From positions 1 through 32,608 of IMG/VR virus record IMGVR_UViG_3300030390_000415: 32,608 nt of DNA. One strand, given 5' to 3'. The position numbers and the translations under genes are program-made. Below the pieces are notes generated by a model, which had not been told where the DNA came from, made no database searches, and saw nothing but the letters and a program-made list of their open reading frames with translations. How positions within the stretch are numbered: position 1 is the stretch's first letter; the number at the start of each line of letters is the position of its first letter. The DNA is from a virus. Shown here one piece after another: positions 1 to 32,608 of the stretch.

Positions 1-75
1 AAAATGCAAGATGATTTAATAGATAAAATGTTTTTAGGAAAGGCATTAGATTTTGACGATAATAATAAAAAATAA
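1..75 (+). CDS. 3' end of the membrane/coiled-coil lysis-block protein (partial copy)
   Basis: The reading frame is open from base 1 and stops at TAA 73-75. It encodes the last 24 residues of the protein found complete at 32215-32583 and is the same gene seen twice because the window wraps round. It is not a separate gene. Only the acidic, Asn/Lys-rich C terminus is present here. Confidence 0.9.
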   Translation, partial: KMQDDLIDKMFLGKALDFDDNNKK

Positions 76-100
76 ATTATGCAAACATTTATAATATTGA
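1..100. repeat. Terminal repeat, left copy (circular assembly overlap)
   Basis: Bases 1-98 are identical to 32509-32606; base 99 is G here and A at 32607, and base 100 matches again. The copy starts inside the last codons of the 122-residue membrane protein and runs into the next small gene, so joining the ends restores an intact gene order. A length near 100 bp is typical of an assembler overlap on a circular or circularly permuted molecule. A genuine short terminal repeat cannot be excluded. Confidence 0.9.
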
Positions 101-243
101 TGAGTTTGATTTTTACAGCAGGTGTAGTAATTTTAGTTTTAATGTATTTTGGTTATATAAAAGACCAAGACAAAAACGGAATACCTGATAAGGTAGAAGA
201 AGAAGTGAAAAAGATAAAAAAAATATATAAAAAGAAAAGATGA
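79..243 (+). CDS. Small single-pass membrane protein with EF-hand-like loop
   Basis: 54 residues. An N-terminal hydrophobic segment (about 3-25) is followed by a loop DQDKNGIPDKVEE (29-41) and a strongly basic tail of Lys and Arg. The loop fits the calcium-binding pattern DxDxNG with Glu at position 12, as in EF-hands and thrombospondin type-3 repeats. The gene starts three bases after the preceding stop and shares ATGA with the next gene, so it belongs to the lysis-block operon. It may be a holin-like or other lysis accessory protein, but I cannot assign a function. Its length and the absence of other domains argue against an enzyme. Confidence 0.75.
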   Translation: MQTFIILMSLIFTAGVVILVLMYFGYIKDQDKNGIPDKVEEEVKKIKKIYKKKR

Positions 244-317
244 AAGAACCTAAAACTTGTCAATGTGGAAACACAGCAAATCTTAACGGTTATTGTGACG
301 GTACTCATTTAAAATAA
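240..317 (+). CDS. 25-residue CDGSH-type iron-sulfur (or zinc) microprotein
   Basis: The whole protein is little more than one metal site. C7-x-C9 is followed by T12 and then GYCDGTH at 17-23. This matches the CDGSH pattern C-x-C-x2-(S/T)-...-C-D-G-(S/T/A)-H, whose three Cys and one His bind [2Fe-2S]. Known CDGSH domains are usually around 40 residues and have a proline before the last Cys, where Tyr stands here. The start ATG overlaps the upstream stop (ATGA), and the endolysin begins three bases after the stop, so translation is probably coupled. The role is unknown; redox sensing or folding support during lysis is speculation. Confidence 0.75.
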   Translation: MKEPKTCQCGNTANLNGYCDGTHLK

Positions 318-320
318 AAT

Positions 321-686
321 ATGTTACATTTTGATATACAAGAATTTGATGACCCAACACTTCAGAATAGTGGTATTAATATGGATGCTACTTTTTTGCA
401 AATGCTCGACGATGCACGTGGAATTTCAGGGATACCGTTTACCATTTCGTCAGGCTACAGAAGCCAAATTCATAATCAAAAAGTTGGGGGTGTATCAAAC
501 TCCAGTCATCTTGTTGGAAAAGCCGCAGATATTAAAGTGGGAAACGGTAGTGAAAGATACATTATTATTAATGCCCTTATCAAAGCAGGATTCCGTAGGT
601 TGGGAGTTGCAAAAACTTTTATCCATTGCGACAACGATTCGATTGAACAAGGTGGAACAAAACCCAATTCTATTTGGACATACTAA
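321..686 (+). CDS. Endolysin, M15-family peptidase (peptidoglycan)
   Basis: 121 residues, the usual size for single-domain M15_3/VanY-like phage peptidases, which cleave D-Ala-D-Ala or L-Ala-D-Glu bonds in peptidoglycan. The zinc-site motifs are clear: SGYRS (44-48), SSHLVGKAADI with His63 and Asp70, and FIHCD with His102 and Asp104. There is no signal peptide or membrane segment, so export through a holin is expected. It sits among small membrane proteins and directly before the 3TM holin-like gene, as in a standard lysis cassette. A structural role in host entry is a less likely alternative. Confidence 0.9.
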   Translation: MLHFDIQEFDDPTLQNSGINMDATFLQMLDDARGISGIPFTISSGYRSQIHNQKVGGVSNSSHLVGKAADIKVGNGSERYIIINALIKAGFRRLGVAKTFIHCDNDSIEQGGTKPNSIWTY

Positions 687-704
687 CACCGTAGGTAGCA
701 CACT

Positions 705-1118
705 ATGGACAAGAAAAAATTCAAAGATACACAAGTAGGTAAATTTCTTTTAAATAAGATACCTGATGTAGTAGGTGCTATTGCAGGAAATACACCAGTA
801 GGGAGCGTTATACAGGCTATTATAGGTGGTTCTGATATGTCTGATGCAGACAAACAAATAGCTTTAAAGAAACTTGATATAGAACGTGCTGAAATAGATG
901 GTACTACAAGAAGGTGGGTAGCTGATGCACGTAGTGGTTCTTGGTTATCTTCAAACGTTAGACCGTTAACTTTAGTTTTTTTAACTGTTAGTTATGTAAT
1001 AGGTTGGTATTTAAACTACCCTTTAGATTCTATTACAGGTTTACTATCTATTGTTATAGGTGGCTATTTTGGTTCACGTGGAGTAGAAAAAGTATTTGGT
1101 AATTCAAAACATCAATAA
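705..1118 (+). CDS. Holin, 3TM family
   Basis: 137 residues. The N terminus has an amphipathic or hydrophobic stretch (about 19-41). After a charged linker comes the signature WVADARSGSWLSSNVRPLT (71-89), leading into two transmembrane segments (about 88-103 and 109-123). This layout with the SWLSSNVRPLT turn is what I know from the 3TM holin family found in gene-transfer agents and many phages. It would permeabilise the inner membrane and let the endolysin out. The gene follows the endolysin by 18 bases, and its stop overlaps the next ATG by one base. Confidence 0.85.
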   Translation: MDKKKFKDTQVGKFLLNKIPDVVGAIAGNTPVGSVIQAIIGGSDMSDADKQIALKKLDIERAEIDGTTRRWVADARSGSWLSSNVRPLTLVFLTVSYVIGWYLNYPLDSITGLLSIVIGGYFGSRGVEKVFGNSKHQ

Positions 1119-1249
1119 TGGCAAAGCAAATAATATCTAATTATAAAAAGGTTAAAATTAAACGTAAAGGAATACACAGTAAAAACAAGCAGTCTGCTTT
1201 AAAATCTTCAAAGAATTACTGTAAAAAATATAATGGTCAAGGTAGATAG
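1118..1249 (+). CDS. Small highly basic protein, last gene of the late operon
   Basis: 43 residues, nearly one third Lys or Arg, ending in KKYNGQGR. The centre carries repeated Ser/Lys (SKNKQSALKSSKNY). It starts at an ATG overlapping the holin stop and is followed at once by a hairpin with a T-run. The composition suggests nucleic-acid or envelope binding. I believe similar small basic proteins with a conserved G-Q-G-R end occur in other flavobacterial phages, but that is memory rather than a search. Function unknown. Confidence 0.75.
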   Translation: MAKQIISNYKKVKIKRKGIHSKNKQSALKSSKNYCKKYNGQGR

Positions 1250-1268
1250 TTTTTAAAAAACTTTTTTT
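1248..1268 (+). terminator. Possible A/T-rich terminator ending the late operon
   Basis: AGTTTTT (1248-1254) and AAAAACT (1256-1262) are inverted repeats, followed by T (1263-1268). The stem is nearly all A-T and the true loop must be cut from its top, so it is a weak hairpin. The position, at the stop codon of the last late gene and just before an early promoter, favours a real terminator. Confidence 0.5.
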
Positions 1269-1292
1269 AATCAATTAAAATATATACCTTCG
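1262..1292 (+). promoter_or_regulatory. Candidate early promoter, Bacteroidota type
   Basis: TACCTTCG at 1285-1292 resembles the Bacteroidota -7 box TAnnTTTG with one mismatch. The TTTT 19 bases upstream (1262-1265) is a poor match to the -33 TTTG. Transcription would start about 1298, some 100 bases before the first early gene. It is the only reasonable promoter ahead of the early block. Confidence 0.45.
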
Positions 1293-1396
1293 ACATTTTA
1301 AATACTTGATTTAATTACAATAATTATAAAAAATTATAAATTTAAAAAAATTGTAAAAATTAATGTAAATTATAAATAACAATTAAAATATAAGTT
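1293..1396. other. AT-rich early leader with repeated short words
   Basis: This gene-free stretch is almost entirely A and T. It carries repeated ATTATAAA/AATTATAAA words (near 1324, 1333 and 1368) and an imperfect inverted pair, TTAATTACAA (1311-1320) against TTGTAAAAATTAA further on. It could be an untranslated leader, an operator or a melting region for replication start. I see no coding frame in it. Confidence 0.4.
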
Positions 1397-1645
1397 TTGG
1401 GAATAGATGAAAAGATACAAAAAATAAAAACCTATAAAACTTGGTCTTTAAAAAAGAAAGTAGATGCACTATTAGAAATTGATGCAGTTATGTATACTAA
1501 TCTTGGTATAGATTCTACTAAAACAGAAAAGAAAGAAGTTAAAGCAATAAGCAGAAAAATTTACAAAGCAATATCTTTTATAAGTCCTTTAGATGGTCAT
1601 ATACTTTCAAGTCATATGAATGAAAAGGATTTAACTAATGCCTAA
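1397..1645 (+). CDS. First early gene, unknown protein
   Basis: 82 residues, mainly helical in composition and rich in Lys, with YKTWSLKKKVDALLEIDAVM in the first half. There is no membrane segment or recognisable motif. The start chosen is TTG at 1397; the next in-frame ATG (Met32) would lose a well-formed N-terminal third. The stop overlaps the NinG-like gene by eight bases, so the two are probably translated together. Early position suggests host takeover or a partner of the nuclease, but no function can be assigned. Confidence 0.7.
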   Translation: MGIDEKIQKIKTYKTWSLKKKVDALLEIDAVMYTNLGIDSTKTEKKEVKAISRKIYKAISFISPLDGHILSSHMNEKDLTNA

Positions 1646-2021
1646 AAAACCAACAAGAAGTAAATTAGTAAAAAAACTTGATACAGTATTTAGTCAATGG
1701 GTAAGATTAAGCAATGCGGACAACAATAAAAATTGTATTTGTATTACTTGCAATAAGACGTTCTTTTGGAAAGAAATTCAAGCGGGACATTTTATGAGCA
1801 GAAAACATTATTCTATACGTTGGGATGAAAGAAACGTTTTTCCGCAATGTTGTGGCTGTAATGTATTTAGGTACGGTGAACAATATAAGTATAGTTTATA
1901 TCTTGGTAATAAGTTGTCTAAAAAGCTATTAGAAGAAAGTCGTAAACTTGTTAAATTTACAAATGTAGAATTGGAAGAAATGATACAAAAATATAGCCAA
2001 AGGCTTAAAAAGTTTACTTGA
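1638..2021 (+). CDS. ninG: NinG/Rap-like recombination nuclease
   Basis: 127 residues. C35-x2-C38 lies before AGHFMSR (49-55, with His51), then RWDERNVFPQCCGCN (61-75), giving a second C-x2-C pair at 71/74 around an HNH-like beta-beta-alpha core. This is the arrangement of lambda NinG (Rap), which acts on branched recombination intermediates such as Holliday junctions. It is shorter than lambda NinG (about 200 residues), lacking part of the N terminus. The ERF annealing protein and PDDEXK exonuclease downstream complete a phage recombination set. Confidence 0.85.
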   Translation: MPKKPTRSKLVKKLDTVFSQWVRLSNADNNKNCICITCNKTFFWKEIQAGHFMSRKHYSIRWDERNVFPQCCGCNVFRYGEQYKYSLYLGNKLSKKLLEESRKLVKFTNVELEEMIQKYSQRLKKFT

Positions 2022-2052
2022 TTTTCTCTTGTAAAATTGTTCTTTGTTTGAA

Positions 2053-2081
2053 GGGTAGGATTAATTTCTTACCCTTTTTTT
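2053..2081 (+). terminator. Rho-independent terminator after ninG
   Basis: An 8-bp stem GGGTAGGA/TCTTACCC with one G-T pair (2053-2060 and 2067-2074) encloses a 6-base loop. Seven T follow at 2075-2081, and the promoter region begins at once. Confidence 0.85.
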
Positions 2082-2120
2082 GTTAATTATTTGTTTATTA
2101 AAAAATAAGCTGTATGTTTG
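2080..2120 (+). promoter_or_regulatory. Host-type promoter with shared 23-bp upstream element
   Basis: TTTG (2090-2093), a 19-base spacer and TATGTTTG (2113-2120) match the Bacteroidota consensus TTTG-N19-TAnnTTTG exactly. Bases 2080-2102 are identical to 11451-11473 at the other strong promoter of this kind. The shared block contains an inverted repeat TTAAT...ATTAA (2083-2087, 2097-2101) over the -33 box, suggesting an operator. Confidence 0.8.
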
Positions 2121-2127
2121 TAGTGTC

Positions 2128-2149
2128 AATAATGACAAAAAACAAATAA
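2128..2149 (+). promoter_or_regulatory. Leader element resembling the late promoter at 26625
   Basis: These 22 bases match 26625-26646 at 21 positions (AATAAT, G or A, then ACAAAAAACAAATAA). They lie just past the predicted start of transcription. The TTATTGT half of the late promoter is missing, so this may be a binding site without promoter activity, or a chance match in AT-rich DNA. Confidence 0.35.
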
Positions 2150-2288
2150 AAGGTGTTAAGAGCATCACGAAATATTCAATATATTAGATAACTTATTTAC
2201 AGTAGAAGATTGTAACAATTTAGAAGAACAATTATACGAACTTAATTTTTTAGCAAAACTTTGTGATGAAGCATTTGATGAAAATTTT

Positions 2289-2489
2289 ATGGAAAGGGCA
2301 GAAGAATTGCAAGAAACAATAAGAATTTTAAAAAAGCATTTAAATATTCCTATATTTGGGAGTGCTGAAGATGAAGTTGTTTTTATTAAAGCATTTCTTG
2401 CTAAACAAGAATACTTAATTGAAAAGGAAAAAAACCATCCTTTAAGAATTTCATTAAAAGATTTTGAAGAATCATTAATAAATTTATAA
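2289..2489 (+). CDS. Unknown acidic helical protein; frame open upstream to 2160
   Basis: 66 residues from ATG 2289, helical and acidic. The same frame is open back to a TAA at 2157-2159, and the extra 43 codons read like protein (for example NNLEEQLYELNFLAKLCDEA just before Met). No ATG, GTG or TTG exists in that part. An ATA at 2172 is the likeliest unconventional start and would give a 105-residue protein. Otherwise the start codon has been lost, or an upstream element restores the frame. It is the only gene between a promoter and a terminator. No family recognised. Confidence 0.65.
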   Translation: MERAEELQETIRILKKHLNIPIFGSAEDEVVFIKAFLAKQEYLIEKEKNHPLRISLKDFEESLINL

Positions 2490-2508
2490 CATAATTTTAT
2501 TTTATAAC

Positions 2509-2536
2509 ACCCCTTCAGAAATGTTGGGGTTTTTTT
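2509..2536 (+). terminator. Terminator after the 2289 gene
   Basis: ACCCC (2509-2513) pairs with GGGGT (2526-2530) across a 12-base loop, followed by T to 2536. The stem is short but GC-rich, and it lies just after the gene and before the next promoter. Confidence 0.65.
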
Positions 2537-2560
2537 GTTAATTATTTTTTTGTATCTTTA
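2534..2560 (+). promoter_or_regulatory. Host-type promoter for the recombination genes
   Basis: TATCTTTA (2553-2560) is one base from the preferred -7 box TATCTTTG. The upstream TTTG (2534-2537) is only 15 bases away, shorter than usual. Bases 2535-2547 (TTGTTAATTATTT) repeat the first half of the element at 2080 and 11451. The ATG at 2565 follows the -7 box by four bases, so the message would be nearly leaderless for that gene. Confidence 0.55.
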
Positions 2561-2564
2561 CGAT

Positions 2565-2672
2565 ATGGAACAATTTACAAAAGCGGAACTTTATGGTAAG
2601 ACTTTAGAACTGCAACACGAAAACGAACAATTAAAAAATCAATTAATCTTAATTTTAAAGAACAATGAATAA
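2565..2672 (+). CDS. 35-residue leucine-zipper-like peptide
   Basis: A short helix-forming protein with TKAELYGKTLELQHENEQL (5-23), a heptad pattern of Leu typical of a coiled coil. It overlaps the ERF gene by eight bases, so coupled translation is likely. It might dimerise with itself or with a replication protein, or serve mainly as a leader for the ERF gene. Function unknown. Confidence 0.6.
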   Translation: MEQFTKAELYGKTLELQHENEQLKNQLILILKNNE

Positions 2673-3180
2673 GAAAGAAACAAGTATTAATGAAAAACTA
2701 TTTAACCTACAACAAGAAATAGGTACAGTTAGCAAAGATGCAACTAACCCTTTTTACAAGTCAAAGTATTTTGATATTAATTCACTTATTAAACAACTAC
2801 AACCATTGCTTAAAAAGCACAGACTTTTACTTTTACAGCCTATTGAAGAAGATATGGTAGTAAGTAAGCTGCTTTGTATTGATGGTGGTGGTGGTGTTGT
2901 AAGTGGTTTAAAATTGCCTGTGATAACAGACCCGCAAAAATTAGGTTCTTGTATTACATATTACAGAAGGTACACACTATCCAGTCTTTTAGGTTTACAA
3001 TCTGAAGATGATGATGCTAACGCTGCAAGTGAAGTAACAGAAGAAAAAAAGTGGTTAAACCCTAACACAACGGAATACAGTAAAGCAATAGAATTTATAA
3101 AAGGGGGTGGTTCGATAGAAGCTATTAAAACCAAGTATAAGGTTTCAAAAAAATTAGCTGATGAATTTGCACAACTGTAG
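2665..3180 (+). CDS. erf: ERF-family single-strand annealing protein
   Basis: 171 residues. The core NPFYKSKYFDINSLIKQLQP (28-47) and ITYYRRYTLSSLLGLQSEDD (97-116) is the ERF superfamily pattern known from P22 Erf and many phage recombinases, which anneal complementary single strands during replication and repair. The C-terminal tail (about 120-171) is variable and charged, as usual. A Gly run (GGGG, about 74-77) interrupts the core. It is encoded with an ssDNA-binding-like protein just downstream and a PDDEXK exonuclease further on, the common partner set for annealing-type recombination. Confidence 0.9.
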   Translation: MNKKETSINEKLFNLQQEIGTVSKDATNPFYKSKYFDINSLIKQLQPLLKKHRLLLLQPIEEDMVVSKLLCIDGGGGVVSGLKLPVITDPQKLGSCITYYRRYTLSSLLGLQSEDDDANAASEVTEEKKWLNPNTTEYSKAIEFIKGGGSIEAIKTKYKVSKKLADEFAQL

Positions 3181-3238
3181 AATAAGTAAAGTATATTACA
3201 CAATTAAATTTAACAATAACACAATTAAAATAGATAAT

Positions 3239-3568
3239 ATGGATATTATAGGAACAATTAAATTAATTTCAGAAACTGAAGAAGGAACATCTAAAGCAGG
3301 AAAGTCTTGGTCAAAAAGACAAATTGTAGTAACTACAAATGAAAAGTACCCACAAGATATAGCTATTGATTTTATGGGTGATAAAATACTACAGATAAAC
3401 AATTTTCAAGTAGGCAACCCTGTAAACGTTTCAATTAATTTACGTGGCAATGAATACAACGGTAAATACTACAACAGTATAAACGGTTGGAAGATTGCAA
3501 ATTACATTGGAAGCGTAGGAAACGAACAACAAAACCCTGCACGAGAAACAGCAGATTTACCATTTTAA
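3239..3568 (+). CDS. DUF3127 protein, probable OB-fold ssDNA-binding protein
   Basis: 109 residues from ATG 3239. An earlier in-frame ATG at 3161 would add a basic, low-complexity N terminus overlapping erf and looks unlikely. The body (IIGTIKLISETEEGTSKAG, then KRQIVVTT, then VNVSINLRG and NSINGWKIANY) fits DUF3127, a Bacteroidota family of single OB-fold type. It ends in ETADLPF, like the acidic D-D-(I/L)-P-F tip of bacterial SSB that recruits repair proteins. It probably coats single strands beside ERF. Its stop is directly followed by a strong terminator. Confidence 0.8.
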   Translation: MDIIGTIKLISETEEGTSKAGKSWSKRQIVVTTNEKYPQDIAIDFMGDKILQINNFQVGNPVNVSINLRGNEYNGKYYNSINGWKIANYIGSVGNEQQNPARETADLPF

Positions 3569-3574
3569 TTTAAT

Positions 3575-3599
3575 GGGGGTTTAATTACCCCCTTTTTTT
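3575..3599 (+). terminator. Strong terminator after the DUF3127 gene
   Basis: GGGGGT (3575-3580) and ACCCCC (3587-3592) pair around TTAATT, followed by seven T (3593-3599). The next gene starts at 3608, so some readthrough must feed it unless an unseen promoter exists. Confidence 0.9.
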
Positions 3600-3607
3600 A
3601 TACCTTA

Positions 3608-3757
3608 ATGCAAAAACTAAAAGAAGGTGAACCTTTTCCTGATGATTTTTGGAATTACAAAGTAAATCACATAACAGGTTATTATATAAAACCCAATAGA
3701 AACGATCAAAACAAAGAAACAGTTAAAAAATACGCTAAACCGCCTACAGGATTATGA
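3608..3757 (+). CDS. Small unknown protein before the helicase
   Basis: 49 residues, starting MQKLKEGEPFPDDFWNYK and ending KPPTGL; Pro-, Tyr- and Lys-rich with no membrane segment. It shares ATGA with the helicase start, which suggests coupled translation. Function unknown; a helicase accessory role is only implied by position. Confidence 0.65.
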   Translation: MQKLKEGEPFPDDFWNYKVNHITGYYIKPNRNDQNKETVKKYAKPPTGL

Positions 3758-4665
3758 TAGCACAAGCAAAGAAACTACAAGATAAAATACTGGATATAAA
3801 ATATGGAAGGGTAAAAGAAGGTTTAAAGATTGGCATTCCCGATGTAGATCAGTTTATTAGATTTAAACGCAATACGTTGGCAGCGATTGGACACGCAAAT
3901 GTAGGTAAGACTACGATTTTAATATACTTTTATGTTTTATGGGCAAAGATGCACAATCTTAAATTTCTTGTATGGTCAAGTGAAAACACACCTGAATCTA
4001 TATTAAGAAAGATCATAGAATTTTATATGGGCATACCAATACAAACAGCAACTGATGCACAAATTAAAAAAGCTGTTGAATGGGCAAACAGTAGATTTAA
4101 AATAATAGATGTAGAAGATTTATACACCTATAAAAGTTTATTAAAAGAAGCACAACAAATTAAAGATGCTTGGTGTTACGATGGTTTATTAATTGACCCT
4201 TATAATTCTTTGTCTAAAGATGCTGCCATATTAAAAATGGTAGGTAATTCACACGATTACGATTACCAAGTATTATCTGAATTTAGAATATTTAGTAGAC
4301 AAAACAACATTCAGCTTTGTGTAAATATGCACGGGGTTAGTTCTTCACTGCGTCAAGTACATCACACAGGACACGAATTTGAAGGGTTAACAAGACCGTT
4401 AGCAATGAGTGATGCAGAAGGTGGTTCGAAGGTATCGGCAAGGTTTGATGACGTATGGACATTACACAGGTATGTTGCACATCCAACTGACTGGATGTAT
4501 TCACATATTCACGTTCAGAAAATAAAAGAAAATGAATCTGGCGCTAGACCTACCCCGTACGAAAATCCAGTTTCTATTAAAATGAAAGTAAATAATGTAG
4601 GATTTGAGTATCTTGGTAAAGATTTAATACACAACACAACACAAGTACAGAAATTAAACGTATGA
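3754..4665 (+). CDS. RecA-fold replicative helicase/ATPase (DnaB-like C-terminal domain)
   Basis: 303 residues. Walker A is GHANVGKTT (46-54), Walker B is GLLIDPYN (144-151), and a conserved NMHG (191-194) and DAEGGSKVSARFDDVW (220-235) follow, the latter resembling the DnaB/KaiC-type motif that contacts DNA. There is no DnaB N-terminal domain or primase domain, so it is a stripped ATPase like many phage helicases. It would unwind the fork or load other replication proteins. I see no DNA polymerase or primase gene, so host enzymes are presumably recruited. Confidence 0.8.
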   Translation: MIAQAKKLQDKILDIKYGRVKEGLKIGIPDVDQFIRFKRNTLAAIGHANVGKTTILIYFYVLWAKMHNLKFLVWSSENTPESILRKIIEFYMGIPIQTATDAQIKKAVEWANSRFKIIDVEDLYTYKSLLKEAQQIKDAWCYDGLLIDPYNSLSKDAAILKMVGNSHDYDYQVLSEFRIFSRQNNIQLCVNMHGVSSSLRQVHHTGHEFEGLTRPLAMSDAEGGSKVSARFDDVWTLHRYVAHPTDWMYSHIHVQKIKENESGARPTPYENPVSIKMKVNNVGFEYLGKDLIHNTTQVQKLNV

Positions 4666-4877
4666 TAGGCTTGGGGATTTTATTGTTTATGGCATTTGTT
4701 TTTATAATAATAGGACATTTTAAAGATGCTGAAATAATAATAAGTCCTATTAAGGGTGTAATGTTTGGTTTCTTATATCACAAAGAACAATACGAAGATG
4801 AAGATGAAGTTACCCTGCAATGTTTGTTAGGGGTAATTAGTTTAAACGTGATATGGACAAACCGACTGAATGGTTAG
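4662..4877 (+). CDS. Small membrane protein
   Basis: 71 residues. The N terminus is a clear transmembrane helix (about 2-19, all hydrophobic), and an acidic EDEDE patch follows in the middle. It shares ATGA with the helicase gene and overlaps the sigma-like gene by 25 bases, so it is embedded in the operon. Function unknown; superinfection exclusion or membrane anchoring of replication are only guesses. Confidence 0.65.
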   Translation: MIGLGILLFMAFVFIIIGHFKDAEIIISPIKGVMFGFLYHKEQYEDEDEVTLQCLLGVISLNVIWTNRLNG

Positions 4878-5404
4878 CTAAAGTTGCAGAAAGACATAAT
4901 GAATGGATCAATATGGTGCATAGCTTTGGTGAATATGATTTCGCTGATGATCTAGTACAGCAGATGTACTTAACTATATACAAATATGCAAATGAAGAAA
5001 AGATTATTAAAAATGGTATTGTCAGCAGGGGATATATTTATTTTACTATTAGGAGTTTATTTTTTTCGTATTACAATAGCAAGAAGAAAATTAAAAAAGT
5101 TTATCTTGATGATGAAGAAAATACCCTCGAAATACCAAACTTTGACGAAATGGATGAACAAGTAGCTTTTAATGATATATGTACACTAATAGATGAACAC
5201 ATTGATAATTGGCGGTGGTATGAACGCAAAATGTATCTTCTGTACCGTGATTCAGGATTAAGCATACGTGGCATAGCTGCTGAAACTAATATAAGTTGGG
5301 TCAGTATTTACCATACATTAAAATATGCAAAGCAAGAATTAAAAGATAAGTTTGGTGAAGATTGGGATGACTACTTAAATAACGATTACGAATTAATAAA
5401 ATAG
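4853..5404 (+). CDS. Sigma-70-like transcription factor
   Basis: 183 residues. Residues 26-77 look like sigma region 2, with DFADDLVQQMYLTIYKY (29-45) and an aromatic helix, YIYFTIRSLFFSYY (61-74). An acidic linker follows, then a region-4-type helix-turn-helix near 135-165 (GLSIRGIAAETNISWVSIYH). No region 3 is visible, as in ECF-type factors. It is the best candidate to direct RNA polymerase to the phage-specific promoters AACAAA-N15-TTGT. The overlap with the preceding gene and three-base gap to the next put it mid-operon in the early region. A DNA-binding regulator other than sigma remains possible. Confidence 0.75.
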   Translation: MDKPTEWLAKVAERHNEWINMVHSFGEYDFADDLVQQMYLTIYKYANEEKIIKNGIVSRGYIYFTIRSLFFSYYNSKKKIKKVYLDDEENTLEIPNFDEMDEQVAFNDICTLIDEHIDNWRWYERKMYLLYRDSGLSIRGIAAETNISWVSIYHTLKYAKQELKDKFGEDWDDYLNNDYELIK

Positions 5405-5406
5405 AT

Positions 5407-5826
5407 ATGGAAGAATTTAAAGGTGACAAAAGAAGCAAAGCATACAAAGAATGGAAAAAGAACCACGAAGCTAAAAGCGAAGGCTTGGGTGATACAGTTG
5501 AAAAGATTACTAAAGCAACAGGAATTAAAAAAGTAGTTGATACTGTATTTCAAAAACTTGAAAAAAGCTGTGGATGTGATGAAAGGAAAATTTCACTTAA
5601 TAAACTATTTCCATATCAAAAACCATTATGTTTAATGGAAGATGAATACAATTATTTATCAGACCGTATAGGTAAAACCAACAAAATAACATCTGAAGAA
5701 CAAAAAGAATTACTATCTATATACAATAGAATCTTTAAAGAAAAAAAAGAATTAACTTCTTGCAGTAGTTGTTTTTTAAATGGTGTATGGAATAAATTAG
5801 AAACAGTATATAAAGAATATTCTTAA
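5407..5826 (+). CDS. Cysteine-containing protein of unknown function
   Basis: 139 residues. A charged N terminus precedes KITKATGIKKVVDTVFQKL (33-51), then CGCDERKISLNKLFPY (55-70), and a second cysteine pair C119-x2-C122 near the end. The five Cys at 55, 57, 75, 119 and 122 could hold a zinc ion. I believe a similar CGCDERK...LFP segment occurs in other flavobacterial phages without a known role. Its stop overlaps the following ATG by one base. Confidence 0.75.
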   Translation: MEEFKGDKRSKAYKEWKKNHEAKSEGLGDTVEKITKATGIKKVVDTVFQKLEKSCGCDERKISLNKLFPYQKPLCLMEDEYNYLSDRIGKTNKITSEEQKELLSIYNRIFKEKKELTSCSSCFLNGVWNKLETVYKEYS

Positions 5827-6215
5827 TGAAGGGTTGGAAAGAAAAAGATTTGTTTAAATATCTTACTGGCTGTTGTTATACTGATTTATTAAAAGCACGT
5901 AAACAAATGAGCAGGTGGGATTGTTACAGTCCAGAAACTTTTCATAGAATAGAATTAAAATGTAGGGGGGTGCATTATGATACTTTACTTATTGAAAAGA
6001 AAAAGTACGATGCAATAGTAAATAAATGTAATGATAATTTAGATATTCCTATGTACATTAACTCAACTCCAAAAGGTGTATATAGATTTAATTTGTATCT
6101 TGTTGATCCTGTTTGGAAAATACAATACCATAACAAAACAACACAATTTGCAAACACAAATAAGATACCAAAAGAAGTTGCAATGTTAGATATTAAAGAT
6201 GCAGAAATACTATAA
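5826..6215 (+). CDS. Unknown protein of the early operon
   Basis: 129 residues, basic, with four Cys in the first half (C16, C17, C33, C46) and a beta-rich C-terminal half (GVYRFNLYLVDPVWKIQYH). No motif recognised. It is coupled to the upstream gene by TAATG. Composition and codon use match the neighbours. Confidence 0.7.
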   Translation: MKGWKEKDLFKYLTGCCYTDLLKARKQMSRWDCYSPETFHRIELKCRGVHYDTLLIEKKKYDAIVNKCNDNLDIPMYINSTPKGVYRFNLYLVDPVWKIQYHNKTTQFANTNKIPKEVAMLDIKDAEIL

Positions 6216-6226
6216 ACAAAGAAACA
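6214..6226 (+). promoter_or_regulatory. A-rich translation leader AAACAAAGAAACA
   Basis: The 13 bases before ATG 6227 are identical to those before ATG 6873 (6860-6872). Neither contains a Shine-Dalgarno core. A-rich leaders of this type suit Bacteroidota ribosomes, so the repeat probably marks an efficient start site. Confidence 0.55.
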
Positions 6227-6541
6227 ATGAACAAGAAGATAAACAATATTAAAGAAGCTGAATACTATACTAATTTTAATTTAGTAGGTGAGCACATAAT
6301 TAAATCAAGAAAACTAAAACCTAAAAACAATGCATTAAATGAAATGTACTTTAGTTGGCAGGAAGTAGGATTCTATGTACATAGTCTAATAGGTAACGAA
6401 AGATTGTATGACCAATCATTAAGTGAATACAGATTAGATAAGATACGTGCAATAGAACGTGCAAGGGTAGCAGAAGATAAAGTAAAAGAATTAGAAGAAG
6501 AAATACAAAAACTTAAAACAAGAATAGAAGTTGGTATTTAA
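6227..6541 (+). CDS. Unknown protein with C-terminal coiled coil
   Basis: 104 residues. The first two thirds are globular (MYFSWQEVGFYVHSLIGNER near 40-59), and the last 30 form a heptad coiled coil (DKVKELEEEIQKLKTRIE). The stop TAA is followed in the same frame by 32 further sense codons (6542-6637), described separately. Function unknown. Confidence 0.75.
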   Translation: MNKKINNIKEAEYYTNFNLVGEHIIKSRKLKPKNNALNEMYFSWQEVGFYVHSLIGNERLYDQSLSEYRLDKIRAIERARVAEDKVKELEEEIQKLKTRIEVGI

Positions 6542-6640
6542 TATAATATTTGGCTACATAGTGCTTTTGTTCAAGATAATATTTGGATACTTTATAATGA
6601 GAATGATTCATTTAGAATTACTTTTTCTTATGGGATATGA
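6542..6640 (+). other. In-frame open segment after the stop codon (readthrough or unusual start)
   Basis: Directly after TAA 6539-6541 the same frame stays open for 32 codons to TGA 6638-6640. The sequence reads like protein (aromatic-rich, e.g. NIWLHSAFVQDNIWILYNEN), and its stop shares ATGA with the next start, exactly as neighbouring genes overlap. No ATG, GTG or TTG opens it. It may be made by readthrough of TAA, start at ATT 6548, or be the remnant of a longer gene. Confidence 0.4.
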
Positions 6641-6738
6641 TACTAACAGAAAAAAAAAGGATAAGTGAAGTGGACAGCAAACGATACAGGAAACCAAAAG
6701 ATAATTTATACAGAAATGAAAGAAAGTACATTAGTTAA
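6637..6738 (+). CDS. Possible 33-residue basic protein
   Basis: ATG 6637 overlaps the preceding open frame by ATGA. It encodes a short Lys/Arg-rich peptide with SKRYRKPKDNLYRNERK. The next reading frame from GTG 6665 overlaps most of it, so only one of the two, or both in coupled fashion, may be expressed. The start context favours this one; the length and quality of the other frame favour the next entry. Confidence 0.45.
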   Translation: MILTEKKRISEVDSKRYRKPKDNLYRNERKYIS

Positions 6739-6835
6739 AATACAATACGATTTAAAATTAGTTCAACAGGCTTTAGTAGTTGCGTTAAATAAAATAGAAG
6801 CATTGGAAAAGAAACAAGAAAAAAGCAGTAGTTGA
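6665..6835 (+). CDS. Small coiled-coil protein (GTG start, or ATG 6716)
   Basis: 56 residues from GTG 6665 or 39 from ATG 6716. The C-terminal part (KIQYDLKLVQQALVVALNKI, then EALEKKQEK) is a convincing helical coiled coil. The N-terminal extension from GTG (KWTANDTGNQKIIYTE) also reads as protein. It overlaps the 6637 frame. A promoter-like box lies just after its stop. Function unknown. Confidence 0.6.
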   Translation: MKWTANDTGNQKIIYTEMKESTLVKIQYDLKLVQQALVVALNKIEALEKKQEKSSS

Positions 6836-6847
6836 TAAAATGTTTAT

Positions 6848-6855
6848 TATATTTG
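6848..6855 (+). promoter_or_regulatory. Candidate -7 box upstream of 6873
   Basis: TATATTTG fits TAnnTTTG exactly and lies 17 bases before ATG 6873, in a short gene-free gap. No TTTG is found at 17-23 bases upstream, so this is either a weak promoter or chance. Confidence 0.35.
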
Positions 6856-6872
6856 TTTAAAACAAAGAAACA

Positions 6873-7019
6873 ATGGACATAGAAAAACGTACACAAAACG
6901 CATTTAAGATTGGACAGGCTTTAGGTTTAGCAAAACAAATACTTTACTATAGCACCAACGATATTAACAAAAGACAATTAGAAGATTTAATACAAAAACT
7001 TGATAACATAGAACTATGA
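6873..7019 (+). CDS. Small helical protein before the exonuclease
   Basis: 48 residues, entirely helical in composition (TQNAFKIGQALGLAKQILYY, then KRQLEDLIQKLDNI). The repeated A-rich leader precedes its ATG, and its stop overlaps the exonuclease start (ATGATAA context, four bases shared). It could be an exonuclease partner or control subunit; no family recognised. Confidence 0.7.
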   Translation: MDIEKRTQNAFKIGQALGLAKQILYYSTNDINKRQLEDLIQKLDNIEL

Positions 7020-7783
7020 TAACATTACTAAACGGTGAACATTGGGCTAAAGAAGAAATACTTGCACAGATGTATGAAGATGAGTTTTACTACGGACATC
7101 TTGGAAAACACGCTTTAAGTTCTTCAAGCCTTAAAATGATTCTTAAAAGTCCAAAGACTTATAGAAACGTAACAAAGTATGGTGACCCTAATTCAGATAG
7201 TCCTGCATTATCAGCAGGTAAGTTAGCACATTGGATGGTATTAGAACCACACAAGATAGATGAATTACATTTCGTAGATGCTTCAACAAAGAACACTAAG
7301 ATATATAAAGATGCAAAAGAACAACACGGTGAAGTATTTCTTGCTAAAGAAAAAGCAGCAGCAGAGCGTTTAACGGATGCAATCTTTAGAAATGAAGCTG
7401 CACTACAACTATTGAATAAGAGTGAATTTGAAGTGCCTGAGGTAGCTATGTTAGAAGGCTTACCTTTTCGTGGCAAAGCAGATATTATAAAAGGTGATAC
7501 TATTATAGATTACAAAACATCAGCAGACTTATCTTCATTTAGATACTCGTGTGATAAATATGGTTACGACCTACAGGCTTATATGTATTTAAGATTGTTT
7601 AACAAAAAGAAGTTTACCTTTTTAGTAATAGATAAGGGGAGTACTGACATTGGTATATTTGAAACTACTGATGAATTTATATCAAGAGGTGAACAGAAAT
7701 TCATTCAAGCAGTAAGCGATTACAAATACTTCTTTGAAGATGGAAACGACTTAGACCAGTATGTAATGCGGGGAATATTATAG
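7016..7783 (+). CDS. PDDEXK exonuclease (RecE/Cas4-like, DUF3799 type)
   Basis: 255 residues. After HALSSSSLKMILKSP (32-46) and GKLAHWMVLEP (69-79), the nuclease core is FRGKADII (151-158) with Asp156, then IIDYKT (163-168) with Asp165 and Lys167, and the LQAYMY helix with Gln187. This is the order of the RecB-like PDDEXK fold in phage exonuclease VIII-type proteins, which digest one strand of linear duplex so that an annealing protein can act. ERF (2665) is the obvious partner. There is no helicase domain, and the length is normal for the family. Confidence 0.85.
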   Translation: MITLLNGEHWAKEEILAQMYEDEFYYGHLGKHALSSSSLKMILKSPKTYRNVTKYGDPNSDSPALSAGKLAHWMVLEPHKIDELHFVDASTKNTKIYKDAKEQHGEVFLAKEKAAAERLTDAIFRNEAALQLLNKSEFEVPEVAMLEGLPFRGKADIIKGDTIIDYKTSADLSSFRYSCDKYGYDLQAYMYLRLFNKKKFTFLVIDKGSTDIGIFETTDEFISRGEQKFIQAVSDYKYFFEDGNDLDQYVMRGIL

Positions 7784-7834
7784 AATAGCGGAAGCCGAAA
7801 AGCTAATAGAGTAGGCAAACAAAAAACAAGAACA

Positions 7835-8650
7835 ATGAAAACAAAAAAAACAATTTACACTAAAAAAGATTTTGACAATGTAATTATACCATCTTGGCAA
7901 AGGTGGACTAATGAAACCAATGTAAACGATTTAGCTGATGCGGTTTTGGAATGCGGTCAGTTAAGAGATATTTTGATTTGTATTACAGAAGAAAAAACAA
8001 AAATTCTTACTGATGGTAAACATTTAAAAATATCTATATTTGATAAGCTAAAGTGGAAAAGAGCAAATGTTTTAGAAGTGTATGTAAAAGATGAAGAAGA
8101 AGCAAGACAAACATTTATATCTTTTAACACAAGGGGTAGAACTCTTAAAAATATAGATTACGTGGTAAGTTATTCGGGTAATGGAAACTTGGAATATAAA
8201 AAATTTCTAACACAAGTAATGAAAAGTCCTAATAATCTTAAAGAAGCTGGAAAAGTACACGGAAAACTTTTTACGATTCCCGCTTTAATAAAAATATTTT
8301 TAGGTGATGGTGATAGGGTTAAAAATGGAAAATCACATCTTCCAAAACAATTTGATAGATTGGTTGGTTTGGTTGAATATCTAGGAGAAAATTATTTATG
8401 TAATGGTAACATCATTGCTCATTGCAAAAAGAACGGTAGTAAAATGAAATTAAACGGAGGTAGTATTATATCTATATTTGAGATAATTAAACAGAATGAA
8501 AGCATACTTTCAATGACTAATAATGATATTAAAAAAATGCTTATAGACTACACGACTTATCATTACAACTCTATGGAAAACCCATCTTTTACAAAAGACG
8601 CTGTTAAAGATTCATTTAAGGCTTATGAAAGCAAAAAGTTACATTTTTAG
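7835..8650 (+). CDS. ParB/DGQHR-like domain protein paired with Mom
   Basis: 271 residues. The N-terminal half carries a ParB-like fold pattern: VIIPSWQRW (16-24), NDLADAVLECGQLRDI (31-46), then TDGKH (59-63) in the position of the DGxHR loop, and SFNTRGRTLKNIDYV (96-110). The C-terminal half is helical without a recognised domain. ParB-like domains bind or hydrolyse NTPs, or act with DNA-modification enzymes. The gene overlaps the Mom-like gene by 26 bases, so it probably acts with it, for example by supplying DNA targeting or a cofactor step. It might instead be a stand-alone nuclease. No plasmid-partition partner (ParA) is present. Confidence 0.65.
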   Translation: MKTKKTIYTKKDFDNVIIPSWQRWTNETNVNDLADAVLECGQLRDILICITEEKTKILTDGKHLKISIFDKLKWKRANVLEVYVKDEEEARQTFISFNTRGRTLKNIDYVVSYSGNGNLEYKKFLTQVMKSPNNLKEAGKVHGKLFTIPALIKIFLGDGDRVKNGKSHLPKQFDRLVGLVEYLGENYLCNGNIIAHCKKNGSKMKLNGGSIISIFEIIKQNESILSMTNNDIKKMLIDYTTYHYNSMENPSFTKDAVKDSFKAYESKKLHF

Positions 8651-9335
8651 TGAACAAAGCAGCTTGTGGGGAGACCCCGAGCTGTTAGGTTTTGGTAGTG
8701 ATGACTTTTATATAAAAGAGATAAATAGAAAACTTGCAAATAAAATAGTAGTAGAAAATCACTACAGTAAAAAATTTTATAATGCAACGTATATACATTT
8801 AGGCTTATTTGTTGATGAAGAAATAAAGGGAGTGTTGCAATATGGATATGCTATGAACCCTGCATCTTGCGGAAGTGTAGTTGAAGGAACTAAACAAAAC
8901 GAATACCTAGAACTAAATAGAATGTGGATAGCGGACAACGTAGGCGAGTATCCCGAAAGTAGGTCTATAAGTTATTCCTTAAAATACATAAGAAGAAAGT
9001 TTCCAAAGATAAAATGGATTCAATCGTTTGCGGATGAAAGATGTGGGGGTTTTGGTATAGTTTATCAAGCGTGTTCTTTTGGATACTATGGAGAACATAA
9101 GAGTGATTTTTGGGAGTTAGAAGGAAATGTTTATCACAATATACAAATGACCGTTTCAAAAGATTCAAGCAGGTATGCGGGACAAGCTAAATATTTACAA
9201 GAAAACAAAGACAAAGCAAAAAAATTAAATTTAAGGCAATTTAGATATATAAAGTTTTTAGACCAAAGAGAGAAAAAGAAATGCTTATTAAAAAAACAAC
9301 CATACCCTAAACATTATTCAGAAGATAGTGAATAA
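8625..9335 (+). CDS. Mom-like DNA adenine-modification enzyme (GNAT fold)
   Basis: 236 residues, close to Mu Mom. Key motifs are ENHYSKKF (44-51), GVLQYG (69-74), LELNRMWIAD (95-104), SFADE (134-138) and GIVYQACSFGYYG (144-156), the GNAT-like order of the Mom family. His46, Tyr47, Arg99, Asp137 and Tyr147 each lie two positions below residues I recall as important in Mu Mom (48, 49, 101, 139, 149). Mu Mom turns adenine into N6-methylcarbamoyl-adenine, protecting phage DNA from restriction. The same role is likely here, although Com-like translational control is not seen. A basic C-terminal tail (about 185-225) probably binds DNA. Confidence 0.8.
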   Translation: MKAKSYIFSEQSSLWGDPELLGFGSDDFYIKEINRKLANKIVVENHYSKKFYNATYIHLGLFVDEEIKGVLQYGYAMNPASCGSVVEGTKQNEYLELNRMWIADNVGEYPESRSISYSLKYIRRKFPKIKWIQSFADERCGGFGIVYQACSFGYYGEHKSDFWELEGNVYHNIQMTVSKDSSRYAGQAKYLQENKDKAKKLNLRQFRYIKFLDQREKKKCLLKKQPYPKHYSEDSE

Positions 9336-9543
9336 AGAAGTAATACAAGAATTCTACCTACTTGCTTTAGTAGATATAACAAATGGTAAAGACATAGCAG
9401 AACTTGAAGAAGCTATAGACCTATACGAAGAAGCAGAAGAATATGAAGCCTGTGCAGGAATACTAAAAGCAATACACGAATCAGGATATTTAACAATAAA
9501 AGATATAATATTAAAAATAGAAGATGAACAAAGAAACGATTAA
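9328..9543 (+). CDS. Small acidic helical protein
   Basis: 71 residues starting at GTG 9328, which overlaps the Mom-like stop by eight bases. It is very acidic, with repeated Glu/Ala helices (ELEEAIDLYEEAEEYEACAG, 25-44). No motif. It overlaps the DnaA-like gene by 20 bases. DNA mimicry or a partner role for the neighbours could suit the acidity, but this is a guess. Confidence 0.65.
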   Translation: MNKEVIQEFYLLALVDITNGKDIAELEEAIDLYEEAEEYEACAGILKAIHESGYLTIKDIILKIEDEQRND

Positions 9544-9979
9544 AGAAATAGTACAAAGCTACTTTGAAATAAACATAAGTAGAACAACAAGAAAAAGACA
9601 ATACGTAGAAGCACGTGCTATATACTTTAAACTATGTAGAGAATTCACACAATTAAGTTTAGAACAAATAGGTAAATCAGTAAACCGTGATCACGCTTCT
9701 GTATTACACGGAGTAAGAAGTATTAACAATTGGGTACAAGTTGACAAAAGAATGAACAACAGTATGCGTATTTTAAGAAACAAAATAATAAACTACCAAA
9801 TAGAAAAAGATGAAACGGTAGAACTAAATGAATCAATAGTACTTAAATACATTGAACTAAAAGAACAGGTAAAAACCCAACAAGAAACAATAGATAAACT
9901 AAACATAGAACTAATTGAAATAACAGAAAAGCACACTAAAAGGGAAAAGTTCTATGAAAAGTGTGGGTTTATAGGATAG
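9524..9979 (+). CDS. DnaA domain-IV-like DNA-binding protein
   Basis: 151 residues. Residues 24-70 contain a helical domain with LEQIGKSVNRDHASVLHGVR (46-65), matching the DnaA domain IV signature (D-H-x-S/T-V-L-H) that reads DnaA boxes. The rest is a coiled coil (about 85-140), suggesting dimers. It has no ATPase domain, so it cannot be an initiator by itself. It may guide host replication proteins or compete with host DnaA. It is the last gene before the first late promoter at 9988, and late genes begin downstream. Confidence 0.8.
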   Translation: MNKETIKEIVQSYFEINISRTTRKRQYVEARAIYFKLCREFTQLSLEQIGKSVNRDHASVLHGVRSINNWVQVDKRMNNSMRILRNKIINYQIEKDETVELNESIVLKYIELKEQVKTQQETIDKLNIELIEITEKHTKREKFYEKCGFIG

Positions 9980-9987
9980 TGTATAAT

Positions 9988-10012
9988 AACAAAATATTGA
10001 TAATGTTATTGT
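9988..10012 (+). promoter_or_regulatory. Late promoter 1 (terminase operon)
   Basis: AACAAA (9988-9993), a 15-base gap and TTGT (10009-10012), the last seven bases being TTATTGT. The spacing equals that at six other sites. It lies in the 65-base gap between the DnaA-like gene and the small terminase gene; transcription would start near 10019, giving a leader of about 25 bases. Confidence 0.75.
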
Positions 10013-10044
10013 TAGAATAGAATCATTAATGAAATTTTTTGATT

Positions 10045-10281
10045 ATGGATAAAAGAAAGTTTAACGGTGGTAACAAATCAGCAGGTAGAAAACCTAAAGC
10101 TGAAGAAGTAGCACTTATAGAAAAGCTAACACCACTTGAACCATTAGCGTTTGAAGCATTGCAAAAAGGTTTAGAACAAAAAGACTTTAAATATGTTCAA
10201 CTGTTCTATAATTACTATGCAGGTAAACCACGTGAAACAAAAGATATAAGTATCAACGAAGATTTACCAATATTTCTTTAA
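10045..10281 (+). CDS. terS: Terminase small subunit (probable)
   Basis: 78 residues from ATG 10045. A TTG at 10039 would add only two residues. The N terminus has NGGNKSAGRKPKAEEVALIE (5-24), an AT-hook-like basic motif common at the start of phage small terminases. The rest is helical and acidic towards the end. It is half the usual length, lacking a full oligomerisation domain, but its place directly before terL (one-base overlap) and after a late promoter supports the call. It would recognise the packaging site. Confidence 0.7.
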   Translation: MDKRKFNGGNKSAGRKPKAEEVALIEKLTPLEPLAFEALQKGLEQKDFKYVQLFYNYYAGKPRETKDISINEDLPIFL

Positions 10282-11450
10282 TGCAGGTTGCAAGAACCAA
10301 AGCACTAAACAAGTTATTAGAATTAGATAAAAGAATACGAGTAGTTAAAGGCGGAACATCAGCAGGAAAAACTATTTGTATTTTACTTATCCTAATAGAC
10401 TACGCCATAAGAAACGAAGGTAAAGAAATAAGTGTAGTATCTGAATCTATACCACATCTTCGTAGGGGTGCTTTTAAGGACTTCTGCCAACTCCTAAAAG
10501 GTTTAGGTAGGTATAATGATAGCCAAATAAATAAAAGCGTTTTAAAGTACACATTTACAAACGGTAGTTATATAGAATTTTTTAGTACAGACCAAAGCGA
10601 CAAACTACGTGGAGCAAGGCGTACAGACTTGTACATAAACGAATGTAACAATGTACCCTTTGATGCTTACAATCAGCTCGCAGTAAGAACATCAGGAACT
10701 GTCTGGTTAGATTATAACCCTTCTAGTTTATTTTGGGTAGACAAAGAAATAATAGGGCAAGAAGATGCAGACTATATAACCCTAACATATAAAGACAACG
10801 AAGTACTTGACCAAACTATTGTAAAGGAAATAGAGAAAGCCAAAGAAAAAGGTAAAACATCTACGTATTGGGCAAACTGGTGGCGTGTTTATGGTCTAGG
10901 TGAAGTTGGAAGTCTTGAGGGTGTGTGTGTTCCTGACTGGAAAGAAATAGATAACTTACCACAAGAAGCACGTTTGTTAGCTTATGGTATGGATTTTGGT
11001 TATAGTGTAGACCCTACAACATTAATAGCTTTGTATAAATGGAACAATGCCTATATCTATGATGAAGTTCTATATAAAAAAGGAATGCTTAACAGGGACA
11101 TAAGTAGGTTTTTATCACAAGCTGATATAAAAGAAAGTATTGTAGCAGATTCAGCAGAACCAAAATCAATAGCAGAACTGCAAGGGTATGGTCATAATAT
11201 ACACGGTGTAACTAAAGGTAGGGATTCAGTAGTATATGGATTGAACCTAATGAACCAAAATGAAATATACGTAACAGCAAGAAGTAAGAACCTTAAACGT
11301 GAATTAGGTGGATATGTATGGGCAAAGGATAAAGAAGGTAACCAATTACAAAAACCATCAGGGTTACATCCTGACTGTATAGATGCAGCACGTTACGTAT
11401 TAACAGACCAATTAGAAAACCCTAACAAAGGGCAATACTATATTTATTAA
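10281..11450 (+). CDS. terL: Terminase large subunit (packaging motor and nuclease)
   Basis: 389 residues. The ATPase part has Walker A VVKGGTSAGKT (21-31) and Walker B with coupling Glu, TDLYINE (115-121). The RNase-H-like nuclease part has GMDFGYSVDPTTL (236-248, Asp238), VADS (288-291, Asp290) and HPDCIDAARY (363-372), giving a complete acidic triad. It is PBSX/Terminase_3-like and of ordinary length. It pumps DNA into the prohead and cuts it. The stop is followed directly by a host-type promoter. Confidence 0.95.
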   Translation: MQVARTKALNKLLELDKRIRVVKGGTSAGKTICILLILIDYAIRNEGKEISVVSESIPHLRRGAFKDFCQLLKGLGRYNDSQINKSVLKYTFTNGSYIEFFSTDQSDKLRGARRTDLYINECNNVPFDAYNQLAVRTSGTVWLDYNPSSLFWVDKEIIGQEDADYITLTYKDNEVLDQTIVKEIEKAKEKGKTSTYWANWWRVYGLGEVGSLEGVCVPDWKEIDNLPQEARLLAYGMDFGYSVDPTTLIALYKWNNAYIYDEVLYKKGMLNRDISRFLSQADIKESIVADSAEPKSIAELQGYGHNIHGVTKGRDSVVYGLNLMNQNEIYVTARSKNLKRELGGYVWAKDKEGNQLQKPSGLHPDCIDAARYVLTDQLENPNKGQYYIY

Positions 11451-11491
11451 TTGTTAATTATTTGTTTATTAAATAAATAGTAGTATATTTA
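11451..11491 (+). promoter_or_regulatory. Host-type promoter with shared upstream element
   Basis: TTTG (11461-11464), a 19-base spacer and TATATTTA (11484-11491). Bases 11451-11473 are identical to 2080-2102, including the inverted repeat TTAAT...ATTAA over the -33 box. It drives the single small gene at 11527 and stands out inside the late region. Confidence 0.75.
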
Positions 11492-11526
11492 TAAAATAAA
11501 ACAAAGTTTAATTAATACAAAGACAA

Positions 11527-11742
11527 ATGAAAAATTATAAAAAAATATATAATGATACAAAAAATAAAGGTTCAGTTAAATTTACTTATAAAGGTGAAAA
11601 ATTCAGAACTTTTATAGATTGGGAAAAAGATTTTTGTTTAACTCATTATTCTACTAAATACTATTCTAATGGTCAAAATGCTTGGTGTGTAGGAAATGAT
11701 AAAGGATTAGAAATAAAATTAAATAACTTAATTAATATTTAA
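11527..11742 (+). CDS. Small unknown protein in its own transcription unit
   Basis: 71 residues, basic and aromatic, with KGSVKFTYKGEKFRTFIDW (14-32) suggesting a small beta-sheet fold, and two Cys. It lies between its own promoter and a strong terminator, like a moron gene expressed separately from the late operon. The third gene on (11938) also has a TYKG...IDY element, so the two could be distant paralogues. Function unknown; early or host-modifying activity is inferred only from the promoter type. Confidence 0.75.
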   Translation: MKNYKKIYNDTKNKGSVKFTYKGEKFRTFIDWEKDFCLTHYSTKYYSNGQNAWCVGNDKGLEIKLNNLINI

Positions 11743-11750
11743 AAACAACA

Positions 11751-11769
11751 GGGGGGCAACCCCCTTTTT
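11751..11769 (+). terminator. Terminator with GCAA tetraloop
   Basis: GGGGG (11751-11755) and CCCCC (11760-11764) close a GCAA loop of the stable GNRA class, followed by five T (11765-11769). Confidence 0.85.
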
Positions 11770-11789
11770 AATTAACCAAGAATTATATT

Positions 11790-11936
11790 ATGAAAACAAA
11801 GAATAGAATTGAAACCAGAATATTAAAAGCAATGTTTAGCTATAAGAATATAATAGTAGCTTCAGCTTGGGGATTAACAGCTTACGCATCTATGTACGCT
11901 TGGATGTATTTAATAATGTTTATATTTGAATTATAA
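11790..11936 (+). CDS. Small membrane protein
   Basis: 48 residues. A basic N terminus (about 1-19) precedes a hydrophobic region from 20 to 46 (VASAWGLTAYASMYAWMYL), one long or two short membrane helices. ATG 11790 and the next gene are separated by one base. Function unknown; it could affect the host envelope. Confidence 0.6.
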   Translation: MKTKNRIETRILKAMFSYKNIIVASAWGLTAYASMYAWMYLIMFIFEL

Positions 11937-11937
11937 G

Positions 11938-12156
11938 ATGCGGCAAGCGTGTTGGTACGAAGAAATATATGTAGTGCAGAAACCAACTGTAAAAGGAACT
12001 TATAAAGGTTCTGATGTTACCCTTCACATAGATTACAAAGGTAAGAACAAAGTAGAAGGTAATGGTACTACATACAAACAAAACAGTAGACTATTAGAAG
12101 ATAAAATAGAAGAAGCATATCAATATGCATATAAAAGGTTTATATTAGGCGAATAG
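11938..12156 (+). CDS. Small unknown protein, possible paralogue of the 11527 product
   Basis: 72 residues from ATG 11938. An upstream in-frame TTG (11926) lies inside the previous gene and is less likely. KGTYKGSDVTLHIDYKGKNK (19-38) resembles the TYKGEKFRTFIDW part of the 11527 product in order and spacing. The C terminus is helical. It is followed by a terminator. No function assigned. Confidence 0.65.
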   Translation: MRQACWYEEIYVVQKPTVKGTYKGSDVTLHIDYKGKNKVEGNGTTYKQNSRLLEDKIEEAYQYAYKRFILGE

Positions 12157-12200
12157 TTTGGGCAGCTACAAATGTCCGTTTCATTTTGTTAGTAGGATTG

Positions 12201-12225
12201 GGGTTGCAGTAATGTGACCCTTTTT
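12201..12225 (+). terminator. Terminator ahead of the tail operon
   Basis: GGGTTGC (12201-12207) pairs with GTGACCC (12214-12220) using two G-T pairs around a six-base loop, followed by TTTTT (12221-12225). The 12157-12200 stretch before it holds nothing I recognise. Confidence 0.7.
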
Positions 12226-12232
12226 CTATTTA

Positions 12233-12257
12233 TACAAATTACACTTAAAGTTATTGT
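12233..12257 (+). promoter_or_regulatory. Late promoter 2 (tail operon)
   Basis: TACAAA (one mismatch to AACAAA, 12233-12238), 15 bases, TTGT (12254-12257); the end reads GTTATTGT. Six bases separate it from ATG 12264, so the message would be leaderless or nearly so. Confidence 0.75.
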
Positions 12258-12263
12258 ATTAAT

Positions 12264-12926
12264 ATGAAGATTGAAATAAACGTACCTGATAGCCTAAAAG
12301 AAATTAAATTAGGACAATATCAAAAGTTTGAAAAGATAAACATTGAAGAAAATAAGGATACACCTTTCTTACTTCAAAAGATGGTACAGATATTTTGTAG
12401 TCTTGATTTAAAAGATGTGGCAACAATAAAATACAAAAGCGTACAGGAAATAGCACTACACTTAAACAAGGTGTTTGATACAAAGCACGACTTAATACCA
12501 ACATTTGAATTAGGCGGTGTTAAATTAGGTTTTATACCTGTACTTGATGATATGACATTAGGCGAGTATATAGACCTAGATAATAATTTAGGTGACTGGC
12601 AAACAATGCACAAAGCAATGAGCGTATTATTTAGACCAGTAACATTTAGCAAAGGACACAAATACCAAATAGAAGATTACAAAGGAATAGTAAATGATGA
12701 AGCTATGAAACAAGCACCTTTAGATGTAGTCTTTTCTGCTTTGGTTTTTTTTTATCGTTTAAGCAACGAATTAACGAAAACTATCCTGAACTTTTTACAG
12801 AAGGAAACGAACAAGAAACTAACTACACAGCAGAAGCAAACTTTGGGGTTAAGTGGGGATGGTATCAATCCTTATATGGACTCGCTCAAAAAGATGTTGC
12901 CAGATTTGACACAGTTACTAAACTAA
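12264..12926 (+). CDS. Tail assembly chaperone-like protein, short (zero-frame) form
   Basis: 220 residues in the zero frame. It starts as a beta-rich segment (PDSLKEIKLGQYQKFEKINI) and becomes helical. Around residues 161-164 the gene runs through nine T (12745-12753), after which both the zero frame (ending GDGINPYMDSLKKMLPDLTQ) and the -1 frame look coding. Short and frameshifted forms from one gene are the hallmark of tail assembly chaperones such as lambda G/GT, which bind the tape measure protein during tail assembly. No sequence family is recognised directly, and the tape measure lies 7.4 kb downstream rather than next door. Confidence 0.65.
   Translation: MKIEINVPDSLKEIKLGQYQKFEKINIEENKDTPFLLQKMVQIFCSLDLKDVATIKYKSVQEIALHLNKVFDTKHDLIPTFELGGVKLGFIPVLDDMTLGEYIDLDNNLGDWQTMHKAMSVLFRPVTFSKGHKYQIEDYKGIVNDEAMKQAPLDVVFSALVFFYRLSNELTKTILNFLQKETNKKLTTQQKQTLGLSGDGINPYMDSLKKMLPDLTQLLN
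12744..12755 (+). promoter_or_regulatory. -1 frameshift site (nine-T run)
   Basis: The zero-frame codons are GTT TTT TTT TAT. A run of T_TTT_TTT lets both tRNAs slip back one base and re-pair perfectly, then reading continues TTA TCG. Transcriptional slippage on the T-run could give the same product. Confidence 0.7.
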
Positions 12927-13006
12927 ATGTACATCAATGCCTTATGTATTTAGCATTTGAAAAGGAAAAAATACAAATAGAAAAACAATTAATAAAACGT
13001 AGATGA
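12752..13006 (+). CDS. -1 frame extension making the long chaperone form
   Basis: In the -1 frame the reading is open for 84 codons to TGA 13004-13006, with no start codon suited to separate translation near its beginning. It contains FGVKWGWYQSLYGLAQKDVA and LNVHQCLMYLAFEKEKIQIE, which read as a compact helical domain. The stop shares ATGA with the next gene, as real gene junctions here do. Joined to the upstream part it gives a fusion of 247 residues. A true ten-base T-run misread in sequencing could instead make this the only form. Confidence 0.7.
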   Translation, partial: LSFKQRINENYPELFTEGNEQETNYTAEANFGVKWGWYQSLYGLAQKDVARFDTVTKLNVHQCLMYLAFEKEKIQIEKQLIKRR

Positions 13007-13461
13007 AAGGTTTTTACAATTTAACGGATAAATTAAAAGATGCACTACTTGCAGAACCATTTGTAAATACAGTTACGTTTGGAAGTTTAGATGATGTAGA
13101 TTTAAACAAGCAGACAATCTTTCCTTTGTCGCATATTATAGTAAACAATACAACTGTAGGTAGTAAGACATTAACATTCAATGTAAGCATACTGGCAATG
13201 GATATAGTAGATATTAGTAAAGAAGCTACTACTGACATATTCGTAGGAAACGACAACGAACAGGATGTACTAAACACACAATTAGCTTTACTAACAAGAA
13301 TAATAAACACCTTACAACGTGGTGACCTATACACAGAACTTTATCAGGTAGAAGGTGATGTAAATTGTGAACCATTTGTAGATAGGTTTGAAAACAAGTT
13401 AGCAGGATGGGCAGCAACATTTGACGTATTAGTACAAAACGATATGACAATATGCGACTAA
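13003..13461 (+). CDS. Tail completion/terminator-like structural protein
   Basis: 152 residues with VNTVTFGSLDDVDLNKQTIF (21-40), a beta-sheet core, DIFVGNDNEQDVLNTQLALL in the middle and FENKLAGWAATFDVLV near the end. I recall very similar proteins in other flavobacterial phages, where they sit between terminase and tail genes; the fold pattern suits a tail terminator or neck protein, but this is inference. It is coupled to both neighbours (four- and ten-base overlaps). Confidence 0.65.
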   Translation: MKGFYNLTDKLKDALLAEPFVNTVTFGSLDDVDLNKQTIFPLSHIIVNNTTVGSKTLTFNVSILAMDIVDISKEATTDIFVGNDNEQDVLNTQLALLTRIINTLQRGDLYTELYQVEGDVNCEPFVDRFENKLAGWAATFDVLVQNDMTICD

Positions 13462-13994
13462 AGAAAACAGAAGCAGCATTAGAAGCATTTAAAAACTTTG
13501 TAATACAACAGGCACGTACAAGGTTAACTAAAAGCAAAAAGAACGTTTCTAAAGAACTTTATAATAGTTTAAAGGGTAATGTAAAGGCTATGCCTAATTC
13601 TATTCTTGTAGACTTTAAAATGCAAGATTACGGATATTACCAAGATAGGGGTGTAAAAGGTAAAACATCAACATACCCTGAAATAGCACAATATGGAACT
13701 TTAGCAAAATTTGGTTCAGGTAAAGGTGAAAAAGGTGGTTTAAGTGGTGGAATAAAAAAATGGGTTAAAGCACGAAGGTTTCAATTTAGAGATAAACAAA
13801 CAGGTAAGTTTATGTCTTATCAAAGTACAGCCTATTTAATAACACGGTCAATTTGGAATAAAGGAATTAAACCTTCTTTGTTTTTTACTAAACCTTTTGA
13901 ACAAGCATTTAAGAAACTACCTAATGAATTAATAGAAAAGTTTGGTTTAGATGTTGAAGATTTTTTAGCATATACATTAAAACAAGATAGATGA
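13452..13994 (+). CDS. HK97 gp10-like neck/tail protein (probable)
   Basis: 180 residues, strongly basic (many Lys). An N-terminal helix (ALEAFKNFVIQQARTRLTKS) precedes a Gly/Lys-rich loop (GSGKGEKGGLSGGIKKW, about 97-113) and IKPSLFFTKPFEQAFKKLP. Size, basic character and the RSIWNKGIKPSLFF segment fit the HK97 gp10-like head-tail or tail-completion family. It overlaps the preceding gene by ten bases and the next by four. Confidence 0.6.
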   Translation: MRLKKTEAALEAFKNFVIQQARTRLTKSKKNVSKELYNSLKGNVKAMPNSILVDFKMQDYGYYQDRGVKGKTSTYPEIAQYGTLAKFGSGKGEKGGLSGGIKKWVKARRFQFRDKQTGKFMSYQSTAYLITRSIWNKGIKPSLFFTKPFEQAFKKLPNELIEKFGLDVEDFLAYTLKQDR

Positions 13995-15448
13995 GTACAA
14001 AAATTAACATAAGAAGTCCATACTTTTTAGCATATACAGAACCTTCAATACCTACACCAGTTTTTGATTGCTTTATTGCTAACCCAAGAAACTTTACTAT
14101 AAATCAACAAGGTATTATTACTTTGCCTTCTTTAGATTTTGGTGTTATAACAGCACAAAATGCTGATAAGTATGCAACAGTCACTTCACCAACAAGTAGA
14201 ACACTTGCCATTACAATACAAATACCTACAGGTTTTAGCAATACAGATACAGATGGTTTTATTTCTTGTAATGTAACTGCAACACAACCTGCTTTTGTCA
14301 ATGGTACAACTTGTACAACAACGGTAACAACAAATGGTAGTATTCCTGCTAAAACAATAACAGTAGGTGGTAGTAGTTTAACAATAAATTTAGCATCTTT
14401 TTTTACAGGTGGTACAATAGCAGGTTTTAATATAATAAATGAGCATAGAAATTTAGTAACAACAAGTTTAAGTTCTTCAACATTAACACTTACATCTAAT
14501 CAAATAGGTGGTACTAAAACTATTTTTGTAGAAGCATTTGATAATACAGCAAACACCTGTACAGCAGTTCAATCTATAGCAGTAACTGTTAACGGTTTAT
14601 CAACTGCATTTAATTGTACTATTGCAAACCTTGCAGGGGGTGGTGGTTCTGTTTCACAAGCAGGTGTTATTACTAACCCACAATCAATAGCTGCAATTAC
14701 AGGTATAAGTTTAACAAGTGGTGGTTCTTTAATTACAAGTGTTGCAGCAAATACTGGAAGTTCAGCACAAAATGTAACACTATTTTTTAAACTTACTGCA
14801 CCAGTAGGGTATACAAATGCAGGATCAGTTATATTTTGTTCTAAAGTTTTTGAACAACAAGCAACAAATACATTACCTGCTTTTACTTGTGACATTGCAA
14901 ATTTAACAGGACAGGCAATAACAACTAAAGGAGCAATAAACGTAGGCACAACACAAACAGGTACTATTACAGATTTTACACCTATAAGTTTTGCATCTGT
15001 AACAACAGCAACAGAAAGATCAGTAACCTATACGGTTTTAATTCCAAGTGGTTATTCTAATACAGGTAATGGTAGCCAAACAATATCGTGTGCTAAAACA
15101 TTAACACAACCCGCAGGTCTAGCAGACTGTGGTACTAACACATATTATATTTCAGCAGGTAAAGTTTCACCTACTGATTTTTGTGATGATACCTATACAA
15201 CTTCAAAAGAATTACTTTCAACAGGTTCAACAATTAACGAAGGGTTAGGTGCTACAAGCTGTATAAAAGGTGCGCCATTTGCAGGTAAAGATTTATACTA
15301 TGCGGTTAGTACATCATCAATTAATTCAGGAGCAGGAATTGGTGTAGGTACTTTTAAGGTATGGCAAATAGATAACAATGGAGTAATAACAGATGTTTCA
15401 ATAGTAGGCTGTGATACAGGCGGTGGTGGAAGCGTTTCAAATTTATAA
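13991..15448 (+). CDS. Repeat-containing virion adhesin/tail protein
   Basis: 485 residues, rich in Thr, Ser and Gly. Three related beta-sandwich repeats can be seen, each starting F-x-C-x-I-A-N and ending with a P-x-G-(Y/F)-x-N segment, then I-(S/F)-C and Q-P-A or L-P-A: about 25-102, 207-298 and 298-376. A different, Ig-like insertion (about 103-206) separates the first two. The C-terminal domain (about 380-475) has four or five Cys and ends in Gly. This layout suits a surface-exposed tail or baseplate protein that binds host glycans. The paired Cys in each repeat could form disulfides. Confidence 0.65.
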   Translation: MSTKINIRSPYFLAYTEPSIPTPVFDCFIANPRNFTINQQGIITLPSLDFGVITAQNADKYATVTSPTSRTLAITIQIPTGFSNTDTDGFISCNVTATQPAFVNGTTCTTTVTTNGSIPAKTITVGGSSLTINLASFFTGGTIAGFNIINEHRNLVTTSLSSSTLTLTSNQIGGTKTIFVEAFDNTANTCTAVQSIAVTVNGLSTAFNCTIANLAGGGGSVSQAGVITNPQSIAAITGISLTSGGSLITSVAANTGSSAQNVTLFFKLTAPVGYTNAGSVIFCSKVFEQQATNTLPAFTCDIANLTGQAITTKGAINVGTTQTGTITDFTPISFASVTTATERSVTYTVLIPSGYSNTGNGSQTISCAKTLTQPAGLADCGTNTYYISAGKVSPTDFCDDTYTTSKELLSTGSTINEGLGATSCIKGAPFAGKDLYYAVSTSSINSGAGIGVGTFKVWQIDNNGVITDVSIVGCDTGGGGSVSNL

Positions 15449-15450
15449 TT

Positions 15451-16437
15451 ATGTCAATAAAAACAGCAGCATTAAATCTATATATTTATGAAGGAACGCA
15501 AAATTCTTACATAGCAAGTGATTTAAAATACAGGATACAAAAAGAACGTATAAATAGTGATACTAAAATTAACTTTGAAGTTGCAGAATTAATAAGAGAT
15601 TATATAGATCACAGTTTTAATAATGACTATGTTTCTAAATGTGTTTGGGTACTTGCCTATACGACATTGTTTGATGAAAATAATGAACCATATACTTACA
15701 GCAACCCACAAAGTAATTTATATCTTGCATTAGATGGTTATGGATATTTTGAAGAAGGTATTAACCCTGAACTTTCAAGGGGCGCATTAATAAGTTCTAA
15801 TGATATTTATTTATTAGAAGGTACAGCAGGAAAGTTACCAATATTTGCAGAAGGTGTTGGTAAAGTAATTATAGATTCTACTACTACACAAATAACAGAC
15901 AATGGGAATACTAATCAAAAAATACAATACTTAACTGTACCTGCTAACAGTTCTACCATTAAAGTTTTTGCTACAGATGATTCTACAGTTTTAAAAACCA
16001 TTACAGTCACAAATGTATGTGAACCAAAATTTACACCTTATAAAATTACTTTTGTAAATAAATTTGGTGTATATCAAGATTTGTATGCGTTTAAAAAAAG
16101 TACAGAAAACTTAAATGTAACTGATGAAAGATATAAACGTAATACGATTGTAAACAACACTACAAGCTACCCTACTTATTTAGGTCAAAGTGAAAGATAC
16201 AACGTGAATGGCAATACTTCTATAAACCTTAATACAGGTTTTGTTTCTGAAGATATGAACCAAACGATAGAAGAATTATTTTTATCTGAAAACGTTTGGA
16301 TAAGATACGATAATCAAACATTACCAGTTATACCTAAAACTAAATCACTACAATTTAAAACAAGTGTTAATGATAAATTAGCAAATTATACAATAGACTT
16401 TGAGTTTGCATTTAATAAAATTAATAGTGTACGTTAA
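15451..16437 (+). CDS. Tail-tip/baseplate structural protein
   Basis: 328 residues. It begins with a beta-sheet domain (LNLYIYEGTQNSYIASDLKY), continues with an acidic and Gly/Tyr-rich section, and contains CEPKFTPYKITFVNKFGVYQ (about 190-209) followed by a helix-poor C terminus. Position between the repeat protein and the giant tail protein, and general similarity I recall to flavobacterial phage virion proteins with a K-(I/V)-x-F-x-N-K-F-G motif, suggest a tail-tip component. Its stop overlaps the next ATG by one base. Confidence 0.6.
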   Translation: MSIKTAALNLYIYEGTQNSYIASDLKYRIQKERINSDTKINFEVAELIRDYIDHSFNNDYVSKCVWVLAYTTLFDENNEPYTYSNPQSNLYLALDGYGYFEEGINPELSRGALISSNDIYLLEGTAGKLPIFAEGVGKVIIDSTTTQITDNGNTNQKIQYLTVPANSSTIKVFATDDSTVLKTITVTNVCEPKFTPYKITFVNKFGVYQDLYAFKKSTENLNVTDERYKRNTIVNNTTSYPTYLGQSERYNVNGNTSINLNTGFVSEDMNQTIEELFLSENVWIRYDNQTLPVIPKTKSLQFKTSVNDKLANYTIDFEFAFNKINSVR

Positions 16438-19400
16438 TGTTACAATTACAACTTTACATAAAAGAACAAGGTGAATCTTCATTATTTCAACAAGTTGAAT
16501 TATTTAAAGATGAAAGCATTGTTTTAACACAAGCCATTCAAGATGTAAAAGATATTGAAAAGATATTTGCAGACTTTACAAAAACATTTTCAGTACCTGC
16601 CAGTAGAATAAACAACAAAGTTTTTAAACATTTTTACAATTATAATATATTAGATTTTGATGCAAGAAAGAAGTTTGAAGCTGAACTTTTTTTAAATCAT
16701 AAACCTTTCAAAAAAGGAAAGATTAAACTGGAAGGTACAACTACAAAACAAAATAAACCAAGTACCTATAGGTTAACCTTTTATGGTAGTAGTATAAATT
16801 TAAAAGATGTTATTGGTGATGATACATTAAGTGCTTTAAAAATGATTACATCTGATTTTACTTTTACATATTCAGATGCAAACATAAAAACATATTTAAG
16901 TAATGGTTTAGACATAACATCTAAATTAGTAACATATACAGATGCAATATTATTTCCATTAATATCACATACAAAAAGATTAGTATATAATACAGCAGAT
17001 TCTACAGCAAACACAACAACGCAAAACAATATAGCTTTTGAAAATGGAACGCAGCACGGATTAGAATTAAGCCAATTAAAACCTGCATTAAGAATATACC
17101 CTATCATAAAAGCCATTGAATTTCAATATGGCTTAACTTTTAGTGAAGATTTTTTTAATAAAACAAACTTACCTTTTTACAATTTATACTTATGGTTACA
17201 CAATAAAACAGGTGGCTTATTTGAAGATGAAGGTAATATTACACCAGTAGGTAATTTTAAGGTTATAGATTCTGATAGGGATGTAATAGATTTAAGAAGT
17301 AATTATTTTAAAACACCGCCTGATAATATATCTTCACGTTTATCAAACAAAGAAAGACAATTAGATGTAACGATTGTACCAAACAATAATGCAGTTAAAT
17401 ATAATTTTATAATATATGAAAACGGTAACATTTTCCAAAGATATGATGATTTAACAGGGGAATTTAAAGACATTAGAAATTTAGTGTTAAGTCGTGGTGA
17501 TTATAGTTTTGGAATTGAAACAAGTACACCATCAACTTATACGGTTAAGTTTTTTGTAAAGCGTGATAAAACAGGCAGTAAGGCTATTAGTTGGACTGGT
17601 GACTGTGCAGTATTATCAAGTGTAAATATTAACATATCAAACCAACTACCTGACATTGGTGTATTAAAATTTCTTACAGGTTTGTTTAAAATGTTTAATC
17701 TAACTGCATTTCAAAATGATGATGGCATAATAGAAGTAAAAACATTAGATAACTTCTACAGTACAAGTAATCAGCGGTGGGATATAACAAAACATTTAGA
17801 TAAAGAAAGTTCAACGGTAGACAGCGTACTACCATTTAAACAAATAGATTTTACATACGAAGGTTTAGATAATTTTTTTGCTAAAAATCACAAAGAATTG
17901 TTTAATGTAGATTGGGGTGAAAACAGGTATCAATCAGCAGCTAAATTTGAAGGGTCAACATATACTATAAAATTACCTTTTGAACATTTTAAATATGAAC
18001 GCTTTGTAAATGTTGCTGATGGTGCAAACGTAAATGCTCAATGGGGATGGAGTGCAGACATTAAACAAGAACCAAATTTAGGTAAGCCTTTACTTTTTTA
18101 TCCTATTCTTAAAACACAAACAATAGGTGTTATAGATAGTTCAGGTGCATTAACATCACAATCTGCTGTTTACATACCATCTAATTCACTTACGACAACA
18201 CAAACAAGTATATTAGGAACTGATGCATCTGATAATATAAACTTTAATGCAGAAAAAAATGAGTTTACAAATATACCTTACAACAAAACGTTATTTCAAA
18301 ACTACTATAATAAGTACATATCAGAAATATTTGATAAACAAAGAAGATTAACTACTGTAAAAGCCTATTTACCTATAAGTTTATTATTTAATTTATCATT
18401 AGCAGACAAGATGGTAATATTTGATAGGCTATATAAAATAAATAAACTATCAACTAACTTTGAAACAAACCTATCTACACTTGAATTAATAAATATTAAA
18501 GAAGAAGCAGGTGCTGAAGTTGAAATAGAAATAGTTATACCCCCTAAATTTACTCCTGATATTGTTTGTAGAACAGCGGATTCTGAAATTATAACAGTTG
18601 ACAATGCAATACTAAATGCAGACGTAACTTGTGGTTCAGGCGAACTTCCAATAGTTTCAACAGATGAAGAAGTACCAGTAAACACATCTACAAGTAACAT
18701 CCCTGAAGTAAAAGATAAACCTTTGGTTGTAACATCAGCAACAATATCACAACCTTTAATAGACCAGTTAACAAACAACACAGCTACAACAGTAAACCTT
18801 AAAGGTAAAATAGTTGAAGTAGGGACTATTGGTGATACACCTTCTTTAGATGAATATGGTTTTCTTTATTCAGCTACCTTTAATGATTTAGTAGGTGATG
18901 ATGTAGATACAATAGCACAAAAGGTAGGTGTTACACAATATGCTGTTACTAACGATCCAACAGAAGGCGAAAAAGTATTAGAATTAACAGGACTATCAGA
19001 CCCATCAACTATATTTTTTGTTTTCTATACTAAAACTAATACAGACCCAACATTTGCAACATCTGATACTATAGGTACAATAGATTCTTCAGGAACAGTA
19101 CCTTCTTCACCATATAGTGAAACAACTAATTCTAAAAATTATAAAATAATTACAACAGCAGATAACCCTGCTGATATTATTAGAACAATTAAGATTAAAA
19201 CAGATAATGGTGATTTTGTAGATTATATAACGTCAGGTGAATTAGAAATACAATCTAAAATAGTTCCTTATGTAGTTGAAGGTGTACCAATTCCTGCAAA
19301 CAGCATTACAACACAATATGATGTAACAACAAATGGTTTGTCTGATATGTTAGAAACTCAAATGAGTATTCCAACAACTATTAACGGTGTAAAACAAAAC

Positions 19401-20219
19401 AGCGGTATTGGGTTTGCATATAGTGCTACTTCACGGGTAGATGCAGAAAACGATTCACAAACATTTGGAACGTCTACAATACCTTTTAAAGATGTAGCAG
19501 TACCAAAAGGAACTGTAAACTATTCAGATGCAAATCAAAATTATAATGTATTTGCAAATGAAGGTACAAGTGTTTACACTAACTGGAATGATGCAACAGT
19601 TTCAGATTATGGATTTATAAATGGTACAGCTACATCATCAACTGCGGTTAAAACAATAGTACCTGATGGATATTATGCACAATGGGGATGGAATACAGAT
19701 GGCACAGCACAAGATAGTCAAAATAAAAATTGTGGTTTTAGTGTCCACGTTTTAAACGGTGTTATTATTGGAAAACAAACCTTTGGTGCTTGTATTACGG
19801 TATTACCTGCTAAAGGATTTAATGCAACATTTACTACACCAAAATATTTTGATAATATACCATTAGTGGGCGATTTAAAAGTTACACGAAATTTACCAGT
19901 ACCCAATTATACTTGTGGTGATGTTGTTGTTATGGCAGGGATTGTTCATAGCGGATCAGAACCTTTTCCAGAAGTTGGTGATAAAACTAAATTTAGTAAA
20001 AGTTTCACTTATGATGGTGGTGTAGATTCTTTTATATTTCACGGTAAACCTTTTGTTGGTCAAGAAAGTGCTAAATATATGCCAATGGCTTTAGGTGAAG
20101 CAGCTTGTTTTAAAGTTGGTGGTGGATTTATTGGTATATGTCAAGATTATACTATTGTAGGTTGGATTGTTATAGAACTAGCAACAGCAACAGTAGTACA
20201 ACGATATAATTGTAGTTAA
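16437..20219 (+). CDS. Giant tail-tip/receptor-binding protein
   Basis: 1260 residues, the largest product here. The first 140 residues contain KIFADFTKTFSVPASRINNK (42-61), a conserved start of flavobacterial phage tail-tip proteins. A large beta-rich middle continues to about 690. After a Pro-rich link (about 700) come two or three adhesin-like domains of beta repeats (about 745-940 and 950-1260) with fibronectin-like turns, probably reaching the host receptor. It likely joins the tail tube to fibres and recognises the cell. No enzymatic motif is visible. The Ser/Thr-rich C-terminal half differs in composition from the N-terminal half, which fits exchange of binding domains. Confidence 0.65.
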   Translation: MLQLQLYIKEQGESSLFQQVELFKDESIVLTQAIQDVKDIEKIFADFTKTFSVPASRINNKVFKHFYNYNILDFDARKKFEAELFLNHKPFKKGKIKLEGTTTKQNKPSTYRLTFYGSSINLKDVIGDDTLSALKMITSDFTFTYSDANIKTYLSNGLDITSKLVTYTDAILFPLISHTKRLVYNTADSTANTTTQNNIAFENGTQHGLELSQLKPALRIYPIIKAIEFQYGLTFSEDFFNKTNLPFYNLYLWLHNKTGGLFEDEGNITPVGNFKVIDSDRDVIDLRSNYFKTPPDNISSRLSNKERQLDVTIVPNNNAVKYNFIIYENGNIFQRYDDLTGEFKDIRNLVLSRGDYSFGIETSTPSTYTVKFFVKRDKTGSKAISWTGDCAVLSSVNINISNQLPDIGVLKFLTGLFKMFNLTAFQNDDGIIEVKTLDNFYSTSNQRWDITKHLDKESSTVDSVLPFKQIDFTYEGLDNFFAKNHKELFNVDWGENRYQSAAKFEGSTYTIKLPFEHFKYERFVNVADGANVNAQWGWSADIKQEPNLGKPLLFYPILKTQTIGVIDSSGALTSQSAVYIPSNSLTTTQTSILGTDASDNINFNAEKNEFTNIPYNKTLFQNYYNKYISEIFDKQRRLTTVKAYLPISLLFNLSLADKMVIFDRLYKINKLSTNFETNLSTLELINIKEEAGAEVEIEIVIPPKFTPDIVCRTADSEIITVDNAILNADVTCGSGELPIVSTDEEVPVNTSTSNIPEVKDKPLVVTSATISQPLIDQLTNNTATTVNLKGKIVEVGTIGDTPSLDEYGFLYSATFNDLVGDDVDTIAQKVGVTQYAVTNDPTEGEKVLELTGLSDPSTIFFVFYTKTNTDPTFATSDTIGTIDSSGTVPSSPYSETTNSKNYKIITTADNPADIIRTIKIKTDNGDFVDYITSGELEIQSKIVPYVVEGVPIPANSITTQYDVTTNGLSDMLETQMSIPTTINGVKQNSGIGFAYSATSRVDAENDSQTFGTSTIPFKDVAVPKGTVNYSDANQNYNVFANEGTSVYTNWNDATVSDYGFINGTATSSTAVKTIVPDGYYAQWGWNTDGTAQDSQNKNCGFSVHVLNGVIIGKQTFGACITVLPAKGFNATFTTPKYFDNIPLVGDLKVTRNLPVPNYTCGDVVVMAGIVHSGSEPFPEVGDKTKFSKSFTYDGGVDSFIFHGKPFVGQESAKYMPMALGEAACFKVGGGFIGICQDYTIVGWIVIELATATVVQRYNCS

Positions 20220-20220
20220 T

Positions 20221-20361
20221 ATGATACAGAATATATTAGATTTATTAGAATTTGCAAAAAAAGAAAAGTGGACTGGTCAGTATATGGATATTGCTATGGG
20301 AAAAAACAAATACCCTGAATCAATAAAAGAAGCATATCAACAATTTAAGAAAGAATTATGA
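20221..20361 (+). CDS. Small protein before the tape measure
   Basis: 46 residues, helical (MIQNILDLLEFAKKEK, then YPESIKEAYQQFKKEL). It starts one base after the giant tail gene stop and shares ATGA with the tape-measure start. A role in tape-measure handling would suit the position. No family recognised. Confidence 0.65.
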   Translation: MIQNILDLLEFAKKEKWTGQYMDIAMGKNKYPESIKEAYQQFKKEL

Positions 20362-21962
20362 GTGTTAAAAAGACAATAGAATTAGAAGCAAAAGTAGACA
20401 AGGCAGAAAAAGACCTACAAGGTGTTGCTAAAAGCGTACAACGTATAGATGACAACCTAACTGAAGTAAAAGAAACTACTGGTGGTGTTGCAAAAGGCGT
20501 AAAGGGTATTAGTAATGCTTTAAAAGCAGCAGGTATTGGTTTAGCTATTGCAGCATTTTCTAAACTTGCAGAAGTGTTTAATGAAAACCAAAAGGTAACA
20601 GATGCTTTTAGTGTAGCATTTGAAAGTTTAAGTTTAGCATTTAATGATTTTTTTAATTTTCTTAATAATAATATAGGAACTGTTACAGGATACTTTAAAA
20701 GTCTTTTTGATGACCCTGTACAATCTATTAAAAATCTTGGTAATGCAATATTTGAAGGTATAACATCAAGACTAAAACAAGGGTTAGAAGCATTAGGTTT
20801 ATTTGGTAAAGCAGCTATTAAGTTTTTTTCAGGTGATTTTGCAGGTGCTGCATTAACAGCTAAAGAAGCATCTAAAGAATTATTTGATATTGTAACAGGT
20901 GAAGATGGTGGTTTTGATAAAATAAAAGAAGCTGTTACAGGTGCAGTTAGTGGTATAACAGAATATACTAAATCAACTATAAAAGCTGCACAAGGTACTG
21001 TAAAACTAAACAAACAAGCAGAAGTAGCTGCTGTTATCAATCAAGGGTTAATAGAAAAGTACGATAGACAAGCAGAACAACAAAGGCAAATACGAGATGA
21101 TGAAACCAAGACAATGGAAGTGCGTATTGCTGCAAATACAGAACTTGGTAGAATATTAGATGAGCAAAGCGTAAAGATGCTTGAAAATGTTGACTTACAA
21201 ATTAAAGCAGCACAATTAGAATTTGATAAAAACAATAACCAAGAAAATTACATAGCTTTATTAGAAGCACAAAACGAACGTGAAGCAGTACTTGCACAAA
21301 TAGAAGGTTTTAGATCAGAACAATTAATAAATCGTATTTCTTTAGAACGTGAAGCAGCAGATTTAAAGAAAGAAACAGATGAAGCTGAATTAGAAAGATT
21401 AGAAGGACTTGCAGAAAGAAAAGCAGAAATAGAAGAACAAAATAGACAACAAATTTACGATACTTTAGATGCTACAATAGATGCAGCAGGTGCTGAAACT
21501 AAAATAGGTAAAGCATTATTTATTGCTAAACAAGCTATGCTTATTAAAGAACAGATAGCACAAGCTAAAGCAACTTTACAAGAATTAGGATTAATAGCAG
21601 CTAAATCAGTAGCAGATACAGCATCAGGTGCAGCAAGTACAGCAAAAGTAGGTTTTCCGCAAAATGTACCATTACTTATAGCGTTTGCAGGACAAGCAGC
21701 AGGTATTATATCAAGTATAAAATCAGCAGTAGGAGCAGCAAAAGGTGCAGCATCATCAATGGGTGCAAGTGGCGGTGGTGGTTCAATATCTGCACCACAA
21801 GCACCAAGTTTTAATGTAGTAGGAGCAGCACCAGAAAACCAATTAGCACAAGCAATAGGTGAAGATAATAAACAACCTATAAAAGCATTTGTAGTAAGTA
21901 ATGATGTAACAAACGCACAAGCATTAGATAGAAACATTGTAGAAGGTGCTTCAATAGGATAA
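20358..21962 (+). CDS. Tail tape measure protein
   Basis: 534 residues. The N terminus is a coiled coil (about 5-45) followed by hydrophobic, Ala/Gly-rich helices (KAAGIGLAIAAFSKLAEVF, 55-73). The centre is rich in Ala, Glu and Lys with a long coiled coil (about 220-370). A second hydrophobic Ala/Gly section (about 385-475) ends in SGGGGS-like sequence. This is the usual build of a tape measure, whose length sets tail length. At about 0.15 nm per residue the tail would be near 80 nm, a rough estimate. Confidence 0.8.
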   Translation: MSVKKTIELEAKVDKAEKDLQGVAKSVQRIDDNLTEVKETTGGVAKGVKGISNALKAAGIGLAIAAFSKLAEVFNENQKVTDAFSVAFESLSLAFNDFFNFLNNNIGTVTGYFKSLFDDPVQSIKNLGNAIFEGITSRLKQGLEALGLFGKAAIKFFSGDFAGAALTAKEASKELFDIVTGEDGGFDKIKEAVTGAVSGITEYTKSTIKAAQGTVKLNKQAEVAAVINQGLIEKYDRQAEQQRQIRDDETKTMEVRIAANTELGRILDEQSVKMLENVDLQIKAAQLEFDKNNNQENYIALLEAQNEREAVLAQIEGFRSEQLINRISLEREAADLKKETDEAELERLEGLAERKAEIEEQNRQQIYDTLDATIDAAGAETKIGKALFIAKQAMLIKEQIAQAKATLQELGLIAAKSVADTASGAASTAKVGFPQNVPLLIAFAGQAAGIISSIKSAVGAAKGAASSMGASGGGGSISAPQAPSFNVVGAAPENQLAQAIGEDNKQPIKAFVVSNDVTNAQALDRNIVEGASIG

Positions 21963-21964
21963 AT

Positions 21965-21989
21965 AACAAAAAACACTAAATATTATTGT
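21965..21989 (+). promoter_or_regulatory. Late promoter 3 (head operon)
   Basis: AACAAA (21965-21970), 15 bases, TTGT (21986-21989), ending TATTATTGT. Six bases then lead to ATG 21996, giving a leaderless or nearly leaderless message for the protease gene. Confidence 0.8.
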
Positions 21990-21995
21990 TTAATT

Positions 21996-23024
21996 ATGGA
22001 TATAATAGAACTTTTTATAGATGAAACAGATGAAGCAGCAGGGATAGAAGCCATAAGTGTGGTAGAAAATCCTGCTATTGAATCAGATTTTGTAGCATTA
22101 AAGAATAAAGAATTTAAACTTGCTGAAGTAGACAAAGAAAAACGTATCCTTATGGGTGCAGCTTTGATACCTAACAAACCTATTTACCGACAAAGTGGTG
22201 AACAAGAATATTATATATACTTTTCTAAAAACACAGTACGTAAAGCAAGTGAATTATTCTTTATTAATGGTAACCAAAATAATTCAACACTTGAACACGA
22301 ACTTGAATTAAAGGGTCTTACAGCGGTTGAAAGTTGGATAGTGGAATCTGAACAAGATAAAAGCAGAATGTACGATTTAAACGTACCTATAGGCACTTGG
22401 ATGGTATCTATGAAGGTAAACAATGATGATGTTTGGAAAAAAGTTAAAGCAGGTGAAGTAAAAGGCTTTAGTATAGAAGGCTACTTTGCAGATAAATTAG
22501 AAAGACCAAACGAACCTGTAAAAGACGAAATGAAAGAACCGTGTTACGATGGTTACGAAATGATAGGTTTTAAAATGAAAAACGGTAAAAAAGTACCAAA
22601 CTGTGTACCAATAAAACAATCTAAAATGAGTAAAGAAGAAATAGCTAAAGCTAAAATAGAAGAACTAAAACAATTGTTTAGTATTGAAAAAGTAGAATTA
22701 GGTATAATGCAAGATTTACAAAAAGCAATAAATAAACATATATCACAAAAGAAAAAAATAGATAATAATATTAGCAAATGGTATGGTGATTTATTTGGTA
22801 TTAGAGATAAATTTGTAAAATTAGAAAGTGATTTTAAAGAATTTAATTCAAGTACAGATGATTTAAAAAAATATGTAAAAGAAGCTGAAAATATGGCTAA
22901 ACAATTAGGTGTTAATTCAAGTGCTGTAGAAGGGTATCAAGAAGCAAAAGCATATATAAACACAAGTGAAGATATAGTTCAAGAATATAAAGAAGCAAAA
23001 AAATTAGAATCTAAAATAGGATAG
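21996..23024 (+). CDS. XkdF-like prohead protease with C-terminal coiled coil
   Basis: 342 residues. The start (IELFIDETDEAAGIEAISVV, ENPAI) and ILMGAALIPNKPIYRQ (residues 48-63), followed by YYIYFSKNTVRK, match the XkdF-like serine protease domain, which trims capsid proteins during head maturation. A short Cys pair domain CYDGYEMIGFKMKNGKKVPN with C at both ends follows (about 184-204). The C-terminal 130 residues are a helical coiled coil, perhaps the scaffold. The fusion of protease and scaffold-like parts is common in phages. Late promoter 3 lies immediately upstream. Confidence 0.8.
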   Translation: MDIIELFIDETDEAAGIEAISVVENPAIESDFVALKNKEFKLAEVDKEKRILMGAALIPNKPIYRQSGEQEYYIYFSKNTVRKASELFFINGNQNNSTLEHELELKGLTAVESWIVESEQDKSRMYDLNVPIGTWMVSMKVNNDDVWKKVKAGEVKGFSIEGYFADKLERPNEPVKDEMKEPCYDGYEMIGFKMKNGKKVPNCVPIKQSKMSKEEIAKAKIEELKQLFSIEKVELGIMQDLQKAINKHISQKKKIDNNISKWYGDLFGIRDKFVKLESDFKEFNSSTDDLKKYVKEAENMAKQLGVNSSAVEGYQEAKAYINTSEDIVQEYKEAKKLESKIG

Positions 23025-23025
23025 T

Positions 23026-23373
23026 GTGAGTAAAATACCAAGCCCACAAAACGATAGTAGGGCGTGTTTATGTCCTGATGGTAAAACATATTCACGTGAA
23101 TGTTGTGATGGTAGCTTTCAAGCACAAGGTATTGGTAACATAACTAAATCATCTATTACAAGATACTACACAGTAACTAATTGTAATGGTGGTACAAAGC
23201 ACATACATACGCACGATATTGACTTAACAGTAGGTGATGTTTATTTCTTAACCTTTGTTCATCATAACCATACAGACTGCTACACAATAACAGCTACAAG
23301 AAGCAACGGACATTTTGAAATAAGTGCTGCAAATGCTTATAATAATTGTGCAGCTTGTCAAGCAGCAAACTAA
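23026..23373 (+). CDS. Cys/His-rich head-region protein
   Basis: 115 residues from GTG 23026, one base after the protease stop. ACLCPDGKTYSRECCDGSF (13-31) carries four Cys, with more Cys (C53, C85, and a final C-x2-C) and a His-rich stretch (HIHTHDI, then FVHHNH). It may bind zinc or other metal. Similar CLC...CCDG starts occur, from memory, in other Bacteroidota phage structural genes. Its role in the virion is unknown. Confidence 0.65.
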   Translation: MSKIPSPQNDSRACLCPDGKTYSRECCDGSFQAQGIGNITKSSITRYYTVTNCNGGTKHIHTHDIDLTVGDVYFLTFVHHNHTDCYTITATRSNGHFEISAANAYNNCAACQAAN

Positions 23374-23378
23374 AACAC

Positions 23379-23403
23379 AACAAACAGTTAAAAATATTAT
23401 TAT
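23379..23403 (+). promoter_or_regulatory. Late promoter 4 (variant)
   Basis: AACAAA (23379-23384), 15 bases, then TTAT (23400-23403), where other copies have TTGT; the end is ATTATTAT. Spacing is the same as in the others. ATG 23419 follows by 15 bases after an A-rich AAAAAAGGG that may act as a ribosome-binding site. Confidence 0.6.
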
Positions 23404-23418
23404 AATAAAAAAGGGATT

Positions 23419-23847
23419 ATGAAACCAGACGTAAAAAGAATACTCGCAAAGTTAAGTGAAACTAAAGTTGAGTTGGCAACTGAAAAAGTAGAATTAACTT
23501 TTGTAATGGATGCAAACAAGTTAATAGATGAAATAGATGACAGTAGCGACTATATATTTAAATTAGGCTCAAATATAGATGGTGCTATGGCTCAAATAAA
23601 TTCATTAGTAGATGATTTAAGCAAACTTAATCAAGATTTAGTAGATGCAGGAAAAAGCATTGATGGTGATATAGGTGAAATAAAATCAGTAAAAGATAAA
23701 ATAAAAAAAGCTGCTGATGGAATTGGTGCAGACCCAAAAAGTATTAAAGTATATAACGAACTTGATGATATGATAGGTGTTATAAAAAAAGCTAAAGATG
23801 AAGCATCTTTTTGGGCAAAAGAATCAAAAAGACCCTTTAAAATATAA
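23419..23847 (+). CDS. Helical coiled-coil head protein, similar to the protease C terminus
   Basis: 142 residues, acidic and helical throughout. The region GIGADPKSIKVYNELDDMIG (about 107-126) resembles LGVNSSAVEGYQEAKAYI near the end of the protease-scaffold protein, with the same spacing to flanking helices. The two could be diverged copies of one scaffold domain. It follows its own late promoter (23379) and is followed by another at 23846. Possibly an assembly scaffold or internal head protein. Confidence 0.6.
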   Translation: MKPDVKRILAKLSETKVELATEKVELTFVMDANKLIDEIDDSSDYIFKLGSNIDGAMAQINSLVDDLSKLNQDLVDAGKSIDGDIGEIKSVKDKIKKAADGIGADPKSIKVYNELDDMIGVIKKAKDEASFWAKESKRPFKI

Positions 23848-23870
23848 CAAACTAATTACTAATTTATTGT
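23846..23870 (+). promoter_or_regulatory. Late promoter 5
   Basis: AACAAA (23846-23851) overlaps the preceding stop by two bases; then 15 bases and TTGT (23867-23870), ending TTTATTGT. Seven bases separate it from ATG 23878. Confidence 0.75.
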
Positions 23871-23877
23871 AATATAT

Positions 23878-24474
23878 ATGAAAGCAACAGATATGTTAAA
23901 CGAAGTAAAAAAACTAATTGGTGTGGAAGCATCAGTTGAAGTTAAATTAGCACAAGCTGAACTTGAAAATGGTACTATCATTGAAAGTGAATCTTTTGCA
24001 GAAGGTAGTGAAGTATTTATTGTTACTGAAGATGAGCGTGTAGCTTTACCAGTAGGTGAATATAAACTTGTAGATGGTGAAACACTAATTGTAGAAGAAG
24101 AAGGTATTATAGCTTCGGTTGGTGCAGTTGAAGAAGCACCTGCTGAAGAAGAAGTAGAAGCAGAAGAAAAACCTAAAGAAGAAATGGGTTATGCTACTAA
24201 AGAAGAACTTCAAGAAGTTAAAAAAATGGTAGAAGAAATAAAAGCATTGCTTGAACCTAAAGATCAAGAAATGTCTGATGAAGGTTCTACATCTGTTAAA
24301 TCAGAAGAAACAACTACCAAAACTGTTTACGCTGAAAAAGAAGAAATGAGTGAAGTAGAAAAAGTATCTCATAATCCAGAAAGCGAATCTAAAAAGAATA
24401 CAAATCTTTATTCACAAAAAAGAAGTGGTAACACTTTGGATAAAGTAATGGATAGAATATCAAACTTTAAATAA
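23878..24474 (+). CDS. Acidic scaffold-like protein
   Basis: 198 residues, with a beta-rich N-terminal domain (about 18-85: TIIESESFAEGSEVFIVTE, then VALPVGEYKLVDGETLIVEE) and a very acidic Glu-rich region (about 86-145, EEAPAEEEVEAEEKPKEE) leading to a basic end. This shape, just before the decoration-like and major capsid genes, fits a head scaffold or scaffold-attached protein that is removed on maturation. The base sequence around 24120-24190 is an unusually purine-rich run of GAA codons. Confidence 0.6.
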   Translation: MKATDMLNEVKKLIGVEASVEVKLAQAELENGTIIESESFAEGSEVFIVTEDERVALPVGEYKLVDGETLIVEEEGIIASVGAVEEAPAEEEVEAEEKPKEEMGYATKEELQEVKKMVEEIKALLEPKDQEMSDEGSTSVKSEETTTKTVYAEKEEMSEVEKVSHNPESESKKNTNLYSQKRSGNTLDKVMDRISNFK

Positions 24475-24481
24475 ATAAAAA

Positions 24482-24889
24482 ATGTCAACAACAATAACAA
24501 CAAGTAACAGCGTATTACGAGCGAGATCAAAGCAAGAAACTTTGACAACTACTCAAGATATTAGTATTAATGATGCAGGTGTAGAATTTAATATTGCTAC
24601 AGATGCTAAAGTTATGACCCTTCCTGCAATTACAGCAGAAAATATAGGTGCAGAATTTACATTTAGAAATACAGGAGCAGATGGTAATAACATTATTACA
24701 ATTTCACCTGCTGCAACTGACGCAATACACGGAACAATAGCAGCAGTATCTTCAGGTGGTGTGGATAACAAAGATTGGATTAACACAAAAGCATCTGCAA
24801 ATAAAGGTGACTGGTGTACACTTAAAGCTGTAGCACTAACTGACTGGTATATTACTGGCGGTGATGGTGTATGGGCAAGTGAAGCATAA
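24482..24889 (+). CDS. Capsid decoration-like protein (probable)
   Basis: 135 residues of beta-strand character (Ile/Thr/Ala-rich, PAITAENIGAEFTFRNTGAD near 49-68), ending in a short Gly/Trp tail. Placed seven bases after the scaffold-like gene and directly before the major capsid gene, it may decorate the head or be a short head fibre. No enzymatic motif. A surface protein of the tail is possible but less likely from its position. Confidence 0.55.
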   Translation: MSTTITTSNSVLRARSKQETLTTTQDISINDAGVEFNIATDAKVMTLPAITAENIGAEFTFRNTGADGNNIITISPAATDAIHGTIAAVSSGGVDNKDWINTKASANKGDWCTLKAVALTDWYITGGDGVWASEA

Positions 24890-24914
24890 TAAATAATAAA
24901 TTAAAAAATATAAA

Positions 24915-25847
24915 ATGGCAACAACAACTTCAATAACTACTTCTTATGCAGGTGAATTTGCAGGACAATACATTTCTGCTGCACTTTTAAGTGGTACAAC
25001 TTTAGATAACGGATTAATTACCGTTAAACCTAATATTAAATTTAAAGAAGTAATCAAAAAAGTATCAAGTGATGACATCGTAAAAGATGCTTCTTGTGAC
25101 TTTGATTCGACTTCAACTTTAACGTTAACAGAACGAACGATTGAACCGACTTACCTCAGCGTAAATTTACAATTGTGCAAAAAAGATTTCCAAAATGACT
25201 GGGATGCGATCTCTATGGGATATTCAGCACACCAATCTTTACCAACTTCTTTTAGTGATTTTTTAATTGCTCACGTAGCATCTAAAGTAGCACAAAGAAC
25301 TGAACAAAGTATATGGAATGGTGCAGCAGCAACTAACGGACAGTTTGCAGGATTTGCAGAACTTATGTTAGCAGATGGTGATGTAACAGATGTAGCAGCA
25401 GTTGGTGGTGGAGTAAATGCAGGAAACGTAATCGCTCAATTAGGGGCTGTGGTAGATGCAATAAATTCTAACCTATATTCAAGCGAGGATATGACAATCT
25501 ATGTTTCTCAAAATGTAGCACGTTCTTACGTGAGAGCATTAGGTGGCTTTTCTGTCGCTGCAACGTCAAATGCAGGTACAAACGATAGCGGTACACAATG
25601 GTTCAGCGGTCAAGCATTAACATTTGATGGAATTTCTATTGCAGTAGCAAACGGATTATCTGATAACAGAATGGTTGCAGCAGAAAAATCTAATTTATAC
25701 TTTGGTACTGGTCTTTTATCTGACCAAAACGAAGTAAAAGTAATTGATATGGCTGACATTGATGGATCACAGAATGTGCGTGTAGTAATGAGATTTACAG
25801 CAGGTGTACAATACGGAATAGGTTCTGATATCGTGCTCTACAGTTAA
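24915..25847 (+). CDS. Major capsid protein
   Basis: 310 residues. A Thr/Ser-rich N terminus precedes FKEVIKKVSSDDIVKDASCD (44-63), the central domain with ISMGYSAHQSLPTSFSDFLI (98-117), and a C-terminal domain with VKVIDMADIDGSQNVRVVMR (274-293) and FTAGVQYG. Length, soluble mixed alpha/beta composition and the position between scaffold and tail-tube genes fit an HK97-fold capsid protein. There are only two cysteines. The gene is followed by a strong terminator, consistent with high output. Confidence 0.75.
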   Translation: MATTTSITTSYAGEFAGQYISAALLSGTTLDNGLITVKPNIKFKEVIKKVSSDDIVKDASCDFDSTSTLTLTERTIEPTYLSVNLQLCKKDFQNDWDAISMGYSAHQSLPTSFSDFLIAHVASKVAQRTEQSIWNGAAATNGQFAGFAELMLADGDVTDVAAVGGGVNAGNVIAQLGAVVDAINSNLYSSEDMTIYVSQNVARSYVRALGGFSVAATSNAGTNDSGTQWFSGQALTFDGISIAVANGLSDNRMVAAEKSNLYFGTGLLSDQNEVKVIDMADIDGSQNVRVVMRFTAGVQYGIGSDIVLYS

Positions 25848-25869
25848 TTAACTGATAATCAAATAGTTA

Positions 25870-25907
25870 GGGTAGGTAAGCCAATTAAGTGCCTACTTAC
25901 CCTTTTT
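25870..25907 (+). terminator. Terminator after the major capsid gene
   Basis: A long stem, GGGTAGGTAAGC-type arm (from 25870) paired with a GCCTACTTACCC-type arm (to 25902), with one G-T and one mismatch, followed by five T (25903-25907). Confidence 0.85.
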
Positions 25908-25908
25908 A

Positions 25909-25933
25909 TTTAAAAAACTAACTAATTTATTGA
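25909..25933 (+). promoter_or_regulatory. Degenerate late promoter 6
   Basis: ACTAATTTATTGA here matches ACTAATTTATTGT in late promoter 5, but the upstream box is TTTAAA instead of AACAAA. It sits between the capsid terminator and the tail-tube gene (ATG 25967). Confidence 0.45.
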
Positions 25934-25966
25934 TTTTCAATAAGTTACAAAAAAAAATTAAACGAT

Positions 25967-26557
25967 ATGAGTTGTGATTTAACACTTGGGAGAAAAGAAC
26001 CTTGTAAAGATGTTGTAGGTGGCCTGAAAAACGTATATTTTGTAGAATTTGGGGGGTTAGGAACTGTAACCTTAACAAATGATGAAATAACAAATATGAC
26101 AGGAACTACTATTGGTGGAACTGCAAATTCTTTAACTGCTTTTAAATATGAATTGAAGGGTAATAGTAGCTTTGAGCAAACTATAACTTCAAGCCGTGAA
26201 AACGGTACGACTTTCTTTGACCAAACACTTACGCTTACTTTGAAAAAATTAACGAAAGAAGATAACAAAGAATTAAAACTATTAGCTTATGGTAGACCAC
26301 ACGTAGCTGTAGAAGATTACAACGGTAATGTGTTTATGATGGGTCTAACTCACGGTGCAGATGTAAATGGGGGTACTATTTCTTCAGGTGCTGCAATGGG
26401 TGATTTATCAGGCTATACTTTAACGCTAAACGCACAAGAAACATTAGCTGCAAACTTTATGGATTCAGATACTAAAGATATAGACTTCCCATTTAGTGTA
26501 GTAGATTACGCAGGTATGGATGGAACTATTTTAATTACATTAGGTACAAACTCCTAG
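25967..26557 (+). CDS. Major tail tube protein (probable)
   Basis: 196 residues. Beta-rich, with KYELKGNSSFEQTITSSREN (about 60-79), then FFDQTLTLTLKKL (84-96) and HGADVNGGTISSGAAM (127-142). Strand-turn-strand repeats in this order, moderate size and single-copy position after the capsid gene suit a tail tube subunit. It stands between two terminators, so it can be made in large amounts. A decoration protein is the main alternative. Confidence 0.65.
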   Translation: MSCDLTLGRKEPCKDVVGGLKNVYFVEFGGLGTVTLTNDEITNMTGTTIGGTANSLTAFKYELKGNSSFEQTITSSRENGTTFFDQTLTLTLKKLTKEDNKELKLLAYGRPHVAVEDYNGNVFMMGLTHGADVNGGTISSGAAMGDLSGYTLTLNAQETLAANFMDSDTKDIDFPFSVVDYAGMDGTILITLGTNS

Positions 26558-26580
26558 TAATAATTAATTTTAATAATTAA

Positions 26581-26605
26581 GGGTGGCTATATGCTGCCCT
26601 TTTTT
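26581..26605 (+). terminator. Terminator after the tail tube gene
   Basis: GGGTGGC (26581-26587) and GCTGCCC (26593-26599) form a seven-pair stem with two wobble pairs around TATAT, followed by six T (26600-26605). Confidence 0.8.
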
Positions 26606-26630
26606 ATGCTTTTAGCGGAGCATTAATAAT

Positions 26631-26655
26631 AACAAAAAACAAATAATATTATTGT
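26631..26655 (+). promoter_or_regulatory. Late promoter 7 (portal operon)
   Basis: AACAAA (26631-26636), 15 bases, TTGT (26652-26655), ending ATTATTGT. Seven bases separate it from ATG 26663, so the message is leaderless or nearly so. The preceding terminator makes this promoter necessary. Confidence 0.8.
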
Positions 26656-26662
26656 TATATAT

Positions 26663-27007
26663 ATGATAGTATTAAAGGAAAGCGGATCAGCGCAAAACAT
26701 TGATTTTATACCAAGAGAATTTACAGCAGGTGCATCTTACACAGTTAAAATAAAAGATGAAACCCAAAACAAAGAAGTGTATAGTCAAGCAACAAGCGGA
26801 ATATCACAAAGTTTATATTTCAATAGATATAGTGCTGTATTTCCAGTAAAACAAGATATTTATTATATGCTTACAATACTATCAGGTACAAATGAAATTT
26901 TTAAGGATAAAATATTTTGTACTAATCAAACAGACTTACCACAATACACAATTAATAGCGGTGAGTATGTAACTAATGCTTCAGATAACGAATTTATTAC
27001 AGTATAA
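26663..27007 (+). CDS. Small beta-rich protein before the portal
   Basis: 114 residues, with strands throughout (SYTVKIKDETQNKEVYSQ near 27-44 and YYMLTILSGTN) and one Cys. It is first in the unit under late promoter 7, and its stop overlaps the portal start by one base. Possibly a connector or head component. No family recognised. Confidence 0.6.
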   Translation: MIVLKESGSAQNIDFIPREFTAGASYTVKIKDETQNKEVYSQATSGISQSLYFNRYSAVFPVKQDIYYMLTILSGTNEIFKDKIFCTNQTDLPQYTINSGEYVTNASDNEFITV

Positions 27008-28917
27008 TGGATAACCTACATATAGTTAATTTAGCTTCATACAATAGACCGCAAATAAGCGAAGATAAAAACCGTGATTGGGTAAACTATGGTGAAGATA
27101 ACGACTACTATTCTTACCTAATTAAACTTTACACAGAATCAACAACTAACAACGCTATTATAAATGGCGTTTGTAATATGGTATTTGGAAGGGGAATTGA
27201 TGCTTTAGATAGCAGCAGAAAGACAAACGAATATGCAGCTATGCGTTCTATCTTTTCTGATAAGTGTTTGCGCAAAGTAGTTTTAGATTTAAAGCTATTA
27301 GGCGAAGGTTCATTTCAGGTACTATACAAAAACAGTAAAGTAATTAAATCAGAACACTTTCCAAGACAAACATTGCGAGCAGAACGTTGTAATAAGGATG
27401 GTGAAATTGAAGCCTACTATTATTTTCACGATTGGGCAAAACTAAAGCGTAGTGATGAACCTAAAAGGATAGCATCATTTGGTTTTGGTAATGGTAAAGA
27501 ACCTGAAATAAAAATTATTAAAAGATATGTAAGTGGGTACGATTATTATTGCCCTGTAGATTATCAGGGGGGTTTAGCATACGCTGAATTAGAATCAGAA
27601 GTAGCAGACTACTTAATTAACGATGTACAAAATGGTTTTAGTGGTACTAAAGTAGTAAACTTTAATAACGGTGTACCTGACCACGAAAAACAAATAGAAG
27701 TTAAAAACGACGTAATGCGTAAGCTGACTGGATCACGTGGTGAAAAAGTAGTTATTGCTTTTAACAACAATGCAGAAAGTAAGACAACAGTTGATGACAT
27801 ACCGTTAAACGATGCACCACAACATTATGAATATCTTTCTAATGAATGTTCAAATAAGTTAATTGTAGCACATAGGGTAACAAGTCCTTTACTTTTAGGA
27901 ATTAGAACAGATAACAATGGTTTAGGGTCTAATGCAGACGAAATAAAGACCGCTGCGCTACTTTTTGACAACATAACTATAAAACCATACCAAGACTTAA
28001 TAACGGAGTGTATAGACGATGTATTGGCGGTTAACGGTATTAGTTTAAAACTTTACTTTAAGACATTACAACCTTTAGCATTTATTGATACAGATAATGC
28101 TATTACAGACGAATCACGTGAACAAGAAACGGGGGTTAAAGATGAATATTCTTTATCAAGTCAAATAGTAGATAATGATTTTGCAATTATAGATGATAGA
28201 TTAGGCTATGCAAAAAAAGAAATGGCAATAGAAGCAGCTAAAAATATAGGTTGCAAAAGTTATCACGAACACGAATATGAAGGTAAGATTTGGTATATGC
28301 CTTGCGAAAAGCATATAAAAGATAATTTAAGTGCTGAATTTGATGATGACAAAATGATAGAATTGCTTCAAGATTTTGGTGAAGATGAAGATTTAGAAAA
28401 CTGGGATTTAGTAGATGAACGTGAAGTAGATTACAAACAAGAAGAAGCATTAGACAAAATGGTAGGTTTAGCTTCTACAGGTACTGCAAGACCAAACGCT
28501 AAAAGCAAACAAGACGAAGTAACAAATGACTTAACAGCTTTTAAAGTACGTTACCAATATGCACCATTAACAACACAAGCAAATAGTAGGGACTTTTGCA
28601 AGAAAATGGTAGCTGCTAAAAAAATCTATCGTAAAGAAGATATAATGCAAATGAGCCAACGTGCTGTAAATGCAGGATGGGGTTTAAGTGGTGCTGCTAC
28701 TTATGATATATGGCTATACAAAGGTGGTGGTGCTTGTCATCATTTCTGGATGCGTAAAACGTATATGGCAAAAGGTGTACAACCTGACGCAAATAACCCT
28801 AAAGCAGAAGTATCAGTAAACAAAGCAAAAAAAGAAGGTTTTAAACCTGAAAAAAACAATTCAAAGGTAGCTAAACGTCCAGTTGATATGCCTAATAAAG
28901 GATTTGTAAATAAATAA
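27007..28917 (+). CDS. Portal protein with C-terminal extension
   Basis: 636 residues, long for a portal. The N-terminal 400 residues follow the portal pattern: RDWVNYGEDNDYYSYLIKLY (23-42), NNAIINGVCNMVFGRGIDAL (48-67), a wing region, and HRVTSPLLLGIRTDNNGLGS (about 294-313). From about 490 a separate domain carries SRDFCKKMVAAKKIYRKEDI (about 534-553) and GGGACHHFWMRKTYM (575-589), with conserved Cys and His. The portal makes the DNA entry ring. The added domain resembles minor head proteins of the Mu F type in its Cys/His motifs and may aid assembly or ejection. Confidence 0.8.
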   Translation: MDNLHIVNLASYNRPQISEDKNRDWVNYGEDNDYYSYLIKLYTESTTNNAIINGVCNMVFGRGIDALDSSRKTNEYAAMRSIFSDKCLRKVVLDLKLLGEGSFQVLYKNSKVIKSEHFPRQTLRAERCNKDGEIEAYYYFHDWAKLKRSDEPKRIASFGFGNGKEPEIKIIKRYVSGYDYYCPVDYQGGLAYAELESEVADYLINDVQNGFSGTKVVNFNNGVPDHEKQIEVKNDVMRKLTGSRGEKVVIAFNNNAESKTTVDDIPLNDAPQHYEYLSNECSNKLIVAHRVTSPLLLGIRTDNNGLGSNADEIKTAALLFDNITIKPYQDLITECIDDVLAVNGISLKLYFKTLQPLAFIDTDNAITDESREQETGVKDEYSLSSQIVDNDFAIIDDRLGYAKKEMAIEAAKNIGCKSYHEHEYEGKIWYMPCEKHIKDNLSAEFDDDKMIELLQDFGEDEDLENWDLVDEREVDYKQEEALDKMVGLASTGTARPNAKSKQDEVTNDLTAFKVRYQYAPLTTQANSRDFCKKMVAAKKIYRKEDIMQMSQRAVNAGWGLSGAATYDIWLYKGGGACHHFWMRKTYMAKGVQPDANNPKAEVSVNKAKKEGFKPEKNNSKVAKRPVDMPNKGFVNK

Positions 28918-28920
28918 GAA

Positions 28921-29424
28921 ATGGCAGAAGCAATACTAATAACACGAAAAGATGTAGTAAAGTTTACTGCTATGAATGGTGGAGTAGATACGGACAAGTT
29001 TATACAGTATATAAAGATTGCCCAAGATATTCACGTACAAAACTATTTAGGTACAGACTTACTACAGGCTATACAAACTAAAATTAAAGCAGGTAACTTA
29101 ACAGGAGACTATTTAAGCCTTGTTACAGACTACGTAAAGCCTTTACTTTGTCATTGGGCAATGGTGGAATACTTACCTTTTGCAGCTTACACAATAGCTA
29201 ACAAGGGCGTTTACAAGCATAGTTCAGAAAATGCAGAAAATGTATCAAAAGAAGAAGTAGACTTTCTAGTAGAAAAAGAACGTACAACTGCACAATACTA
29301 TACTGATAGATTCATAGATTATATGAGTTTTAACGCAAGTTCAAAGTTTCCTGAATATTACAGTAATAACGATGAAGATATTTCACCTGATAAAGATGCA
29401 AATTTTAGCGGATGGGTATTGTAA
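28921..29424 (+). CDS. Head-tail connector/adaptor protein
   Basis: 167 residues, helical, with DKFIQYIKIAQDIHVQNYLG (25-44) and DYVKPLLCHWAMVEYLPFAA (69-88). The size, the YLG followed by a long helix, and position directly after the portal (three-base gap) match phage connector proteins of the gp6/DUF6712 type that seat on the portal ring. Its last bases overlap a possible small frame at 29412. Confidence 0.75.
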   Translation: MAEAILITRKDVVKFTAMNGGVDTDKFIQYIKIAQDIHVQNYLGTDLLQAIQTKIKAGNLTGDYLSLVTDYVKPLLCHWAMVEYLPFAAYTIANKGVYKHSSENAENVSKEEVDFLVEKERTTAQYYTDRFIDYMSFNASSKFPEYYSNNDEDISPDKDANFSGWVL

Positions 29425-29534
29425 GATATAAACCAAAAGAAGAAAACGTAAATAAGTTGAAACAGTATTTAACTTATATAACAAAAACTAAAAAAAGTAA
29501 TTGTATTATATATACAAAAAACATTAAAAATTAA
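29412..29534 (+). CDS. Possible 40-residue basic protein
   Basis: ATG 29412 overlaps the connector stop by 13 bases. It encodes MGIVRYKPKEENVNKLKQYL and then a low-complexity Lys/Tyr/Ile end. The second half coincides with late promoter 8, so only the first 20 residues look like natural protein. It could be a real small gene with a promoter inside or a chance frame. Confidence 0.4.
   Translation: MGIVRYKPKEENVNKLKQYLTYITKTKKSNCIIYTKNIKN
29480..29504 (+). promoter_or_regulatory. Late promoter 8 (fibre operon)
   Basis: AACAAA (29480-29485), 15 bases, TTGT (29501-29504), ending GTAATTGT. ATG 29537 follows by 32 bases with an A-rich leader. Spacing equals the other late promoters. Confidence 0.7.
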
Positions 29535-29536
29535 AG

Positions 29537-29704
29537 ATGGCTTACGGAAGTGTATATACTGTAACGTGGTGGGGTGCTGTAAATGAATTAAATAACTGGG
29601 GTATAGTTTATCCTTTTAATGCAGATGATTCTAATTTTAGATGCGATACAACTTTAGTAACTTCAGATGAAACGATTTATACAGCAGATCAAACAAAATT
29701 TTAA
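29537..29704 (+). CDS. Small protein at the head of the fibre operon
   Basis: 55 residues, rich in Trp and Tyr at the start (VYTVTWWGAVNELNNWG, 6-22) and Thr/Asp-rich afterwards, one Cys. No membrane segment. It follows late promoter 8. Possibly a virion or tail-fibre component; no family recognised. Confidence 0.65.
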   Translation: MAYGSVYTVTWWGAVNELNNWGIVYPFNADDSNFRCDTTLVTSDETIYTADQTKF

Positions 29705-29745
29705 AATATAAACAAAATATATAACTAATTGACAATCAACAGATT

Positions 29746-30504
29746 ATGTGTGCAAAACAAGTAATTAATATTGGGACTACTGCAAACGATGGCACAGGTG
29801 ACCCTTTAAGAAGTGCCTTTGACAAGGTAAACGATAACTTTACAGAACTGTACACAGATGATGCAGGTGATGTAAATTCAATAACAGCAACAGCACCAAT
29901 TGCAAGAGATTCAGCAACAGGAGCAGTTACAATTTCTTTAACAGATGGAGGAATTTCTACACAAAAAATTGCAGACGATGCAGTTACTGCTGATAAACTG
30001 GCAAACTCAATTAATAGTGCAATTACAGCTAATACTGCTAAAGTAACTAACGCAACACATAGTGGTGAAGTAACTGGAAGCGGTGCTTTGACAATTACAG
30101 CTAATGCTGTAACTACTGCAAAGATTCTAAACGACAATATTACACACGATAAATTAGAAGCAAGATACACAGGAACAGTAACAATAACTTCTACAAGTGG
30201 AGCAACAAGTGTTGACTGGTCAACTGCAACAGTTTTTAAAATGCAGTCAGCTTGTACAGGTGCAAAAGAATTTGATTTTACAGGTTACAAACTTGGACAA
30301 GTTATTACTATACACAATTTAACAGGTGGATATGCTTTAACTTTAGATTCAGATGCAGGAACAAGCGAAACATTTAACAAGTTAGGTGCTAAAGATTACG
30401 ATGGAAGTACAACAAACGCTTTAATGGTAGAATGTATAGATGATTCAGCAAATGCTATTTTTAACTATTCAATACTAACTTACACAAGTGATCCAACACC
30501 ATAA
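29746..30504 (+). CDS. Tail fibre protein
   Basis: 252 residues. The N terminus INIGTTANDGTGDPLRSAFD (7-26) with KVNDNFTELY is a motif shared by many phage fibre and baseplate proteins, where it marks attachment to the tail. A Thr/Ala/Ser-rich repetitive shaft (about 40-145, with ITAN...A and DAVTADKL repeats) leads to a compact beta domain with FDFTGYKLGQVITIHNLTGG (about 176-195). It should form a trimer that contacts the host. Late promoter 8 probably drives it. Confidence 0.75.
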   Translation: MCAKQVINIGTTANDGTGDPLRSAFDKVNDNFTELYTDDAGDVNSITATAPIARDSATGAVTISLTDGGISTQKIADDAVTADKLANSINSAITANTAKVTNATHSGEVTGSGALTITANAVTTAKILNDNITHDKLEARYTGTVTITSTSGATSVDWSTATVFKMQSACTGAKEFDFTGYKLGQVITIHNLTGGYALTLDSDAGTSETFNKLGAKDYDGSTTNALMVECIDDSANAIFNYSILTYTSDPTP

Positions 30505-30513
30505 TACATAAAT

Positions 30514-30981
30514 ATGAAAGCAATAAATATAGACGGTACAATTAAAACATATAATTCTATTCCTAAAACGTGGGGCAATATTTTAGGTGTACAATATTTA
30601 AATGACTCAAGTTTAGAAGAACTTGGTTTTTATAATGTTGTAAAACCAACAACTAAACAAAGCCAAAAATTAGGTTCTATTGAATGGGATGCAGACAATA
30701 AAGTTTTCACTTTTCCTATACAAAACAAAACTTATAGTCAATCAGTAGCAGAACTTAAAACACAAAAAATATCCAATTTAAAACATAATTATGGTTATGA
30801 ATTAGCTAAAACTGACTGGATAATTATTAGAGATTGTGAACTTGGTAACACAACCAATTCAAGTATTTTATCTTCAAGAGCAACGTTAAGAAATGAATGT
30901 GCAAGTAAAGAAGCAGAAATAAACGCTTTAAGTACAAAGGCTTCTATTGTAGATTATCAAATTTCAAGTTTAGGTGTATGA
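30514..30981 (+). CDS. Tail fibre-associated protein or fibre chaperone (probable)
   Basis: 155 residues. An N-terminal beta part (KAINIDGTIKTYNSIPKTWG, 2-21) is followed by a helical C terminus with ELKTQKISNLKHNYGYELAK (about 80-99), TDWIIIRDCELG and paired Cys (C108, C129). Such a helical tail with RDCELG and a DYQI end is common in fibre-assembly chaperones (DUF4376-like). It lies between two fibre genes, four-base overlap to the next. Confidence 0.55.
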   Translation: MKAINIDGTIKTYNSIPKTWGNILGVQYLNDSSLEELGFYNVVKPTTKQSQKLGSIEWDADNKVFTFPIQNKTYSQSVAELKTQKISNLKHNYGYELAKTDWIIIRDCELGNTTNSSILSSRATLRNECASKEAEINALSTKASIVDYQISSLGV

Positions 30982-32075
30982 GTTTAGGAAAAAAGAAAAT
31001 GCTTTCGCAAGGAACTACAGTTGCTCCTGGACCGCCAGGAGACGAAAATTTTGACACTGTTTTATATCAAGGTAATAATGGGACTAAAAATATTACAGGT
31101 TTAAAATTTGCTCCTGATTTTATATGGTTAAAAAATAGAGATACAGCAGTAAGTCATTGTTTATTTGATACTACAAGAGGAGCAGGTACTGCAAATCAAC
31201 TTTATTCAGATAGCTTTGCAGCAGAGGGTGCAGATACAAATTTAACTAATTTAGTTTCTTTTGATTCTGATGGCTTTGAGCTAGGTGCAACTTCAGGTTT
31301 TAATGTGCCAAATAGAAGTGGTGACGATTACGTTGCGTGGACTTGGAAAGCAGGCGGAAATTCAAATACATTTAATGTAAATGGTACAGGTTACTCAACA
31401 GCAAGTGCTGCGGGTTTAGCAACTGGGACAAATAACCCAACAGCAGCGAGTGTAAATACCGTAGGTGGTTTTTCAATAATTAAATTAAATGCTGGTTCAG
31501 GTAGTGATGTAGATAGGACGGTTGCTCACGGACTTGGAGTAAAACCATCTTTTGTTTTGTTAAGAAGAACAGCTGCTTCTGCTTGGTTTACTTGGTCGGC
31601 AGGTTTATCACCAGAATACTATTATCTGTATTTACAAGATAGTTTTGGTGTTGGAGATTTAACGCAACACGTTAATATATGGGGTAATCAAAGTTTTTCT
31701 ACACAACATATAAGTTGGCGAAATAGTTACACTTTTAGTCCCAATGAGGAACTTATTGCATATTGTTGGGCGGATGTGGACGGTTACCAAAAATCGGGAA
31801 GTTATAATGGAGATGGAGTAAGTGGAAATCAAGTTACAGGGTTAGGGTTTGAACCAAGATTTTTAATGATAAAATCTACAGGTGTTGAAAGTTGGTACAT
31901 TATGGATTATAAAAGGTTGAATGGTGTTTATTCAGACCAGCTTTATGCTAATTTATCAAATTCAGAAGGATCAGGGCAGCACGTTGATTTTATAACAGAC
32001 GGTTTTAAACTTGATACTACAGATGGTGGTGTTAATAAAAGCAACACAACCTACATCTATTTAGCAATCGCATAA
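30978..32075 (+). CDS. Tail fibre/receptor-binding protein, DUF7483-type repeats
   Basis: 365 residues. After a short collagen-like APGPPGDENFD (16-26) come two related beta domains: about 27-125 (VLYQGNNGTKNITGLKFAPD, FIWLKNRD, DGFELGATSG, DYVAWTWKAGG) and about 165-365 (HGLGVKPSFVLLRR, GLGFEPRFLMIKS, DGFKLDTTDGG, TYIYLAIA). The F-x-P-x-(F/V)-(I/L)-(W/L)-(L/M)-(K/I) and D-G-F-x-L patterns match a domain widespread in marine phage fibres (DUF7483). It likely binds the host surface. Codon use and composition differ slightly from the neighbours, consistent with domain exchange. Confidence 0.75.
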   Translation: MSLGKKKMLSQGTTVAPGPPGDENFDTVLYQGNNGTKNITGLKFAPDFIWLKNRDTAVSHCLFDTTRGAGTANQLYSDSFAAEGADTNLTNLVSFDSDGFELGATSGFNVPNRSGDDYVAWTWKAGGNSNTFNVNGTGYSTASAAGLATGTNNPTAASVNTVGGFSIIKLNAGSGSDVDRTVAHGLGVKPSFVLLRRTAASAWFTWSAGLSPEYYYLYLQDSFGVGDLTQHVNIWGNQSFSTQHISWRNSYTFSPNEELIAYCWADVDGYQKSGSYNGDGVSGNQVTGLGFEPRFLMIKSTGVESWYIMDYKRLNGVYSDQLYANLSNSEGSGQHVDFITDGFKLDTTDGGVNKSNTTYIYLAIA

Positions 32076-32218
32076 TGGAAGAACTAAAGATAGGGTTTAC
32101 TAATTTTTTAGCATTGGCATTAAATTTAAGTCAAGCAAATCCTGTCCTACAAACTATAAGTTTAATATTAGCCATAGCTTATACTGGAATATCAATTTAT
32201 AATAAGATCAAGAAATGA
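32075..32218 (+). CDS. Small single-pass membrane protein, holin-like
   Basis: 47 residues. One transmembrane helix at about 24-41 (VLQTISLILAIAYTGISI) with a basic C terminus (YNKIKK) and amphipathic N terminus. ATG overlaps the fibre stop by one base, and its stop shares ATGA with the next gene. A pinholin or accessory lysis role is likely from context, not proven. Confidence 0.65.
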   Translation: MEELKIGFTNFLALALNLSQANPVLQTISLILAIAYTGISIYNKIKK

Positions 32219-32583
32219 TGAATAGCAGAGAAAGAAGGGAATTAAGGGGTTATATCGGTTCTGGTATAGTGTTTTTATTTGTAATTCTTTTGTTGGTTTT
32301 TTTATCTGTTCGTGAAATACCTGAAACAAACAACGATAGTTTTAAATTAATAGTTGGTGCTTTAATTGCTACAATCGGTGCAGCGGTTTATGTGTTTATA
32401 GGAAAAGACCCAAGTGAAGTAATTGAATTGCAAAGAAAAAACGATGCTTTAGAAACTAAAGTAGAAACACTTATACAACAAAAAGACATTTTAGAAAATA
32501 TGATTATTAAAATGCAAGATGATTTAATAGATAAAATGTTTTTAGGAAAGGCATTAGATTTTGACGATAATAATAAAAAATAA
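32215..32583 (+). CDS. Two-helix membrane protein with coiled-coil tail
   Basis: 122 residues from ATG 32215 (a second ATG at 32218 is equally possible). Two transmembrane helices lie at about 14-33 and 44-62, followed by a coiled coil (67-105, ELQRKNDALETKVETLIQQK) and an acidic Asn/Asp end. This resembles holins or i-spanin-like proteins that oligomerise in the inner membrane. Its final 75 bases appear again at the start of the window, so the gene continues into the lysis block at 79. Confidence 0.7.
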   Translation: MMNSRERRELRGYIGSGIVFLFVILLLVFLSVREIPETNNDSFKLIVGALIATIGAAVYVFIGKDPSEVIELQRKNDALETKVETLIQQKDILENMIIKMQDDLIDKMFLGKALDFDDNNKK

Positions 32584-32608
32584 ATTATGCAAACATTTAT
32601 AATATTAA
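32509..32608. repeat. Terminal repeat, right copy
   Basis: Bases 32509-32606 equal 1-98. The copy includes the end of the 122-residue protein and the first codons (from ATG 32587) of the EF-hand-like membrane protein that is complete at 79-243. The mismatch at 32607 (A, against G at 99) is probably an end-of-contig error. Confidence 0.9.

Follow-up and report, generated by a model that had tools for sequence, protein, structure and literature searches.

The window analysed here, the whole of the 32.6 kb virus record G000, raises a question of transcriptional control: what are the short bipartite elements, AACAAA followed at a fixed distance by TTGT, that recur ahead of its late genes, and what reads them? 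The main genes all run forward. The first ~10 kb are of early type, with recombination, single-strand-binding and helicase-like proteins recognised by eye and Mom-like and DnaA-C proteins recognised by Pfam, and from ~10 kb on there are terminase, tail, protease, capsid and portal genes. The portal assignment comes from similarity to the portal annotated in a cultured phage, and the protease gene matches Peptidase_S78_2 in Pfam (E=6e-17). Since positions ~32511–32607 repeat the first ~98 bases (1–98), the record is probably complete, as a circularly permuted or closed genome. The Mom-like DNA modification protein (8625–9335; Pfam Mom 6e-67) was found in only one of 16 large motif-bearing relatives, and the ParB-like gene that precedes it (7835–8650) is equally rare. 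A small protein encoded at 9524–9979 has a DnaA C-terminal DNA-binding domain and possibly acts in origin binding or regulation.

The original prediction listed seven elements and took them for a phage-specific family of late promoters. All seven are where it placed them, with exactly 15 bases between AACAAA (or TACAAA) and TTGT (or TTAT) (Table 1). A loose pattern, WACAAA-N15-TTRT, gave nine matches over both strands of the window against 3.0 expected. The sharper pattern WACAAA-N12-TWATTRT matched seven times on the forward strand, at these same sites, and never on the reverse, with a mean of 0.10 matches per strand and a maximum of 2 in shuffled controls. A spacing of 12 was the sole enriched spacing in the window (seven sites), all others from 5 to 29 giving 0–1. 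When both strands were scanned with a position weight matrix (PWM), the seven sites scored 23–27 bits and the next best match in the window, on the minus strand, 12 bits; the matrix was built from clade sites including the seven, and it is the shuffle and strand tests that are independent.

Table 1. Predicted promoters and the sigma-like gene of the window. Distances run from the end of the downstream hexamer to the ATG; leaders are predictions.
Feature	Position	Strand	Elements or domains	PWM (bits)	Gene downstream	Distance to ATG (nt)	Remarks
Predicted late promoter 1	9988–10012	+	AACAAA 9988–9993, −10 hexamer TATTGT 10007–10012	27.2	small ORF 10045–10281, followed by the terminase large subunit gene	32	predicted RNA start ~10019, predicted leader ~26 nt
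Predicted late promoter 2	12233–12257	+	TACAAA...TATTGT	23.2	12264–12926	6	predicted leaderless
Predicted late promoter 3	21965–21989	+		27.3	XkdF-like protease gene 21996–23024	6	predicted leaderless
Predicted late promoter 4	23379–23403	+	AACAAA...TATTAT	24.2	23419–23847	15	
Predicted late promoter 5	23846–23870	+		26.8	23878–24474	7	
Predicted late promoter 6	26631–26655	+		26.0	26663–27007, then portal-like gene 27007–28917	7	downstream of terminator-like hairpin 26579–26601
Predicted late promoter 7	29480–29504	+	AACAAA...TAATTGT	25.3	29537–29704	32	6–7 nt in several relatives
Host-type match, candidate early promoter	2091–2120	+	TTG-N19-TATGTTTG				early region; only intergenic match in the window with both elements
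Very probable ECF-like sigma factor gene	4853–5404	+	183 aa; region 2 ~residues 15–84, region 4 ~118–170				early region

All of the sites are in late gaps and none lies within 1–9.9 kb, which bears out the claim that early genes lack them. The proposed difference from host-type promoters also stands, as the TAnnTTTG −7 element is absent at all seven sites. The host-type match at 2091, scored with the consensus TAHHTTTG from PMC6847099, is a candidate early promoter and a contrast to the late class. An eighth copy had been proposed at 25909, but it reads TTATTGA, has no AACAAA, scores below 9 bits and is not a member of the family; the gap before the 25967 orthologue carried no motif in the relatives displayed. 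A hairpin is visible at ~25869–25905, unlisted by the hairpin scan. It had also been noted that four of the eight sites lie near terminators. This was the case for two of the seven, where the scan found terminator-like hairpins in the same gap (12200–12221 before site 12233, and that before site 26631).

A total of 199 related loci, gathered through relationship of their sigma, capsid or terminase, were examined for the same pattern. WACAAA-N12-TWATTRT occurred 189 times in the forward and four times in the reverse orientation, and a spacing of 12 alone was again enriched; neither here nor in the window (7:0) did reverse-strand or intragenic matches come near the number in late gaps. The consensus of 66 non-redundant sites, ttTAACAAA-N12-TTATTGTAwwAnTA, is longer than the motif first described, and sequence farther upstream is unconserved. 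Twenty of 30 near-complete records carry 2–7 sites each. Conservation of the gaps had been put forward as a check, and the relatives' sites do precede orthologues of the genes starting at 10045, 12264, 21996, 23878, 26663 and 29537, except where a non-homologous gene takes the orthologue's position; at many orthologues of promoter 1 the ATG is 26–32 nt away. Blind enumeration of ATG-anchored dyads returned the same motif at or near the top in nearly all motif-bearing relatives, and the variants AAAC-15-CGTTA and CAAA-14-CGTTA in G013 and G025. A home-made EM motif search on 70-nt upstream regions fitted coding sequence and was uninformative, and the dyad enumeration was used instead. Strand bias, fixed spacing, location in late gaps, orthologous placement and absence of the host element together make a phage-specific late promoter family a real and well supported reading of the repeated element.

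Two features are additions to the original prediction, a candidate recogniser and a fixed distance to the ATG. The candidate is ORF 4853–5404, which matches PHROG 1740 'RNA polymerase sigma factor' (2.8e-7). Its Pfam match to Sigma70_r4_2 (E=0.0046, 17 bits) lies under the cut-off of 25.7 and the best Sigma70_r2 match among its homologues has E 0.017; as the ORF has no match to either family above the curated cut-off, we call it ECF-like and do not file it as a member of the ECF family. An AlphaFold model of moderate quality (pLDDT 73, pTM 0.45) has two helical domains and a low-confidence linker, corresponding to regions 2 and 4 only, with no region 1.1 or 3. Foldseek comparison of this model with the PDB gave top matches that were nearly all ECF sigma factors (probability 0.95–1.00, E from 2e-3), with a TM of ~0.3 over the whole chain that plausibly reflects flexible placement of the two domains. 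A sequence search of the PDB returned SigL at E=0.029 amid spurious antibody matches. Homologues are present in 28 of 32 and 36 of 37 large related records, the exceptions being fragments of 20–25 kb. From sequence and model, ORF 4853–5404 is very probably an ECF-like sigma factor, and we propose it as the recogniser of the seven promoters.

Several further observations concern this gene and its relatives. ORF 4662–4877 adjoins it, just upstream. Stop codons fall within the aligned sigma stretch in L181/G025 (14900–15190), in G051, G055 and G067 (TAG) and in G042, G053, G056, G057 and G069 (TGA); they may be ends of shorter proteins, frameshifts or recoding, and most of them may simply fall beyond the true gene end. 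The loci screened for tRNA genes had none. G052 and G069 each have two sigma-like matches, one of them partial. A tblastn search of cultured phages with the window sigma gave no match, and aligning it against genome contigs as a host or prophage look-up gave nothing; the capsid look-up in genome contigs matched two MAG contigs. A capsid gene with 54% identity is carried by L259 (CP070803.1, 130686–151540), on a contig deposited as the chromosome of a Candidatus Woesearchaeota MAG; a phage that was binned or assembled wrongly is the likely explanation, or else an unusual provirus.

We propose, with a probability of about 0.82, that the seven elements are late promoters read by the phage-encoded sigma factor and that they mostly give leaderless mRNAs. 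AACAAA would act as a −35-type element and the TATTGT/TATTAT hexamer, spanning −12 to −7 relative to the start point, as the −10. Host core RNA polymerase carrying the ECF-like sigma would read these elements; the sigma would be made early, presumably from host-type promoters, and would then turn on the terminase, protease, head, portal-region and tail genes. With ordinary sigma geometry RNA would start 7 nt past the hexamer; in four of the seven cases this position falls on the A of the ATG or on the nucleotide before it. As the clade diversified, the −10 hexamer would have changed jointly with sigma region 2, with the −35-like element and the ATG spacing held constant. The analysis shows the element itself, its strand and spacing statistics, where it is placed, the sigma fold assignment and the concerted hexamer change within genomes; from these we infer sigma binding, late timing of transcription and the start point.

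Ten records have late-gene homologues but no site, most of them with more divergent sigmas. In the motif-less relatives AACAAA and the ATG spacing are kept and another −10 hexamer is in place. The classes found 12–7 nt before the ATG are TATTGT, CGTTAT, AGTTAT, TTATAT, GGTTAT, TATTAT and CGTACA, a series obtained from four further capsid scans with start codons placed by alignment. In a sub-clade comprising G011, L272, L283, L295, L296 and L320 a TTATTTTTAAA-like element stands in place of the hexamer and the ATG is farther off; this G011-type class (TTTTTAAA), with its longer distance to the ATG, is apparently not leaderless. The variant series also bears on whether the element could be a dyad operator, an AACAA...TTGTT inverted repeat bound by a repressor or other regulator, and not a promoter core. 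The halves are indeed near-palindromic in several window sites (ATAACAA...TTGTTAT at 26631), but relatives that keep AACAAA have CGTTAT, AGTTAT, TTATAT or CGTACA in place of the other half and so lose the symmetry, and orientation to the gene is invariant (189:4), something that a true dyad does not require. An operator is therefore very unlikely.

The hexamers change in concert within a genome. Identical hexamer pairs among non-orthologous late promoters of the same genome numbered 84, compared with 10.7 (maximum 25) when promoters were shuffled among genomes, and a control stretch gave 1 against 0.4. The excess of within-genome similarity was z = 16 at the −10, 3.8 in the spacer and 0.8 upstream. 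A single trans-acting reader in each genome would be expected to leave change of this concerted kind. Between genomes, distance at the −10, computed from non-orthologous promoters only, correlated with sigma distance (r 0.65, or 0.44 as a partial correlation given the capsid), with values near 0 for spacer and upstream sequence.

It might be argued that the elements are promoters but that their covariation with sigma reflects common descent only, some other phage factor giving the specificity. In a set of 30 genomes sigma was not the single best predictor of the hexamer: correlation with the −10 was r=0.85 for the portal, 0.77 for sigma and 0.53 for the DnaA-like protein, and several other proteins matched or exceeded sigma, so that common descent explains part of the covariation and is a strong confounder. 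Region 2.3–2.4 is the part that contacts the −10 in known sigma factors. When portal and capsid were held constant in 49 genomes, region 2.3–2.4 (region boundaries were placed by eye from the alignment and model) kept a partial r of 0.34, reached in 0/500 permutations, while region 4 gave 0.02 and the upstream control 0.03. Holding region 4 constant as well as portal and capsid gave 0.37 for region 2.3–2.4 and −0.02 for the upstream control. It is this region-specific partial test that supports a pairing of sigma and hexamer, and the −35 element showed no covariation with region 4. Promoter specificity thus appears to co-evolve with sigma, partly confounded by descent, and we consider descent as the whole explanation unlikely.

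The same correlations are relevant to a different reader, a host sigma factor assisted by a phage DNA-binding activator such as the DnaA-C protein of 9524–9979 acting on the TTAT-containing half. This protein (Bac_DnaA_C, E=3e-15) is found in 16/16 large motif-bearing relatives and is encoded at the end of the early block, adjoining promoter 1, and the DnaA box, TTATCCACA, likewise starts with TTAT. However, the late sites have no host −7 element TAHHTTTG, leaving host sigma nothing to hold, and activators do not normally bind at the −10, where the variable half lies. The protein was also detected by tblastn in only 6/10 variant phages, and its divergence follows the −10 less closely than does that of sigma. 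We find an activator of this kind quite improbable, and continue with the phage sigma as reader.

The portal and capsid led to a cultured relative, Nonlabens phage P12024S (Inhavirus), with 40% and 33% identity to the window, respectively. Its gene 33, upstream of the terminase, is sigma-like and annotated as Sigma-70 region 2. About seven gaps contain AACAAA-N14-CGTTAA-type elements, and blind enumeration recovered AAAC-17-CGTTA seven times forward and never in reverse, with 0.25 expected. At most late sites the ATG, as annotated by others, is ~6 nt past CGTTAA. In sequence terms P12024S shows the same promoter architecture as the window.

Where transcription would start can be estimated from known promoters. 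In Flavobacterium johnsoniae the invariant T−12 A−11 of the −7 element fix the RNA start (PMC6847099). Laying the TA of TATTGT on T−12 A−11 puts +1 at the A of the ATG at the 6-nt sites, and the start of phage 7-11, 6–9 nt past its element, leads to the same placement. The hexamer ends 6–7 nt before the ATG, as expected of a leaderless promoter, at four of the seven window sites (ATGs 12264, 21996, 23878 and 26663) and at 73 of 97 sites in near-complete relatives. At the other three window sites leaders of ~9–26 nt are predicted, and the class is not uniformly leaderless. In 87% of late promoters the base just before the ATG is T. Among the ordinary genes of these phages 63% have A at −3 and ~60% have A at −11/−12, both signals of leadered initiation. 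In late promoters the hexamer occupies −11/−12, but A at −3, a leadered-translation signal, is kept in the pooled late set (0.66), so the evidence from initiation signals is mixed. We infer that most late mRNAs should be leaderless, with the RNA beginning on the A of the AUG or one nucleotide ahead of it.

The nearness of the downstream half to the ATG, mostly a fixed 6–7 nt, would also fit a translation-initiation element in the mRNA that is no part of the promoter, and non-Shine-Dalgarno signals, among them A at −3, −6 and −12/−13, are indeed in use in Bacteroidota (PMC6847099). Yet this half keeps a single spacing from AACAAA even at sites where the ATG is 15–32 nt off, it switches type genome-wide along with sigma, and ordinary genes of the same phages have their A at −3 and −11/−12 without it. 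A translational element is extremely unlikely, and the half is better read as the −10 of a promoter.

Phage sigma factors that replace the host sigma and so switch gene classes are known from SPO1 (gp28 and gp33-34) and T4 (gp55). The system proposed here resembles them in this swap, although the sigmas are not close in sequence. T4 late promoters consist of a single TATAAATA element and need a clamp and co-activator, unlike the bipartite promoter of the window. Bacterial ECF sigmas (Mycobacterium tuberculosis SigH and SigL; RpoE, AlgU) share region 2 and region 4 and a compact bipartite promoter with the window system and are its closest solved folds, but the window sigma is only distantly similar to them in sequence, as the SigL E-value indicates. 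The portion of PMC8948821 that deals with Salmonella phage 7-11 describes a sigma, gp47, with bipartite late promoters GTAAtg-(16)-aCTA and RNA starts 6–9 nt downstream. As proposed for the window, this is a phage sigma of the sigma-70 kind with late promoters of fixed spacing, the host sigma serving early genes; unlike the window, it belongs to an unrelated phage of another host phylum, has other sequences, and no start-codon coupling is described in that portion. The window carries a phage-encoded sigma-like protein and a recurrent, non-host, bipartite, one-strand promoter of fixed spacing before late genes, and by these sequence features it would belong to the same class and work like the 7-11 system. 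The phiEco32 sigma gp36, covered in the same portion, likewise drives middle and late genes, from promoters tAATGTAtA with start sites 6–8 bp downstream, but these are single elements without a −35, whereas the window keeps both (PMC8948821).

The F. johnsoniae sigma-A element TAHHTTTG is AT-rich like the window sites, and its T−12 A−11 coincide with the TA of TATTGT when +1 is set at the ATG, but the window sites lack TTTG and have a strong −35-type AACAAA, the F. johnsoniae −33 element being weak (PMC6847099). The late promoters of phiKZ, TATG as cited in PMC5312081, similarly take in the start-point region, though their reader is a phage multisubunit polymerase and not a sigma with host core. 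One group of marine Bacteroidetes phages has been reported to have a sigma-70-like gene (PMC5332604). We found no description of these promoters in the open-access literature, and late gene control in the common small marine Bacteroidota phages appears to be undescribed. What is new is the occurrence in Bacteroidota phages, the fixed distance between −10 and ATG, and the switching of hexamers throughout the clade.

With the promoter rule late operons can be annotated in many uncultured genomes; it also points to their likely recogniser and predicts that late mRNAs are leaderless, a prediction open to test in the cultured pair of P12024S and Nonlabens/Persicivirga IMCC12024. The paired changes in region 2.3–2.4 and the −10 provide a natural data set on the evolution of sigma specificity, and possibly orthogonal sigma/promoter pairs. 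On balance we favour the view that this clade of mostly uncultured Bacteroidota phages has a leaderless virion-gene transcriptome together with a natural series of sigma/−10 pairs, one for each of the hexamer classes listed above. Host mRNAs of F. johnsoniae are mostly leadered, with a mean of 33 nt (PMC6847099). If this view is true, the phage sigma places the RNA start on the AUG, and the late switch also brings a shift to leaderless initiation of translation, although the host's own mRNAs mostly carry leaders.
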